Shown here in pieces: positions 1 to 64,000 of a DNA stretch of 64,000 bases. The position numbers and the translations under genes are program-made. Under the pieces are notes generated by a model. It made no database searches. It saw only the letters and a program-made list of their open reading frames with translations, and had not been told where the DNA came from. This stretch comes from Microvirga ossetica (GTDB lineage Bacteria; Pseudomonadota; Alphaproteobacteria; Rhizobiales; Beijerinckiaceae), in the NCBI RefSeq assembly GCF_002741015.1, contig NZ_CP016618.1, positions 124,001 to 188,000 on the forward strand. The letters run 5' to 3'. The first letter of the stretch is position 1. Each line of letters begins with the position of its first letter.

Positions 1-2
1 CT

Positions 3-1522
<1,520 letters not shown>

Positions 1523-1595
1523 GCGGCAGAAGTGGGGAATTTTACTTCGGCGCTTCTGGGGATGATTCACACGGCATTGACAGCGGCTCTGGGCC

Positions 1596-1700
1596 AGGTT
1601 GAAGGAGTGGCGTGCTGTTGCGACCCGCTACGAGAAGACGGCCTCGTCCTTCATGGGCATACTCTGCCTCGCCGCTACTCTCGACTGGCTCAAGAACTAA
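1596..1700 (+). pseudogene. IS5-family transposase, C-terminal remnant
   Basis: 35 codons reading RLKEWRAVATRYEKT and on to DWLKN and a stop match the usual C-terminus of IS5-family (IS427-group) transposases. The rest of the gene is missing, apparently cut off by the IS21 element whose end lies about 14 bp upstream. Confidence 0.6.
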
Positions 1701-1790
1701 CAGACCCTAACAATCTCGCAGGTTTTGTCGCAAACATTTTGATTCAGAGTTTCAGCTACGGTGACTGCGATCACAGCGGCGGAGACAGGG

Positions 1791-1841
1791 ATGTTCAAAG
1801 GCAGGCATTTTGATCGCACGGTAATCCTGCTCTGCATCCGG
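1791..1841 (+). pseudogene. IS6-family transposase, N-terminal remnant
   Basis: About 17 codons (MFKGRHFDRTVILLCIR) match the conserved start of IS6-family transposases. The similarity then stops. It lies directly before a different decayed IS6-type transposase, so two IS6 relatives have been joined here. Confidence 0.5.
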
Positions 1842-1917
1842 ATAAGGCGCCAGTGGATCGGCTGGCACTTTCACGGGAAGCAAGTGACGAGCCAGGTCGC
1901 TGCGCGGTAGGGTAGGG

Positions 1918-2505
1918 ATGCAGCCCGTGTCCTATCGCCGGAATCAAATTCCCGCCCGAGGTCATTCGGCACGCCGTATGGCTTTATCTGCGGTTCACCC
2001 TCAGCTACCGGGATGTGGAGGAACCCTGGCCGAACGTGGCTTGGAGATCTCCTATGAGACGATCCGGCGATGGGTGCTCAAGTTCGGCCCGACCTTCGCC
2101 CGTAAGCTGCGCCAGCCTGCAACCTCGGCCGAGCGATCAGTGGCACCTGGACGAGATGGTGATCTCGATTCAAGGCAGGCGCATGTACCTGTGGCGAGCC
2201 GTCGATAGCGAAGGTGAAGTCCTGGACGTCCTCGTGCAACCACGCAGAGACAAGGTTGCCGCGCTGAGGCTGATGTGAAAGCTGTTGAAGAAGCAGGGCT
2301 TGCTCCGCGCGTGCTCGTGAGCGACAAGCTGCCGTCCTATGGAGCGGCCCGAAGGGAGCTGGGTCACTCGGCTTGCCATGAGCAGTGACGGAGGAAGAAC
2401 AACAGGGCGGAGAATTCACACCAGGTGATCAGACGACGGGAACGGAAGATGCACTGCTTCAAGTCGGCTGGATCGGCTCAGCGCTTTCCCGCCGTTCACT
2501 CCGCC
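1918..2505 (+). pseudogene. IS6-family transposase pseudogene
   Basis: Pieces of one IS6 transposase are spread over three frames: YETIRRWVLKFGPTFARKLR, then DQWHLDEMVISIQGRRMYLW (a DDE catalytic segment) in another frame, then APRVLVSDKLPSYGAA, then RRRERKM and FKSAGSAQRF. Several indels and an in-frame stop near 2276 make it inactive. It is clearly diverged from the intact IS6 copy at 44.4 kb, though the motifs are the same. Confidence 0.8.
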
Positions 2506-2722
2506 AGGGCGCTGGGGGTGTCTGAGCACACCGCACCGGGTGATACGCTACGCACCCGACAGCACTATTGTGAAACAGCTAAGTTTAGAATCCTGATCAC
2601 AGTTCATAGAAGCTCACCCGTCCGGAGAGGGATGTTCCTCCGCTCAAGCTGACATGGTCGAGCCATATTGCTCCGTTGTGCTGTCCCAGTAGTGCACGTG
2701 ATACTTTTCATGAGAGGGCCTG

Positions 2723-3496
2723 ATGGCTTACATCAACTGGGAGCGAACGTTTCCTGTCGACCCAGCGACAGGCGAGGTCTTGCCGATAGGCACGGAGGAT
2801 GCCTTGGAACTTCCAACCTATGGAAACTACGGGGGTGGAGGTTATTCTGCTGGCGAATTTGGAGGGCAGCTTCTCACGACGTCTTCGGGGAGGCCGCTCA
2901 GTCAAACCCGTCTTACGAAATTAGGATCTGAGTCTGAGGACCCGCTAGACCGCCTAGACTACCTCTTCTACAAGCACGATGTGGCATCCAACGATGTTGG
3001 GGAAGCCTACACCCGAGGACAGGCGAAAGCGGACGCATCCTTGGTCAAATCACTTATTAAGCTCGATGCCAGTTATGATCCTGAAGCCAGTCTCTATGCT
3101 GGGGGCTCAACCTTCGCGATGATTGGACGGCTTGCTATCAATGATAAGCTGCATTTCCTCCCACCCAAGGTGCTGATTACCGCAGTTGAGGATGCTGTTG
3201 GCGACATCCAGTATGGGCTTGAGAACCTGCCCCAGCAGGAACTCGTCGCAGCACTCGGGACCCTATTCGAGCCGACTTCCGAAACGGGCGTGTTTGCGTT
3301 CGACTTTGAGGTTGAGACTACGTCCACTGGGCAGGAGTTTATTGAGTACATTGCATTGACCGTCTTGAATGATGCTATTGATTTCGATGAGATAGACGAC
3401 GCTCCACTTGACACCGGATTCCCGGTGAGTGGCGTAAGCGAGTACCGGCTCACGTTCGAAGTGGCTACCCGTGACCTGGATTTTCTGTCGGTGTAG
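2723..3496 (+). CDS. Hypothetical protein with phospholipase A2-like motifs
   Basis: 257 aa, acidic, with no signal peptide and no membrane segment. The start ATG is preceded by GAGAGGG. Residues 33-45 (YGNYGGGGYSAGE) resemble the glycine-rich calcium loop of phospholipase A2. Residues 73-86 (DPLDRLDYLFYKHD) resemble the PLA2 active-site helix with its His-Asp pair, and Asp104 in KADASLVKSL lies where parvoviral PLA2 domains have an AD-x-x-F segment. No cysteines are present, as in viral or bacterial disulfide-free versions. An insertion of about 28 residues separates loop and helix. The C-terminal half (after 140) is unrecognised. The gene sits alone among IS remnants, suggesting a transferred toxin- or effector-like gene. 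The lipase function is an inference from motifs only. Confidence 0.6.
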   Translation: MAYINWERTFPVDPATGEVLPIGTEDALELPTYGNYGGGGYSAGEFGGQLLTTSSGRPLSQTRLTKLGSESEDPLDRLDYLFYKHDVASNDVGEAYTRGQAKADASLVKSLIKLDASYDPEASLYAGGSTFAMIGRLAINDKLHFLPPKVLITAVEDAVGDIQYGLENLPQQELVAALGTLFEPTSETGVFAFDFEVETTSTGQEFIEYIALTVLNDAIDFDEIDDAPLDTGFPVSGVSEYRLTFEVATRDLDFLSV

Positions 3497-3499
3497 CGC

Positions 3500-3889
3500 G
3501 TGGGTCAGTGACGATAACCCCTCTCGGACGGCGACGAGAACTTCCGGGAGGGGCCGCGACCAACCAACCACTTTCCGCGCCTCACCATTTGCCAGTCCAT
3601 CCACCCGCTCATTCTCAGGATGACCGGCGTGATCCTTCGCCCATATCCAGTTCATCTCTCGGCCAGCTATCAGGGCATCCATCTGCATCCAAAGATCCTG
3701 ATTCATGACCGACTTACCGTCAGCCTTGCGCCAATCCATGGCCTTCCACCCACGGAGCCACTCCGTCGCACCCTTGATCACGTACTGGCTGTCGCTGTGG
3801 ATCACAATGGGGAGTTCCTGAGGGACAGCTTCAAGCGCCTTGATGGCTGCCGTCATCTCCATCTTGTTGTTGGTTGTGGTTCGGCCCTG
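3500..3889 (-). pseudogene. rnhA: Ribonuclease HI fragment (5' truncated)
   Basis: The minus strand encodes TTTNNKMEMTAAIKALEAVP, HSDSQYVIKGATEWLRGWK and HAGHPENERVD, all hallmark RNase HI segments carrying the Glu, Asp and His active-site residues of the middle and C-terminal parts. The first 40 or so residues, including the first catalytic Asp, are missing: a TGA stop stands about ten codons upstream of the homology and the sequence before it is unrelated. Downstream the frame runs on antisense into the 2723-3496 gene, which is not RNase H-like. RNase HI degrades RNA in RNA-DNA hybrids; this copy should be inactive. Confidence 0.75.
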
Positions 3890-4135
3890 GTTGCGCTGGG
3901 TTCAAGTTCCCGTGACAAAGCCAATGCCTTTGCCATCCCGTTAGGCAGCAATTGCACCTTGCGGTTCAACTCGATCATCTCCGGCATCGTGAAGCCGGAG
4001 GGGCGCAACAGTGCCTGCGGCCGATCCAAGGCACTGTCCCTCCGGATTGGGAACGTTGAGCACAGCCATACGGTTGTTTAATCAATGGGCGGACTGCCTG
4101 AGCAGAACCACGCCCGCGGAGCAGGAGGAAGTGTC

Positions 4136-4321
4136 ATGGACCACAGATTCCAGATCGGCCAGCTTGTGCGGCCGCGCGAGAAGCTTCTCGAGAATGCCGG
4201 GATCTACGAGATCTTGCGCCAGCTTCCGAGTGGACCGGATGGCGAGCCGCTCTACCGCATCAAAGCCGCAAGCGGACCGGTTCAGCGCATTGTGCGCGAA
4301 GCTGACCTCCTGCCGGCCTGA
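4136..4321 (+). CDS. Small conserved hypothetical protein
   Basis: 61 aa (MDHRFQIGQLVRPREKL onward). The ATG at 4136 is preceded by an excellent ribosome site, GGAGGAAG, which decides this start over the in-frame ATG 51 bases upstream. The protein is small, basic and soluble, and looks like the short SH3-like or KOW-like proteins common in Rhizobiales (VRPREK... YEILRQLP... YRIKAASGP... VREADLLP). The function is unknown. It stands alone between an RNase H remnant and an IS5. Confidence 0.7.
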   Translation: MDHRFQIGQLVRPREKLLENAGIYEILRQLPSGPDGEPLYRIKAASGPVQRIVREADLLPA

Positions 4322-4709
4322 GGCTCCTCAAGGGTGGCGGGTTGAACAAGCTTTGCCTGTGAATCAGCTTGGAAACGGCGATCCGTATCAGAACGAGCGC
4401 AATCTGTTGGTGCTGCGGACCAACCGCCAGCACCAGAGGGGTTACAGCCGACGGCGGTCGTGACCCTCCTGGTCTGAGCAAAAACCGAACGCTCCTCAGA
4501 CGTTGAGGCCGAGCCGGTGACCAAGTCTGTGTTCCAGGCCAGAATTACAGCCAAGCGGCCAAACCTGCCTCAGATCCGATGGTCTGGCGCCACAGCAGGT
4601 AGCTCAGATCCCGGCTCAATGGTCCTCATGCTCGGTGAAGCCGAAGCTGGCTGAGGATCGGTTTGTCCGGATGCCAGACGTTTCTCCAAGGCAGCAACTT
4701 GCCGTGACC
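4322..4709 (+). other. Intergenic region, nothing recognised
   Basis: 388 bases up to the left end of the IS5 element. Short open frames exist on both strands, but none has a convincing start, family motif or partner, and no clear repeat or hairpin terminator was seen. Confidence 0.5.
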
Positions 4710-5812
4710 GTGTTGCATGGATCAGTTGGTGAACGCACTGAGCCCACCCCCTGTCTGTAGTTTAGGCGATGCGGACGGACGTCGGGCATCCGAGCTCAAG
4801 CATGCGGTTCAAGGCATGAATGGCAATGGAAATTTCGGTCGTGCGACGCCGGTCCGTCCGCGAACGCAGTGCATCTCCGATCACTCGTTTGAAGCGGCTG
4901 ATGGAGGCCTCCACCAAAGCCCGACGCGTGTACCCGGACCTCGTCTGCCAGCCCGTGCGTCCATGCTCCGCGATGCTTCGGAGATGCCGATCGCGCTGGG
5001 TCGGAGTGCTCTCCGCCGTCTCAGTCGGCACTGCCGTTGATCGTGGCGGAACGATCACGTCAGCATCGGGATAGCGCTTGGCGATAGTGTCGTAGATGCC
5101 AGTCTGATCGTAGGCACCATCGCCGATGAACGAAGCGAGTGGATCTGGGATCTGGTCGAGCAAGGGCTCGACCTGCGAGCCGTCATCGACCTCGCTGGTC
5201 GTCAATTCCGCCGCGAGGATCTGCCCGGTCTCAGTGTCGACGCCGATGTGCAACTTTCGCCAGGAGCGGCGTCTCCGGGTGCCATGCTTCTCGATTAGCC
5301 ACTCGCCGGGTCCGCATAAGCGAAGTCCTGTGCTGTCGACCAGTAGGTGAACAGGCCCTGCGGAGAGCGGGCATGGTTCTGGAACCTCCAGGGTCTCGGC
5401 GCGGCGGCTCAGGATTGAATGATCCGGGACAGCGAGATCAAGACCGAGCAGCCTGAGAATCTAGCCGATCAGACCCTCCGTCCGACGCAGCGCCAGCCGG
5501 AACACCGCCCGGAGCGTCAGGGCTGTCTTGATCGCCAGGGCAGAATAGTGGGGCTGACCGCCGCGTGTCGTCCGAGGCTCAGCCCGCCAGGCTGCAATGG
5601 CTTCCTCGGTGAACCAGACCGTGAGACTGCCCCGCTGACGCAAGCTGGCGTCGTACTCGGCCCAGTTTGTCACCCGGTGCCGCTGCCTGGGGATACGATG
5701 ACGGCGAGCGGCATTGGCTTTGAATGGCACGGTAGAAATCTTTGGTCAGAAGCCGAACAGGCCTCTACGCTACCCGGCTGCGGTTACCAATTCGCTCATC
5801 CGTGCAACAAGC
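4710..5812 (-). mobile_element. IS5-family insertion sequence
   Basis: Imperfect inverted ends flank the transposase. On the left, bases 4710-4735 contain GTTGCATGGATCAG and TTGGTGAACGCA. On the right, the complement of 5783-5811 contains GTTGCACGGATGAGCG and TTGGTAACCGCAG. The element interrupts the 5' portion of a group II intron reverse transcriptase, whose reading stops at the right end. Boundaries are good to a few bases. Confidence 0.7.
4762..5730 (-). pseudogene. IS5-family transposase with one in-frame amber stop
   Basis: A single frame runs 322 codons from ATG 5730 to the stop at 4762, broken only by TAG at 5461-5463, between TEGLIG and ILRLLGLDL. The N-terminal part has the DUF4096-like start (NWAEYDASLRQRGSLTVWF). 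The catalytic part has LLVDSTGLRL and GDGAYDQTG, and near the C-terminus RRALVEASISRFKRVIGD, giving the DDE residues. TCG to TAG is the likely mutation. The element has inverted ends, so it could still move if the amber codon is suppressed or if another copy supplies transposase. Confidence 0.85.
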
Positions 5813-6471
5813 CTCTGGAGCACCCGCATTGGCGCGGGCCAGCCCGTAGGCGTGACGGAGAATGTCGTCGCGGCAGATCTTGTCGTAGAGCCCATAGAAG
5901 CGGAAAGCGGGCTGCGCCTTCGCCTTGCAATAGAGCTTTCTCTGAAGGATCCGGGTCTTCTCAGGTGTTGCTAGACTCATCGTCAATCACCCTCCCCTCA
6001 CCATCGTCGAAAGCGCACCAGAAGTCAGGGTCCTTTGCTCCGCCGGCGTTACCCGGCCTCAGCGCTCGTATGACCCTGTCCGACTCCCGCCCTGGCCGGC
6101 GTCTTACAACACCGTTGAGGCCGCTACCCTCGCACAGAACGGGTCTCCCCCGATGACCCGCATCACCCTTCCGACGTGCCGTGCCCACGACCCCGGCGGA
6201 TCGAGCGGGTGCATGTGTCGATTGCTTCCCCGCTCGCACGGCCTTCCCCAAATGGCAGGAGGGTCGGCATCCGCATTGTCACGCTCATAGCCTGCTCAGG
6301 CTTCACTCACGTGACGGCCCACCGGATTGCTCAGCCGCCTTACAGCGACCTTTGTCACGAGGCTCCGGCCCGTCCGGTTGCCCGGCCGAACCGCTCGTCA
6401 GCGACCAGATCAATCGACAACTCTCTGGGTGGAATCTTCCTCCACTGGTGATCCGCGCCTTCGGGGCGCAC
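5813..6471 (-). mobile_element. Group II intron, 5' portion only
   Basis: On the minus strand the sequence GTGCGCCCC starting at 6471 fits the GTGYG consensus of group II intron 5' ends. About 490 bases later a maturase/reverse transcriptase gene starts, the usual distance for an ORF in domain IV. The intervening stretch is GC-rich with many short potential stems and no gene, as expected for domains I-III. The 3' part is absent: the IS5 element joins directly. The 5' boundary is inferred from the consensus only. Confidence 0.6.
5821..5980 (-). pseudogene. ltrA: Group II intron reverse transcriptase/maturase, N-terminal fragment
   Basis: MSLATPEKTRILQRKLYCKA, AFRFYGLYDKICRDDIL and AYGLARANAGAP are the conserved N-terminal segments of group II intron-encoded proteins. 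Intact proteins are about 400-600 aa; here about 50 codons remain before the IS5 end. The expected next words (GVDG...) are missing. Inactive. Confidence 0.8.
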
Positions 6472-6666
6472 TGCCAGGAACTGACCTTCGGCACCGCTAG
6501 CAAGAATGATCGGGAAAGCAAGCGCACGCTGAAGGCCTGGACTCCACGGCCAACTCCGCGTCGGCCTGATATGAGACTTCCCAATCCAATTGGTGCCAAG
6601 TTCGAATAGCTCGCCCAAGCGGTGAGCCCAGCTGGAAGGCTTCTTCCCTATCAGAACCAATCCGTC

Positions 6667-7707
6667 TCAATGTCGCCGACGGTTCTTGATGTAGCGGTCG
6701 AACGCGACCGCGCTGATGATGATGAGTCCGATGATGACCTGCTGGATATACGACGAGACGTTGTTGAGAACGAGCCCGTTGACGAGAACCCCGATCAGCG
6801 TCGCGCCGATGACGGTCCCAGCAATTGTCCCCGCGCCACCGAACAGGCTCGTTCCGCCAATTACCACGGACGCGATCACCGTCAGCTCATAGCCCTGCCC
6901 CGCTACCGCCTCCGCAGAGTTGAGGCGGGCATTGAGAACAAACCCGGCGAGGCCTGCGAAAAAACCAACTATCACGTAGACCGAGAGAATGATGCGGCTG
7001 ACCAAGATGCCGGACAGTCTTGCTGCTTCCATGTTGCCGCCGACAGCATAGACGTTTCGCCCGTAGCGGGTGTGGCGCAGCACCACGTGGCAGATGAGAG
7101 CGCATAACAGGAAGAGAATTACCGGCACGGGCACCGGCCCGATCATCCCCTGCCCCCACCAGCGGAAATCAGCGTCGAAGCCGGAGATCGGACCACCTCC
7201 AGAAAACCAGAGCGTCAGACCGCGAAAAGCAGATAGGCCTCCCAGGGTCACGACGAAGGGCGGGACCTTCAGGCGCGTGATCGTAAAGCCTTGGATGAAG
7301 CCGCACAGCACACCGATACCCACAGCCGTGAGCAGCGAGGCGAACCATCCGTAGCCAGTGACCTCATCGGAATCCAGCGAGAGAGAATTGCCTGTCGAGC
7401 CCTTAGCGACAGCGGCAGCCACAATTGCGGAGAGCGCCAGCACCGAGCCGACGGAGAGGTCGATTCCCGCAGTTAGGATCACGAACGTCATTCCCAGCGC
7501 AATGAGGCCCGTAATCGAAATCTGGCGCATCACATTGAAGAGGTTCGTGGGGTCCAGGAATCGGGGCTCTAAAGTCGCGAATACGGCCATCATCAGAAGG
7601 AGGAAGATGAGAGGGGCAAACCGGCTGAGCAGTTCCCAGGGAGACCGCTCCTTCCGGATCGGCGCTGCAGAGTTTACCTCAAAGGCCTGAGCCATCCTAC
7701 TCTCCAT
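6667..7707 (-). CDS. Sugar ABC transporter permease (RbsC-like)
   Basis: 346 aa, highly hydrophobic, with about eight or more membrane segments. It belongs to the BPD_transp_2 family of permeases for ribose, xylose or galactose: ITGLIALGMTFVILTAGIDLSVGS lies near residues 50-70 and the conserved G-x-x-L-F-G-G-A-G-T loop (ASVVIGGTSLFGGAGT) near residue 280. The N-terminal 25 residues are cytoplasmic. It is the last gene of a minus-strand operon after the ATPase (12-bp gap) and the binding protein, and forms the membrane pore of an inner-membrane importer. The substrate cannot be told from the sequence. Confidence 0.92.
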   Translation of the reverse strand: MESRMAQAFEVNSAAPIRKERSPWELLSRFAPLIFLLLMMAVFATLEPRFLDPTNLFNVMRQISITGLIALGMTFVILTAGIDLSVGSVLALSAIVAAAVAKGSTGNSLSLDSDEVTGYGWFASLLTAVGIGVLCGFIQGFTITRLKVPPFVVTLGGLSAFRGLTLWFSGGGPISGFDADFRWWGQGMIGPVPVPVILFLLCALICHVVLRHTRYGRNVYAVGGNMEAARLSGILVSRIILSVYVIVGFFAGLAGFVLNARLNSAEAVAGQGYELTVIASVVIGGTSLFGGAGTIAGTVIGATLIGVLVNGLVLNNVSSYIQQVIIGLIIISAVAFDRYIKNRRRH

Positions 7708-7719
7708 GAATCCATGCTC

Positions 7720-9285
7720 TCAACCGGGTGCCTGATCACGGTGGACCAAGGGTTGGTCGAGTGTCATCAGGGTCATCAGCCGCTCTTGCGTCGCCTCGTC
7801 GGCCCGGATCTCCCCTGTGATCCGCCCTTCCCGCATCGTGACGATCCGGTCGGAGATGGCGAGTATCTCAGGCAATTCAGACGAGATGACCACGATGGCG
7901 ATGCCGTTGGCGGCCAGCCTATCCAGAAGCTCGTGTACCTCTGCCTTCGCCGCAACATCGATACCTCGTGTTGGCTCGTCGACAAGGAGCACCTTGGGCT
8001 TCACTGAAAGCCAGCGTGCCAGCACGACCTTCTGCTGGTTGCCGCCCGACAAATTCGAGATGGGCTGCTCCGGGCTCCTCATGCGAATGTTCATCGAACC
8101 GCGGAACTGTTGCAGGGCCGCCTGCTCCTTGCGTTCATCGACAAAGATACCCGCACGCAGGAAATGGCCCAGGGACGCAATGGAAAAATTGCTTCTGATG
8201 GCCTGCTGCAGAAAAAGCGCCTGCTGCTTGCGATCCTCTGGCACGAGTCCGATTCCAAGACGGATGGCATCGCTTGGGGAGCGGATCTTGACAGGTTCCC
8301 CGTCTATTGCGATTGTCCCTGCGGCAGGCGGATCTGCGCCGAAGATCGCTCGCGCCATTTCCGTTCGCCCTGATCCGACCAAACCTGCAACGCCTAGAAT
8401 CTCTCCCGCGCGCACATCGAGATCGACGTCTCGCAGCTTGATCGCCTGTGCCCGCGCGGCCTCGGTGCACAGTCCTCGAACGCTCAGGCGGACGGCCCCG
8501 CCCGCATGCCTTGTCGCTGGACGCCTGTAGAGCTCTGACGCCGCACGCCCGACCATGAGCTCGATCACGGCGGCCGTTGTGAGATCCTTGCGATCTCGTG
8601 TGGCAGCGAGCTTTCCGTCACGCAGGATCGTGAACCTATCGCAGACCGTCATCGCCTCTTCGAGACGATGGGTCACAAACATGATAGACACGCCCTCTTG
8701 GCGCAAGGCCCTCATGATCCCGAGAAGGCGCTTGACCTCCGCCTCCGACAGCGCAGAGGTCGGCTCGTCCATGATGATGAGCCGGGCTTTGATCGAGAGC
8801 CCGCGGGCAATCTCGACCAACTGCTGCTCGGCTACGGAGAGTTCCGCGACCGGAATATCAGGGTCGATGTCCAGCCCCACCCGTCTGGTAATAGCCTGCG
8901 CCTCGATCCGCATTCGCTTCCAATCGACCAGGCCTCCCAGCCGCAGCGGCTCGCGGCGGATGAAGATATTCTCCGCGACGCTCAGTTGTGGAATGAGGTT
9001 CAGTTCTTGATAGATTGTCACGATGCCAGCATCCTGGGCAGCCTGCGGGGTCGGGACGGCGATCTCCCGCCCATCCCATAGAATGCTTCCGGCATCGGGA
9101 GCCTGAGCGCCCGAGATGATTCTCAGGAGCGTGGACTTACCCGCACCATTCTCGCCCAGTAGGCCATGGACTTCACCATAGGCTACTGAGAGCGACACCC
9201 CATCGAGCGCGGTGACGCCCGGAAATCGTTTCGTGACATCGCGGATCCGAAGAAGAGGCGAGAAGTCATCCATGGCGGAGTTCAC
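7720..9285 (-). CDS. Sugar ABC transporter ATP-binding protein (RbsA/MglA-like)
   Basis: 521 aa with two tandem ABC domains, as in RbsA, MglA and XylG. Domain 1 has Walker A GENGAGKST (about residue 41), a signature LSVAEQQLVEIARGL and Walker B LIIMDEPTSAL. Domain 2 has a degenerate Walker A, GLVGSGRTE, typical of this subfamily, then LSGGNQQKVVLARWL and VLLVDEPTRGIDV. It energises the import of a monosaccharide together with the adjacent permease and the periplasmic protein encoded just upstream (42-bp gap). Confidence 0.95.
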   Translation of the reverse strand: MNSAMDDFSPLLRIRDVTKRFPGVTALDGVSLSVAYGEVHGLLGENGAGKSTLLRIISGAQAPDAGSILWDGREIAVPTPQAAQDAGIVTIYQELNLIPQLSVAENIFIRREPLRLGGLVDWKRMRIEAQAITRRVGLDIDPDIPVAELSVAEQQLVEIARGLSIKARLIIMDEPTSALSEAEVKRLLGIMRALRQEGVSIMFVTHRLEEAMTVCDRFTILRDGKLAATRDRKDLTTAAVIELMVGRAASELYRRPATRHAGGAVRLSVRGLCTEAARAQAIKLRDVDLDVRAGEILGVAGLVGSGRTEMARAIFGADPPAAGTIAIDGEPVKIRSPSDAIRLGIGLVPEDRKQQALFLQQAIRSNFSIASLGHFLRAGIFVDERKEQAALQQFRGSMNIRMRSPEQPISNLSGGNQQKVVLARWLSVKPKVLLVDEPTRGIDVAAKAEVHELLDRLAANGIAIVVISSELPEILAISDRIVTMREGRITGEIRADEATQERLMTLMTLDQPLVHRDQAPG

Positions 9286-9327
9286 ACGGAAGTCGGCCGG
9301 TCTGGCTTGGAACCAGCCCGGCCACCG

Positions 9328-10296
9328 CTACGACACTTCCGAGATGCGTTCCGCCTTGTTGACGTTCTCTTTGGTGATCGCCACCGGCGTGATGAGCTTC
9401 ACTTGCGTGTCCGGCTTCTTGCTGTCACGCGCGTAGGAGACCGCGATCCTCATCGCCTCGCGGCTCTGCTCGCCGGGGAACTGTTCAATCGTGGCGGCCA
9501 TCTGCCCGGCGCGGATCGCCTTTAAAGCTTCGGGCAGAGCATCAAAGCCGTAGATGGCAATGCCGCTGAGATTGCGGGCCTTGACAGCCTCCATCGCGCC
9601 CAGCGCCATATCATCGTTGGCGCAGACGATCACGTCCGGCTTGCCCTTACCAGCAAGGCCTGCCTCCGTCACTGAAAGCCCTTCCGCCCGAGCGAAATTG
9701 GCCGTCTGCTCAAAGACGATCTGATACTTGTCCTTTGCCTTGTCGAGGACGTTGTGCAGGCCCTTGTTGCGGTCGATGGCAGGTCCAGCACCAGGTTGTC
9801 CCTGCAAGTGGAAGATCTTAGCCCCATTGGGAAACGCTCTCATGATAGCTTCGGCCTGAGCTTCACCGCCCTTCACGTTGTCGGCGCCCACATGGGCGAG
9901 GATGCCGGACACGCCACGAACCTGACGGTCGATGGTTACCACAGGAATGCCAGCCTTCACCGCCTGTTCGAGGGCGGGCGCCATTGCGTTCACCTCCAGG
10001 GGCGAAATGACGATCGCATTGACCTTCTGAGTGATAGCAGCCTCGACATCGGCGGTCTGCTTGGGGACCGAGTTCTGTCCATCAGTCTCGATTAGTCGGA
10101 TGTCGCCAAGCGACTTCGCCTCCGCCTGCAACTGGCGCTGCATGTGGACGAAGAACGGGAAGGATAGGCTTGGAAGAGATGTCGCGATTACAAGCGATTT
10201 CGCCTGAGCGAAGGCAATCCGCCCTCCAGCGGCGGCCCCGAGGACAAGACTGGCGGTAGAAGTCACAAAGTTTCGCCGAGTCAACAGAATGGACAT
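9328..10296 (-). CDS. Periplasmic sugar-binding protein (RbsB-like)
   Basis: 322 aa. The N-terminus MSILLTRRNFVTSTASLVLG has a twin-arginine-like or strong Sec signal with a likely cleavage after IAFAQA. The rest is a type I periplasmic binding fold (Peripla_BP_4): ITQKVNAIVISPLEVNA, GIPVVTIDRQV, and PDVIVCANDDMALGAMEAVK are characteristic. The start has GGAGGAAGAGG just upstream. It is the first gene of the three-gene importer operon. No catabolic enzyme or regulator is adjacent, so the ligand is unknown; ribose- or xylose-like sugars are the best guess. Confidence 0.93.
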   Translation of the reverse strand: MSILLTRRNFVTSTASLVLGAAAGGRIAFAQAKSLVIATSLPSLSFPFFVHMQRQLQAEAKSLGDIRLIETDGQNSVPKQTADVEAAITQKVNAIVISPLEVNAMAPALEQAVKAGIPVVTIDRQVRGVSGILAHVGADNVKGGEAQAEAIMRAFPNGAKIFHLQGQPGAGPAIDRNKGLHNVLDKAKDKYQIVFEQTANFARAEGLSVTEAGLAGKGKPDVIVCANDDMALGAMEAVKARNLSGIAIYGFDALPEALKAIRAGQMAATIEQFPGEQSREAMRIAVSYARDSKKPDTQVKLITPVAITKENVNKAERISEVS

Positions 10297-10324
10297 GCCT
10301 CTTCCTCCCGTGAGCTTGGCCTTG

Positions 10325-10432
10325 TGGCCAATTTTGCCGACTATAACGCCAACTGAGAGTTCGCCCCAGACTATAAAGAGTCTGGCCGACGAACCGACGA
10401 ATAAAAAGGTATAATTTTGGGAGAATTGGCCA
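10325..10432 (-). promoter_or_regulatory. Candidate control region of the first sugar importer
   Basis: Upstream of the binding-protein gene, TGGCCAATT (10325-10333) is repeated inverted as AATTGGCCA (10424-10432). Between them lies a hairpin-like dyad, CAGACT (10367-10372) with AGTCTG (10379-10384), and the word GACTATAA occurs twice. This looks like an operator-bearing promoter region; the binding factor is not encoded nearby. Confidence 0.4.
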
Positions 10433-10481
10433 GCCCGCTTATCTAGATTAGCGATAGTCAGGGCTCGGATGGATACCGCCT

Positions 10482-10529
10482 GTGACGTGAGCCCTGCGAA
10501 TTCCTCCAGATGAGGTTAGAGTCCGTCCA
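10482..10529 (-). repeat. IS3-type element terminus, copy 1
   Basis: This 48-base stretch is about 85 percent identical to 51490-51537. It lies about 50 bases beyond the stop of an IS3-like transposase remnant, the right place for the element's 3' end (the minus strand ends in GGGCTCACGTCA). No left end was found nearby. Confidence 0.5.
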
Positions 10530-10581
10530 ACGCTGCGCTGAGCCCCTTGCTTGGACCACCCGAGGCTAGAGTTTTCCGTCC

Positions 10582-10690
10582 TTGATCAAGGCGACGGGCT
10601 GGCTGCGTCGCCCGATTTCGTCAGCACAGTCGGGGGCTTATTCCCGATCGCGCCATGGGGCCGTTCCTCGTTGTACAACGAGGTTTGAGA
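10582..10690 (-). pseudogene. IS3-family transposase (OrfB), C-terminal remnant
   Basis: The minus strand reads LYNEERPHGAIGNKPPTVL then TKSGDAASPSP and a stop, the usual end of IS3-family integrase-type transposases (YNxxRPHxxLG). Upstream, only about ten further codons stay open and the resemblance is lost. Confidence 0.65.
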
Positions 10691-10810
10691 ACGCCCACAG
10701 GACCATTCGCCGTGAAGTTCTGTATTGGCTTCACCCCAGCGTGCTTGAAACACCCCTGACCTCCCGCTTGTTCAGGCCTGCGTCTGCGAGCCGAGCCAGA
10801 ACGCCTCGAG

Positions 10811-11665
10811 CTAAATCAAGCCATACTGTTTCGCCTTATTCCGAAGGAACGGCAGTCCCTGGCCAAGAACTTCCTCCCGTGCGGGGGCAACCGGGCGCCA
10901 TACCGAGAGAGCGGAGGCGATTTGTGGGGGCACGGTGATGAAGCTTTCCATTGCCATGCCACCCTTGAAGCCGATCGCCGCGAGCGCGGCGAACACCTCG
11001 TCCCAGGCAACCGTATCGGCGCCGGGCGTTCCACGATCACTTGCGGAAAGATGGATGTATTTCAGGTGCTCGCGAGCCCGCAGAATGCCGTTCGCGATGC
11101 CCTTCTCCTCGATGTTCATGTGATAGGTGTCGAGGTGCACGAAGACGTTCGAGGCGCCGACGCGCTCCACCATTTCGACCGCCTGTTCGGCTGTGTTGAG
11201 GATGTGGTTCTCGTAGCGATTGACCGCCTCGAGGCCGTAATCCATGCCAAGCGACTTCGCGTAGGCTGCCGCCTCCTGGACAACCCGCGCGGTTGCGTTC
11301 TTCTCGGCTTCCGTCGGCGCAACCCCGGTGCGCTGTCCGATGGCCCCGTAGATGACGCCGCTCATCGCCTTCGCGCCGATCGCATGGGATTTGTCGAGCG
11401 CCATCCTCAGGAAGTCGAGCGCACCCTCCGGGTTGTTGGTCGGCAGCTTGTCGAGGGGAAGCCCAAGCGAGCAGACGCACTCGACTTCGTGCCGCTCAAG
11501 CAGGTTGCGCGTGTGTTCCGCGTCCACGCCTTCGGGGTCAAGCATCGTGATCTCGAGGAAGTCGATCTCGTGCTTGACCGCTTCGGGTATTGCGAACTCT
11601 GCCGCCTCGCGGTTCCACTCCATGGCCCACATGGCGGTATGAACACCAAAGCCGCTGACGCTCAT
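10811..11665 (-). CDS. Sugar epimerase/isomerase, TIM-barrel (tagatose 3-epimerase-like)
   Basis: 284 aa of the AP_endonuc_2 family. The four expected metal ligands are visible: Glu in GLEAVNRYEN (about 150), Asp in FVHLDTYHMN (about 183), His in YIHLSASDRG (about 209) and Glu in GGMAMESF (about 244). This pattern is typical of D-tagatose/D-psicose 3-epimerases, which interconvert ketohexoses or ketopentoses at C3. The ATG at 11665 overlaps the stop of the upstream permease (TGATG), so the gene is co-translated with the importer. A GTG one codon earlier is an alternative start. It probably converts the imported sugar to the substrate of the kinase at 17.6 kb. Confidence 0.88.
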   Translation of the reverse strand: MSVSGFGVHTAMWAMEWNREAAEFAIPEAVKHEIDFLEITMLDPEGVDAEHTRNLLERHEVECVCSLGLPLDKLPTNNPEGALDFLRMALDKSHAIGAKAMSGVIYGAIGQRTGVAPTEAEKNATARVVQEAAAYAKSLGMDYGLEAVNRYENHILNTAEQAVEMVERVGASNVFVHLDTYHMNIEEKGIANGILRAREHLKYIHLSASDRGTPGADTVAWDEVFAALAAIGFKGGMAMESFITVPPQIASALSVWRPVAPAREEVLGQGLPFLRNKAKQYGLI

Positions 11666-12723
11666 CACACTCTCCCTTTCAATGTCCGCTTTTCACTCGC
11701 GTATCGGATGAACGCTCCAACTTGCAGCCTTGCCCAGGCATATCGGACGATCATCACGACAATCAGGATTACGCCCCAGAGTGCCGTCGCCAGATGCTGG
11801 TTCGTGCCTAGCAGGTTGAGGCCGGAGGCGATCACCTGAAGGACGACGAGGGCGATCACCACGGGGATCACCCGGCCGAAGCCGCCGAAGGGGTCCACTC
11901 GGCCGAGGAAACTCGCAAGCACGGTGATCAGGAGATAGGACTCGCCGTGTCCAACACGAACCGAATTGAACCGGGTCAGCATGACGATGCCGGCGATCGC
12001 GCACATGACGCCGGAGAGCGTATAAACCAGCATGATGGCCCTATGCGTGTCGACGCCCGAATAGCGGGTAGCCTCGGAGTTCGAGCCGATCATGTGGGTT
12101 GCGAAACCGAGACGCGTTCGCTTCAGCAGGATGGTCCACATCGCCACGCAGGCCATGAAGATGAGAAGCGGGATCGGAATGCCGAAAATAGTACCCTGAC
12201 CCATGTGAACGACGAAGGTCGGGAAGCCGGAGATGTCGCCGCCGCGGGTCAGGAACTCGCCGAGCCCGCGCAGGAAGATCATCATCGACAGGGATACGAG
12301 AATCGGATGCGCGCCCGTATAGGCGATGACAACACCCATGGCGCCGCCGATGATCGCGCCGCTGAGAAGCGCGGCCGCAACGCCGAGTGCGAAGACTGCC
12401 ACGCCGGCATCAGCGCCGCCATATGCTTGCAGAACCCAGGCGAAAGCCAGACCGGAGATATTCGCCGTGAAGGTGATGGCGAGATTGAAGCCACCTGAGA
12501 TCAGCGGCATGAGCATGGCGAGCGTCAGCAGGCCGAGTTCGGGAAGCTGGAACGCGATCGACGTGAAGGTCTCCGCGCTGAGGAAGCGATCGGTCGTCAA
12601 GCTGAACAGCAGAATGACAGCCGCGAGAACCACGAGCAGGCCGGCGATCTCGCCCCTGGTTGAAGGCGCTGCGCCGGATGCGCCCGCCTTCTGGCGAAAC
12701 AGAAGAGACGCGATGGAGGTCAT
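11665..12723 (-). CDS. Sugar ABC transporter permease 2
   Basis: 352 aa of the BPD_transp_2 (RbsC-like) family with many hydrophobic segments. After a 25-residue cytoplasmic tail come GLLTLAMLMPLISGGFNLAITF near residue 70 and SFLGRVDPFGGFGRVIP near residue 265, the latter equivalent to the RbsC coupling loop. It overlaps the upstream permease gene by four bases (ATGA) and the epimerase by one. The importer has two different permeases, so it probably works as a heterodimer. Confidence 0.9.
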   Translation of the reverse strand: MTSIASLLFRQKAGASGAAPSTRGEIAGLLVVLAAVILLFSLTTDRFLSAETFTSIAFQLPELGLLTLAMLMPLISGGFNLAITFTANISGLAFAWVLQAYGGADAGVAVFALGVAAALLSGAIIGGAMGVVIAYTGAHPILVSLSMMIFLRGLGEFLTRGGDISGFPTFVVHMGQGTIFGIPIPLLIFMACVAMWTILLKRTRLGFATHMIGSNSEATRYSGVDTHRAIMLVYTLSGVMCAIAGIVMLTRFNSVRVGHGESYLLITVLASFLGRVDPFGGFGRVIPVVIALVVLQVIASGLNLLGTNQHLATALWGVILIVVMIVRYAWARLQVGAFIRYASEKRTLKGRV

Positions 12724-13727
12724 TGGGTGGCTCCCGCGAGTTTCGGTCCCCTGAGTCGGCGGGTCACCCGTCCCATTGTGTCGCCGGAAACGCTGATGGC
12801 CACGAGAATGACCGCGCCAACGATCATGCGGAAGGCATAGGGCGAAACCCCGAGCAGGTTCAGGCCGTTCTGGGTGATCGAGACGAGAGCCAGGCCCAGA
12901 ATGGCGCCGAGCAGCGTGCCGCGCCCGCCGCCAAGCCGTGCGCCGCCAAGGACGACGGCGGCAAGAACTTCCAGTTCACGTCCATAGAGCGCATTCGGCA
13001 CGATTTCCTGGGCGTAATGCGCCTGCATGAGCCCCGCGATCCCGGCGCAGGCACCAAGCCATCCATAGGCCAGATAATGCATCGCACCGAGGTTGATGCC
13101 GAGGCGCCGTGCAGCCTCCGTGTTGTCACCCATGGCAAAGAGCTGACGCCCGATGCTGAGGCGACGCAGGAGCAGCCAGGTCAGCGTCACCACGACGACC
13201 ATCGCCAGGACCGGCAGGGTGATTTCGGCAAAGCCGGTTTCGGTCTCGCGCTCGAAGAGGACGACGCGCGTGCTCAACCAGTCGGGCAGATCATAGATCG
13301 AGACGCCACCCGTGACATACATCAACATCCCGAAGAACAGGTTGAACGTCGCAATTGTGACGACAATCGACGTGATCCTGAAGTGGTAAATCAGCGCCGC
13401 ATTCAGCGATCCCAGGCAGACACCGACGAAGCAGGCCAGGACGAGGCCGGCGGCCCAGTCGCCGCCGCCCATCTGCATCAGGATGGTGACCGTGAGATAC
13501 TGGACGACGGAGGCCGCGACCGCAAACGAGATATCGATTCCCCCGGCGATCAGGACGACGAGCAGGCCGGCCGCGAACATGATGTTGACGGCGGAGTAGT
13601 TCAGAAGGTCGAACAGGTTGACGAGGGTCAGGAACGTGTCGGTGGTCAGCGCGAGAAAGATGCTGATCAGGGCGATAACGAGGATGAGCCATTGCTCGGT
13701 CGGCCCGATTTGCTTCAGCCTAGGCAT
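12720..13727 (-). CDS. Sugar ABC transporter permease 1
   Basis: 335 aa starting MPRLKQIGPTEQW. This ATG overlaps the ATPase stop by eight bases and is preferred to an in-frame start 66 bases upstream, which would lie deep in the ATPase gene. It is an RbsC-like permease: LLVVLIAGGIDISFAVAAS matches the LTGGIDLSVGS family motif, and VLGGARLGGGRGTLLG matches the coupling loop. It is part of a tightly overlapping operon with the ATPase, second permease and epimerase. Confidence 0.9.
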   Translation of the reverse strand: MPRLKQIGPTEQWLILVIALISIFLALTTDTFLTLVNLFDLLNYSAVNIMFAAGLLVVLIAGGIDISFAVAASVVQYLTVTILMQMGGGDWAAGLVLACFVGVCLGSLNAALIYHFRITSIVVTIATFNLFFGMLMYVTGGVSIYDLPDWLSTRVVLFERETETGFAEITLPVLAMVVVVTLTWLLLRRLSIGRQLFAMGDNTEAARRLGINLGAMHYLAYGWLGACAGIAGLMQAHYAQEIVPNALYGRELEVLAAVVLGGARLGGGRGTLLGAILGLALVSITQNGLNLLGVSPYAFRMIVGAVILVAISVSGDTMGRVTRRLRGPKLAGATQ

Positions 13728-15237
13728 GGATTTCTTCCTCGATCTTTTCCATACGCGTCCGACCCGGGATGTACTCGGCGACGATCGCGCCATCGCGCAT
13801 GTGCAGGATGCGGTCCGAATTGAAGTAGACTTCCGGTGTTTCGTCGGAAATCAGGAGGATCGCCATGCCCTCGTCGGCAAGCTTGCGGACGATCTCGAAG
13901 ATCCCGTGGCGCGCGCCGACATCGACGCCGACGGTGGGAGAGTCCAGGATGAGGAGCGTCGGCTTGGTGGCCAGCCACTTGGCAAGGACGATGCGTTGCT
14001 GGTTGCCGCCCGAGAGGGTCGACACGGGATCGTCGGAATGACCTATCTTCACTGCGAGGCGTTTGATCCAATGATCGACGAGACTCTCCTCCTTCGAGGA
14101 CGACAGCAATCCAACATTGTTCGTCAGGTCGTCCAGAACCGTGACGGCCGTGTTGTCGGCGATTGACTGTGGCTGAACCAGGCCGAGCGACAGTCGGTCC
14201 TCGGACACGTACGCGATCCCTGCCGCAATGGCGTCGCGGTTCGACCGCAGTTGGAGCGGCTTGCCCTTCAGGTGGATCTCCCCCGAGTCCGGACGGCTCG
14301 TGCCGAAAATGGACAGGGCCAGTTCCGTCCGGCCGGCGCCGAGCCGGCCGGTCAGGCCGACAATCTCGCCCTTGCGGATATCGAAGGAGATATCGCGGTA
14401 TTGACCGCGCCGCATCAGGTTTCGGACTGACAGGATCGGTTCGCTGGAGGCTGATCGTCCGGCGCGGATCTGCTCATTGAATTCCTTCCCGGTCATGAGC
14501 TCCGTCAGGCGGATCTGGGTCATGCCTTGCGTCGGGAAGGTTCCCACATATCGCCCATCGCGCAGAACCGTCACCCGCTCGCAGACGTCCAAAACCTCGG
14601 CAAGCCTGTGGCTGACGAAAACGACGGCGATGTTCTCGGAGGACAGCCTGCGCACGATCTCGAGAAGCGCGAGTGTTTCCGCATGGCTCAGGGATGCGGT
14701 CGGTTCATCCATGAACACGAGGCGGGCATCGGCCACGAGCGCACGGGCGATGGCCACCAGTTGGCGCTGTGCGATGGAGAGCGTTCTCACCGGCCGGTCG
14801 GGTTCGATGCTGACGCCGAGCTTGTCCAGCATGGAACGCGACACACGTTTCATCTCGCCGTAATCGACGAGGTGCGGCTTCGCGCCGAGATTGCGTTCGA
14901 AGGCGATGTTCTCAGCCACCGACATCTCGGGGAACAGGGCAAGGTCCTGCCAGATCACCTGGATGCCGAGTTCCCGCGCCCGGGCTGGTGTGAGGTGCTC
15001 CATCGGCGTACCGTCGAATTCCATGACCGCGCCGGGCTCGGGCGCGTAAACGCCGCTGATGATCTTGATGAGGGTGGATTTCCCGCAGCCGTTTTCACCA
15101 GCGAGGCAAAGCACCTCACCTGCGGCAACATCAAACGAGATATCCATGAGCGCCTGAACCCCACCAAAGCGCTTCGAAATTCCCTCAAGGCGGAGAAGAC
15201 CGGGCCGTCTCCCGGCAGCGGGTTGCTGATCCACCAT
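13720..15237 (-). CDS. Sugar ABC transporter ATP-binding protein
   Basis: 505 aa with two ABC modules. Module 1 carries GENGCGKST, LSIAQRQLVAIARAL and LVFMDEPTASL. Module 2 carries the degenerate GRLGAGRTE Walker A of the RbsA/MglA group, then LSGGNQQRIVLAKWL and LLILDSPTVGVDV. The second Walker B has Ser-Pro in place of the usual Glu-Pro, so module 2 lacks the usual catalytic Glu and may be weak or inactive in hydrolysis. The gene lies after the binding-protein gene (107-bp gap) in the operon. Confidence 0.94.
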   Translation of the reverse strand: MVDQQPAAGRRPGLLRLEGISKRFGGVQALMDISFDVAAGEVLCLAGENGCGKSTLIKIISGVYAPEPGAVMEFDGTPMEHLTPARARELGIQVIWQDLALFPEMSVAENIAFERNLGAKPHLVDYGEMKRVSRSMLDKLGVSIEPDRPVRTLSIAQRQLVAIARALVADARLVFMDEPTASLSHAETLALLEIVRRLSSENIAVVFVSHRLAEVLDVCERVTVLRDGRYVGTFPTQGMTQIRLTELMTGKEFNEQIRAGRSASSEPILSVRNLMRRGQYRDISFDIRKGEIVGLTGRLGAGRTELALSIFGTSRPDSGEIHLKGKPLQLRSNRDAIAAGIAYVSEDRLSLGLVQPQSIADNTAVTVLDDLTNNVGLLSSSKEESLVDHWIKRLAVKIGHSDDPVSTLSGGNQQRIVLAKWLATKPTLLILDSPTVGVDVGARHGIFEIVRKLADEGMAILLISDETPEVYFNSDRILHMRDGAIVAEYIPGRTRMEKIEEEIHA

Positions 15238-15344
15238 GATAGCAAGCCTTGCTCAGATGGGTTTGTAGTAGCGCAGCCACCTCGTGAACGCGAAAGCTGC
15301 GCCGACGGAGCAGAACAACGCAGATCCTGCTCCGTGCGCGGGGG

Positions 15345-16349
15345 TCAAAGGCCGAGCGCAGCCAGGTCGTCGACAGTCTTCTCATTGATTGGGACAAGCT
15401 TGTCGACGATGATATCCTTGTTGGCGGCATCCGGGTGGACTGTGCCGAGGCCAGCGATCTCCATGCCGTCCTTGATGGGCTCGCCCTTGGCCAACATGGT
15501 GCCGAGCGTCACGAAGACCTCGCCGGCCACTTTCGGGTTCCACATGAAACCGCCCGTGAGAATGCCGTCGTGGACGAGCTTGCGTCCCTGCCCGGGAGAG
15601 AACGGGCCCAGTACGAGAATTTCACCTCCCTTGCGGCGTTCGGCAACGGCACGCCCGGCGCCGATCGGTCCCTGGCTGCCAAAGGCAAGAAACGCCTTCA
15701 GATCCGGATTGGCGCGTATGACGTCCAGGGCGGTGCGTCGGGATGCATCCACGTCCTCCGCGACGCCATAGCGTTCCCCAACGAGTTGCATGTCAGGATG
15801 GTTTTTCTTGAGATACGCGATGGCCGCATCGGCCCAGGCATTGTGAAGCGGCACAGTCAGGGAGCCGACAAACACGGCGTACTTGCCTTTGCCGCCCGTC
15901 TTTTCAGCGAGAAGCTTGCCGTAGGCTTCGCCAAAGCCCTGGGCAGAGGCTAGCTCGAAGTTCCAGTCCACGTTCTTCTGGTCTGGTGACTCGTGGGTGA
16001 TCACCTTGATGCCGGCGTCCATCGCTCGCTTCAGGACGGGCTCCAACACCTGCGCATCGTTTGGTACGACGCCGATCACGTTGACGCGCTGCGCAATCAG
16101 GTCCTCCACGGCGCGGACCTGGAGAGCGGGGTCTGCACTAGTCGGGCCGACCATGAATGCCTTGACCCCGAGTTCCTTGGATTTCTCCTTGATGCCGGCC
16201 TCCATCGCATTGAACCATGGAATGCCGCCGATCTTGACCACGACACCTATTGTCGGAGGGTCCTGCGCGACTGCCGGCAGCGTGCCCATGATTGAGAGAC
16301 TGGCCACTGCGCCGAACAAGGTACGGCGGCTGATAATGCCTCTACGCAT
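15345..16349 (-). CDS. Periplasmic sugar-binding protein
   Basis: 334 aa from MRRGIISRRTLFG. GGGAGGAAA lies six bases before this ATG, which decides it over the in-frame start at 16391. The twin-arginine-like signal (SRRTLFGAVASLSIMGTLPAVAQ) is followed by a Peripla_BP_4 domain: GVVVKIGGIPWFNAMEAGI, AQRVNVIGVVPNDAQ and KAFLAFGSQGPIGAGRAV. It is the first gene of the importer operon and is read away from the lacI-type gene across a dyad operator. It delivers the sugar to the two-permease importer. Confidence 0.93.
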   Translation of the reverse strand: MRRGIISRRTLFGAVASLSIMGTLPAVAQDPPTIGVVVKIGGIPWFNAMEAGIKEKSKELGVKAFMVGPTSADPALQVRAVEDLIAQRVNVIGVVPNDAQVLEPVLKRAMDAGIKVITHESPDQKNVDWNFELASAQGFGEAYGKLLAEKTGGKGKYAVFVGSLTVPLHNAWADAAIAYLKKNHPDMQLVGERYGVAEDVDASRRTALDVIRANPDLKAFLAFGSQGPIGAGRAVAERRKGGEILVLGPFSPGQGRKLVHDGILTGGFMWNPKVAGEVFVTLGTMLAKGEPIKDGMEIAGLGTVHPDAANKDIIVDKLVPINEKTVDDLAALGL

Positions 16350-16429
16350 CGCTTTCCTCCCAAAGGAAAATTTGCCGAAGGCGGGAGCCATTGTTCGTTG
16401 CGCCGGAGGACTGGCTCATTTCCGCAGAC

Positions 16430-16466
16430 TTGACGAAACGCTAAATCTATTTAGCTAATTCGTCAA
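16430..16466. promoter_or_regulatory. Dyad operator between the importer operon and the LacI gene
   Basis: A near-perfect 37-base inverted repeat. TTGACGAA at the left pairs with TTCGTCAA at the right, and the inner arms GCTAAAT (16440-16446) and ATTTAGC (16449-16455) pair as well. The inner 16 bases have the size and symmetry of a LacI-family operator. It sits about 80 bases before the binding-protein start and 60 before the regulator start, so one site could control both directions. Confidence 0.7.
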
Positions 16467-16526
16467 CGCGATGTGCTGGACTGTGATATGAGCCGCAGCA
16501 TCAGGCACGTGAAAGAACGCACGAGC

Positions 16527-17564
16527 ATGCCCAAGAGGCAGGGAAAACGGTCGACTATATATGATATAGCCGCGCGGGCGGAGACTTCGGCCTCGACGGT
16601 CAGTCTCGTCCTCAACGGCTCGTGGCAGCGGTACCGGATCAATCCCGAAACGGCCAAGCGCGTTCTCGCAGCCTCAGACCTGTTGGGATACAATATCAAT
16701 CTCCGCGCACGGGGACTGCGGTTGAACCAGTCGCGTCTCGCCGGGATGATCATTCCCCACTACCGGAACCGCTTCTTCGCCGGACTTGCCGAAACATTCG
16801 AGGACGAGGTGCGGCGGCGTGGACTGTGTCCGGTGGTTGTGAGCACCCAGCGCGACCCGGTAACGGAGCGTACGGTCATCGAAACCCTGATCGCACAGCA
16901 AGTCGAGTTGCTGATCATCACCGGCGTCGACAATCCGGACGAACTCGATGCGCTCTGCGTGAACGCGGGAATCCCTTGCGTGAACCTCGACCTGCCCGGG
17001 CGCGGCGCTCCTTCGGTCGTATCCGATAATCGCGGCGGGTCGTACAAGCTTACGGCTCTTCTCGTTGACGCGGTCCGCGAGCGGAGCGGCGATCCCTCGA
17101 CGATCCGCTTCGTCGGCGGCCGGGCGAATGAGTACGCGACCGACGAGCGGGCCGCGGGCTTCGCGCAGGCGCTCAAGGACGCTGGCATCAACGTCCAGGA
17201 TGAGTGGGTCATCCGATGTGGTTACAAGCCGAGTGCTGCACGAACCGTCGTGCACGATTTGGCAGGGGAGCAAGCGGGGTTTCCGCCCGGCCTCTTCATC
17301 AATTCCGTTACGAGCTTGGAGGGCTTCGCGGAGTTCATGAGGTCCAACTGGGAGGCTTGCCGGGATACCATCCTATGCTGCTTCGACTGGGATCCATTCG
17401 CGGCCTCGCTGCCGCTCCCCACGATCATGATGCGCCAGAACGTGGAAGGACTCATCGCTCAGAGCTTCGCGATCCTCGATGGGATGGCCTCCGGTACACC
17501 CGATCCGATCGTCGTACAGCCAACCCTGGAGATCGTCGGAATGAAGTCGAACATCGCTGCCTGA
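16527..17564 (+). CDS. LacI-family transcriptional regulator
   Basis: 345 aa from MPKRQGKRSTIYDI; in-frame starts at 16473 (GTG) and 16488 are also possible. The N-terminal helix-turn-helix reads TIYDIAARAETSASTVSLVLNG. A hinge helix (ETAKRVLAASDLLGYNIN) and a periplasmic-binding-like effector domain follow. It probably represses the importer and the downstream kinase and aldolase through the dyad at 16430-16466, and is released by the imported sugar or its phosphate. It heads a plus-strand group with the kinase (38-bp gap). Confidence 0.93.
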   Translation: MPKRQGKRSTIYDIAARAETSASTVSLVLNGSWQRYRINPETAKRVLAASDLLGYNINLRARGLRLNQSRLAGMIIPHYRNRFFAGLAETFEDEVRRRGLCPVVVSTQRDPVTERTVIETLIAQQVELLIITGVDNPDELDALCVNAGIPCVNLDLPGRGAPSVVSDNRGGSYKLTALLVDAVRERSGDPSTIRFVGGRANEYATDERAAGFAQALKDAGINVQDEWVIRCGYKPSAARTVVHDLAGEQAGFPPGLFINSVTSLEGFAEFMRSNWEACRDTILCCFDWDPFAASLPLPTIMMRQNVEGLIAQSFAILDGMASGTPDPIVVQPTLEIVGMKSNIAA

Positions 17565-17602
17565 TGCTGCTCTCATGAAGGGTATGGAAGGGGAACTTTC
17601 GC

Positions 17603-19051
17603 ATGCGACATGAGGGGAGTGATCCAGGAAGGGGAAAGGCCGTTGCTGTCTTTGACGTCGGAAAGACGAACGTCAAGTTGAGTATGGTGTCGCCGGAGGG
17701 GAGCATCGTCGGGACCCGGTCGCTGCCGCATGCCACGGTCGACGATCCACCCTGGCGCCGCCATGATCTGGTTGGAACCGAGACATGGCTTTTGACGACG
17801 TTGGCGGAATTCGCAACACGGTTCGAGCTTCTCGCATTCGTAACGTCCGGCCATGGCTCGGCGGGCGTTCTCGTGCGTGAGGCGGAGCTGTCGAGCGAAG
17901 CGCCGGCCCTCCCGATGATCGACTACGAACAGGCGCTTCCCGAAGACATACGGGCGGCCTATGCGCCGCAAGCGGGCGGCTTCTTCGATCGAGGCAGTGC
18001 CGTCATGCTCGGAGCGACCCATCAGGCGCGCCAGATGTTCTGGATCGAAGCCGAGGCAAAGTCGGATTTCGACAAGGCGGACTGGTTCCTCGGCGTGCCG
18101 CAATACTGGGCGTGGCGCTTGAGTGGCGTAGCGGCGTCCGAGGTGACCTATCTGGGCGCTCAATCCCACCTCTGGAATGTTCCGGCCGCCCACTGGTCGG
18201 AGATCGTCGAACGGCGCGGTTGGCGGAGGCTCATGCCCCCTTTTCACCCTGCCTGGGACCGCCTTGGCCGGATCAGGCCGGAGCTTTCACGTCGATACGG
18301 ACTCCCGCCTGGCCTTCCCATCCTGACCGGCATTCACGATTCCAGTGCCAATTTCTACCGATACCAGACAGCCGGTCTGTCACGGATGACGGTTGTCTCG
18401 ACCGGCACATGGATCGTGGCGCTTAGCGATCATGCGGATCTGGCAACCCTCAACGAGACCCGCGGCATGACCTGCAATGCCGATGTGTACGGACGCCCTC
18501 TGGGTGGAGCGTTGACCATGGCCGGGCGCGAGTTCGCGGCCATTGCAGGCGACGGTGCAGCCAATGCAAAATCCTCAGCGAGGATTCTTCAGGAGCTCAT
18601 CGCACAAGGGACTATGGCCATCCCATCGTTTGGACAGGACGACGGCCTTTTCCCGGGAAGCGCCGGAAGGGGGCACATCGCCGGACCCTTGCCGAGGAGT
18701 GATGATGAACGTCTCACCCTCGCAGTGCTCTATGCTGCTCTCGTGACAAACGAGTGCCTGGAGGCATTGTCCAGCAAGGATCTCGTCATTCTCGACGGGA
18801 CATTCCTTCGCGAACCTCTTTATGCAAGCCTTGTCGGCGCGCTGCGCCCCGAATGCCATACGGCTTTCAATCTCGCCAGCAGCGGAGTCGCTACAGGGGC
18901 AGCGCTGCTGGCAACGCACGGTATGTCCAACAAGGTACCGCTTGTGACCCTTGAAAAGCCCGAGCCATTCCATTGTCCGGCCTTGCCGGACTACGCGAAG
19001 GAGTGGCGATCGCGAGTGATCTCTGAACAGCACCGGTTCCAAACCACCTAA
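17603..19051 (+). CDS. FGGY-family carbohydrate kinase
   Basis: 482 aa, the usual length. The phosphate-binding motif near the N-terminus is AVAVFDVGKTNVKLSM. The second-domain motifs GIHDSSANFYRYQ and VVSTGTWIVALSDHA resemble rhamnulokinase and fuculokinase relatives. It should phosphorylate a ketose at C1 in the cytoplasm, giving the substrate for the class II aldolase encoded 13 bases downstream. The exact sugar (fuculose, rhamnulose, ribulose or tagatose type) cannot be read from the sequence. Confidence 0.9.
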   Translation: MRHEGSDPGRGKAVAVFDVGKTNVKLSMVSPEGSIVGTRSLPHATVDDPPWRRHDLVGTETWLLTTLAEFATRFELLAFVTSGHGSAGVLVREAELSSEAPALPMIDYEQALPEDIRAAYAPQAGGFFDRGSAVMLGATHQARQMFWIEAEAKSDFDKADWFLGVPQYWAWRLSGVAASEVTYLGAQSHLWNVPAAHWSEIVERRGWRRLMPPFHPAWDRLGRIRPELSRRYGLPPGLPILTGIHDSSANFYRYQTAGLSRMTVVSTGTWIVALSDHADLATLNETRGMTCNADVYGRPLGGALTMAGREFAAIAGDGAANAKSSARILQELIAQGTMAIPSFGQDDGLFPGSAGRGHIAGPLPRSDDERLTLAVLYAALVTNECLEALSSKDLVILDGTFLREPLYASLVGALRPECHTAFNLASSGVATGAALLATHGMSNKVPLVTLEKPEPFHCPALPDYAKEWRSRVISEQHRFQTT

Positions 19052-19064
19052 ACGGAGAGACCCC

Positions 19065-19751
19065 ATGAACGAGGAAACGCTGGCATTGCGGCGCCAGATG
19101 GTTGATATCTGCCGCCGGATGAACTCCTCCGGCATCAATCAGGGCACAGCCGGAAACCTGTCCGTCCGACACGGAAGCGGCTTCCTGATCACGCCATCGT
19201 CGCTGCCTTACGATACCATGCAGCCTGAGGATCTCGTGGAGATGGACTTCGACGGAACCTACGAGGGCCGCCGGCCCTCATCGGAATGGCGTTTCCACCG
19301 GGATATCCTACGGGAGCGGACGGACATCAATGCCGTTCTTCATTGCCATTCGATTTACGCGACAACGCTCGCCTGTCATCACAAGACGATCCCGAGTTTT
19401 CATTATATGACCGGCGTGGCAGGTGGCACCACGATCCGTTGTGCAAAGTACGCCACCTTTGGCACGCAAGAACTGTCCAACAACGCTCTCGAAGCATTGA
19501 TGGATCGAAAGGCCTGTCTTCTTGGACAGCACGGCCAGATTTCCCTTGGTGACAACCTGGAGGCGGCTCTCTGGCTCGCCATTGAGGTGGAAACGCTTTC
19601 CAGGGTTTATGTCCAGGCGCTGACGCTCGGAGAACCCCCGGTGCTCCCAGATGATGAAATGGCGCGCGTGATCGAGCAGATGCGCCGGATGAGCTATGGA
19701 CTTGCTCCAGATGCCGAGGGGACCAACGACGTGGCGCGTCTGCGTTCTTAG
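19065..19751 (+). CDS. Class II aldolase (fuculose-1-phosphate aldolase-like)
   Basis: 228 aa. Zinc ligands are visible as the HxH in AVLHCHSIYATTLACH (about 88-90) and a later His in LLGQHGQISLGDN. A Glu in SSEWRFHRDI is the likely catalytic acid. GTAGNLSVR near residue 26 is the phosphate-binding loop. The family cleaves ketose-1-phosphates to dihydroxyacetone phosphate and an aldehyde. GGAGAG lies just before the ATG. It completes an import, epimerise, phosphorylate, cleave pathway with the neighbouring genes. Confidence 0.9.
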   Translation: MNEETLALRRQMVDICRRMNSSGINQGTAGNLSVRHGSGFLITPSSLPYDTMQPEDLVEMDFDGTYEGRRPSSEWRFHRDILRERTDINAVLHCHSIYATTLACHHKTIPSFHYMTGVAGGTTIRCAKYATFGTQELSNNALEALMDRKACLLGQHGQISLGDNLEAALWLAIEVETLSRVYVQALTLGEPPVLPDDEMARVIEQMRRMSYGLAPDAEGTNDVARLRS

Positions 19752-19776
19752 AGAAGCGCGGGACACTCCTCCGCGT

Positions 19777-19920
19777 TCACTCGCAGGAGCGGCATTCGGT
19801 AGCGAACGCCACCAGATTTTCATGGCGGAACCAGTTGTAGTCCGCGTCCTCGCTCATCCGGATGACCTTGATCACCGGAAGTTCCCCGGCGAGGCGGGAG
19901 AGGAGGAAGTGCTCGCTCAT
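19777..19920 (-). CDS. Small hypothetical protein
   Basis: 47 aa (MSEHFLLSRLAGELPVIKV onward, ending ECRSCE). GGGAGG lies ten bases before the ATG. It is soluble, with a C-x-x-C pair at the C-terminus. It reads toward the aldolase gene. No family was recognised; the good ribosome site and amino-acid composition favour a real gene. Confidence 0.45.
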   Translation of the reverse strand: MSEHFLLSRLAGELPVIKVIRMSEDADYNWFRHENLVAFATECRSCE

Positions 19921-20007
19921 CGCTCAGCACCTCCCCGTGAAGGAAGGTTCCGTTGCAACTCCTGACGTAGGTCAAGCGAAGGCTGGGCAAGGACGCTGGT
20001 TATGCGG

Positions 20008-20449
20008 CTACGCCGAACAGGGTAGCAATGAAGTCGCGCTGAGCGCCCATGTCATTCGCTGGTACACTGACAACCTGCCCCTTCCGATCATCGCCATTGC
20101 CTCATAACCAGGAAGCGTCTGCGGGGCGGGCGTGAAGCTCTTGAAGCCCAGCCCTGGCCGGACCAAGCGCTCGATACGCCGGTGAGCCTGCTCGACGATG
20201 TTATTCAAGAACTTCACTGCCGCAGTTTGGCAAAGCGCCAGAGTTCTCCCCCACTTTTCATGGATTTCGCCGCAATAGGGTATGCAGCGTTCTTGTCCAC
20301 CGTGATGGTGCGTGGATGACCGTATTGGCCTGCTTCAGTGCTTTCCGGAACAACCGCCGGGCAGCGGCAGCCCGCTTGGGCGAAAGCAGAAAGTCGATGG
20401 TTTGCCCTCTCGCGTCAACAGCACGGTACAGGTACACCCACTTCCCCTT
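20008..20449 (-). pseudogene. IS6-family transposase remnant
   Basis: The minus strand carries KWVYLYRAVDAREGQTIDF and LLSPKRAAAAARRLFRKAL in one frame and, after indels and a stop, KFLNNIVEQAHRRIERLVRP and LPGYEAMAMIGRG in another. These are conserved IS6 transposase segments. The N-terminal third is missing and the reading is broken near 20220-20290. Confidence 0.8.
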
Positions 20450-20982
20450 TTACGCGGATATATGTTTGATACTGTCGGCGAACTCAGGCGGCCTGTGGCG
20501 ATGCCAGAGCAGCAAAGCGGTTAGGCGCGTCTTGGTGCGCGGCCATCCGTCCAACCAGTGCACAATCCGAGAGATGTTCATCGCAGCCGCCATGCAAACC
20601 TCCTGGAAACCGGTCTTCAGCAGTCCGATATAGCGGCTGCGTCGCAGGCCAAACGCTCGCACGCCCTGTGAGAGAGTGTCCTCGACGCCACCCCGGGCAT
20701 GATATCGCTTCTGCTACGCAGGATCATGCATCCGGGATCGGGCTGCATTGAGCGCTTCGTACTCCTCGCGCAGCTGGAAGTAGACGGCACGGCGGGCTTC
20801 CTTCGCGGGCGTGCACAGCGCTCTGACGACGCAGGTTCCACAATCGGAGCGGCTGAATACAGCGTTGATGCGCGGGGTCCCGTCCTGGCTGCGCGCGGCG
20901 CCAACTCACCGAGACCTTGCCCCTGCGGGCAGGTCACCTGTTCGCGTTCCCAGTCGATCAGGAAGTAGGGCAGATCATCCTT
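20450..20982 (-). pseudogene. IS1182-family transposase, C-terminal remnant
   Basis: The minus strand reads DDLPYFLIDWEREQVTCPQG, then after a frame change FSRSDCGTCVVRALCTPAKE and VYFQLREEYEALNAARSR, an in-frame TAG, then GVEDTLSQGVRAFGLRRSRY and AAAMNISRIVHWLDGWPRTK. These match the zinc-binding middle and the C-terminus of IS1182 transposases. The 5' half is cut off by the short element at 20983-21125. Confidence 0.8.
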
Positions 20983-21125
20983 GGGCACCGTCAACTTAAC
21001 TGAGTAAAGGCCGTTCTCCGCAGTTCTCAGCTATTCCGCGACGGGTCCAAGCTATTGAAAATGCGTGGCCGGCTCCGGACCTAAACACCGGGACGGGCAA
21101 GTAAAAGCGTTAAGTTGACGGTGCC
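20983..21125. repeat. 143-bp element with IS6-type inverted ends (MITE-like)
   Basis: GGGCACCGTCAACTTAAC at 20983-21000 is mirrored by GTTAAGTTGACGGTGCC at 21109-21125 (17 of 17 bases paired). The ends closely match those of the intact IS6 element at 44388 and 45203. The interior holds no gene. It is either an internally deleted IS6 or a miniature element mobilised by an IS6 transposase; it truncates the IS1182 remnant. Confidence 0.65.
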
Positions 21126-21243
21126 GTTCGCGCAAATCAGCGGAATAAGGCTGGGGATGTAGGCCTCCTATACCGCATGCTAAGTCAACGCTTAGCCTGC
21201 CCCGGCAGATTCAAGCCCAGATCAAAATCGCTTTAGGGACGTC

Positions 21244-21342
21244 ATGGACGGAGCCAAGCCGATCGGCTCGCAGTTGACCGTCGCGGCAGGGATCCTTGCC
21301 GTCCTTCTGGTCGTGATGTCTGCCATCGATATGTCGATGTAG
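21244..21342 (+). CDS. Possible 32-aa single-span membrane peptide
   Basis: The ORF MDGAKPIGSQL... holds one hydrophobic stretch (VAAGILAVLLVVMSAI), and an AGGGA lies seven bases before the ATG. Nothing else supports it. It could be chance in a 240-base gap between IS debris and the metallophosphoesterase. Confidence 0.25.
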   Translation: MDGAKPIGSQLTVAAGILAVLLVVMSAIDMSM

Positions 21343-21367
21343 CGATGAGCCAAGGTCCCTGAGGCCA

Positions 21368-22552
21368 TCATGAGGCGATGGAAGCATGCGCACGTGGCCG
21401 CGAAGCCGTTGCCGGCTGTTCGCGATGACTGACCTGCGGCGGCTTGCCCCGAAGGGTGATGCGCGTCAGTTCGGCCGGGCGCCCCAACCTCAGCGCGAAA
21501 CCAGGCCAGAGTGCGGTGCCGTTGTTGACGTAGAGCGTCATGGCCCCGAGCGTGTATCGGCCCGAGACGAAACCGCCATTGCTACGCGCGACCAGCCGAT
21601 CCAGCCCAAGGATCATGCCGCCATGGGTATGCCCGGACAGTTGCAGCGCCACGCCGCGTGCGGCCGCCTGCGCGGCGTGCCTCGGCTGGTGGTCGAGCAG
21701 CACGATCGGCACATCTGACGGCGCACCCGCAAGGGCGGCGGCGAGATCCGGCGCCGGGTAGCGGGTTCCGGGCACCGACAGGTCGGTGACGCCGGCCAGC
21801 ACCAGTGCGCCGCCATCGCGGGTCAGGACCGTGTGATCGTTGGCGAGCACGCGCATTCCCATGCTGGCGTAGTGGCTCATCCACGTCTCGTAGCCGAAGA
21901 AATACTCGTGGTTGCCGGGAATGACCCAGACGCCGTCCCTCGCACGCAGGCCGCGCAGCGGCTCCACGTCGGCGCGGCGCGCGTCAAACGAGCCGTCGAT
22001 CAGGTCGCCGGTCACCACGATCAGGTCGACGCCGAGCGCATTGGACCGCTCGACCAGCGCTTGCGTCCACGCCTTGGGAAACAGGCGACTGATGTGAAGG
22101 TCGGTCAGTTGCAAAAGCTTGTAGCCGTCGAACTGCGGCGGCAGCCCGGGGATGGCGATCTCGACATCCTTGAGCGGCGGCACCCGCGTCGCCTGATACA
22201 CGCCCAGCGCCGACAGCAGCATGGCCGCGCTCGCGGCTGCGTAGCGCACGCTGTCCGGTGTGGCCCCGCCACCTCGAAGCAGCAGTGCCATCAGCCCGGC
22301 AAGATCGAGCGCGATCTGCATCAGCGCCAGCAGCAGGATCGCTCCGAACGCCCAGTTGAACAGAAGCACCAGGGCGCGGGGGAACTCGGGCGAGAAGACT
22401 GAGCCGGACGAGAGGCGGCTCCAGAGGTGGTATTGCGACGCGACGAGCAGGAGGACGGCAAGGGCGACCTTCACGCCGGGTGTCCAAGGAAGCGGCCAGA
22501 TAAACCGCGTCAGGACATAGAGGCTCGGCAATGCGAATATCAGGTGGAACAT
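21368..22552 (-). CDS. Membrane-anchored metallophosphoesterase
   Basis: 394 aa from MFHLIFALPSLYVL. The first 150 residues contain four or so hydrophobic segments. The catalytic domain follows with the metallophosphoesterase blocks LLQLTDLHISRLF, VVTGDLIDGS, VIPGNHEYFFG and LQLSGHTHGGMI, which supply the two-metal Asp, Asn and His ligands. The layout resembles YaeI/YkuE-type lipid (UDP-diacylglucosamine) phosphoesterases with an added membrane domain. It has no operon partner. A TTG start 27 bases upstream is possible. Confidence 0.9.
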   Translation of the reverse strand: MFHLIFALPSLYVLTRFIWPLPWTPGVKVALAVLLLVASQYHLWSRLSSGSVFSPEFPRALVLLFNWAFGAILLLALMQIALDLAGLMALLLRGGGATPDSVRYAAASAAMLLSALGVYQATRVPPLKDVEIAIPGLPPQFDGYKLLQLTDLHISRLFPKAWTQALVERSNALGVDLIVVTGDLIDGSFDARRADVEPLRGLRARDGVWVIPGNHEYFFGYETWMSHYASMGMRVLANDHTVLTRDGGALVLAGVTDLSVPGTRYPAPDLAAALAGAPSDVPIVLLDHQPRHAAQAAARGVALQLSGHTHGGMILGLDRLVARSNGGFVSGRYTLGAMTLYVNNGTALWPGFALRLGRPAELTRITLRGKPPQVSHREQPATASRPRAHASIAS

Positions 22553-22814
22553 GGACGTCCTTGGATCGAAGAGGCACAAGAAAGGAACGGTCGGCCGGCT
22601 TGAAGTCCGATTACCTAGACCGGGCCGAGGCCTCGGTACAGAGCCTCTCGCTTACGTACCCAAAGGATCCGCCGCAGGATTACGAGAGCATAAGGTTTTG
22701 GGGGGCAGCCCTCAGACTCATTATTGGGCAGGTAAACGTGTTGAGATGGCAGGCTCCTGAAACGGATGCATGACTGCGTGCCCTAGAAAACCTCATGCTC
22801 CTCAATGCGGCGGC

Positions 22815-22949
22815 ATGAGCAATGCCGGCACCGCCGCGCCCACGCACACGAGGCCGCAATGCCCATACTGCGGCGGCCGCGTGATCGTCATCGAGACATT
22901 CGCGCGCGACCTCACGGCCCGCGCGCCGCCCTGGACGTGGTTGCCATGA
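22815..22949 (+). pseudogene. IS91-like transposase, possible C-terminal remnant
   Basis: 44 codons containing RPQCPYCGGRVIVIETFARD, like the C-terminal zinc-ribbon word (CPxCGGxMxIIETF) of IS91-family and related transposases. No upstream catalytic part is present. Confidence 0.4.
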
Positions 22950-23493
22950 CCTCGAACCGCCCCTCACCGGATTGCAACGCCGCCGAAGTAGCGCACCATC
23001 GGCGGCTGGATCGCTTCGTGTGGCTGAGGTCAGCGACCTGCGCCGCACGGCTCGAAACGCTGGAATCCTCAGCCCTTCAACGGCTGCATCGCAAACTGCA
23101 CGGGCTTCACGAGCCCTGGCCACCTCTCGAAGAATTACGACCCGCTCGCCAAATGCCTTTACCCGGCCAAAGCCGACGAGGCGGAACCGTCAAATCCCCA
23201 TAGATCCGGAAACTGCAATCTTCATCCCGCGGGTTCTTTCGCTGGAGGCTTTTGGACACTGGCCCCAGTACATCTAGCTGCGTCTGTGATAGCTTGCATT
23301 CGAAACCCGTCACAGAAGCGGAACTTGGAAGTCAACTGACACCGACATTCCTTATCCAAGCGCTGCCGGGGCTACGGCAAGCGCCCCGCTGATGTCAGCC
23401 CGGATCAGCGCATCGCTCTGCAGGACCATCGACAGTTCCTGCCGGCAATGACTCCCCAGCCGCCAGGTATGCAGTGTAAACGCGAGGCGCGTC
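22950..23493. other. Intergenic DNA, probably more transposon debris
   Basis: There is no convincing gene. Plus-strand frames give proline- and arginine-rich translations like the tails of IS91-type elements, but no motif is clear. The stretch ends just before the stop of the paoC-like gene, and no obvious hairpin-plus-T terminator was seen. Confidence 0.35.
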
Positions 23494-25713
23494 TCAGACG
23501 GCCTCCGGCAGGCGGTCGATGAGCTTGTCGAGCGTGAGCGGATAGTCGCGGATGCGAACGCCGGTGGCATTGTAGACCGCGTTCGCGACCGCCGCTCCGA
23601 CGCCGCAGATGCCGAGCTCGGCCACGCCCTTGGCCTTCATGGGCGAGGACATTGGGTCGACCTCGTCGAGAAAGACGACTTCCTGGTGCGGGATGTCAGC
23701 ATGGACCGGCACCTCATAGCCCGCAAGGTCGTGGTTGACGAAGAAACCTCGCCGCTTGTCCACGGCCAGTTCCTCCATCAAAGCCGCCCCGACTCCCATC
23801 GTCATCGCACCGATCACCTGGCTCCTCGCGGATTTGGGATTGAGGATGCGCCCAGCCGCGCACACGGCGAGCATCCGCCGAACCCGAACCTCGCCGGTCG
23901 CTGCGTCAACCCCGACTTCGACGAAGTGGGCCGCGAAGGTCGATTGCTGGTGCGTTTTGGCGAGATCGCCGTACTCGATGAAGTCTTCCACGACAAGCTC
24001 ACCCGCGCTCGCGGCCTCGGCAAGCGGTACGCTGCGGTTGCCCGATCGCACGTCGCCGTCCGAGAATACGGCGTCGGCGGCGTTGAAGCCGAGTTGCTGC
24101 GCGACGGCTTCGCGCAGTTTGACACAGGCAGCGTAGACCCCGGCGGTCGAGTTGTTCGCCCCCCACTGACCGCCGGAGCCGGCGGAGACCGGAAAGGCGG
24201 AGTCGCCAAGCCGCACGGCCACCTTGTCCAAGGCTACCCCCATCATCTCGGCCGCGGTCTGGGCGATGATGGTGTAGGAGCCCGTTCCGATATCGGTCAT
24301 GTCGGTTTCAACCGTGACCACTCCTTGACGGTTAAGCCGGACCCGCGCCGCGGACTTTGTCAGGAGGTTGTTGCGGAAGCCCGCCGCCACGCCCGCTCCG
24401 ACGAGCCAGCGTTCGTCCCGCACCTGGGCAGGCTGGGGATTGCGCTTGTCCCAACCGAAGCGCTCGGCACCGAGTCGAAGACAGCCGACGAGATCGCGAT
24501 GGGAGAAGCGGCGGTCGGACTTCTCTGGATCGACCTGGGTGTCGTTCAGGATCCGAAAGTCGACCGGATCCAGGCCGAGCTTCTCCGCCATCTCGTCCAT
24601 GGCGACCTCAAGCGCCATCATGCCGGGTGCCTCGCCCGGTGCGCGCATCGCGTTGCCTTCCGGAAGGTCGAGCGGAGCCAGCCGCATGGCCATCAGGCGG
24701 TTTGCGCCCGCGTAGAGGAGCCTCGTTTGGGACACCGCCGTCTCGGGCTTGCCCTCCGCCAGATTGCCGGAGGTGCTCTCGTGCGCGATGGCTGTGATCG
24801 TGCCGTCACGGTTCGCGCCAATGCGGATGCGCTGGATCGTGGCAGGCCGATGGGTGGTATTGTTGGCGACGAGCGGGCGACTCAGTGCCAACTTGACGGG
24901 TCTGCGCGCCGCCTTGGCAGCGAGCGCTGCCAGCACGGCATCGGCCCGGATGAACAGCTTTGCTCCGAAGCCACCGCCGATATAAGGCGAGTCGAGGCGA
25001 ACGTTCTCTGCCGGAATACCGAGGATTTTGGCAATGCTGCCTTTGCCCCAAGCAATCATCTGGTTTGATGTCCAGAGCGTCAGCCGATCGCCATCCCATG
25101 CCGCGATCGTGGCGTGCGGCTCCATCATGGCGTGGCTCTCATCGGGCGTCGTGTAAGTCTCGTCGAGTTTCACCGGCGCGGCCGCGAACGCACCCTCGAA
25201 GTCGCCGACGCGGGCCTCTGGAGGTCCGCTGCTGCCTTCCCCGCTATCGTCGCCAATGAGCGGGGCGTTCGGCGCCTCGGCGGCGAGATCGAACTTCCCC
25301 GCCTCGGGCTGGTAGTCGACGCGGATCAGGTAGGCCGCGGCCCGGGCCTGCTCGAAGGTCTCCGCGACCACCACGGCGATCGCTTGGTGGTAATGCTGAA
25401 TGACCGGTCCGCCGAACAGGTAAGCGGCATTCATCATGCCGCGCTCCAATCGGGGCATGTCGAGCGTCGTGACGATCGTCAGAACGCCTGGCGCCGTCTT
25501 GGCCTCCTCCAGGTGCATGGCAACGATGCGGCCTTTAGCGATCCCGGAGCCCAGCACGAAGCCATAAGCCTGGTCTGGCACAACGTCGTGCCGCTCGTAG
25601 GCGTAGGGCGCGGTGCCGGTTGTCTTGTAGCGTCCATCGATCCGGTCGGTGGGTCGGCCAACAACCTTGAGCTGGTCAATCGGATTGGTACTGGCGGGAG
25701 TGTCGAACCGCAT
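23494..25713 (-). CDS. paoC: Periplasmic aldehyde oxidoreductase, molybdenum subunit (PaoC-like)
   Basis: 739 aa of the xanthine dehydrogenase large-subunit family, close to the length of E. coli PaoC. Cofactor-binding landmarks are IGGGFGAKLF (about 250), RAPGEAPGMMALEVAMDE (about 360), the glycine-rich GSGGQWGANNSTAG (about 535), and the C-terminal AKGVAELGICG with the catalytic Glu (about 700). It has no signal of its own; in this family the complex is carried by the Tat signal on the 2Fe-2S subunit. It is the third gene of the operon, three bases after paoB. It oxidises aldehydes to acids; the range is unknown. Confidence 0.9.
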   Translation of the reverse strand: MRFDTPASTNPIDQLKVVGRPTDRIDGRYKTTGTAPYAYERHDVVPDQAYGFVLGSGIAKGRIVAMHLEEAKTAPGVLTIVTTLDMPRLERGMMNAAYLFGGPVIQHYHQAIAVVVAETFEQARAAAYLIRVDYQPEAGKFDLAAEAPNAPLIGDDSGEGSSGPPEARVGDFEGAFAAAPVKLDETYTTPDESHAMMEPHATIAAWDGDRLTLWTSNQMIAWGKGSIAKILGIPAENVRLDSPYIGGGFGAKLFIRADAVLAALAAKAARRPVKLALSRPLVANNTTHRPATIQRIRIGANRDGTITAIAHESTSGNLAEGKPETAVSQTRLLYAGANRLMAMRLAPLDLPEGNAMRAPGEAPGMMALEVAMDEMAEKLGLDPVDFRILNDTQVDPEKSDRRFSHRDLVGCLRLGAERFGWDKRNPQPAQVRDERWLVGAGVAAGFRNNLLTKSAARVRLNRQGVVTVETDMTDIGTGSYTIIAQTAAEMMGVALDKVAVRLGDSAFPVSAGSGGQWGANNSTAGVYAACVKLREAVAQQLGFNAADAVFSDGDVRSGNRSVPLAEAASAGELVVEDFIEYGDLAKTHQQSTFAAHFVEVGVDAATGEVRVRRMLAVCAAGRILNPKSARSQVIGAMTMGVGAALMEELAVDKRRGFFVNHDLAGYEVPVHADIPHQEVVFLDEVDPMSSPMKAKGVAELGICGVGAAVANAVYNATGVRIRDYPLTLDKLIDRLPEAV

Positions 25714-25716
25714 GTC

Positions 25717-26667
25717 TCAGCTCCTCGCTTCGGAGATCACCGCGCCGAGCGTGCGCTCGACAAGCGCTACCTTGAACGCGTTGTCGTGGGTCGGCTTGGC
25801 ACCGGCGAGCAGCTGTTCCGTGACCGCCCTGGGGCCGCGCGGCAGAGCGGCTTCCGCCGCTTCGACCCGCCACGGCTTGTGCGCCACGCCGCCCACAGCC
25901 ACACGTCCTGAGCCGTCCCGCTGAATGACAGCCGCCACAGACACCAGAGCGAAGGCGTAAGACGCGCGGTCGCGCACCTTGCGATAGATCTGCCGGCCGC
26001 CGATGGGCGGGGGCAAGGTCGCGGCGGTGATGAGCTCACCGGGCTCCAGCGTCGTCTCCACGTGGGGCGTGTCGCCGGGCAGGCGGTGAAACTCAGCAAT
26101 CGGGATCGTCCTGGTCGCGCCGTCGGCCCGCACGGTCTCGACCGTCGCGTCGAGCACGCGCATGGCGACCGCCATGTCGCTCGGGTTGGTGGCGATGCAG
26201 GCATCACTCACCCCGATGATGCCGAGCTGCCGGCTGAACCCGTCTAGGGCCGAGCAGCCGCTGCCGGGCCGCCGTTTGTTGCAAGGCTGAGCGGTGTCGT
26301 AGAAGTAGGGGCAGCGGGTGCGCTGGAGAAAGTTTCCCGCCGTCGTTGCCCGGTTGCGCAACTGGCCGGACGCCCCCGCGAGCAGCGCCCGTGACAGGAC
26401 ACCGTAGTCGCGCCGAACGCGCTCGTTGGCAGCGAGGTCGGTGTTACGGACAAGTGCGCCGATCCGAAGCCCACCTTCCGGGCTCGGCTCGATGGTGTCG
26501 AGCTTCAGCCCGTTCACGTCGACGAGGTGGGTGGGTGTCTCGATCTGCAACTTCATCAGGTCGAGCAGATTTGTGCCACCCGCGATGAACTTCGCGCCAG
26601 GCGTGCGGGCGACGGCGGCGGCTGCCTCAGCAGGCGTGTTTGCGCGTTCAAAGGTGAAAGCTCTCAT
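25717..26667 (-). CDS. paoB: Aldehyde oxidoreductase FAD subunit (PaoB-like)
   Basis: 316 aa from [15 protein letters not shown]. This ATG overlaps the stop of the upstream 2Fe-2S gene (ATGA) and is chosen over an in-frame start inside that gene. FAD-binding words are [14 protein letters not shown] (about 35) and [12 protein letters not shown] (about 108). The insert [21 protein letters not shown], with three Cys, matches the extra 4Fe-4S loop that distinguishes PaoB from ordinary xanthine dehydrogenase FAD subunits. This is the strongest argument for the Pao type. Confidence 0.9.
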
Positions 26668-27299
26668 CCCTGCCTCTCCGCGACCTCGGTCATGGCCTCG
26701 ACGATGTTGGAGTAAGCGCCGCAGCGGCAGATGTTGCCACTCATCCGCTCGCGGATCTCGGCCTCGCTGAGCTGCGCTGGAGCTGTGAGGTCGGCCGTGA
26801 CATGGCTCGGGATCCCGGCCTTGATCTCGTCCAACACCGCCACACCCGAGCAGATCTGTCCGGGCGTGCAGTAGCCGCACTGATAGCCGTCATGCTTGAT
26901 GAACGCCGCCTGCATGGGATGCAGGTCGTCCGGCGTGCCGAGCCCCTCGATCGAGGTCACCGCGCCGCCCTGGTGCATCACGGCAAGAGTGAGGCAAGAA
27001 TTGATCCGCCGCCCGTCGACCACAACCGTGCAAGCGCCACACTGGCCGTGATCGCAGCCCTTCTTGGTGCCGGTGAGATGCAAGTGCTCTCGCAGAGCGT
27101 CGAGGAGCGTTGTGCGGGTGTCGAGCTCGAGCGTGCGAACCTGCCCGTTCACGTTGAACGAAACCTGTGTCATCACAGGCGTCCCGACCGGTACGGGTTG
27201 TGCTTTCACCGAAAGCGGCGCCGTCGCGAGCGCCGCACAGGCTCCAGCTCCGACCATCACCTCGCGCCGGTTCACATTCAGCTCTCCAGGATCCGACAT
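26664..27299 (-). CDS. paoA: Aldehyde oxidoreductase 2Fe-2S subunit with Tat signal (PaoA-like)
   Basis: 211 aa. The N-terminus has a twin-arginine signal ([19 protein letters not shown], cleavage probably after VKA). The two 2Fe-2S sites follow: [15 protein letters not shown] with a later Cys (RINSCL), and [12 protein letters not shown] with [10 protein letters not shown]. It passes electrons from the molybdenum centre to the FAD subunit and exports the folded complex to the periplasm. First gene of the paoABC operon. Confidence 0.92.
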
Positions 27300-27786
27300 G
27301 TCGGCCTCAATTCCCTATTGCCTGCGGGCGTCAGTTCCGCTTCGCCGCAGTTATGAACTTAGCGTCGCTCGCCAGAGGCGCGGCCGACATCAGGCGACAA
27401 CGGCCCATCGCCTGAGTTGTTTCAACTTAAGTCAGACATAGCCAAGCGATTAGAGGGTCGCGGCGACATAACCTTATGATTGGCATTCATGAATGCTCAT
27501 CACCTTCGGCTGGCAAAGTGCGCAGACAGGATTACGATTTAGGCTGCAAATCGTTCATCTTGGCCGGGATTTGGGCCCTTTACCCCGGGTATACGCAACC
27601 TCGTGGCGGATCTCTACCTACCACCGCCGTGGGCTATCAGCCTCCCTTCGAGCGTTCGAGCTGAGCAGCAGATTTCACAGTGAAATCAAAGCTTAGAAAT
27701 GGCCCGCCGGAGAGGATCTAATTGAGAACCCATATGTCACAGTCGCGCCTGTGAAAGTCCCTGGTGGCCGAAGCCGCCTGTCCCGT
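27300..27786 (-). other. Upstream region of paoABC
   Basis: 487 bases between the LysR gene and paoA, both on the minus strand. It contains no convincing gene. The part near 27400-27480 is less GC-rich and may hold the promoter, but no sure -35/-10 pair can be named. Confidence 0.4.
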
Positions 27787-28680
27787 TCAAGCCTTCTCTC
27801 TGAGTGCGTCCAGGAGCAGCTGGAATGCCGGAGACGAGTGCCGGCGCGAAGGATAATAGAGATGGTAGCCCGTAAATGCCGGGCACCAACGTGTAAGGAC
27901 CCGCCGCAGACGGCCGTCGGCTATATAGGGCGAGGCCATGTCTTCCGGGACATAGGCCAGGCCGTGACCTGACAGTGCGGCCGAAAGGATCGGCACACTG
28001 CTGTTGAAGGCCAGCTGACTGTCCACCCTTACATTCAGCGACTGGCCATCCCGTTCGAACTCCCACGCATAGAACCCCCCGTGAGTGGCCAGCCGCAAAT
28101 TGATGCAGCGGTGGCCAGTCAACTCGTGCGGCGACTTCGGCACGCCATGTTCGCGGAAATAGTCAGGGGTCGCCACCACGGCCATGTGCCAGTCGGGGCC
28201 GATGCGAACGGCGATCATGTCGCCGGCGACTTCCTCGCCCAGGCGCACCCCGGCGTCATAGCGGCCCGCAACAATGTCCGTGTAGCCATTGTCGATGTCG
28301 ACCTCGACCGTGATATCGGGGTACTGGCGCAGAAAGGCATCGAGCTTTGGCCAGAGGATGCTGCGAACGGCATGCTCACCTGCATTGATGCGCAGCGTGC
28401 CGGTGGGCTTGTCTCGCGTGGCCATCAGCGCATCCACGGCGCGGTCTATGTCGTCGAAATGATGGGCAATGTCGTCCAGCAAGCGCTCGCCGGCATCGGT
28501 CAGGGCGACGCTGCGGGTCGTTCTTGTCAGCAGCCGCACGCCGAGCCCAGCCTCAAGCTTGCGGATCGTGTGACTGAGAGCTGACGGCGACAAGCTCAGC
28601 TGGGCAGCCGCGCGGGTGAAGCTGCGCTCGCGGGCGACAGTCCTGAACGCAAGAAGGTCGTTTAGATCGGGGCGCAGCAT
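27787..28680 (-). CDS. LysR-family transcriptional regulator
   Basis: 297 aa, full length. The winged helix-turn-helix is at residues 5-60 (LLAFRTVARERSFTRAAAQL and SALSHTIRKLEAGLGVRLLT), followed by the substrate-binding effector domain. The sequence is of the subtype common beside SDR and aldo-keto reductase genes (DDIDRAVDALMATRDKPTGTL). It is divergent from the cupin-to-SUMF1 operon, separated by 115 bases, and so is likely its regulator; it may also affect paoABC downstream. Confidence 0.93.
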   Translation of the reverse strand: MLRPDLNDLLAFRTVARERSFTRAAAQLSLSPSALSHTIRKLEAGLGVRLLTRTTRSVALTDAGERLLDDIAHHFDDIDRAVDALMATRDKPTGTLRINAGEHAVRSILWPKLDAFLRQYPDITVEVDIDNGYTDIVAGRYDAGVRLGEEVAGDMIAVRIGPDWHMAVVATPDYFREHGVPKSPHELTGHRCINLRLATHGGFYAWEFERDGQSLNVRVDSQLAFNSSVPILSAALSGHGLAYVPEDMASPYIADGRLRRVLTRWCPAFTGYHLYYPSRRHSSPAFQLLLDALREKA

Positions 28681-28683
28681 TAT

Positions 28684-28696
28684 TGAATCCCATTCA
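28684..28696. promoter_or_regulatory. Candidate LysR binding dyad
   Basis: TGAATCCCATTCA is a perfect 5-3-5 inverted repeat that also fits T-N11-A. It lies only four bases upstream of the LysR start codon, in the divergent promoter region, so autoregulation is plausible. Such short dyads arise by chance, hence modest confidence. Confidence 0.4.
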
Positions 28697-28795
28697 CAAG
28701 CTCATGCCGATAATACCATCTAATCGTAGAATAAGACGAGGACTACCTTCGTTGCCGAGCGCTGGGATCGCAATCGCCCCGCGAATGAGGACGCT

Positions 28796-29218
28796 ATGAA
28801 ACTAGCCCGTGAAGGATCACACCCGTCCGACAGGGGACCGGCCGACCGGTTTACAGGGACCGTCCGCATCGACCCACTTTTCACAGCTCTAGCGGGGTCG
28901 AGAGCCGCGGCGAATACCGTGACGTTCGAGCCCGGCGCGCGCACGGCATGGCACACTCATCCCCTGGGGCAAATGCTCGTCGTCACCGCGGGATGTGGCC
29001 GAGTCCAGCGTGAAGGCGGCCCCATAACGGAAGTCCGCCCCGGCGACGTCGTACGTTTCGCCCCCGGCGAGAAGCACTGGCACGGGGCAGCACCTTCAAC
29101 CGCCATGACGCACATCGCCATTCAGGAGACGGTCGAAGACCAAGCCGTTGTTTGGCTGGCCCATGTAAGTGGTGGCGAATATGGCCGCTCGCATTTAACC
29201 GGCCAAGGAGAACAATGA
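28796..29218 (+). CDS. Cupin-domain protein
   Basis: 140 aa. One beta-barrel cupin with motif 1 [20 protein letters not shown] and motif 2 [19 protein letters not shown], giving the His/Glu-type metal site (H, H, Q/E, H). It resembles the carboxymuconolactone-associated or quercetinase-like cupins often found with SDR and aldo-keto reductases under LysR control. First gene of the operon; its stop overlaps the next start (ATGA). The substrate is unknown. Confidence 0.85.
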
Positions 29219-30048
29219 TGGGTAATGTCAATGTCTTGATTGGCGCCGGATCGATCGGCCAGGCCATCGCGCGGCGGGTAAGCGCCGGCAGGCATGTGGT
29301 GCTGGCGGACCTTCGCCAGGAAAACGCCGATGCCGCGGCCAAAGTGCTGCGTGACGCCGGGTTCGAGGTCAGTACGGCAACTGTCGACGTATCATCGCGG
29401 CCTTCCGTCCAAGAACTCGTTGAGCTCGCGGCAGGTCTCGGCGATATTACGGGAGTCATTCATGCGGCCGGCGTGTCACCGTCGCAGGCCTCACCGGCGA
29501 CGATCCTTGCAGTCGATCTATACGGCACAGCCGTGGTCCTCGAAGAGTTCGGCAACGTCATCGCAAAAGGCGGCGCCGGGGTCGTGATTGCTTCCCAGTC
29601 TGGCCACCGGTTGGGCGCCCTGACGGTAGAGCAGAACGCAGCGCTTGCGACCACGCCTGCTGAGGATTTGCTTTCGCTCGCGATGCTCCAGCCGGATCAG
29701 GTCAAGGACTCGCTCCACGCCTACCAGCTCTCCAAACGCGGGAATTCCCTCCGCGTCATGTACGAAGCCGTTCGATGGGGGCAGCGTGGCGCGCGGGTCA
29801 ACACGATCAGCCCGGGCATCGTCATCACGCCGCTTGCGAGGGACGAGCTGACGGGCCCGCGCGGTGAAGGCTACCGGCGGATGATCGAGCTATGTCCGGT
29901 CGGACGCGCCGCGACTCCAGATGAGGTTGGCCATGTCGGGGCGCTGCTTCTGGGGCCGGACGGCGCCCTCATCACAGGAAGCGACTTCCTCATGGATGGC
30001 GGGGTCACAGCTTCCTACTGGTACGGCGAACTCGCAGCGAAACAATAG
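29215..30048 (+). CDS. SDR-family oxidoreductase
   Basis: 277 aa from the ATG at 29215 (a second ATG follows at once). The Rossmann motif is [12 protein letters not shown] instead of the usual TGxxxGIG. The family Tyr-x-x-x-Lys appears as YQLSKRGN, and the NAG-equivalent as [11 protein letters not shown] conserved tail ([20 protein letters not shown]) marks it as an SDR. It presumably acts on a carbonyl or alcohol with NAD(P). AAGGAG precedes the start, within the operon. Confidence 0.9.
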
Positions 30049-30056
30049 AATACTGA

Positions 30057-31031
<975 letters not shown>

Positions 31032-31045
31032 GCGCGGATCGACCG

Positions 31046-31651
31046 ATGACCGGCGCCACTCAACAGCCAGCGAAGGTGCTTGTGCTTGGGGCGAACGGGC
31101 AACTCGCCCGCAACACCACGCGCGTTCTCTTAGAACAGAGCAACGCACGGTTGACCCTCTATCTGCGTCGGGCCAGCCGGCTTGAGAACCCGGACCCTTC
31201 ACGGGTGCGGGTTGTCGAAGGCGACGTACTCGATACGGCTGCACTGCGCTCGGCGATGCAGGGCCAGGACCTCGTCTATGCGAACCTCGCCGGCGACATG
31301 GCGCGCCAGGCCCGCAGTATCATCGATGCGATGCACGAAACGGGCGTGAAGCGCCTGATCTTCATCAGCTCGATGGGCATCTATGGCGAGGTGCCGGGCG
31401 AAGCGTACCGGAGCGTGCTCGATCCGTACCGCGACTCGGCTGCCGTAATTGAAGCCTCGGATCTCGCCTACACAATTCTGAGGCCGGGCTGGTTCGATCA
31501 GACACCCGCTGTCGACTACCAGATCACGCACAAGGGTGAACCATTCGGCGGGCACGATATTTCGCTGAACAGCCTGTCTGACCTAATTCTGAAGCTCGTT
31601 ACCACGCCCGGCCTTCATATGCGCGAGAGCCTGGGGGTGAGCCGTGGTTGA
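31046..31651 (+). CDS. NAD(P)-binding protein (NmrA/atypical SDR)
   Basis: 201 aa from ATG 31046. The nucleotide-binding glycine motif is VLVLGANGQLARNTTRVLL. LIFISSMGIYGEVPGEAYR carries the SDR-type Ser and Tyr, and TILRPGWFDQ is typical of NmrA-like and YwnB-like oxidoreductases. It follows the aldo-keto reductase by 14 bases and overlaps the flavodoxin-like gene by eight, so it is in the same operon. The role is unknown. Confidence 0.85.
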   Translation: MTGATQQPAKVLVLGANGQLARNTTRVLLEQSNARLTLYLRRASRLENPDPSRVRVVEGDVLDTAALRSAMQGQDLVYANLAGDMARQARSIIDAMHETGVKRLIFISSMGIYGEVPGEAYRSVLDPYRDSAAVIEASDLAYTILRPGWFDQTPAVDYQITHKGEPFGGHDISLNSLSDLILKLVTTPGLHMRESLGVSRG

Positions 31652-32231
31652 CCTGTCCCGCCGCAATGCCCTGCAAGGCCTCACAATGCTTCCGCTCGCA
31701 GGGAGCATAGGTACGGCCGTACGTTCAGCCTCAGCGCAGGATTTGCGGGTGCCCGCCTCACGCACCCTCGTCGCGTTCTTCAGCCGTACCGGCAACACCC
31801 GGGTCATAGCAGGTCAGATACGTCGCGCTCATTCGGCTGACATCTTTGAGATTGTGCCGGCCACACCTTACCCTGAAGACTACCAGGAGACCGTGAGTCA
31901 GGCACAGCGTGAGCGCGACTCCGGCTTCGAACCGCCACTGCGCGAAACCGTGCGCGCAATTGCGGCCTATAGCATCGTCTTTCTTGGCTTTCCGATCTGG
32001 GGCACGACCGCTCCGTCCGTCATCCGTACTTTCCTTTCGAGCCACGACTTGGCGGGAAAGACGCTGGTGCCGTTCATCACGCACGGTGGGTACGGCCTTG
32101 GCAGCAGCCTTTCGGTCGTCCGCTCGCATGCCCCGCAGGCACGCTTGATTGAAGGTTTCGCACTGGAAGCGGATCAGGAGCGCCGCACGCTCGAACAGGT
32201 TACTGGCTGGCTGGGAGGCCTACCATTATGA
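31644..32231 (+). CDS. Exported flavodoxin-like protein
   Basis: 195 aa with a GTG start. The N-terminus LSRRNALQGLTMLPLAGS is a Tat-type signal (SRR-N-x-L) with likely cleavage after ASAQ. A flavodoxin_4-type domain follows: TLVAFFSRTGNTRVIAGQI is the FMN phosphate loop, and IVFLGFPIWGTTAPSVIRTF contacts the flavin. This is typical of BP26/YwqN-like periplasmic flavodoxins that occur with aldo-keto reductase and SDR genes. Confidence 0.85.
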   Translation: MVDLSRRNALQGLTMLPLAGSIGTAVRSASAQDLRVPASRTLVAFFSRTGNTRVIAGQIRRAHSADIFEIVPATPYPEDYQETVSQAQRERDSGFEPPLRETVRAIAAYSIVFLGFPIWGTTAPSVIRTFLSSHDLAGKTLVPFITHGGYGLGSSLSVVRSHAPQARLIEGFALEADQERRTLEQVTGWLGGLPL

Positions 32232-33076
32232 ACATCCGCACCACGCTTTTCGCTTGCATCGCTTTTGTCGTGTTACCGATCCTAAACGACCCTGCGCATT
32301 CGCAGGAGGCTTTGCCCGGCAGCATCTACAAGAACAGCAGCGGCATAGAGTTTCTACCGATCCCCGCCGGCAAGTTTCTGATGGGCTCTCCCGATAGCGA
32401 TAGCGATCGCGAGGCGCGCGCATTCGAGAAGCCACAGCATGAGGTGACGATCAGCAGACCCTTCTACCTGAGCCGCTTTGAGGTCACCCAGGCCCAATGG
32501 GAAGCAGTGATGGACTCGAACCCCTATACGCTCGATCGCTCGAACCCATACTACAACCTGCCCGGCATGGCCGAACGGATCACGAGGCCCCACCATCCGG
32601 CCACGGTGTCCTGGAATGACGCGCAAGAATTCATTGCCCGGCTAAACCGGATGGAGGGCGGGAACCGCTACCGCCTGCCAACCGAAGCCGAATGGGAATA
32701 TGCCGCACGCGCCGGCACAACAACGGCTTATTCCTTCGGCGACAACGATGCCGACCTGGGCCGGCACGCTTGGTTTGGGGAGGACTTCGCCACCGGCGGC
32801 ACCCATCCCGTGGGGCAGAAGGCGCCCAATCCCTGGGGCCTCCACGATGTCCACGGCAATGCCTGGGAATGGGTGCAAGACTGGTTCGACCCGGCCTACT
32901 ACGCCAGCAGCCCCTCGGTCGATCCCACTGGGCCACAACAGGGGAGCAAGCGCGTCGTACGAGGCGGGAGCTGGCACAGCACGGCGACCAGCTGGCGCAT
33001 GGCGTTCCGGCGAGACTACGATCCCGACTACCGCGGCATCAGCATCGGGTTCCGGCTGCTGAGGGCGGCGGACTAG
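32228..33076 (+). CDS. SUMF1/FGE-sulfatase-domain protein, exported
   Basis: 282 aa. A Sec signal (TTLFACIAFVVLPILNDPAHS) is followed by a formylglycine-generating-enzyme fold: FLPIPAGKFLMGSPDSD, YLSRFEVTQAQWEAVM, RLPTEAEWEYAARAGTTT, GLHDVHGNAWEWVQDWF and KRVVRGGSWHSTATSWRMAF. The Cys that true formylglycine generators carry before the Arg in the last block is Trp here, and no sulfatase is nearby, so enzyme activity is unlikely. It overlaps the flavodoxin stop (ATGA) and ends the operon. Confidence 0.85.
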   Translation: MNIRTTLFACIAFVVLPILNDPAHSQEALPGSIYKNSSGIEFLPIPAGKFLMGSPDSDSDREARAFEKPQHEVTISRPFYLSRFEVTQAQWEAVMDSNPYTLDRSNPYYNLPGMAERITRPHHPATVSWNDAQEFIARLNRMEGGNRYRLPTEAEWEYAARAGTTTAYSFGDNDADLGRHAWFGEDFATGGTHPVGQKAPNPWGLHDVHGNAWEWVQDWFDPAYYASSPSVDPTGPQQGSKRVVRGGSWHSTATSWRMAFRRDYDPDYRGISIGFRLLRAAD

Positions 33077-33196
33077 GCATGGCCGTTTGATCGACTGGGC
33101 TATGGCTCGCCGAACAGCGCCGCGGGGCGTACCCTCGTACAGGTTCGTTATGAACGCCTGCGCGGCTGCTCGCGGCAAAACGGCAAGGTCCGACTT

Positions 33197-34378
33197 ATGA
33201 GGCGAACCGAAGATATCTCGCTCTGGCTGGCGAACGAGGCACCCCATGACAGCGTCAAAGAGTTATTCGCCGGCTTCTGCCAGAAGATAGTTCGGTCCGG
33301 GGTTCCGGTCTGGCGCGCCTCCCTGGGCCTGGAGGTACTGCATCCGGAGGTGAGCGGCTGGCAGCATGTCTGGACGGACGAGACCCTGTCGGTGCACGCC
33401 GCGGATCGGGCCACGGCGCCGACCTCCGAGTCGTATCTGAACAGTCCCACCCGTATTGTCGACGAAACCGCGCGGCCGTTCCGCCGCCGGCTCGAGGCAC
33501 CTTGCCTTGACATGCCGCTCCTCGAGGAACTGCGCCTGGCCGGCGCGTCCGATTACGTCATGTATCCCCTTCCGTTCCTCGATCAGACCCGGACCGCGGT
33601 CGTCTCGTTCGCGACCCGGGAGGAACAGGGCTTCGACGCGGCATCCCTGGAGGCGCTGGAACTGGCTGTAAGGCTTCTCAGCCCGTATCTGGAGCGGCAT
33701 GTCCTGCGCCGCATCGCCGTCGACCTGCTCGACACCTACGTCGGTCCCCGCACCGGACAGCGCATCATTGAGGGACGGGTGGACCGCGGCGCCGTCGAGA
33801 TGATCGAGGCGGCGATCTGGTTCTCCGACCTGCGCGGGTTCACGCTCCTGTCCGAGCAATCGCCCATCCCCGAGGTGCTGGCCCACCTGAACGCCTGGTT
33901 CGGAATCGTCGGGGAGGTGGTGGAGGTACATGGAGGCGAGGTGCTGAAGTTCATCGGCGATGCCGTGCTGGCGATCTTCCCGACCTCCGACGAGCATGAC
34001 CGCAGGGCAGCCTGCCGGAAGGCTCTGGCGGCCGCGCAGGAGTTCGTCCGGAGGACAGACGCCGAAAATGACCTGCGCCGATCGGCGGGTACATCAGCTT
34101 TGGTCCATGGCCTGGCCCTGCATGTCGGCGAGGTGGCCTATGGGAATGTCGGAGCCCCGCATCGGCTGGATTTCACGGTCATCGGCCCGGCGGTGAACCG
34201 GGCCAGCAGGCTCCTGGACCTGGCCAAGCGGCTCGACCAGCAAGTGCTCGTTTCGCAAGCTCTTGCGCGGGAGGTACGTCAGCCCCTGGTGGATTTGGGG
34301 CGCCACCAGTTGCGAGACGTCGAGAGGTCGCAGCGGGTCTTTACGTTGCCCAACCAAGGCAGTGTTGGATCGCACTGA
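33197..34378 (+). CDS. Class III adenylate/guanylate cyclase
   Basis: 393 aa. The N-terminal 190 residues are a GAF-like sensor region. The catalytic domain has the metal-binding FSDLRGFTLLSEQ (about 213), HGGEVLKFIGDAVLAIF (about 250) with the substrate Lys and second Asp, and LDFTVIGPAVNRASRL (about 330) with the purine-selecting Asp and the Asn/Arg pair. All catalytic residues appear present, so it should make cAMP from ATP. It is soluble and stands alone after the SUMF1-like gene. Confidence 0.9.
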   Translation: MRRTEDISLWLANEAPHDSVKELFAGFCQKIVRSGVPVWRASLGLEVLHPEVSGWQHVWTDETLSVHAADRATAPTSESYLNSPTRIVDETARPFRRRLEAPCLDMPLLEELRLAGASDYVMYPLPFLDQTRTAVVSFATREEQGFDAASLEALELAVRLLSPYLERHVLRRIAVDLLDTYVGPRTGQRIIEGRVDRGAVEMIEAAIWFSDLRGFTLLSEQSPIPEVLAHLNAWFGIVGEVVEVHGGEVLKFIGDAVLAIFPTSDEHDRRAACRKALAAAQEFVRRTDAENDLRRSAGTSALVHGLALHVGEVAYGNVGAPHRLDFTVIGPAVNRASRLLDLAKRLDQQVLVSQALAREVRQPLVDLGRHQLRDVERSQRVFTLPNQGSVGSH

Positions 34379-34588
34379 CCAGCACGCCAAGGCATCTCCA
34401 TCCGCTCAGTACCTGCAGACCGAGCCGACTTTTCACTCGCTGCTGGACCGTCTCCTCTGGTTCAGGCCGTGAAGTTCGCCGACCGCTCGGAATGTCGGAT
34501 ATTCCCATCTGAAGCGGATGTTCAAGCTATTTCTGCCTCACGCCAAAGTGAGGCCCTTGGACGTCACAGGATGCAGGGCTGAGGTTTC

Positions 34589-35218
34589 TCATGTCAGCTC
34601 GGCCGAACCCACAAGGTGGGTCCCAGAGCGGGCCGTAACGGCCGCGTCCACTAAGGCGTGCGCAATCCGCTCGGCTGGGTTGATGCGCAAGCCTCGGGGC
34701 AGGATCGGCTTGAGAAGCCCGAGGGCCAGCGAGGCCACTTGCTCCATCGGGCGAGCCTCTTCCCGCCTCCCGCCAATCAAGCCCGGCCGCACGAAGGTCA
34801 GGGATGGAAAGCCAAGCGTGGCGAGGTCGCGCTCCAGCTCGCCTTTCACTCGGTTGTAGAAGAAGCGCGAGGATGGGTTTGCGCCGATCGCGGAGTTCAG
34901 GACGAAGGTGGGCGTGCCGTGCTCTCGGGCAAGGCGGGCAACGGCGAGCGGGTAACCGTGATCGACCCTGCGGAATGCCTCCTTCGATCCGGCGGTGCGC
35001 ATCGTCGTTCCAAGCGTGCAGATCACCGCGTCAGCCCGCCACCACGGGGCATCCTCGGGTAAGCGCTCGAAGTCGACTGTCTGCGTGAGGAGCTTCGGGT
35101 GCTCGTGCAGCTCGCGGCGGACCAAGGCGACCACGGCACTAACCCGACGGTCTGCGAGCACGAGATTGAGAACATGGTGGCCTACGAGCCCCGTCGAACC
35201 CATAAGAAGAAGCTTCAT
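34589..35218 (-). CDS. NAD(P)-binding Rossmann protein (YbjT/HTATIP2-like)
   Basis: 209 aa from MKLLLMGSTGLVG; GGTGAG lies directly before this ATG. Glycine motif GSTGLVGHHVLNLVL, then DAVICTLGTTMRTAG, VLNSAIGANPSSRFFYNRVK (YNxxK) and LTFVRPGLIGGR. This pattern is typical of atypical SDRs related to HTATIP2 and Oxidored_02098. It has no operon partner. Function unknown. Confidence 0.85.
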   Translation of the reverse strand: MKLLLMGSTGLVGHHVLNLVLADRRVSAVVALVRRELHEHPKLLTQTVDFERLPEDAPWWRADAVICTLGTTMRTAGSKEAFRRVDHGYPLAVARLAREHGTPTFVLNSAIGANPSSRFFYNRVKGELERDLATLGFPSLTFVRPGLIGGRREEARPMEQVASLALGLLKPILPRGLRINPAERIAHALVDAAVTARSGTHLVGSAELT

Positions 35219-35684
35219 CTCACCGACCATTCCCCAAGCCACAGCCTGGAACCCTATCTGGTGTCATGAGGCGTACTCAAGCCATTGAGCGAGCGTCGTT
35301 CCCGACTGTTCGTCATTAATCTAAGCCCTTGTAAAAGCGGTAAGTTGGATCAACAAGCGAACTCAATCCGAAACTTACTTCGGTGCCCTATGAGGCCATC
35401 CTTTACTCGCAATTGGTATCGATAACTGCCGCTTATCGGCATCTCGCATCACGGATGCCGAACGAAGCCCCGAATTCCCTGAGAGAACTGTCAAAACCTT
35501 AATTTTCAAGGCATTTTCGCCCGGTTTTAGTAGGCCCCTCCCCTCCTCGTCACGCCATCAAAATGGTCTCAGCAACGATCCCAAATGGCCAGATGCGGCT
35601 ATCCGCAGACATTGTACAACAGCGGACTCCGATTTGTGCTTTGACAGGCAGCGCTGGTCTTGCTTCGGTGCACCTCAAGAACTA
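35219..35684. other. Intergenic region, no gene recognised
   Basis: 466 bases, lower in GC than the flanks around 35280-35520. It contains one CCCTCCCC octamer (35536-35543; see the GGGNAGGG entries). TTGACA at 35641 could be a -35 element for vapBC. No gene, tRNA or clear terminator was recognised. Confidence 0.4.
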
Positions 35685-35710
35685 GATATACATCTAACAT
35701 TTCGTATATC
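35685..35710. promoter_or_regulatory. Inverted repeat before vapBC (candidate autoregulatory operator)
   Basis: GATATAC (35685-35691) and GTATATC (35704-35710) are exact 7-base inverted arms, 12 bases apart, ending 12 bases before the antitoxin start. AbrB/MazE-type antitoxins usually bind such AT-rich palindromes to repress their own operon. Confidence 0.55.
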
Positions 35711-35722
35711 ATGGAGGATGTA

Positions 35723-35953
35723 ATGCAGGTAGCCAAGTGGGGGAACTCCCTTGCTGTCCGCCTCCCCTCAGCCGTCGTCGACGCGTTGAAGCTGAAGGAA
35801 GGCGACGACATCGAAATCATCGTTGCTGGATCGCGCTCCTTCGAGGTCTCAAAAGCCCCTGATGCGGCCGAGACCCTCGCACGCCTGCGGCGATTCCGTG
35901 GCCGCCTCCCCGCTGGGTTCAAGTTCGATCGGCTTGAGGCCAATGAGCGGTAA
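35723..35953 (+). CDS. vapB: AbrB/MazE-type antitoxin (VapB)
   Basis: 76 aa. The swapped-hairpin DNA-binding domain reads MQVAKWGNSLAVRLPSAVVD then LKEGDDIEIIV. The C-terminal part (ETLARLRRFRGRLPAGFKFD) should wrap the toxin. The ATG at 35723 has GGAGG five bases upstream, which decides it over the ATG at 35711. Overlaps the toxin gene by 11 bases. Neutralises the PIN toxin and represses the operon. Confidence 0.88.
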   Translation: MQVAKWGNSLAVRLPSAVVDALKLKEGDDIEIIVAGSRSFEVSKAPDAAETLARLRRFRGRLPAGFKFDRLEANER

Positions 35954-36344
35954 GGCCTTTTTCGACACCAATGTCGTCTTGTATCTGCTATCTGAGGATG
36001 CCGCCAAAGCTGATCGGGCCGAGGCTCTCCTGGCTTTGGGGGGCACAGTAAGTGTTCAAGTCTTGAACGAGGCCGTGAGCGTCATGACTCGAAAGCTCAA
36101 GATGGATCTCGACGAGGTCCGGGAGGTCTTGGCTGGAGTACGGCACTTTTGCGCGGTCGAGCCGATAACCACCGATACCCATGATGTGGCGCTCAACGTC
36201 ATGAAGCGCTACGGCTTCTCGATCTATGACAGCCTAATTGTCGCCGCAGCCGTCAGCGCCGGCTGCGAGACCCTCTTTTCGGAGGACCTACAAGACGGCC
36301 AGCGGGTTCAAGACAGTCTGACCATCGTAAATCCGTTCAAGTAA
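35943..36344 (+). CDS. vapC: PIN-domain toxin (VapC)
   Basis: 133 aa from MSGKAFFDTNVVLYLL. PIN catalytic acids are visible: Asp in FFDTNV, Glu in QVLNEAVSVM, Asp in YGFSIYDSLIVAAA and a further acid in FSEDLQDGQ. It is a Mg-dependent endoribonuclease predicted to cleave tRNA or other RNA. It overlaps vapB and so is translationally coupled. The pair lies beside the repAB/parS region, where it would stabilise the replicon by post-segregational killing. Confidence 0.9.
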   Translation: MSGKAFFDTNVVLYLLSEDAAKADRAEALLALGGTVSVQVLNEAVSVMTRKLKMDLDEVREVLAGVRHFCAVEPITTDTHDVALNVMKRYGFSIYDSLIVAAAVSAGCETLFSEDLQDGQRVQDSLTIVNPFK

Positions 36345-36401
36345 GGCATAAGCTCGGTCCGTTTAGATGAGCCTGAAGCGAGCTCCAAGGTTTCTCCGGC
36401 G

Positions 36402-37318
36402 ATGAAGGCCCCCTCCCCTCCTAAAGCCAACCTAATCGGCTATGCCCGTGTTTCTACAGAGGACCAGGCAACCGACCCCCAGATTGATGAGCTCCGGGCT
36501 GCCGGCTGTCTTGTAATCCATCAGGAGTTCGCCTCAGGCGCCTCTCGGAGCCGCCCCGTTCTTGCAGGCACTCTGCGCAGCATCCAGCCCGGAGAGACAC
36601 TGGTTGTAGTCCGTCTTGATCGACTGGCCCGATCTGTAAAGCACCTCCTGGAGGTCATTGAGCAGCTGGAAGCCCGCGGCGCACATTTCCGGTCACTGGG
36701 TGACCCAATCGACACCACCACCCCACAGGGCATGTTCTCTCTGCAGGTTCTGGGGGCCGTCGCCCAATTGGAGCGATCCCTAATCGCCGAGCGGACAAGG
36801 CAGGCATCAAGGCTGCGGCCCGCCGCGGGAAGCTTCCAGGCAATCCCGGCTTGAGGGCGCGAAATCCGATTGCAATTCGCAAGGCAGCGGCGGGTTGGTC
36901 CCATGCTCATCTCGAAGGGGTTCTTGAGACGGTCGATACCTGGCTTCCGACCGTCCGCCGACTTCGGCCTCAACACACATGGGATGACGTGGCCCGCGTT
37001 CTCAATGCCTCAGGACAATCATGGACAGCCGAACGGCTGCGGCGGACGACCAAACGGCTAGTGAAGGAAGGTTTGGCCGAAAAGTCCCTTCTGACGAAGT
37101 CCCCTCCCCGTCTTCCCAACGAGCGCTTACTCACGCTGGTTGCGGGCATCGCTATGGCGGCACCTAACCTTAACTTGCGTGAAATAGCTGCCCAGTTAGA
37201 GCGCATGCGGGAACGTGCCCCGCGCGGAGGGGCGCGATGGTCAGCGTCATCGGTGAAGTCCCTCCTGGACCGGGCGACTAAGCTTGGGCTAACCACCAGT
37301 AACACAGGGGCTGAATAG
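36402..37318 (+). pseudogene. Serine recombinase (resolvase family) with a frameshift
   Basis: The N-terminal catalytic domain (IGYARVSTEDQATDPQIDEL with the nucleophile Ser, then VVRLDRLARSVKHLL and LGAVAQLERSLIAERTR) runs to about 36800. One missing base at about 36797-36803 then breaks the frame. In the next frame the protein continues GIKAAARRGKLPGNPGLRAR and a C-terminal helix-turn-helix region, to the stop at 37318. With one base restored it would be about 305 aa. Such resolvases act on multimers of plasmids. Either a real mutation or a sequencing error. Confidence 0.8.
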
Positions 37319-37334
37319 GGTTGCAACAGCCCGC

Positions 37335-37715
37335 CTACCAGTCTCCGTCTGTCTCATCGAAGCTGGAAATTTCGCTCGCGATCTCCTGCAGCGCTCGATC
37401 CAACGGGCTATGCCGGCGGGCATTGAGAGTGCGGTCACCACCCCCCTGCCCTGCCCGTGCCATCCGCTTCTTGAGGATGCGAATGCCTCGAACGACTAGA
37501 TGAGCAAGCTCTTCATCGCCTAGCTCGTTAACCATATCTTCCAGTTCATAGCGGCTTGAGCGCTGTGCCAGAGAAGCAAGCGAAACAGCCTGGACAGGTG
37601 GCTCCTTAGGAACCTCACTTTCGGTAGGGGCCAGTCGTTTGGTAGCTGCAGGCTTTGGCGCCGGTGCCCCAAAGAGGTCTCCCTGTCTCTCGTCCCAGGA
37701 ATATCGCCGCCGCAT
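37335..37715 (-). CDS. Hypothetical protein beside the replicon-maintenance genes
   Basis: 126 aa from MRRRYSWDERQGDLFG; GGAGAAGGGG lies just upstream and this start avoids a 59-residue unconserved-looking extension. The middle is low-complexity, and the C-terminal part (LEDMVNELGDEELAHLVVRG) is helical. It ends 16 bases from the recombinase stop on the opposite strand. No family recognised. Confidence 0.55.
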   Translation of the reverse strand: MRRRYSWDERQGDLFGAPAPKPAATKRLAPTESEVPKEPPVQAVSLASLAQRSSRYELEDMVNELGDEELAHLVVRGIRILKKRMARAGQGGGDRTLNARRHSPLDRALQEIASEISSFDETDGDW

Positions 37716-38001
37716 CAGGCCCCTTCTCCAAAGTTGGCGCACTCCTACCTTTTGGTAAGGCGCTCGCCCTGGCTCCGGATCCGGGATCGGGCCAGCCCTG
37801 TAAGTTACAAGATGAAACCGAAGCGTGCACGCGTGCCCTATACTGTGCCCTCCCCCATCGGATATCTTCCGTTGGGCATCCGGTGGCTTCACGGAGCAAA
37901 TTTGAGAAAGGCTTCCCTCAAACAGACCTTCAAGTATTGGAGGCTATCGACCTGTGCCTCCACGTTGTTCTGCCGCGCATGCGATGCACCCACGAACGGG
38001 A

Positions 38002-38099
38002 AAATTGTAAGCTTACAATTTGCCCTGCTCGCATCGAACAGCCAGCCAAGTCATCGTCAGGGAAACGCTCACCGCACTTGAATTGTAAGCTTACAATTC
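38002..38099. repeat. parS-like palindrome, copies 1 and 2
   Basis: AATTGTAAGCTTACAATT occurs exactly at 38003-38020 and 38081-38098, each extended by one paired base on both sides. They are the leftmost of eight copies upstream of repAB. They lie between the hypothetical gene at 37.3 kb and the broken phosphotransferase gene. Confidence 0.75.
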
Positions 38100-38212
38100 T
38101 GCTCAACTCAGTGCTCCGAACCCTGCACCCGTGACAACCCACGCCTTGCGATATCGGATCTGAGGAAGCGGCATTCCTCCCTCCGCCGGCGTTCGCCTGA
38201 AGTGCATTCAGT

Positions 38213-39178
38213 TCAGACGTCAAGATCGTCGAGCAGGCGGGAAAGCGTGCTCCGTCCGAGGGAGCTCATACTGGGATTGGTCTGCTCGTAATACCAAACC
38301 AACCCCATCGCTTGCTGGAACGCCCACGCTGCGACGCGCTCCCACTCGACTTCACCCGTTCCGAGGTAGCGCCGCACGATGTCCCTTCGGTCGCGGTCGA
38401 GAAGATGCCATGTGGCCACAAGATCCAATGCCGGATCGGCTGGCCCGAAGCTGCCGGCATCGAGCACGCCGGCAAGACGCTCGCCATGCACAAGAAGGTT
38501 CGCCGGAATGAGATCCCGGTGGCTCATGACGTCGGGCCCGGATGGCGGCAGCTCACGAAGCCGAGTCCACATGCGCCGCAGGCGAGTAACGTCGAGGAGA
38601 GCATCGCTATTGTTGAAACAGACTTCCATCCAGGCATCGTGATCGGAAAGGTTGCCGCCCCTCCCTATTCCATCGAAGCGACGACCGTGAGTGTCCGCTG
38701 CTCGAAGCGACGCAATCAGGTGAGCAAGATCGCGGGCGAAGGCCGTGGACGTCGCGAATCCGGTTGGCGTCGCAACATCGCCTTCGATTCAGCTCTGTAC
38801 CGCCCAAGGCATCGGATAGCGCGCGTCAGGTCGACCAAGCCCGAGCGGCCGAGGAGTCGGAACAGGACAATTCTCCACGAACTCGGTCATGGCTGCTGCT
38901 TCCCTGTGAAGCATATCAGCACACTCGAGCGGCTTCATCTTGCGGAGAGGAAATCTTGCCGCAGCGTCTGATCCAATCCGGTAAATTGCATTGACGGTGC
39001 CGATCGTCTCAAGTTGCTTTATCCGTTCATGGCGATACTCCGGGAACTGATCGATGATTATTCCACGAGCGATATTACGATCGATAAGCACCTGATCAGC
39101 GTGCATCATGCTGCCAATGTCTCCGACCAAATCCGCTCCTGCGCCAGTTTGATTGCCCGAAGCTTGAACCCTCGTCAC
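38213..39178 (-). pseudogene. Aminoglycoside phosphotransferase-like gene with one in-frame TGA
   Basis: One frame covers 322 codons from ATG 39178 to the stop at 38213, broken only by TGA after RYPMPWAVQS (about codon 130); IEGDVATPTG follows directly. Homologues usually have Trp there (WAVQTWL), so TGG to TGA is likely. The C-terminal part has the kinase core: SHRDLIPANLLVHGERLAGV (catalytic Asp and Asn) and DAGSFGPADPALDL (metal-binding Asp). This is an APH/ChoK family small-molecule kinase. It lies inside the parS-like array. Confidence 0.75.
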
Positions 39179-39218
39179 CAGATCCGGACTCGTTCGACCA
39201 ACTGCGCGGCAACCTAGA

Positions 39219-39236
39219 AATTGTAAGCTTACAATT
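39219..39236. repeat. parS-like palindrome, copy 3
   Basis: Exact AATTGTAAGCTTACAATT, flanked by A and T to give a longer dyad. It lies 25 bases from the left end of the IS630 element. Confidence 0.75.
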
Positions 39237-39260
39237 TGCCACTAACGATCCTGAGCCGAC

Positions 39261-40313
39261 TAGAGCATCGGACGATTACACGGACGCATATCCGGCGGCC
39301 TTGAGATAGTTCCAGCATTCCTGCGGCTCGAACAGATTGCAGATGTTGCCGACAGCTCGCCAGAGCGCGTCAACGGTTCGGGCTTCGGCTTTGCGCAGGT
39401 GTGCTTTGATCTTTGCGAAAGCCTGCTCAATTGGGTTCAAATCGGGCGAATATGCAGGCAGGAACAGGAACCAGGCACCTCGTTGCTTCAGACATTCCGC
39501 CGCCCTCGCACTCTTGTGGACCGCGAGGTTGTCGAGGATCACCACATCACCCTTCACCAGCGTGGGCGCCAGTTGCGTCTCAATATAGATGTCAAACGCC
39601 GAGCGCGTGATCGGGCCATCGATGATCCACGGCGCACTCAGCTCATGACAGCGCAGCGCGGCCAGAAAGGTGTGGGTCTTCCAGTGGCCAAAGGGGGCTG
39701 CAGCGCGCAAGCGCTGACCTCTGCAGCTCCGGCCGCGCAGGCGCGTCATCTTGGTATTGACGTAGGTCTCATCCAAGAACACCAACCGATATGGCTGCTG
39801 GCGCATCCGCGGCTGACGCTGCGTGTGCCAGACCCGGCGCTCCTCACGCACGTCGGCGCGTGCGCATTCCGCGGCCATCTGGGCTTTTTTATAGGTGAAG
39901 CCGTGCCGGCACAGCAGCCGCGAGAGAGTGGCCGGGGCGGCGACGATCCCATGCTCCTCCAGCAGCCGAGCCGCGAGTTCGGGCATGGTGATGTCCGGCT
40001 TGGCCTCGACGGCTTGGATCAGAAACGTCTCGTAGGGCGAAAGCCTCCGGCGTCCGGGTGGACGGCCCTGTCGCGCCGGAGTGGGCGATCCGGACGTCTT
40101 CTGGCGCTGAAGCAGCTTGATGGCGAAGCTGTCGCTGACCCCAAAGTGGCGCGCCGCGGCCCGGCAAGAGTGACCCGCTTCCACAAACGCCACCACGCGC
40201 ACGCGTAGATCGAGAGAGTAGCTCTGGGTCATGATCCACCTCCTGGTCAGAAGGGAATCACAGCTCCCGCCCAAAGTGAACCCGTTGAATCCGCGTTCCT
40301 GTCCGATGCTCTA
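39261..40313 (-). mobile_element. IS630-family insertion sequence
   Basis: The ends are inverted: TAGAGCATCGGACG at 39261 and the complement of 40300-40313, TAGAGCATCGGACA. Each end is bounded by TA, the IS630 target duplication. Removing the element joins GAGCCGAC-TA to GGGGAGGGG, the likely original site. It separates parS-like copies 1-3 from copies 4-8. It looks intact and recent. Confidence 0.85.
39276..40232 (-). CDS. IS630-family transposase
   Basis: 318 aa from [20 protein letters not shown]. An N-terminal helix-turn-helix ([20 protein letters not shown]) is followed by a second one and the DDE core: [13 protein letters not shown] (first Asp), [13 protein letters not shown] (second Asp) and [19 protein letters not shown] (final Glu). 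Full length, with no stops. It catalyses cut-and-paste movement into TA sites. The start 42 bases further upstream is less likely. Confidence 0.93.
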
Positions 40314-40515
40314 GGGGAGGGGTTCTTAAGCTTGCACAAAATCCTGTAAAGGGGTTCGTAATCTGCAGGATTGGGCCTCAATTTTCAGCAGTCCTCAAGC
40401 TGGCGCGTCGTCGTGCACTGCCTCGTCCGTATGTGGCTTCACTCAGGATGAAGGGCTATGGCATGGCCGGCATTGGTGCGACGAGCTGAGTTCTTGCTGG
40501 CTGGACGGCCGTCGG

Positions 40516-40973
40516 AATTGTTAGCTTACAATTCAGTGTCCCAGCTTGCTCAGCTCGATCCACGGCAGGTGCCCTGAGCCTCCCGGTTGTAAGCTTCCAA
40601 TTGGCAACTACCTCTTCTGAAATCCCCGAGGGCAGGGGTGTGGCCCGGTAAGGATAGTGACGACGCCGTTCGTATCGATGGGGTGGGCTCATCCAAGGAC
40701 AACGCCTGAAAGGATCGCTAACGAAGTGAGCGGCTATGTAAGCCGAATTGTAAGCTCACAATTCGGCATCTTTCGTGCTCAAGGCTTTCGGCTCAGACCA
40801 TATGCCTCAAATTGTAAGCTTACAATCTTAGCTCCAACTTGGCCGCGAAGACAGCAAAGCGTATAGCAGGGCTTGTCCCATTGAAAGGTCGAATTGCCAG
40901 AATTCTCAAAGTAGCCTTCAGCAGGGGAGAGTAATCTCGATCCCGTCCGAAAGAAACTTGTAAGCTTACAATT
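40516..40973. repeat. parS-like palindrome, copies 4 to 8
   Basis: Five copies before repA: 40516-40533 (GTTAGC instead of GTAAGC), 40585-40602 (degenerate: first bases GG and TCC in the right arm), 40746-40763 (one change, CTCAC, but arms extended to GCCG...CGGC), 40810-40827 (last base C) and 40956-40973 (second base C). The core TTGTAAGCTTACAA is shared. A parS-like binding site for RepB is inferred from position, number and symmetry. Confidence 0.75.
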
Positions 40974-41308
40974 TCCCGCCCCTCCTTGATCTTGTCTGCC
41001 ATTGTCTCACTGCTGCCGATTTACATCTTTCTCCTGCGCGCCTTACCTCTAGCCGGACTGAATACAACTCCGTCGAGTCGCTTCAGCATCTTGGAAGGGG
41101 AGGGGGGCTGATTATAACACAGCCGATTCTGCCTCAGCGGAAACGATCCCAAAAAAAGCCTGCCCAGCCGCAGTCTACTTGCTTAAAAAGACGTTTTCCG
41201 AAGGGGAGTGTTTACGGATTGTTAAACCTCTTAGCTCCTACTGCTCATCAGCGCACATCGGCCCCCATCAGCCATTTCTGCGCAGATCCAGAGGCACGGA
41301 AAAGCAGT
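40974..41308 (+). promoter_or_regulatory. Leader and promoter region of repAB
   Basis: 335 bases without a gene between the last palindrome and the RepA start. It is relatively AT-rich, including GATTATAAC near 41111 and runs of A near 41150-41190, with one GGGGAGGG. It is a plausible repA promoter and perhaps an unwinding region; exact elements cannot be assigned. Confidence 0.4.
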
Positions 41309-42502
41309 ATGAGCACTCAGGCCGCATTATCGTACGAGACCGATAAAACCTTCCTTGAGCTCCTAGAAAATGACGCGGACGAGTTGGCCTCAAAGCTCCA
41401 GGCCCTCCAACGCCGCATTTTCCCACCACTCGCCAAGAAGGCGATCCGCCGTCTGACTTCTGCCGAAGCCGCCAAGTTCATCGGCATCGCCGAGGGCTAC
41501 CTCCGCCAGATCGCCATCGACGGAAAAGTTGAACTTTCAGAACCTCCGGTCAACGGCCGGCGCACCTACTCGGTGGAAGACATCGCCGCCATCCGTGAAT
41601 TGCTCGACGCTACAAACCCATCGCGTCAATACGTTCCCCATCGTCAGGGTGAAGACAAACTCCAGATCCTGTCGATCATCAATTTCAAAGGTGGCAGCGC
41701 TAAAACCACGACCACCGCTCACCTAGCCCAGTATCTGGCCCTAAAAGGCTACAGAGTGCTCGCTATCGACCTGGACCCCCAGGCCAGCCTTTCAACGTTA
41801 TTTGGTCATCAACCTGAGCTCGACGTGGGGGCAGACGAAACCCTCTATGGCGCTCTGAGGTACGATGATCGCCGAGTCGATATTCGGGAGATCATCCGCT
41901 CGACTTATCTACCCGGGCTGCACATCATCCCGGGAAACCTCGAGTTGATGGAGTTCGAGACAACAACTCCCCGTGCGAAGGAAGCCTCGACATTCTTTGT
42001 AAGGATCGCACAGGCCCTCGAGCCTGTCGAAGGTGAGTACGATGTCGTCCTCGTCGACTGCCCTCCCAACCTCGGGTACCTGACGATGGCCGCTCTCTGC
42101 GCGGCCACCTCGATCATGATCACCGTTCATCCGCAGATGCTCGATGTCCTCTCGATGGCTCAGTTCCTGCGCATGACAACTGATCTGCTCCAGGTCATCA
42201 ACAAGGCCCGGCCCATCGCGAACTACGACTGGATGTCGTATCTGATCACCAGATATGAGCCGAGCGACACCCCTCAGAACCAGATGGTGGGCTTTCTACG
42301 CTCACTGTTCGGTCCGCGGGTCATGACCAACGCTATGTTGAAGAGCACAGCCATCGCCGATGCTGGCTTAAGTAAGCAGACGCTCTACGAAGTCGATCGC
42401 CAGAAGTTTAACAAGGGCACGTACGATCGCGCCATGGAGTCACTCGATCTCGTCAATGGAGAGGTCGAGGCTCACATTCGCCGCACCTGGGGGAGAGTCT
42501 AA
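41309..42502 (+). CDS. repA: Plasmid partition ATPase RepA (ParA family)
   Basis: 397 aa from MSTQAALSYETDK; an earlier in-frame start at 41219 would add 30 unlikely residues. The N-terminal region holds a MerR-like helix-turn-helix (LTSAEAAKFIGIAEGYLRQI). The deviant Walker A is INFKGGSAKTTTTAHLAQYL, then LAIDLDPQASLS and DVVLVDCPPNLGYLT. Length and architecture match RepA of repABC plasmids. RepA with RepB moves the replicon by binding parS complexes and represses its own operon. Co-translated with repB (TAATG). Confidence 0.95.
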   Translation: MSTQAALSYETDKTFLELLENDADELASKLQALQRRIFPPLAKKAIRRLTSAEAAKFIGIAEGYLRQIAIDGKVELSEPPVNGRRTYSVEDIAAIRELLDATNPSRQYVPHRQGEDKLQILSIINFKGGSAKTTTTAHLAQYLALKGYRVLAIDLDPQASLSTLFGHQPELDVGADETLYGALRYDDRRVDIREIIRSTYLPGLHIIPGNLELMEFETTTPRAKEASTFFVRIAQALEPVEGEYDVVLVDCPPNLGYLTMAALCAATSIMITVHPQMLDVLSMAQFLRMTTDLLQVINKARPIANYDWMSYLITRYEPSDTPQNQMVGFLRSLFGPRVMTNAMLKSTAIADAGLSKQTLYEVDRQKFNKGTYDRAMESLDLVNGEVEAHIRRTWGRV

Positions 42503-43521
42503 TGGCTCGTCTAAATCTTCTCGCAGACCTTATTGATGAAGGAACCGCTCCCGCGGCCAATCAGCCGGTAGAGCAGGGCGACCGTCCGCACAAGGTCGAC
42601 CGGCCGTTTGCGTCGACGGACAAGAGGCCCTCACGTCCTACCCCACAACTCGGGACGATCACGCAAACCGTCGACGTGCTTGCGCGGGCTGAGGAAATGC
42701 AGCGGCAGCTCAGCCAGGGTCAAACGATTGTCGAGTTGGATCCTGCGGATCTCGATGCATCGTTCGTTCCTGATCGCATGGCCCCATCCGAAGAGGACCA
42801 TCAGGAACTTCTCCGATCCATTCGGGATCGAGGTCAGATCGTTCCTGTCCTGGTCCGTCCTCACCCGACGGAAAATGGACGATACCAGATCGCCTTCGGT
42901 CACCGGCGTGTTCGTGCTCTCAAGGAGCTCAGCCTAAAGGTCAAGGCCACCGTCAGAAACTTGACCGACGAGGAATTGGTCGTTGCTCAAGGGCAGGAAA
43001 ACAATGCCCGCACCAACCTCAGCTTTATTGAAAGGGCGCGCTTTGCTAAGCAACTCGAAGACAGGAAGTTCACCCGTGAAGTGATCTCCCAGTCGCTGTG
43101 CATCGATCCTGGCAATCTCTCTCGTCTGATCAGCGTCGCCTCCAGCATCCCGCTCGATATAATCGACGCAATCGGGCCGGCACCCAGCATCGGTCAAGGC
43201 CGCTGGATGGATCTGTCCGCGAGCATGGATAATCGGGCTCACCAGAAAGTCCGCAAAGCATTCACCAGTGATGACTTCCAGCGCCTCTCATCTGATGCGC
43301 GCTTCCAGTTTGTTCTTGCTCAGGTCAAGAAGACCGAACGTGCGCAGACAGAAGCATGGACGGCTACCGACGGGCTGAAGGTTGCCAAGTACACGCGCGG
43401 CGACAAGAAATTTCAGCTCACGTTGGATGAAAAGCTCGCCCCCGAGTTCGGGAACTTCCTACTCGCCAAGCTGGATAGCTTGTACTCGGAATTCAGAGCG
43501 CAGGCCCACAAGTCTGAATAA
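42502..43521 (+). CDS. repB: Partition protein RepB (ParB family)
   Basis: 339 aa. The ParB N-terminal domain contains SIRDRGQIVPVLVRPH, FGHRRVRALKEL and GQENNARTNLSFIERARFA; a helix-turn-helix (REVISQSLCIDPGNLSRLIS) follows. It should bind the AATTGTAAGCTTACAATT array upstream. The first 60 residues carry the RepA-interaction segment. The start overlaps the repA stop by one base. No repC replication gene follows, which is unusual. Confidence 0.95.
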   Translation: MARLNLLADLIDEGTAPAANQPVEQGDRPHKVDRPFASTDKRPSRPTPQLGTITQTVDVLARAEEMQRQLSQGQTIVELDPADLDASFVPDRMAPSEEDHQELLRSIRDRGQIVPVLVRPHPTENGRYQIAFGHRRVRALKELSLKVKATVRNLTDEELVVAQGQENNARTNLSFIERARFAKQLEDRKFTREVISQSLCIDPGNLSRLISVASSIPLDIIDAIGPAPSIGQGRWMDLSASMDNRAHQKVRKAFTSDDFQRLSSDARFQFVLAQVKKTERAQTEAWTATDGLKVAKYTRGDKKFQLTLDEKLAPEFGNFLLAKLDSLYSEFRAQAHKSE

Positions 43522-44387
43522 TGACATCGAACGGGGCTCAGCCAAATGGAAGGGCCCCGGCATCCGGTCTGTTTCCTTCTGCAACGATCTTCAGCACATC
43601 ATCTGGAAGGGATCTCTATAGTTCCGATGCCTCCGTGGCTGGTCCACAGTCGCGAATACGTGCAAAGGGCTCGAAGGGGAGGGGTATTCAAACGTTAGTT
43701 GGAAGTTCTAGAGCGGGCTATGTACACTTTTGCTTATCGCGAGCAATCGATCGTTTGCAAACGTCTCTCAAGCCATTTTGTTAACTAGCAGGGGAGGGGA
43801 GGGCTTTCCTACAGCCAGCGAAAGTGCTTTGAAAACAAAGGCTTTAGCGGTTCGGCTGGAGCCGAAAGGCCTAAATAGGTGCCCGTGATTTGATCTTTGA
43901 TGAAGCCGCTCACGGTGCAGCCGAGCGATGTGGCGCTTATCCGACCATCAGACCGTAGCCATCCCCTAAATACCTTCCTGTGGTGTACTTAGGTCCAACG
44001 ATATCAAAACCTTAGCAATAGGCCGAAGCGTGACTTCGGGAAAGGCTAGGTTCGGAAACCTTAAGTGAGTGAAGCCTTGCTGAAATCCATGCTGCTTCTG
44101 CTGCGATGATCAGTGGAGGGCAAGAGGCAATAAGCTGCCCAGTAGGCATTTACGACAGCAGGAGAGGGGAGGGCAGGTCAGGAGCGAAAAGCGGACCTTC
44201 ACACGGCCAAGCTGAAGGGCAGTCCGTGACCCGAAGCGGTCCATCAGCGTGGGATTGGCGAGCTTCCGAGATGGAGCGCAGCCATTGTACAACCGCGGTC
44301 TTCCGCTTCGAACAATGTGCTTTATCTTTAGAGGACGCAAACGTCTGGTCGGTAAGATCAACCGCTTCAAGCGCCTGGCGCCCCGGT
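43522..44387 (+). other. Region after repB where repC would be expected: no gene
   Basis: About 870 bases. An 87-codon frame begins on the repB stop (43521) but has no RepC resemblance. Four GGGGAGGG octamers lie here (43676, 43791, 43796 and 44166). The region stops at the left end of an IS6 element, so a repC gene may have been deleted with IS6 insertion. No 400-residue RepC frame or recognisable fragment was seen. Confidence 0.5.
43851..43866 (+). terminator. Hairpin downstream of repB
   Basis: TTCGGC, loop TGGA, GCCGAA: six paired bases in a small tight hairpin. There is no T run after it, so a terminator or antisense-RNA stem is only possible. Confidence 0.3.
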
Positions 44388-45203
44388 GGGCACCGTCAAA
44401 TTAACCAGAGAGTGACCGGATCAGGGCATACGTGAAGGATGAAATCTTCTCGCCAGCCTCGCTATGCCCGCCACCGGTTCCCTGCTGAGGTCATCAGCCA
44501 CGTTGTGTGGCTGTATTTCCGGTTCTCCTTGAGCCTGCGCATGGTTGAAGAGATGCTCGCTGCCCGAGGTATCCTGGTCAGCCACGAGATGGTACGGCAG
44601 TGGGCGATGAAGTTCGGCCAGGATTTTGCCAACCAGATCCGCAGGCGTCATCCGGCTCCTGGCGACAAATGGCATCTCGATGAGGTTGTGATCAGCATCG
44701 CTGGTAAAAAGCATTGGCTCTGGCGTGCCGTGGACCAGCATGGAGTCGTACTCGACATCCTGGTTCAGAGTCGGCGCAACGCGGAGGCGGCCAAGCGCTT
44801 GCTGCGCAAACTGCTGAAGCGTCAGGGCCGGTCACCGCGCGTGATGATCACGGACAAGCTGGCCAGCTATGCCGCCGCGAAGAAGGCTGTCATGCCGGGT
44901 GTGGAGCACCGCCAGCGTAAAGGCTTGAACAATCGAGCCGAAAATAGTCACCAACCGACCCGTCGGCGCGAGCGCATCATGAAGCGCTTCAAGTCAGCTG
45001 GGCAGGCCCAACGCTTTCTCTCGGTTCATGACCAGGTTGCGAACCTCTTTCGCCGTCCGTCAAACACCAATGCAGCTGACCATCGCGCATTCCGGGCGCA
45101 AGCCTTTATGACTTGGACTGAGGTGACCGGCGTTGCGCCGACCTTCTGATCCGCAGATGCAGAGCCGGCGTTTCGACCTCAACTCGTTAACTTGACGATG
45201 CCC
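44388..45203 (+). mobile_element. IS6-family insertion sequence, intact
   Basis: Ends GGGCACCGTCAAATTAAC (44388-44405) and GTTAACTTGACGATGCCC (45186-45203) form an 18-base inverted repeat with two mismatches. Length is 816 bases, right for IS6. No 8-bp target duplication is seen at the junctions (left ...CCCCGGT, right TTGGGTG...), consistent with a deletion or cointegrate event at one end. Confidence 0.88.
44439..45149 (+). CDS. IS6-family transposase
   Basis: 236 aa, the usual IS6 length. The DDE triad lies in KWHLDEVVISIAGKKHWLWR (first Asp), RVMITDKLASYAAAK (second Asp) and NNRAENSHQPTRRRERIM (Glu). An N-terminal helix-turn-helix (MVEEMLAARGILVSHEMVRQ) binds the ends. No stops or frameshifts. 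Replicative transposition by such elements often brings adjacent deletions, relevant to the missing repC. Confidence 0.95.
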   Translation: MKSSRQPRYARHRFPAEVISHVVWLYFRFSLSLRMVEEMLAARGILVSHEMVRQWAMKFGQDFANQIRRRHPAPGDKWHLDEVVISIAGKKHWLWRAVDQHGVVLDILVQSRRNAEAAKRLLRKLLKRQGRSPRVMITDKLASYAAAKKAVMPGVEHRQRKGLNNRAENSHQPTRRRERIMKRFKSAGQAQRFLSVHDQVANLFRRPSNTNAADHRAFRAQAFMTWTEVTGVAPTF

Positions 45204-45446
45204 TTGGGTGAGCTTGTGTTGGAATTGCGCACTCTCGTGATCCTTGACCATTAGAGCGGGGGCGAGCCGGGCCACATGACCGTTTCGGACGATGCGCCCT
45301 TCAGACACGAGACCGGCCCGGGAGACCTCCGCTGCACGATCACGGCGTGCCATCCTTTTGGGACGTTGACGCGCACACCGAGGCGCTCGTTTAGGAACTC
45401 GGCACCAGGTCATTGGGCTATGCCTCACAGGCTGCGGAGGACATCC

Positions 45447-45740
45447 ATGCGATCATCCTTGATGGGAGTGCTCGACGCTCTCGCCATTGTCCCGGTCCTT
45501 GCCCAAGCGCCAGAGGGAGTGCACATCCGCATTCGCGGGACTGTTGACCGGTTGGGGGGCGGACCCTGGTCGTCAGAACAGTCTCTGGACAGAGTCCGGT
45601 CACCATAGGTGAAGGTGACCTACCAAGGCTGGGAGGCGGACATCACGGTTCCGCCTGAGGTTCCCGGGGCCACCTTCGTGCCGAGGGACATGAGCCTCGT
45701 GAAGCTTGGCGCTGCGATCTTCATCTTTGGCCGCGGCAGC
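45447..45740 (+). pseudogene. Degraded exported protein (DUF5666-like)
   Basis: GGAGG precedes an ATG; the signal-like start MRSSLMGVLDALAIVPVLA and APEGVHIRIRGTVDRLGG resemble small periplasmic OB-fold (DUF5666-like) proteins. An in-frame TAG at 45606-45608 and a lost middle part follow, then the C-terminal VKVTYQGWEADITVPPEVPG and MSLVKLGAAIFIF in the same frame. After 45730 the reading decays. The family assignment is from memory of similar Methylobacteriaceae proteins. Confidence 0.45.
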
Positions 45741-45906
45741 CCGATGGCTCCCTGTCCGCGACCCGCGCAATTCACCGGATCTGCGGACCCGCTCGGGCGT
45801 AAGCCCGTCCAGGGCGGAGAGGTGATGCCGCTGGTGAGCAAACCGCAGGTCACCTTGCCTCGCGCCGGTCTCCGCCATCGCCGCTCGCAGCCTTGTACGG
45901 ATCGGA

Positions 45907-46170
45907 TCAGATGCCAGGGTCCCAGGCCAGCAGAGCATCAGGGGCGGATCCTACTGATGACTGCTGTCGGCGGTTCACCATTCGGGCATGGAGCTGCTTC
46001 ACCGTGCCGCTCGCGGTTGTCACGCACAGGAAGGGCAGGACGGCATGCACCAAAGCCGCTAGACCGGCCGTAAGCAGAGGACCGGCAAAGCTGAGGGCGA
46101 CGCCCATATGTTCGAAGTAGGATTCCCCCACAGACTCGGGATGCTCGGTGAATAGGCGTTTCACGTGCAT
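45907..46170 (-). CDS. Small membrane protein, DUF6356-like
   Basis: 87 aa. The start (MHVKRLFTEHPESVGESYFEHMG) and the single membrane span followed by HAVLPFLCVTTASGTVKQL match the DUF6356 pattern (TEHPxSVGExYxxHM ... LVHAxLPFxFxxTAS). GGAGG lies seven bases before the ATG. The last 20 residues look unconserved and may be a read-through tail. Function unknown. Confidence 0.65.
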   Translation of the reverse strand: MHVKRLFTEHPESVGESYFEHMGVALSFAGPLLTAGLAALVHAVLPFLCVTTASGTVKQLHARMVNRRQQSSVGSAPDALLAWDPGI

Positions 46171-46473
46171 GAGAACCTCCTACTCGTTCAGGGCATTATG
46201 GCTGGGTGCTGAACCGCTTTGAAGATATCCGGCGTTTTGACCACTGCCGTGATCAACCGCACACAGCGATGGGACACGCTGATCTGCTGAGCCAAGCCCT
46301 AAAGGCATACCCGATGCTGGATTCCCTGAGAAAGCCCAGCAAGCGAGCAACCCCGCTAAGTCGGAGAGCGCGGCCACGGGCAGGAGGCCGATCAAAGTGG
46401 TCTTGCCGGAGCTGGCCTCCCGAACTCTGGGGAAGCGTCGGCGGGCGCCGCTCCCCAGAACCGCATTGTGCCT
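46171..46473. other. Intergenic region, nothing recognised
   Basis: About 300 bases between two minus-strand small genes. Open frames here translate to unconvincing compositions and lack good start sites. Confidence 0.4.
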
Positions 46474-46701
46474 CTATGCGGCCGCGTCATAGCAATCCGC
46501 CGCATGGTCGAGAGACGGTGCCGTCTCCTCCGGATCGCGGCGGGTGTCGTCTCCCGCCGTCGGGCCTTGTGCCCCGAAGAGCTCTCGGTAATGCAGCACC
46601 TTGAATGTGTGGGCCAGCACTGCCTCGCGCGAGGGGCCTTTCATCACGTCCTCCCACTTAAGCGAGGGACACTGGTACTCGATGCCGAATGACGGATGCA
46701 T
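46474..46701 (-). CDS. Small hypothetical protein
   Basis: 75 aa from MHPSFGIEYQCPSLKWEDVM. AAAGGAGC stands nine bases before this ATG, which decides it over an in-frame start 108 bases upstream. Soluble and acidic toward the C-terminus. No family recognised. It faces away from the large regulator gene. Confidence 0.55.
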   Translation of the reverse strand: MHPSFGIEYQCPSLKWEDVMKGPSREAVLAHTFKVLHYRELFGAQGPTAGDDTRRDPEETAPSLDHAADCYDAAA

Positions 46702-47119
46702 GGTGAAGCTCCTTTGATTGGTTGCCGGCTTGCGCCGATCCCCATCGGGGATGCTTCGACCTTGACCCGTGCCCATGTGAGCGACCGTGGAAGCGTGCGA
46801 TGTATTCAAGGCTGTGAGCGTGGTAATGAGAGGATCTTCCCCTCCCAGCAGTCGGCGTCTGTCTGCTCCATAGAGTTTGCACGGCGCCGTCCCGCTGCTA
46901 CCCTGTGCATTCTATGGCCGACGGGATTTGGTGAAGAGGCTTGGTCGCTTTGTTCATTTCAGCTGTTGCAACCGGGATAGGTCCTGAGACGGATGGCGTA
47001 GCCAGCCGAGCAGTAGATGTCCTGCGAAGCTATCTGTCATTGAGGAGCAGTCTCCTCCACGAGAGCCGTGAACTATACTCTCAGCTGCAAATCAGCCCAC
47101 CTGGCAGAAAAGGTGATCT
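46702..47119. other. Divergent promoter region
   Basis: 418 bases between the 75-aa gene (minus) and the 1281-aa regulator (plus). No gene is convincing. AAAAGGTGA precedes the regulator start. No dyad stood out. Confidence 0.35.
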
Positions 47120-50100
47120 ATGCTGGGATTGCTCGACATCCGAGTTCTCGGGGATTTCCACGTTGGCCGGGATGGTATACCGATCGGTCTGCCTCCTTCG
47201 AAGAAGACACGGGCGCTTCTGGCCTACCTGGCTGTCACTGGCCGATCTCACCGCCGCGAGCGACTGTGTGAGCTGTTCTGGGATGTCCCCGACGATCCGC
47301 GCGGCGCATTGCGGTGGAGCCTCTCAAAGATGCGCCAGATCCTGGGCCGCGGCTCCGAGACGTGCCTCATAGCTGACCGGAATACTGTCACTCTCACGCC
47401 TGACGCAATAAAGCTGGATTTCGCCCGCGTTGGAACGCTGCATAAAGATGATCTGAGCTCCCGCGAGACTGCTGAACTCGAGGAGATGGCAACACTGTAC
47501 CGCGGCGGGTTCCTAGCAGATCTCTCCTTACCGCGCTGTCCCGATTTCGAGGCTTGGCGGATCGCCCTAGCCAACGAGGTCGACCTCGGAAGAATCCGCC
47601 TTCTCCAGGAGTTGATCTGTCGCTTCGCAGAAGTGCCGGAGCGCGCACTTCCCTATGGCCATGCCCTTCAAAGCATCGTCTCTCAGAATAGTCAGGTCGC
47701 CAAACAGGTCGAGGCTCTCGGCGAGGCCGCTCTTCAAAGCGTCCTAAAGCCAAATGCTGTAATCGCTCCAGGCGCAGCTATCGAGGCACAAACTCATGTT
47801 AGCGATCACGAGATCGTGCACAGTGATCAGACGATAACACCAACGCCCATGACTCCTGTTGCAACGGACGAGACGCGCAAGCAAGTCAGTGTCCTGGTGG
47901 TGGAGATCGTCATTCCGCTCTTAGCCCGTGACGACACGGACCCAGAGGTCTTCCTCGAGGCCATCGAGCCTTTGCTCGACCTTGCCACCAATGTTGTCGA
48001 GCAGAGGGGTGGCATCATTGTCACTCGCGGACAGGCTGATCTGACCGCGATCTTTGGAGCCGTGGCACCAGTAGAGGATCATGCTCTCCAGGCTGCCCAG
48101 ACGGCTCTCGCTGTGAGCCGGGCCATACAGCATCTTGCCGACCAAGCGACGCAGGTCAAAGCGGCGACTGATACCGGCGAGGCGATTGTGCGCACTCGCA
48201 CGCTCCCTCAGGGATCACGGGTTGAAGTGAACGGCCCACCAGTTCGTGTGGCTCAACGGTTGGCGCAAGCTTTAAGACACGAGATCATCGTAGCGACCGC
48301 GAGAACGCGCGAGGCAACCGGCGGCTTTCTGATCATGGAGTCGCTTGACGCCTCCGCTGATTTGTCCCCGGAGCGCGAACAGCAGGTCTACAGGGTCGTC
48401 GGAGAAAACCAAGCTCTGTCACGGTGGCAGCTTCGGGCTGGTCAAAGGCTGACACCTCTGATCGGACGTGCGGCGGAACTGCGTACCATCTGCCAGGCAT
48501 GGCAACGTGCGCAACGAGGGCAGGGCCAGGTTGTTGGTCTTGTCGCCGGGCCCGGGTTGGGCAAATCCCGGCTCGCGCACGAGTTTGTGGCCCGTCAACA
48601 GGACAAAGGAGCCGTCGTGCTCGAGAGTGGAGCGCTGGAGGCTGACAGCAATGCTAGCTTCATCGTTCTTAAAAGACTGCTCCACAGCCTACTCGGCGTC
48701 GGCGCCGGTGCGCCGGCCGAGGCGGTAGCCGCCAAGCTTACCACTCGCCTCCGGGAACGAGGCGCCGAGGCGCGCGTCTTATCGCCCCTGCTGTTCGTGC
48801 TCGATCTCCCGATCGAGGATCGGGAATGGATTGTGCTTTCAGCTGCCGATCGCGCCAGACGGGCCCGGGATGCGACCGCAGTGCTTCTGTCTTTGGAGGC
48901 GCAACAACAGCCAATTGTCGTTCTGATTGAGGATTTACATTGGGTCGACCCCGAGAGTGAAGCCGCCATCACGCGAATTGTGGCGAGCATCAGCCACCAG
49001 CCAATTCTGCTGCTGGCGACCTATCGGCCGGAGTACCGACACGATTGGCTCCAGAGAGGCAGCTTCCTCCAAGTGGGGCTTGATCAGCTGGAACCAGGCA
49101 ACGTGGATGCATTCCTGCGCAGCCTGATTGGGGATGATCCAAGTGTTTCCCACTTAATCCCGCTAGTTGCAGAGCGGACAGGAGGCATTCCCCTGTTCAT
49201 GGAGGAGGTGGTTCGGTCCTTGGTTCAGAGTGGCCAACTCGTGGGGCCGCCGGGGAGCTATTCCGCCCAAGAGGCGATCACCAAGCTTGATGTGCCCGCC
49301 ACTGTGCAATCCGTCATTGCCGCTCGGATCGGGCAACTCCAGGAACGAGACCGGTGGGCACTGCAGATTGCGGCGGTCATCGGGCGAGAGATCCCGGTCG
49401 ACCTGCTCGGCCAGATCACCGGGTTCGATCACAGGCAGCTCGAAAGTAGCCTGACCTGTCTCCAGAGAGCAGGATTCATCAGCGAAAAGCAGGTGTTCCC
49501 GGCTGGCGTCTATATCTTCAGGCACTCCCTGATCGAGGACGTGGCGTACCGGAGTCTGGTGGGTTCAACGAGGCGTGGCATCCACGGCCGTGTTCTGGAG
49601 TTGATGGAGATAGACCATGCTGAGCACCTTGGAGAGATCCTGGAAAGCTTGAGCGAGCATGCTGTCAGGGCCGAGAGCTGGACCAAGGCTGTCGATTATC
49701 TTCTGCGTGCAGCGCGCCGGGCTCTGCAACGATCTGCTCATCAGACAGCCCTGGCGTTTCTTCGTCGGGGCTTGGAGATCGCGGCGCGGTGGCCGGAGAC
49801 AGCAGAGCGATTCCGGATCGAACTTCAGTACCAGGAAACCTGCGGCGTCGCCTGGATGGCTGCCAAGGGTTGGGGTGCCCGTGAGGTGTCGGAGGCCTAT
49901 GAACGGGCTGAGGCGCTCTGCCATCTGCTTGATGACAGGGCGGAGCTGTTTACCATTCTGCGTGGCCGGGCGCAGTACTACATGATCAGCGGGCAGCCCA
50001 AATCTGCCCAGAAGATTGCCGAGAAATGCGCAGAGACAAGTCTGGGTTCACCGGACAACGGAGTGGCCATCGAAACCCACCATATGTTCTGGACGAACGG

Positions 50101-50965
50101 CTTCTTCATGGGCGACTATGCGACGGCCGGAGCACACGCAGAGCACGCTATCGGGCGGTACCAGCCCGAGAGAGATCATTCCTTAACCTTTCAGTACTCG
50201 GGCCATGACCCAGGCGTCTGCAGTCGCTGCATGTCCGGCCTCGTCCTCTGGCAGCAGGGCCACCTTGAACGCGCAACAATCAGATGCACAGAGGCCATGC
50301 AACTGGCGGAGAAGCTCGCGCATCCTCTGACGACCGCACTGGCCTATTGGGGTATGAGTTACCTGCACATATTCCGGCGCGAACCCGATCTTGCCCTGTT
50401 ATGGGCCGAGCGAGAGATTGAGGTCTGTGATGAGTACATGCTGCCGCTTCTGCGGTCCCAGGGCGTCTTCCAGGTGGGGTGGGCTACAGCGCAGCTTGGC
50501 GAACTGGATCTGGGCATCGAGCAGATGGAACAGGGAGTTCAAGCCATCCGGGCGACCGGCGCCGAGATGGGACTTCCCTACTTCCTGGGCTTGCTCGGAG
50601 AAACCTATAGCACTGCGCGGGAGACAGGGAAGGCACTTGCGACGATCGGAGCAGCCATCAAGAGCGCAGAGCAAAACGGTGCTAGATTTCAGCTGTCGGA
50701 GCTGTTGCGCATGCGAGCTCACGCCCTGGCCAGAGGCCGGTATAGCAACTCCGACGAGATCGAGCGGACTTTCCGGACCGCGATCGAGTCAGCCCGAAGT
50801 CAGGGAGCCCTCATGCCTGAGCTTCGCGCGGCCACCAGCCTTGCCGGATATCTTACCGAGACAGAGAGGCGGTCAGAGGCGCGCGAGCTTCTCCGATCTT
50901 ATGGCGATTTCATCAGAGCTACTCCGGGATGCACCGATATCGATGCCGCGGCTGAACTGCTTTGA
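47120..50965 (+). CDS. Large AfsR/SARP-like regulator: wHTH-BTAD, degenerate cyclase, AAA ATPase, TPR
   Basis: 1281 aa. Residues 1-100 are an OmpR-type winged helix (IRVLGDFHVGRDG, RERLCELFW, LRWSLSKMRQIL), followed to about 230 by a BTAD-like helical part. Residues 250-420 resemble a class III cyclase beginning (RKQVSVLVVEI...), but the metal-binding Asp residues are lost (VEI for ADL, TRGQADLTAIFGA for GDGxMALFGA). Residues 450-750 form an AAA/NACHT-like ATPase: AGPGLGKSRLAHEF and VVLIEDLHWVDPESE. The rest is TPR-like helical repeats. Such proteins are signal-dependent transcription activators; the target is unknown. It stands alone. Confidence 0.85.
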   Translation: MLGLLDIRVLGDFHVGRDGIPIGLPPSKKTRALLAYLAVTGRSHRRERLCELFWDVPDDPRGALRWSLSKMRQILGRGSETCLIADRNTVTLTPDAIKLDFARVGTLHKDDLSSRETAELEEMATLYRGGFLADLSLPRCPDFEAWRIALANEVDLGRIRLLQELICRFAEVPERALPYGHALQSIVSQNSQVAKQVEALGEAALQSVLKPNAVIAPGAAIEAQTHVSDHEIVHSDQTITPTPMTPVATDETRKQVSVLVVEIVIPLLARDDTDPEVFLEAIEPLLDLATNVVEQRGGIIVTRGQADLTAIFGAVAPVEDHALQAAQTALAVSRAIQHLADQATQVKAATDTGEAIVRTRTLPQGSRVEVNGPPVRVAQRLAQALRHEIIVATARTREATGGFLIMESLDASADLSPEREQQVYRVVGENQALSRWQLRAGQRLTPLIGRAAELRTICQAWQRAQRGQGQVVGLVAGPGLGKSRLAHEFVARQQDKGAVVLESGALEADSNASFIVLKRLLHSLLGVGAGAPAEAVAAKLTTRLRERGAEARVLSPLLFVLDLPIEDREWIVLSAADRARRARDATAVLLSLEAQQQPIVVLIEDLHWVDPESEAAITRIVASISHQPILLLATYRPEYRHDWLQRGSFLQVGLDQLEPGNVDAFLRSLIGDDPSVSHLIPLVAERTGGIPLFMEEVVRSLVQSGQLVGPPGSYSAQEAITKLDVPATVQSVIAARIGQLQERDRWALQIAAVIGREIPVDLLGQITGFDHRQLESSLTCLQRAGFISEKQVFPAGVYIFRHSLIEDVAYRSLVGSTRRGIHGRVLELMEIDHAEHLGEILESLSEHAVRAESWTKAVDYLLRAARRALQRSAHQTALAFLRRGLEIAARWPETAERFRIELQYQETCGVAWMAAKGWGAREVSEAYERAEALCHLLDDRAELFTILRGRAQYYMISGQPKSAQKIAEKCAETSLGSPDNGVAIETHHMFWTNGFFMGDYATAGAHAEHAIGRYQPERDHSLTFQYSGHDPGVCSRCMSGLVLWQQGHLERATIRCTEAMQLAEKLAHPLTTALAYWGMSYLHIFRREPDLALLWAEREIEVCDEYMLPLLRSQGVFQVGWATAQLGELDLGIEQMEQGVQAIRATGAEMGLPYFLGLLGETYSTARETGKALATIGAAIKSAEQNGARFQLSELLRMRAHALARGRYSNSDEIERTFRTAIESARSQGALMPELRAATSLAGYLTETERRSEARELLRSYGDFIRATPGCTDIDAAAELL

Positions 50966-51090
50966 TTTGTTTGGCCCGACTGAATGCTCGAGATATGACG
51001 CTTTGGCTTGCCTTAAAAGGGTGAGGCAGGAAAGCTTGAGCAAAGGTCGCGTCACTCACTCCTGCGCCCGGCTCGTGGCAATGCCCAGAG

Positions 51091-51321
51091 TCAGGCCGGG
51101 ATGCGCCCCAGCGTGACGACGAAGTACTCGCGAAAGCAGAAGTCCGGATAATCGAACAAGCGATCCGGATCCGCCGCGGCGACATTCAATGCCTCGCAAT
51201 CGGTTGGCGAGAGACTGTGCTCCGCTGCGGGCTTTGCATGATAGCAAAGCCCCATGGCGATGAACTCGCGCGTGTGGGTTGGCAGTGGTGCCCAACGTTC
51301 CACGAGCCAACCCTTACGCAT
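51091..51321 (-). CDS. Small hypothetical protein
   Basis: 76 aa (MRKGWLVERWAPLPTHTREF onward, ending FVVTLGRIPA). Natural-looking composition with aromatic and acidic residues (DRLFDYPDFCFREYF). No strong ribosome site. It lies in the gap between the regulator and the cox cluster. No family recognised. Confidence 0.45.
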   Translation of the reverse strand: MRKGWLVERWAPLPTHTREFIAMGLCYHAKPAAEHSLSPTDCEALNVAAADPDRLFDYPDFCFREYFVVTLGRIPA

Positions 51322-51489
51322 GATGTCCGTCAGTCCCGCGTGCCGGAAGAAGGCGGGCTAGCGAGGGCTAGCGAGGATCCGCACCACGCGCCCAGCACCC
51401 CAGTCTCGGCTGCCTTGGCTCGGCGTGCCGCAACCTGACGGGCCTTAATAGCTGGGTCCAGCGGTAGCAATTGTAGGAGCGTCCCGTCA

Positions 51490-51538
51490 GTGATGTGAGC
51501 CCTGGGAACTCCTCCGGAAGAGGTTACAGTCCGTCCAG
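51490..51538 (-). repeat. IS3-type element terminus, copy 2
   Basis: Close copy of 10482-10529 in the same orientation (shared words GTGAGCCCTG, CTCC, GAGGTTA, AGTCCGTCCA). No transposase remains beside it, so it is a solo end left by deletion or an excised element. Confidence 0.5.
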
Positions 51539-51575
51539 CTCAGCTCACAGCCGGGAAGGGCTGAGCTTCGGGGAA

Positions 51576-51812
51576 CTATCGCTTAGGAGCTTTCCGGGCT
51601 GCGTCTTCCATCCCTTGCGGGTTCTTCTCGACTCCCTCCTGGAGCACCTTCGCGGCGGCGTCCTGTTCCTGCTCCAGAGGCGCGGAGATCGGCGCGGTGT
51701 CGCCGCGGGCTTCAAGACCTTGCTCCTGCGGCTTCCGACTTCCCGCCTTCGCGGCGGATTTCAGGGAGCGTAGAGCCTCTGGCTGCTGACCATCCTGCAT
51801 GCGATCGGGCAT
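51576..51812 (-). CDS. Charged hypothetical protein
   Basis: 78 aa from MPDRMQDGQQPEALRSLKSA. AGGAG lies ten bases before the ATG. It is rich in Ala, Glu, Lys and Gln and probably helical or disordered, ending in a basic KAPKR. No family recognised. An in-frame upstream start at 51929 is less likely. Confidence 0.45.
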   Translation of the reverse strand: MPDRMQDGQQPEALRSLKSAAKAGSRKPQEQGLEARGDTAPISAPLEQEQDAAAKVLQEGVEKNPQGMEDAARKAPKR

Positions 51813-51950
51813 CGGGCGAACTCCTGCTAAGGCGGCTTCGTCGTCATCTCCCAAGGGGAATTCCTGGCGCGGCGAGGCGTTCCATCCTGAGCGCGTCCGG
51901 ACAGCGAAGTCACCCACGCTCAGTGTCATCCTTGCGAATCGTGTTCACGC

Positions 51951-53171
51951 TCACGACGCCCGCAGCCACTGGCGTGGATTGGCTCGCTCGGCCAGATCGC
52001 CGGACAGGGCCCGGCAGAGCTCCTCCATAGACGCTAGGTTGTGAATAGAGCGGAACTCATCCGCATAAGGCAGCATCGCCCGGATGCCGGAGGCGCGAGC
52101 CTCGAAAGCGTCGAACCGAAGAAGCGGATTCAGCCATATAAGACGGCGGCAGGAGCGCTTGAGCCGGTCCATCTCAAACGTCAGTTCCGGCGTCACTTCC
52201 CGTTCGAGGCCGTCCGTGAAGAGCAGGACGATAGCACCCTGACCGAGCACCCGGCGGGACCAATGGCGGTTGAAGTCGTGCAGCGCATGCGCGATGCGCG
52301 TTCCGCCTTCCCAGTCCTGTACGCGCTTCGAGGCGCGGGCCAGGGCCTCATCAGGATCACGGCTCGTCAGTTCGCGACTGATATTGGTCAGGCGCGTGGC
52401 AAAGACGAAGGAGTGAACTCTTCGTCTCTTCTCGGCAATGGTATGCAGGAAGTGCAGGAAGAGCCGGGAATAGTCTGCCATGGAGCCTGAGATGTCCATG
52501 AGCGCCACCATCGGCGCATGGCGCATTGCGGGGGTGCGATAGGCCAAGTCGATCGCGGCCCCGCCGCCGCGCAGCGACCGCCGGAACGTCCTGCGTGGAT
52601 CGATCTGGCGGCCTCGCGGATCCGACACGAAGCGGCGCGTGATCACTTCGTCGTCCGGCAGGGACATGTCGGCAATCAGGCGCTTGGCCACAGCGATCTC
52701 GGCGGCCGACATCTGCGCGAAATCCCTCGCCTTCAGAACCTCACGGTCTGAGACGGTGAGGCGGGCGGAGAATTCGGTCTTCTCGACCGGCTCCGGCTTC
52801 TCCTGCCGGGGCGAGGCCAATGCTTCGGCTACGCGCAGAGCACCAGCCTGCGGCTTCTTCTCCTCCTTGGCCCCGCCGGGAGTGATCGGCGACATCTGAG
52901 CGATGAGCTTCTCGATCAGTGCGCGCCGCTGCCAGAAGATCCTGAAGGCTTGGTCGAACAGGATGCTGTGCTCATGCCGCTTCACGAAGATCGCATGAAG
53001 CGTCCAGTAAAAGTCCTCGCGCGGGCCGATCCGCGCCACCTCGACCGCCGCAATGGCATCGAGAACCGCGCCAGGGCCGACCGGCAGACCTGCGGCCCGT
53101 AAGGCCCGCGCGAAATAGGCGATGTTGTCCGCAAGGCGACCTTCACCCTGGCGGGCAGATCCGTCGGTCAC
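51951..53171 (-). CDS. coxE: VWA-domain protein CoxE
   Basis: 406 aa. An N-terminal helical region precedes a von Willebrand A domain with the metal-ion site VALMDISGSMADYSRL (about 240) and the later TDGLEREVTPEL. This is the VWA_CoxE family (DUF58/VWA), partner of the MoxR ATPase. Its start overlaps coxD (ATGA). With CoxD it is thought to assemble the copper-sulfur-molybdenum or related active site. Last gene of the minus-strand operon. Confidence 0.9.
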   Translation of the reverse strand: MTDGSARQGEGRLADNIAYFARALRAAGLPVGPGAVLDAIAAVEVARIGPREDFYWTLHAIFVKRHEHSILFDQAFRIFWQRRALIEKLIAQMSPITPGGAKEEKKPQAGALRVAEALASPRQEKPEPVEKTEFSARLTVSDREVLKARDFAQMSAAEIAVAKRLIADMSLPDDEVITRRFVSDPRGRQIDPRRTFRRSLRGGGAAIDLAYRTPAMRHAPMVALMDISGSMADYSRLFLHFLHTIAEKRRRVHSFVFATRLTNISRELTSRDPDEALARASKRVQDWEGGTRIAHALHDFNRHWSRRVLGQGAIVLLFTDGLEREVTPELTFEMDRLKRSCRRLIWLNPLLRFDAFEARASGIRAMLPYADEFRSIHNLASMEELCRALSGDLAERANPRQWLRAS

Positions 53172-54130
53172 TCGGGTACCCTCAGCATGCTCTGAAGCCG
53201 ATCGAGCATGGCCTTGGTCCCGCTGCCCTGCATCTTCTGGATGTCATCCTGGTATTTCAACAGAACGCCGAGCGTGTCCGAGACCAGCGCCGGGTCGAGC
53301 GCAACCGCATCGAGTTCCACGAGGGCCGATGCCCAGTCGAGGGTTTCGGCCACGCCCGGTGCCTTGAACAGATCCTCCTTTCGGATTGCCTGAACGAAGG
53401 CGACGATCTCCTGCGACAAGCGCTCGGCGGCCTGCGGAACACGGCTTGTGAGGATGGCGAGCTCTCGCTCTGCGCCCGGGTAATCGACCCAATGATAGAG
53501 GCAGCGGCGCTTGAGCGCGTCATGAATCTCGCGGGTGCGGTTCGACGTGATGATGACAATGGGAGGATGCTCAGTCTTGACCGTGCCGAGTTCCGGTATG
53601 GTGACCTGGAAGTCTGAGAGCACCTCCAGAAGAAAGGCCTCGAAGGCCTCGTCCGTGCGGTCGAGTTCGTCGATCAGGAGAACCGGTGCTCCGGCGGTGT
53701 CGGGCTCAAGAGCCTGCAGGAGCGGCCGCTTCACCAGATAGCGTTCCGAGAACAGGTCGCTCTCTAATGTGTCGCGGTCCACCGTCCCGCCGGCCTCGGC
53801 CAACCGGATGGCCATCATCTGCCCGGCATAGTTCCATTCGTAGACGGCTGAGGCGACATCAAGGCCCTCGTAGCATTGCAGGCGAATGAGGCGGCGTCCT
53901 AGCGCAGACGCGAGCACTTTCGCGATCTCAGTCTTGCCGACGCCGGCTTCTCCTTCAAGAAAGAGTGGGCGTCCGAGCTTCAGCGCGAGAAAGAGCACCG
54001 TCGCGAGCGGGCGGTCGGCCACATAGCCTGCACTCTCAAGCAGCGCCAAGGTGCTGTCGATGGAACCGGGTTGGTCGGCCACGAGCTGTGCTGCTCCATA
54101 GGGTAGGGCGCCCGGGCAGAGCCCGGGCAT
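53168..54130 (-). CDS. coxD: MoxR-type AAA+ ATPase CoxD
   Basis: 320 aa from MPGLCPGALPYGAAQLV. A longer frame starting at 54235 would overlap coxM and is rejected. Walker A GEAGVGKTEIAKVLASAL and Walker B APVLLIDELDRTDEAFEAF; the sensor IIVITSNRTREIHDAL fits as well. MoxR ATPases remodel cofactor-containing enzymes; CoxD is needed for maturing the CO-dehydrogenase active site. Coupled to coxE by ATGA. Confidence 0.93.
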   Translation of the reverse strand: MPGLCPGALPYGAAQLVADQPGSIDSTLALLESAGYVADRPLATVLFLALKLGRPLFLEGEAGVGKTEIAKVLASALGRRLIRLQCYEGLDVASAVYEWNYAGQMMAIRLAEAGGTVDRDTLESDLFSERYLVKRPLLQALEPDTAGAPVLLIDELDRTDEAFEAFLLEVLSDFQVTIPELGTVKTEHPPIVIITSNRTREIHDALKRRCLYHWVDYPGAERELAILTSRVPQAAERLSQEIVAFVQAIRKEDLFKAPGVAETLDWASALVELDAVALDPALVSDTLGVLLKYQDDIQKMQGSGTKAMLDRLQSMLRVPE

Positions 54131-54158
54131 TGAGTCAACGTCGTTCTGGTCTGGCTGT

Positions 54159-54962
54159 TCAGCTCCGCGCGGCCGCCTGCACGGCCCTGCGGGCCATGAC
54201 GCCGACGAGGTGAGCCCGATAGGCGGCATCCGCATGGATGTCGCTGTTCATCTCGTCCTCGGCCACGGCAATGCCGTCGAGAGCCTCGGGCGCAAAGTTC
54301 CCGCTTAAGGCCTGCTCCATCTCCGGCACGCGGAACACGCCGTTCGATCCCGCTCCTGTCACGGCGACACGCACGCCATCCGCATGCTTCGCCACGAAGA
54401 CGCCGACAAGGGCGTAGCGCGAGGCCGGGTTGCGGAACTTGGTGTAGGCTGCCTGTGAGGGGACCGGGAACGACACCTGGGTGATGATCTCGCTTTCCTC
54501 TAGAGCCGTTGTGAAGATGCCCTGGAAGAAGTCGTCGGCCGCGATCTTCCGCTGGTTGGTGATGATCGTTGCGTTCAAGGCAAGACAGGCGGCAGGATAA
54601 TCAGCGGAGGGATCATTGTTGGCGATGGAGCCGCCGATGGTGCCGCGGTTGCGCACATGCGGATCGCCGATGAGCTCGGCCATCTCGGCAAGAGCCGGAA
54701 TGGCCTCCTTCACCTCGGCTGAATTGGCGACCTCCGCATGCTTCATCATGGCCCCGATGGTGATCGTGTCGCCGGAGCGTTCGATACCGCGAAGCTCCGC
54801 GATCTGGCCGAGATCAATCAGGTTCGCCGGACCTGCGAGCCGCAGTTTCATGGTCGGCAGCAGCGTATGCCCGCCAGCAAGGAACTTGGCGTCCTCCGCT
54901 TGGCCAGCGAGGTTTGCTGCTTCCTTGACGCTTGTAGGGTGGTGGTATTCGAAAGCGTACAT
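54159..54962 (-). CDS. coxM: CO-dehydrogenase-type FAD subunit CoxM
   Basis: 267 aa, slightly short for the family (about 285). FAD-binding words: KFLAGGHTLLPTMKLRLAG (about 28) and NRGTIGGSIANNDPSADYPA (about 108). The C-terminal CO_deh_flav_C domain is present. It passes electrons from the Fe-S clusters to quinone. Between coxL (12-bp gap) and coxD (28-bp gap) in the operon. Confidence 0.93.
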   Translation of the reverse strand: MYAFEYHHPTSVKEAANLAGQAEDAKFLAGGHTLLPTMKLRLAGPANLIDLGQIAELRGIERSGDTITIGAMMKHAEVANSAEVKEAIPALAEMAELIGDPHVRNRGTIGGSIANNDPSADYPAACLALNATIITNQRKIAADDFFQGIFTTALEESEIITQVSFPVPSQAAYTKFRNPASRYALVGVFVAKHADGVRVAVTGAGSNGVFRVPEMEQALSGNFAPEALDGIAVAEDEMNSDIHADAAYRAHLVGVMARRAVQAAARS

Positions 54963-54974
54963 TTCCGTCCTCCC

Positions 54975-57338
54975 TTATTCCGCCGCCATGGGCATGCGTG
55001 CCTTCTGGGCCGCCCGCCACACCGCCTGAGGCGTCGCCGGCATGGCAATGTCCTCATGGCCGAGGGCATCGGTAATCGCGTTGATGACGGCCGGCGGGGC
55101 CGCGATGGCGCCGGCTTCGCCGCAGCCCTTGATCCCGAGCGGGTTCGAAGGGCAGGGGGTCATCGTCATGCCGACCTGGAAGGACGGAAGATCGATGGCA
55201 CGCGGCATGCAGTAGTCGTTGAAGCTGGCCGTGATGAGCTGGCCGCTTTCGTCATAGTAGGCACCTTCGAGGAGCGCCTGACCGATGCCCTGGGCGATGC
55301 CGCCATGAACCTGGCCTTCGACGATCATCGGGTTGATGATCACCCCGAAATCGTCCACTGCCGTCCAGCGCTCGATCTTGGTCACGCCGGTATCCGGATC
55401 GATCTCCACCTCGCAGATATGGACCCCGGCCGGGAAGGTGAAGTTAGTGGGATCGTAGAAAGCTCCCTCCTTCAAGCCGGGCTCCAGATCCTGGCCCGAG
55501 AACTTGTGGGCGATGTAAGCCTGAAGCGCCACTTCGCCGAAGGCCAGCGAGCGGTCGGTGCCGGCCACGCCGAACCTCCCGTCCTTAAACTCGATATCGC
55601 CCTCGGATGCCTCGAGCACATGGGCGGCCACCTTCTTGCCCTTCGCAATCACCTTGTCGAGGGCCTTGGCAATGGCAGACATGCCGACGGCACCGGAGCG
55701 CGAGCCGTAGGTGCCCATGCCGAATTGCACCTTATCGGTGTCGCCGTGGACGATGCTGACCTGATCGATGGAAATGCCGAGCCGGTCCGACACGAGTTGG
55801 GCGAACGTGGTCTCGTGGCCCTGGCCATGACTGTGCGAGCCCGTGAGCACCTCGACGGAGCCGGTCGGGTTGACGCGCACTTCGGCCGATTCCCATAGGC
55901 CTACGCCCGCACCGAGAGAGCCGACTGCCTGCGAGGGAGCGATACCGCAGGCTTCGATGTAGCTCGAGAAGCCGATGCCCCGCAGCTTGCCGCGGCGGGC
56001 GCTTTCCTGCTTTCTTGCCGAGAAGCCCTTGTAGTCGGCAATCTCCAGGGCCTTGTCGAGCGAGGCGGCATAGTCGCCCGTATCATAAGTCATGATGACC
56101 GGGGTCGCATGCGGGAACTGCGTGATGTAGTTCCTGCGGCGGAACTCGGCCGGGTCCCGGCCCAGTTCGCGCGCGGTCTTCTCGACGAGACGCTCGACCA
56201 CGAACGTGGCCTCGGGGCGGCCCGCGCCGCGATAGGCATCGACGGGCGCGGTGTTCGTATAGATCCCGTCGACCTCGCAGTAGATTGCCGGAATGTCGTA
56301 CTGGCCCGACAGGAGCGGGGCGTAGAGATAGGTCGGCACTGAGGAGGAGAAGGTGGAGAGATAAGCGCCGAGATTGGCTGTGGTGTGAACCCTGAGACCG
56401 ATGATCTTGCCGCTTTCGTCGGTTGCCATCTCCGCATGGGTGACGTGATCGCGGCCATGCGCGTCGGACAGGAAGGCTTCCGAGCGATCCGACGTCCACT
56501 TGACCGGGCGCTTGACCTTCTTCGCCGCCCAGACACAAACCGTCTCTTCCGCATAGATGAAGATCTTGGAGCCGAACCCGCCGCCGACGTCCGGCGCGAT
56601 GACGCGCAGCTTGTGCTCGGGCGCGACGCCGATGAAGGCCGAGAGCACAAGGCGGGCTACGTGCGGGTTCTGGCTTGTCGTGTAGAGCGTGTAGTTGTCG
56701 GTCCCGAGATCGAATTCGCCGACGGCCGCGCGCGGCTCGATGGGGTTCGGCACCAGCCGGTTGTTGATGAGGTCGATCTTGGTCACGTGCTTCGCCCGCG
56801 CGAAAGCCGCTTCCGTTTCGTCCTTGTTGCCGAGATGCCAGTTGAACACGGTGTTGTCGGGCGAGACGTCATGCACCTGGACCGGTGCTTTCGTCGCCTG
56901 GGCTGTGTCGACAACAGCCGGGAGCACGTCGTAGTCGACCACGATGGCTTCCGCCGCGTCCTTCGCCTGGGCGAGCGTCTCGGCGATCACCACCGCCACG
57001 TGGTCGCCCACATAGCGCACCTTGCCCTGAGCAAGCGCCGGGTGCGGCCCTGCCTTCATCGGGCTGCCATCCTTGGAATGGATCATCCAGCCGCAGATGA
57101 GTCCGCCGATCTTGTCGGCTGCGAGGTCGTCGCCCGTGAAGACGGCGATCACGCCCGGCATGATCATCGCCGGTCCCGTGTCGATGGACCGGATCGCCGC
57201 GTGGGCATGCGGCGAGCGGAGGAAATACGCGTAGGCCTGGCCAGGTCGGTTGAAGTCGTCAACGTAGCGTCCCTGGCCGGTGACGAAACGCTGATCCTCT
57301 TTCCGGCGGACGGGTGCGCCGATCCCTGTTGCGGTCAT
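54975..57338 (-). CDS. coxL: CO-dehydrogenase-type molybdenum subunit, form II CoxL
   Basis: 787 aa, full length. It carries [18 protein letters not shown] at the N-terminus, [16 protein letters not shown] (about 265), the active-site loop [14 protein letters not shown] (about 367), [15 protein letters not shown] and the C-terminal [19 protein letters not shown] with the catalytic Glu. The loop reads AYRGAGR, the form II signature, not the AYxCSFR of form I enzymes that oxidise CO efficiently. The true substrate is therefore open; other aldehydes or heterocycles are possible. Confidence 0.92.
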
Positions 57339-57474
57339 GAATTCCTCCCTTGTCTGCTTTGTCCCTCATCGGGAAGCGGAGCGGAAACCGCGAAGTAGGC
57401 TCTGGAGAGAAGCCGCCTGCTCCGAGGCTCGCGTGCAGATCGCGCCTGTTCGGGCCGTGGACGAGCGTGTCGCC

Positions 57475-57969
<495 letters not shown>

Positions 57970-58145
57970 GCGTGATATCCTCCTCAGTCGCCGGCAACCC
58001 AGCCAACCTTCAGGTGGTCTCAGGCACCGGCAGGTATTTTTGTTGGACGACCGCACGAATGCGATCCATCAAAGCCGAGTGTGGCCCGCCCAATCTGAGC
58101 GGTCAAGCATTGGAATGATTCAAAGAACGGCCACTGAGGATATGG

Positions 58146-58607
58146 TCAGGCGGCTGTTTCGGCGGGAGACAGGATCTTGGCGAAGTTCGCGAAGAAGTCG
58201 TCGGCATATTTCTTGGCGACGCCGTTGATGAGACGCCCGCCGAGCTGGGCGATCTTGCCGCCCACATTGGCCTCGACGTCGTAGATCAGCTTGGTGCCGC
58301 CCTCGACGTCTTCGAGCCGCACCTTCGCGCCGCCCTTGGCCCAGCCGGCAACGCCGCCTTGGCCCTCGCCGCTGATCGTATAGCCGCTGGGCGGGTCGAG
58401 GTCGGTGAGGTTCACGCCGCCCTTGAAGGTCGCCTTCACGGGCCCGACCGAGACCTTGGCGGTTGCCTGGAACTCCGTGTCGCTGATCTTCTCCAGGTCC
58501 TGACAGCCGGGAATCGCCGCCTTCAGGACCTCCGGATTGTTGAGGGCCGCCCACACTGTCGCCCGGTCGGCCGGAAGTGCGACTTCGCCCTGCATCGTCA
58601 TCGCCAT
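58146..58607 (-). CDS. coxG: CO-dehydrogenase subunit G-like protein CoxG (SRPBCC)
   Basis: 153 aa from MAMTMQGEVALPADRATVWA; GGAGGAG nearby decides this start over one 21 bases upstream. START/SRPBCC fold typical of CoxG: VWAALNNPEVLKAAIPGCQD, TAKVSVGPVKATFKG and YDVEANVGGKIAQLGGRLI. It is thought to help anchor CO dehydrogenase to the membrane. Upstream of coxS by 176 bases, same strand. Confidence 0.92.
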   Translation of the reverse strand: MAMTMQGEVALPADRATVWAALNNPEVLKAAIPGCQDLEKISDTEFQATAKVSVGPVKATFKGGVNLTDLDPPSGYTISGEGQGGVAGWAKGGAKVRLEDVEGGTKLIYDVEANVGGKIAQLGGRLINGVAKKYADDFFANFAKILSPAETAA

Positions 58608-58710
58608 GCTGAGTTCTCCTCCTGTCAACAGCCCGAATGGCAGAGTAAGGGCAAATCAGGCGGCGCGTCACCTGCCAAGCGTTGCTGCAACGCACGCTGA
58701 GGCGCGGCGC

Positions 58711-59172
58711 TCAGGTGCCGATATCCGTGACAGGCTGTTCCTTCCTGGCCGCTTGGGCTTGGGCAAGCGCATCGACCACAGCGTCGAAAGTGAGGAGGAT
58801 CGAGGCGTGACGGGCTTTTAGGTCCCGCGCCGGTTCCAGCAGCGCCAAGTCTGCCCACTTGCCGGAAGGAGGATCCCCGCCTGCCTTCAGCATGCGATGC
58901 ATGTCCTCCCGGAGCACCCGAAGCTCCCCGGCGGTCGAACCGATCACATGCCGCCCCATGATCGATGAGGAGGCTTGCCCAAGGGCGCAGGCCTTCACCT
59001 CGTGAGTGAAGGCGCTGATGACATTGCCGTCAAGTTTCAGATAGACCGTGACCGTCGACCCGCACAGTTTCGAGTGGGCCTTTGCGCTTCCATGCGCACC
59101 CGGCAAGGTCCCTTGAAGCGGGATGTCGGCCGCAAGCTCCAGGATGCGGCGGCTGTAGATATCGTTCAGCAT
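58711..59172 (-). CDS. Iron-sulfur scaffold protein (NifU/IscU N-terminal-like)
   Basis: 153 aa from MLNDIYSRRILELAADIP; a 68-residue N-terminal extension is dropped. The IscU/NifU fold is indicated by AKAHSKLCGSTVTVYLKLDG and the ACALGQASSSIMGRHVIG block, each with a Cys; the third family Cys is not obvious. Probably supplies or inserts Fe-S clusters for the Cox enzyme. First gene on the minus side of the divergent region at 59173-59359. Confidence 0.8.
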   Translation of the reverse strand: MLNDIYSRRILELAADIPLQGTLPGAHGSAKAHSKLCGSTVTVYLKLDGNVISAFTHEVKACALGQASSSIMGRHVIGSTAGELRVLREDMHRMLKAGGDPPSGKWADLALLEPARDLKARHASILLTFDAVVDALAQAQAARKEQPVTDIGT

Positions 59173-59359
59173 CCTGCGGGCGGTCCATCCGACGGAGGTG
59201 CTAGTTCGGCACGGATCAGACTCCGCAACGCCGGGCCTGTCAATGCTCCGGAATGTCAGACCTGACGAGACCTGGATCACGGTTGCGGTCCAAGGCACGG
59301 TGGTGGCAGTATTGATCATCGAACGGTCTGCGAACTCGCTCCAATCGCCGGGAAATCTC

Positions 59360-59683
59360 ATGCTCTCGACCGACACGGATATCCTGAAGACGGCAGAAGC
59401 CTGGAAGCGCGACGGCAGGGGTGTCGCGATCGCGACCGTGGTCGAGACCTGGGGATCGGCACCTCGGCCCGTGGGCAGTCATCTGGTGATCGATGACAAC
59501 ACGAACTTTCTCGGGTCCGTGTCCGGCGGATGCGTCGAAGGCGCGGTGATCACGGAGGCCCTGGACGTGATCGCCAATGGAAAGCCCCGCATGATCGAAT
59601 TCGGAGTGGCTGACGAGACCGCCTGGCAGGTCGGACTGTCCTGTGGCGGTCGGATCCGGGTCTACGTTGAGCGGGTGGATTAG
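59360..59683 (+). CDS. XdhC/CoxI N-terminal-domain protein
   Basis: 107 aa from MLSTDTDILKTAEAWKRDG. Covers only the XdhC_CoxI domain, with VAIATVVETWGSAPRPVGSH and SVSGGCVEGAVITEAL; the Rossmann domain is in the next gene, five bases downstream. XdhC proteins bind Mo cofactor and promote sulfuration and insertion into hydroxylases. First gene of the plus-strand maturation operon. Confidence 0.88.
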   Translation: MLSTDTDILKTAEAWKRDGRGVAIATVVETWGSAPRPVGSHLVIDDNTNFLGSVSGGCVEGAVITEALDVIANGKPRMIEFGVADETAWQVGLSCGGRIRVYVERVD

Positions 59684-59688
59684 ACGGC

Positions 59689-60381
59689 ATGCGCCTGAGC
59701 CTCCTGTCAGACCTCAATGCAGAGCGCGCCGCCCGGCGAGCCGCCGTGCTCGTGACCGATGTTGCTTCGGGCGAGCAGCGCATCGTTCGGGAGGCGGAGG
59801 TTGGAGGCGACCCGCTGGCCCAGGACCTACAGGAGAGCTTGCGCCGTGGGAAGAGCGGGCTCGTCGAGCGGGATGACCGCCAGTTCTTCCTGACCGTGCA
59901 AACGCCGCCGGTGCGGTTGGTCGTCATCGGGGCTGTCCATATCAGTCAGGCTCTCGCGCCTATGGCCAAGGACCTCGACCTCGACGTTACGATCATTGAT
60001 CCGCGCACAGCTTTCGCAACGCCTGAGCGCTTCCCCGATGCACCGGTGCTGGCCGAATGGCCTGATGCCGTTCTCCCCGACGTCGGGATCGACCAGTATA
60101 CGGCCGTCGTCACACTCACCCACGATCCGAAGATCGACGATCCTGCGCTTACGGCCGTCCTGCGGTCAAAATGCTTCTACATCGGTGCGCTCGGCTCGCG
60201 CAAAACCCATGAACGCCGCGTTCAACGCCTCACCGCGTCCGGGTTCAACGAAGCGGATCTCGCTCGGATCCATGCCCCCATCGGCCTCGATATCGGGGCT
60301 GTTTCGCCTGCGGAGATCGCGGTCTCTATCCTGGCCGAAATCGTCGCGAGCCTGCGCAAGGAGCGGAGGCGCTCGGCGTGA
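59689..60381 (+). CDS. XdhC/CoxF Rossmann-domain protein
   Basis: 230 aa. N-terminal 80 residues are a short unassigned part of the CoxI-like domain; the XdhC Rossmann domain follows: VRLVVIGAVHISQALAPMA, VVTLTHDPKIDDPAL and KCFYIGALGSRKTHERRVQR. SPAEIAVSILAEIVA is the family C-terminus. Works with the preceding gene product as a two-part XdhC. Overlaps the next gene by four bases (GTGA). Confidence 0.9.
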   Translation: MRLSLLSDLNAERAARRAAVLVTDVASGEQRIVREAEVGGDPLAQDLQESLRRGKSGLVERDDRQFFLTVQTPPVRLVVIGAVHISQALAPMAKDLDLDVTIIDPRTAFATPERFPDAPVLAEWPDAVLPDVGIDQYTAVVTLTHDPKIDDPALTAVLRSKCFYIGALGSRKTHERRVQRLTASGFNEADLARIHAPIGLDIGAVSPAEIAVSILAEIVASLRKERRRSA

Positions 60382-61397
60382 AGTTCGGCCAGATTCCACT
60401 CGAGGAAGCGATTGGGGCCCTGGCGGCCCACAGCGTGCGGGCGGGGCAAACGTTGGTGAAGAAAGGAACCCTCGTCACGTCGGAAATCGCCGTGCGCCTG
60501 AAGCAGGCCGGCGTCGAAACCCTCATCGTAGCCCGATTCGAACCTGATGACATTGCCGAAGACGAGGCGGCCTCCCGGCTTGCTCATGCGCTTTCAGGCA
60601 GCAACGTCGCTGTCGAAGCACCCTTCACCGGGCGCTCCAATCTCTACGCCGAAACCTCGGGCGTTCTTGTAATCGATACCGACTCGATCCACGGCCTCAA
60701 CGCCGTCGACGAGGCCATGACAGCCGCCACCCTGCCAGCCTATAAGCCTGTTGTCGCAGGAGAGATGGTCGGCACCGTCAAGATCATTCCCTATGCCATT
60801 CCGGAGGTCATGCTGCAAAATGGGATCGTGAGAGCCGGCAAGGGTGCCTTGCGCATCGCGCCCTACATGCGACGCACGGTGGGGGTTATCTCAACGATTC
60901 TCCCAGGCCTCAAGCCGAGCATCATCGACAAGACCCTTGCCGTGCTCGGCAGGCGACTGGAACCGGCGCACGCGCGGATCACGCAGGAACGCCGTGTGCC
61001 TCACGAAGCCCCCGCCCTAGCGGAGGAATTGGCTTCACAGGCAGATGGCGACACTGAGCTCATCATCGTTTTCGGAGCCTCGGCCATTGCCGACCGTCGC
61101 GATGTCATCCCATCAGCCATCGAGAGGGCCGGCGGACGGGTGGAGCATTTCGGCATGCCGGTCGATCCGGGAAACCTGCTTCTTGTGGGTTCCATCGCCG
61201 GCAAGCCCGTGATCGGTGCTCCAGGATGCGCGCGATCTCCGAAGGAAAACGGCTTCGATTGGGTCCTGCACCGCCTTCTGGCAAACGTGCCCGTGACCCG
61301 GTTCGACATCATGTCCCTCGGCGTCGGAGGGCTTCTCATGGAGATCGTCTCCAGGCCACAGCCGCGTGAGGGTGGCGTAAGCGAGGGCGACGAATGA
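60378..61397 (+). CDS. Molybdopterin-binding protein (MoeA/MogA-like domain)
   Basis: 339 aa with a GTG start. The N-terminal MoeA-like part (MKFGQIPLEEAIGALAAHSV) is followed from about residue 170 by a MoCF_biosynth fold: LIIVFGASAIADRRDVIPSAI and VDPGNLLLVGSIAGKPVIGA, matching the molybdopterin-binding loop. Seen commonly fused or next to MocA in cox and xdh clusters, where it helps deliver the cofactor. Overlaps mocA by four bases. Confidence 0.88.
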   Translation: MKFGQIPLEEAIGALAAHSVRAGQTLVKKGTLVTSEIAVRLKQAGVETLIVARFEPDDIAEDEAASRLAHALSGSNVAVEAPFTGRSNLYAETSGVLVIDTDSIHGLNAVDEAMTAATLPAYKPVVAGEMVGTVKIIPYAIPEVMLQNGIVRAGKGALRIAPYMRRTVGVISTILPGLKPSIIDKTLAVLGRRLEPAHARITQERRVPHEAPALAEELASQADGDTELIIVFGASAIADRRDVIPSAIERAGGRVEHFGMPVDPGNLLLVGSIAGKPVIGAPGCARSPKENGFDWVLHRLLANVPVTRFDIMSLGVGGLLMEIVSRPQPREGGVSEGDE

Positions 61398-61981
61398 GCC
61401 ATGTGGCGGCCATTGTTCTGGCTGCCGGACGGGGCACCCGGTTCGGCGACGAGCTGAAGCTTTTGGCTCAGATCGGCGGCAAGGCCCTGGTTCGGCATGC
61501 GGCGGAGGCTGCCGTCAGCTCCTTGGTTGATCCGGTTATCGTGGTGACTGGCTGTTGCTCCGACGAGGTTAAGGCGGCGCTGCATGGGCTCCCCGTTCAG
61601 ATCCTCTATAATGCCCTATTTGCACAAGGGCTTTCGACTTCGCTGAAGGCCGGATTCTCCGCCCTCCCTCCAACGACGCGGGCTGCGGTCATCCTCCTCG
61701 GGGACATGCCCTTCGTGAAAGCGGATCTCATCGACGCTCTCGTGGCCGAGTGGCGAGAAAGGGGAGAACCAGCGGCCCTCGTTCCTACCTTGGGCGGCCG
61801 TCGAGGTAACCCCGTCGTGCTCTCGCGTGATCTCCAAGCGGTAATCGGAGATCTGTCCGGTGATGTCGGTGCGGGCTCACTTCTGCGCGAAAGGTCGGAT
61901 GTTCTCGAGTGGCCGACTACGGATCCTGCTGTCGCTCAGGATATCGATACGAGAGAGGAACTCGCCAGGCACAGCTTGTAA
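61394..61981 (+). CDS. mocA: Molybdenum cofactor cytidylyltransferase-like protein (MocA)
   Basis: 195 aa, NTP_transf_3 fold. Nucleotide-binding LAAGRGTRFGDELKLLAQIG, then VVTGCCSDEVKAAL and the Mg-binding LLGDMPFVKADLI. LGGRRGNPVVLSRDL is the usual MocA word. MocA makes molybdopterin cytosine dinucleotide from Mo-MPT and CTP, the cofactor of the CO-dehydrogenase and PaoC families. Last gene of the maturation operon. The guanylyltransferase MobA is the main alternative; the context favours MocA. Confidence 0.88.
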   Translation: MSHVAAIVLAAGRGTRFGDELKLLAQIGGKALVRHAAEAAVSSLVDPVIVVTGCCSDEVKAALHGLPVQILYNALFAQGLSTSLKAGFSALPPTTRAAVILLGDMPFVKADLIDALVAEWRERGEPAALVPTLGGRRGNPVVLSRDLQAVIGDLSGDVGAGSLLRERSDVLEWPTTDPAVAQDIDTREELARHSL

Positions 61982-62250
61982 CCGGCCTACGCGAAGGGCC
62001 AGCGCCGGTATCTCTTATCCTCCTCGCAGAATAGGCCCGGCGCGGATCCATGCGGAATGGGTTTCGGACCCACAGGTTATCAGTCGCCATCGCGTGTTCT
62101 GAACCGATCGTATACGCGGGCCTCGGTACTAAACCTGAAGCTGAATACAACGGAGAGCCGGCCTTCAGACGGTTCTCTCTTCGTCGCAGTTTGACCCATT
62201 CGCGGACACCGTCAATCCCAACCGCTGCCCTTCGGATTGGACGCTTAAGA
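61982..62250. other. Intergenic region between convergent genes
   Basis: 269 bases between mocA and the next molybdenum subunit gene, both ending here. It should contain transcription terminators for both, but no strong hairpin with a T run was seen. Confidence 0.4.
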
Positions 62251-64000
62251 TCAATCGAGCTTGTCCAACGTGATGGGCAGGTCGCGCACGCGCATTCCCG
62301 TCGCGTGATAGACCGCGTTGGCGACAGCAGCGGCGACGCCAACAATGCCGATCTCGCCCAGCCCCTTGATGCCCAGCCGATTGATGCTGTCGTCCGGCTC
62401 GTCGACGAAGATCACCTTAATGTCGTGTATGTCCGCATTCACTGGGACGTGGTACTCCGCTATGTTGGCATTCATGACGCGCCCGAAGGTGTGGTCGAGG
62501 AGCGTTTCCTCGTGCAGCGCCATGCCGATACCCCACACCACGCCACCCAAGATCTGGCTTCCGGCGGTCTTGGGGTTCAGGATGCGCCCGGCCGCAACTG
62601 CGCTGACGATGCGGGTGACTCGGATGACGCCCAGCTCTTCGTCGACCTTGACCTCGGCGAAGACGGCGGAATGCACGTTGTGCGAACGCGACTCGTCCTT
62701 GGTAAAGCGCGTGGTCTTCTCCCGCTCGATGCGGTCGACACCGCTATGGCGCATGGCATCGGCAATCAATACCGCGCTTGTAGGATCGCGCTTGCTCACG
62801 AGCTTGCCATCAGCCAGCGTGACCTCATCGGGCGCAACGTCTGCAAACGGCGAATTCTGCATCTGCTTGGCGAGGCCCAACAGCTCGTGGCGGACCGCAT
62901 CGGACGTCGTCGCGATCCCATTGGCGACCGAGGCCGCAATCCATGATCCCCCTTCGACCGGCGATTGCGGTAGCGTCGAGTCTCCAAGCTTGATGGTGAT
63001 GTCGTCGAGCGACAATCCGAGCATGTCGGCTGCGACCTGCGCCATGATCGTATAGGTGCCTGTGCCGATATCGGAGGTCGCGCAAGACACTTCGGCATGG
63101 CCATTGGCAGTGAGAACGATGCGCACCCCGATCGGAACCTGCATCGCTTCCCAGACGCCGGTTGCCATACCCCAGCCCACCAGCTCGCTGCCATCGCGCA
63201 TCGAACGAGGTTCGCGGTTGCGCTTGTCCCAGCCGAACGCTTCGGCACCCTGGCGATAGCAGTCCCGCAGGTTCTTGCTGCTGTAGGGCCGGTCGGCGTG
63301 CTGGTCACGGTCCGAATAACACCGCAGGCGCAGATCGAGCGGGTCGAGGCCGAGCGCAACCGCGAGCTCGTCCATGGCGCATTCGAGGGCATAGACGCCA
63401 GTCGCCGCGCTTGGAGCACGCATGTCGCACGAGGTTGCAAGGTCGAGCGGAGCGAGTTTGTGTGCGTATGTTGCATTGGCACACCGGTAGAGCAGGCCTG
63501 ACCAGCCAGTCTCCTGCCGGTAGAAGTGCTCGTATTGCGACGTCACCGTGACGGCGTCGTGCGTGACCGTCTCGAGTGTTCCATCGGCCTTGGCACCGAG
63601 CTCGATCCGCTGGATCATAGCCGGCCGGTGACCGAGGCCATACATCTGCTGCCGGGTGAGCACGACGCGCACCGAGCGCTTCAGTGCGAGCGCCGCCAGC
63701 CCGGCCAGAACTACCTGATATTGTGGGCGCAATCCTGATCCGAAGCCGCCACCCATGAAGGGCGACATGACGCGCACATCGTCCGGATCCATCTTGAGTA
63801 CGCCGCAGAGGTAGCGCTGGACGTTCTGCACACCCTGGGTTTTATCGTAGACCGTGAGCTTGCCATCGCCCTCGAATATGACCGTCGACGCATAGAGCTC
63901 CATCGGGTTGTGATGCTCGATCGGCACATAATATTCGCCCTGGTGGCGCACTTCAGCGGCAGCGAGTGCTTTCTCGGCCGCGCCGCGTGGCTTTGGTGGA
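62251..64000 (-). CDS. Xanthine dehydrogenase-family molybdenum subunit, partial
   Basis: At least 583 residues, the C-terminal part; the 5' end lies beyond the window. It contains HHNPMELYASTVIFEGDGKL, SPFMGGGFGSGLRPQYQVV, MRAPSAATGVYALECAMDEL, GGSWIAASVANGIATTS and the C-terminal GIKGLGEIGIVG with the catalytic Glu. The pattern is of PaoC/YagR-type aldehyde or isoquinoline oxidoreductases, distinct from both the PaoC-like gene at 23.5 kb and form II CoxL. Its smaller subunits are presumably upstream, outside the window. Convergent with the maturation operon. Confidence 0.9.
   Translation of the reverse strand, partial: PPKPRGAAEKALAAAEVRHQGEYYVPIEHHNPMELYASTVIFEGDGKLTVYDKTQGVQNVQRYLCGVLKMDPDDVRVMSPFMGGGFGSGLRPQYQVVLAGLAALALKRSVRVVLTRQQMYGLGHRPAMIQRIELGAKADGTLETVTHDAVTVTSQYEHFYRQETGWSGLLYRCANATYAHKLAPLDLATSCDMRAPSAATGVYALECAMDELAVALGLDPLDLRLRCYSDRDQHADRPYSSKNLRDCYRQGAEAFGWDKRNREPRSMRDGSELVGWGMATGVWEAMQVPIGVRIVLTANGHAEVSCATSDIGTGTYTIMAQVAADMLGLSLDDITIKLGDSTLPQSPVEGGSWIAASVANGIATTSDAVRHELLGLAKQMQNSPFADVAPDEVTLADGKLVSKRDPTSAVLIADAMRHSGVDRIEREKTTRFTKDESRSHNVHSAVFAEVKVDEELGVIRVTRIVSAVAAGRILNPKTAGSQILGGVVWGIGMALHEETLLDHTFGRVMNANIAEYHVPVNADIHDIKVIFVDEPDDSINRLGIKGLGEIGIVGVAAAVANAVYHATGMRVRDLPITLDKLD

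Follow-up and report, generated by a model that had tools for sequence, protein, structure and literature searches.

An octamer polarity switch at the repAB partition locus of a Microvirga secondary replicon, and its probable part in FtsK-guided dimer resolution

Introduction

KOPS run from the origin of replication to the terminus. On large replicons, pSymA and pSymB of S. meliloti included, the octamer GGGNAGGG is described in the available part of PMC13342612 as polarised from ori to dif and as inverting at dif, and an excerpt of PMC12153318 gives a KOPS/dif organisation on large replicons for Agrobacterium as well. KOPS are a subclass of AIMS – polar octamers of leading strands whose abundance and strand bias grow toward the terminus (PMC5993296, available part). 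The repABC loci of the Rhizobiales comprise repA, repB and parS-like palindromes upstream of repA, and the oriV of repABC plasmids is placed within repC; a figure legend adds that the repC gene is absent in some cases and says nothing further (PMC9040568, in the portion available). The dif of Proteobacteria is a 28-bp 11-6-11 site whose central region is distinct between chromosomes of one species (PMC2731167, partial text).

Here we analyse a window – the whole stretch of 64,000 nucleotides from Microvirga ossetica, positions 124,001 to 188,000 of contig NZ_CP016618.1 – together with the 712,299-bp replicon that carries it (C3; 61% GC) and the remainder of the 9.63-Mb genome. The core finding, KOPS polarity that inverts at dif on a large replicon, is of a kind already published. 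C3 resembles AIMS-bearing replicons in the polarity of its octamers and repABC replicons in having repA, repB and parS-like palindromes upstream of repA, but it departs from the known kind in that its octamers are densest at repAB, in that repC is split off, and in its plasmid-type dif right arm, XerD-like and FtsK-gamma genes. Where the replicons of PMC13342612 are concerned, the available part of that account mentions neither a density peak at the origin nor Microvirga, and on C3 repC is detached from the polarity switch.

Results

The window holds 23 copies of GGGNAGGG: eleven on the minus strand, then eleven on the plus strand, and one exception. Its features are as follows.

1910..1917, plus strand: the only wrong-way octamer in the window (octamer count)
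5990..15593, minus strand: left-arm octamers outside the cluster (starts 5990, 6893, 7148, 7825, 15586)
35536..37855, minus strand: left half of the octamer cluster (starts 35536, 36411, 37102, 37444, 37449, 37848)
36402..37318, plus strand: serine resolvase homologue, interrupted, in two overlapping ORFs (Pfam Resolvase in the first)
37856..40313, no strand: octamer-free polarity gap, the divergence point of the replicon-wide bias
38004..40972, no strand: array of seven parS-like palindromes, ATTGTAAGCTTACAAT or one pair off (starts 38004, 38082, 39220, 40517, 40747, 40811, 40957)
39276..40274, minus strand: IS630-type transposase gene within the polarity gap (Pfam DDE_3, HTH_Tnp_IS630)
40314..44173, plus strand: right half of the octamer cluster (starts 40314, 40630, 41097, 43676, 43791, 43796, 44166)
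41219..42502, plus strand: repA, ParA-type ATPase (Pfam AAA_31; start is that of the longest ORF, and the true start may be further in)
42502..43521, plus strand: repB, ParB-type with RepB domain (Pfam RepB, ParB_N)
43745..44150, plus strand: element 3′ of repB with no long ORF, containing AGGGGAGGGGAGGG, at the place expected for repC
44439..45149, plus strand: IS6/IS240-type transposase gene right of the cluster (Pfam DDE_Tnp_IS240)
48518..55157, plus strand: right-arm octamers beyond the 44.2-kb edge (starts 48518, 51553, 54101, 55150)

All 23 octamers listed by an earlier, sequence-only reading of this DNA are present, the single correction being a start at 37102 instead of 37103; if strands were random, 22 or more of the 23 would agree with a single freely placed switch with P of about 1.3e-4. 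That reading had placed the switch at 37.9-40.3 kb, together with the palindrome array and repAB, and the fit over the entire replicon agrees. C3 carries 71 forward and 50 reverse copies. A fit with two switches reaches 83 at best, where 300 strand shuffles give no more than 55; its switches lie at 161848-164314 (window 37848-40314) and at 710370-712460, the contig junction. The bias extends beyond the window over all 712 kb: at more than 8 kb from the switch, 89 of 108 copies are still oriented from it toward a dif-like site, along very unequal arms (168 and 545 kb).

A replicon-wide strand bias is likewise found on C4, C5 and C6 – covered, like C3, completely – and on all four, as well as within the 320 kb of C2 covered, the switch adjoins repAB. 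The switch marks the partition locus, repAB/parS. Far from the C4 switch 112 of 157 octamers are oriented the right way and 45 the wrong way. The chromosome also has a polarity flip, at about 2.713-2.73 Mb (60 kb around parS matches, with 29 octamers). Four control octamers, each run on four replicons, beat the shuffles in 1 of 16 tests, with one further tie. The reversed octamer GGGANGGG, which overlaps the GGGNAGGG motif in runs such as GGGGAGGGG, switches best at roughly that position, too, on C3, C4 and C5. Genome-wide, the 2206 copies of GGGNAGGG (about 0.23 per kb) against 1776 of the reversed pattern amount to moderate enrichment only.

Octamer density peaks around repAB, at 13-16 per 16 kb (13, 14, 13 and 16 on C3, C4, C5 and C6) where a third-order Markov expectation is 2.2-5.5, and on each of five replicons (C2 with its 320 kb) the cluster exceeds every other 16-kb window tested. 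At the dif-like sites the octamers are not dense (3, 7, 4 and 9 per 16 kb, in the same order). In a scan of single-gap octamers up to 8 kb from the switch on the five replicons – not a fully blind one, as the centres came from octamer positions – GGGNAGGG was the most polar, with 67 of its 71 copies outward and 4 inward. When the centre was fixed at 1 kb before the repA start, 13 repAB loci of Microvirga in GTDB genomes gave 139 outward and 6 inward copies, at 0.91 per kb near and 0.22 far, against a near density of only 0.44 versus 0.28 per kb (315 outward, 64 inward) at 67 non-Microvirga loci. No dense outward cluster was found on S. meliloti pSymB or on R. leguminosarum, A. vitis, B. guangzhouense and Thioclava plasmids (17 plasmids compared); S. 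meliloti AK57 pSymB (2 outward, 2 inward) was excluded because its repA stands at the record's end. On the three Microvirga plasmids, G-rich control octamers are 1.5-4 fold more frequent near repAB.

By Pfam and by nearest RepA (71%, on a Microvirga plasmid), the C3 repA and repB genes belong to the repABC family. Measured against the parS consensus GTTNNNNGCNNNNAAC, the C3 palindromes fit TT..GC..AA with an outermost pair that is mostly A/T, and three of four C5 copies fit fully; no such array was found on C6. The element after repB shares 77.7% identity with the corresponding position of C4, and copies of its first ~100 bp stand next to repAB on C2 and next to the resolvase on C4 and C5. A catalogued RNA was rejected as its explanation: an Rfam search of window positions 34000-48000 gave no match up to E 1. 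Uninterrupted resolvase homologues are encoded on C4 (302 aa) and C5 (319 aa). The ~100-bp elements beside repAB are inverted, and with the resolvase they might form an inversion system. The IS630-type transposase gene in the polarity gap has inverted repeats at 39260-39284 and 40290-40314.

A classical repABC operon, with repC directly downstream, is present on C6. On C3, repC (at 306 kb; its product passes the NCBIfam RepABC_RepC cut-off) is outside the operon, 139 kb from repB at 167 kb, and the switches of C3, C4 and C5 track repAB and not repC. Each of the five repAB contigs has at least one RP-C match, and none of the seven matches is on the chromosome. We rejected a diverged repC hidden beside repAB, since tblastn with four RepC queries (the RepCs of C6, of C5 at 333 kb and of C4 at 748 kb not counted) against 18 kb around repAB of C3, C4, C2 and C5 returned only weak matches, the lowest E being 0.13. 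On replicons of known length, seven of nine repC sites lie within 36 kb of a dif-like site (expected 1.7, P about 1e-4), a threshold picked post hoc; the seven include that of the classical C6, whereas C3, at 307 kb, is an exception. Five more repC sites, from few-contig genomes outside that count, lie at ~35, 106, 118 and 141 kb and at ~1.0 Mb, which makes 8 of 14 overall.

Dif-like 11-6-11 sites occur where the polarity converges. On C3 the site is at 711747-711774 (switch 710370-712460), on C4 at 717162 (718542-718619), on C5 at 311678 (311134-313075) and on C6 at 120449 (115328-118586), that is, about 2 kb or less from the inversion on C3, C4 and C5 and about 5 kb or less on C6; the scan gave equal-scoring alternatives at C3 348402 and C6 118548. 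C2 has two exact sites. The sequence-only reading had proposed to look for a second switch and for dif; on C3 the second switch and the dif-like site are to be found at one and the same place. The plasmid sites keep the left arm of chromosomal dif and have a right arm of their own, TTTTGACAAGA, whereas the C1 site – which by our own comparison shares 26 of 28 positions with the dif given for A. tumefaciens (PMC2731167, available part) – contains TTATGGAACTT, the XerD-side right arm of Rhizobiales chromosomal dif that is absent from the plasmid sites. A XerD-like frame begins 48 bp beyond the searched core on C3, on C5 and at the first C2 site. The cell has XerD-like and other tyrosine recombinase matches, two of them on C1 (46% and 36%), as candidates for XerC and XerD. 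The surroundings of dif bear recent insertions.

There are five FtsK_gamma matches in the genome; the FtsK-gamma motors encoded on C3 and C4 have no evident membrane segments. The gamma domain of the C3 FtsK matches six solved FtsK sequences, including 2j5p and 2ve8/2ve9, of which 2ve9 contains KOPS DNA; the E. coli R that follows GYNRAA is aligned with S in the C3 protein. We would expect GGGNAGGG to be read by FtsK gamma in Microvirga. The replicon-wide bias, the dif-like site and this FtsK lend support to what had been proposed from the window, a large secondary replicon with FtsK-guided resolution.

On C3 the GC skew has its minimum at 168 kb, roughly 1 kb away from repB and 4-6 kb away from the octamer switch; the minima of C4 and C5 likewise lie no more than 2 kb from repB, and that of C6 (128 kb) misses repABC. 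The skew is barely above shuffles on C3 (3510 versus 3284) and on C4 (3845 versus 3835), and is not significant on C5 and C6. Only on C4 (710 kb) does the terminus fitted to it coincide with the dif-like site; on C3 (57 kb), C5 (539 kb) and C6 (40 kb) the two are apart. GC skew, which had been put forward as a check on the origin, thus bears out the position near repB and the switch on C3, but it is barely above shuffles and its C3 terminus misses the dif-like site: it weakly backs an origin at repAB.

Discussion

We consider it likely that the octamers are KOPS, that the centromere and a probable origin are at repAB, and that FtsK is sent outward from there to the dif-like site. C3 would be a secondary replicon, presumably circular, with its centromere – the parS array and repAB – and most likely its origin too at window 37.8-44.2 kb. 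The KOPS of the two arms would steer translocases of the FtsK type (that of the host and, probably, the FtsK-gamma protein of the replicon) away from repAB until they reach the site at 711747-711774, where Xer recombinases would resolve dimers. The dense and near-perfectly outward cluster may act as a loading zone or polarity guard, in that any motor that lands close to the partition complex would be turned outward at once, and the centromere would not be dragged to the septum. Weighing against this account are the sparse octamers around dif, the distant repC, the competing dif-like candidates on C3, C6 and C2, the very unequal arms, the S in place of R in the gamma alignment, the wrong-way far octamers of C4 and the GC-skew results.

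A critical issue is where replication starts. In a classical replicon the position of repC, 306 kb on C3 and thus far from the switch, is where oriV would be expected. We infer a start of replication at repAB; RepC would then act from a distance. The alternative is that polarity is set by the centromere (parS) and not by replication – FtsK having to clear the partition complex – with oriV in or near the detached repC. The placement of oriV within repC in repABC plasmids (PMC9040568, portion available), the distribution of RP-C matches over all five repAB contigs with none on the chromosome, and the fact that, of repAB/parS and repC, only the former coincides with the switch all speak for it. 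But the GC-skew minimum is, if weakly, at repAB and not repC on C3 and C4, and C2, C4 and C5 each have a repC at 22-31 kb from a dif-like site, near the presumed terminus; we regard this alternative as rather doubtful. Since repC and repAB are so far apart, these replicons offer a natural test of whether the replication origin or the centromere sets KOPS polarity.

The cluster itself invites other explanations. Ordinary KOPS might be densest at repAB because that is the oldest resident DNA, much of the replicon having been acquired recently and not yet furnished with KOPS, in which case the cluster would have no special role. The lower density and weaker bias of far copies on C3 and C4, and the insertions around dif, fit such a history, which we think rather unlikely: at about 0.8-1.0 per kb the cluster is several times denser than the genome and about twice as dense as the 60 kb at the chromosomal flip, and it tops every other tested window on the five replicons, so that loss elsewhere is insufficient by itself to produce it. 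It is quite unlikely that the cluster consists of another G-rich polar motif that merely looks like KOPS, for instance AGGGGAGGGG as the target of a replication or SMC-loading factor. Of the 71 copies near the switch, 38 have G as their fourth base and 69% are preceded by A (28% and 43%, respectively, among far concordant copies), and other G-rich octamers are also raised near repAB on Microvirga plasmids and several others; yet at a distance from the cluster, too, no version is more polar than GGGGAGGG (91 to 11), and GGGCAGGG is polar near (20 to 1) and far (152 to 46). To chance or base composition we give next to no credence. A G-rich octamer is expected to be frequent at the GC content of C3, but shuffles on four replicons, the control octamers, the Markov expectation, the window probability and the recurrence in other genomes lead us to reject it.

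Four fully covered secondary replicons and part of a fifth have the layout of small chromosomes, from partition locus to dif-like site. On C3-C6 octamer abundance and bias are highest at the repAB switch, with no rise toward the terminus; this origin-centred peak contradicts the terminus-centred AIMS gradient and raises the question of what it does near the partition complex. Should the plasmid FtsK, the XerD-like gene and the hybrid dif cooperate, large plasmids would bring their own segregation machinery. A further-reaching reading, which we offer tentatively and hold to be unlikely, is that Microvirga megaplasmids constitute a distinct replicon type with a split repABC (repAB, parS and origin at one end, repC often near the terminus) and a plasmid dimer-resolution kit: a hybrid dif, distinct in its right arm and mostly with spacers specific to each replicon, a XerD-like recombinase, and FtsK-gamma motors without membrane segments. 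Soluble FtsK would load at the origin-centred KOPS cluster and sweep both arms toward dif.

On C1 and C4, a gene for a 432-aa helix-turn-helix protein ends near the dif-like site, on the side of its left arm. Pfam gives helix-turn-helix matches only; the protein is probably a transposase, for which the IS1202 family (PMC10132070, available part) is a candidate likeness.

Octamer polarity places a candidate origin beside repAB

The genome of Microvirga ossetica (9,631,051 bases, six contigs) comprises the chromosome C1 (5,843,140 bases) and the secondary replicons C2 (1,343,367), C3 (712,299), C4 (977,332), C5 (593,709) and C6 (161,204). Among plasmid records the nearest relatives of the RepA of C3, the replicon carrying the window (at 124001–188000), are those of Microvirga plasmids (71%). 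The layout of C3 is the known KOPS–FtsK–dif one, and the system would work as that organisation does in large replicons (PMC13342612, accessible part); it is a variant because of its origin-centred octamer cluster, detached repC and plasmid-type dif. The origin and FtsK-guided replicon proposed in the sequence-only reading are thus borne out as far as sequence allows.

All 23 KOPS-like polar octamers of that reading were found in the window, each at its listed start save 37103, which begins at 37102. The strand rule that it described also stands: 11 copies are minus and 12 plus, the copy at 1910 being the lone breaker, and agreement of at least 22 of 23 under one free switch has P ~1.3e-4 on a random-strand model. 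As expected from the claim, the bias extends beyond the window; C3 as a whole holds 71 forward versus 50 reverse octamers. Over the full replicon the cumulative curve reaches its minimum in the interval that corresponds to window 37848–40314, beside repB where the origin had been placed, and its maximum, the anticipated second switch, at the contig junction, near a dif-like site. A two-switch fit scored 83 on C3 against 55 for the best of 300 strand shuffles (C4, 81 vs 51; C5, 66 vs 58; C6, 48 vs 42), and four control octamers rose above shuffles in 1 of 16 tests, plus one tie. On all four of these replicons the switch adjoins repB.

Octamer switches, repB and dif-like sites (TATTCGCATAA-N6-TTTTGACAAGA)
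C3: switch 161848–164314; repB domain 167006; dif-like site 711747
C4: switch 291510–293433; repB 296215; dif-like site 717162
C5: switch 396976–399345; repB 394845, minus strand; dif-like site 311678
C6: switch 151792–152514; repB 151984, minus strand; dif-like site 120449
C2 (320 kb examined): minimum 45044–45937; repB 42155, minus strand; dif-like sites 771019 and 978349 (exact genome-wide search)

The suggested GC-skew check agrees in part. Skew places an origin on C3 at 168 kb, just above shuffles (score 3510 vs a maximum of 3284 in 100 shuffles), but the fitted terminus, at 57 kb, misses the dif-like site. On C4 the skew origin lies at 297 kb (3845 vs a shuffle maximum of 3835); on C5 it lies at 396 kb and on C6 at 128 kb, neither being significant. 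With termini fitted at 710 kb (C4), 539 kb (C5) and 40 kb (C6), C4 is the only one of C3–C6 on which skew terminus and dif-like site match.

Octamers cluster at the switch

The 8 kb on either side of the switch hold 13 octamers on C3, 14 on C4, 15 on C2, 13 on C5 and 16 on C6, and 67 of these 71 point outward; the cluster centres were defined from the octamer positions themselves. The next-best 16-kb window tested in the same stretch held 9, 9, 4, 8 and 12, respectively, against a third-order Markov expectation of 2.2–5.5; around dif there were 3 (C3), 7 (C4), 4 (C5) and 9 (C6). Outside the cluster, octamers aimed from switch to dif numbered 89/108 on C3, 112/157 on C4, 76/97 on C5 and 45/56 on C6. 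When every octamer containing a single internal gap was scanned, GGGNAGGG ranked first.

Octamers were also counted around a fixed point, 1 kb before the start of repA, at the best 80 of 546 confirmed RepA loci in other genomes. The 13 Microvirga loci among these 80 gave 139 outward and 6 inward octamers (0.91 per kb near, 0.22 far); the 67 from other taxa gave 315 and 64 (0.44 near, 0.28 far). AIMS, a class said to include KOPS, rise toward the terminus according to the accessible text of PMC5993296, whereas the cluster here shows the reverse. Literature searches returned no listing that describes an origin peak of KOPS.

On C1, CCCTNCCC and GGGNAGGG, with starts 13 bp apart, recur at 2718450/2718463, 2737263/2737276, 2753580/2753593 and 5823273/5823286; these pairs apparently lie in a repeated hairpin element and would confound chromosomal KOPS counts.

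Plasmid-type dif and FtsK

A scan of C3–C6 with a dif core gave the one site each listed for these replicons, at the octamer convergence or at most ~5 kb away; sites of equal score but other form occur at C3 348402 and C6 118548. The exact genome-wide search found none of this form on C1. The six-base spacers mostly differ from replicon to replicon (GGAGAC on C3 and one C2 site; otherwise GCGCAC, GGATAA, CAAACG and CATTCA). The pattern occurs at 49 places in 22 of 41 genomes of the genus, this one included, and the reversed-pattern control had zero matches in the same 41. C1 carries a site of different form at 7187, ATTTCGCATAAGATATATTATGGAACTT, which matches the dif of A. tumefaciens shown in PMC2731167 (accessible part) at 26 of 28 positions, and in the 100 kb of C1 examined octamers converge nearby, at ~5.8 kb. 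The left arm CGCATAA is common to the plasmid dif-like sites and the chromosomal dif, but their right arms differ.

FtsK_gamma matches number two on C1, one on C3 and two on C4.

FtsK-gamma translocases of C3 and C4
C3 651593–654403: 936 aa; alpha, motor and gamma domains
C4 693408–696152: 914 aa
C4 434171–437686: 1171-aa frame

From predicted start codons, no Kyte-Doolittle window of the C3 and C4 proteins exceeds 1.6 (maximum 1.52), so a membrane segment is not evident; a Phyllobacterium plasmid FtsK has one such window. The gamma domain is encoded by 5 of 17 other plasmids, on pMVF16-5 just 3.6 kb from the plasmid's own dif-like site.

Split repABC and its flanks

Seven RP-C matches were found, on C6, C3 (306 kb), C4 (748 kb), C5 (146 and 333 kb) and C2 (743 and 1103 kb), and none on C1. 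The repC of C6 adjoins repB, the classical arrangement; the C3 RepC passes the RepABC_RepC equivalog cut-off (210 bits vs 150). The position of the octamer switch goes with repAB on C3, C4 and C5. Within the best 80 of 546 loci, sequence extends 4.5 kb or more downstream at 11 of the 13 Microvirga repAB loci; repC is absent within 6 kb in 9 of these 11. In a post hoc count, 7 of 9 sites on replicons of known length have a standalone repC no more than 36 kb from a dif-like site, or 8 of 14 once five sites on few-contig genomes are added. The distance is often, not always, ~20–36 kb (C2 743, C4 748 and C5 333 kb), likewise on M. lotononidis and Microvirga VF16 plasmids. At L234, L235 and L240 (loci of Methylobacterium, Methylorubrum and Rhizobium lemnae) a RepC-like match lies ~1.1–1.4 kb upstream, not downstream, of repA.

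Each split replicon has its own version of a palindrome array upstream of repA; the same scan found none on C6. A conserved ~100-bp element, possibly a res-type site, flanks repAB on both sides, partly inverted and adjoining a serine resolvase.

Palindrome arrays and ~100-bp elements
C3: ATTGTAAGCTTACAAT x7; element at window 43745–44150
C2: ATTGCCCGCGGGCAAT x4; element at 41314–41413
C4: GGTCAGCTGACC x5; elements at 297234–297639 and 289668–289772
C5: GTTTGCAGCTGCAAAC-like x4; element at 401020–401143

Flanks of the dif-like sites

A near-identical 4.2-kb stretch (96.6–99.9%) abuts the dif-like sites of C3, C5 and C6, and recurs at the second C2 site (978 kb) over the 1.5 kb compared. On C3 (~707.6–711.7 kb) it ends at the dif-like site and encodes a 768-aa Phage_integrase-domain protein; it looks like a mobile element targeting these sites. 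Insertion of IS beside Xer sites is already known (PMC10132070, accessible part). The first C2 site shares a flank with C4. Adjoining the site on C4 and C1 is a gene that encodes a 432-aa HTH protein, a probable transposase. A 317-aa XerD-like gene follows the dif-like site, intact on C5 and interrupted on C3 and at the first C2 site; none was seen beside the C4 and C6 sites. Its product scores under both the XerD and XerC equivalog cut-offs. Further close, intact copies of the gene were located on C2 (1064 kb) and C3 (310 kb).
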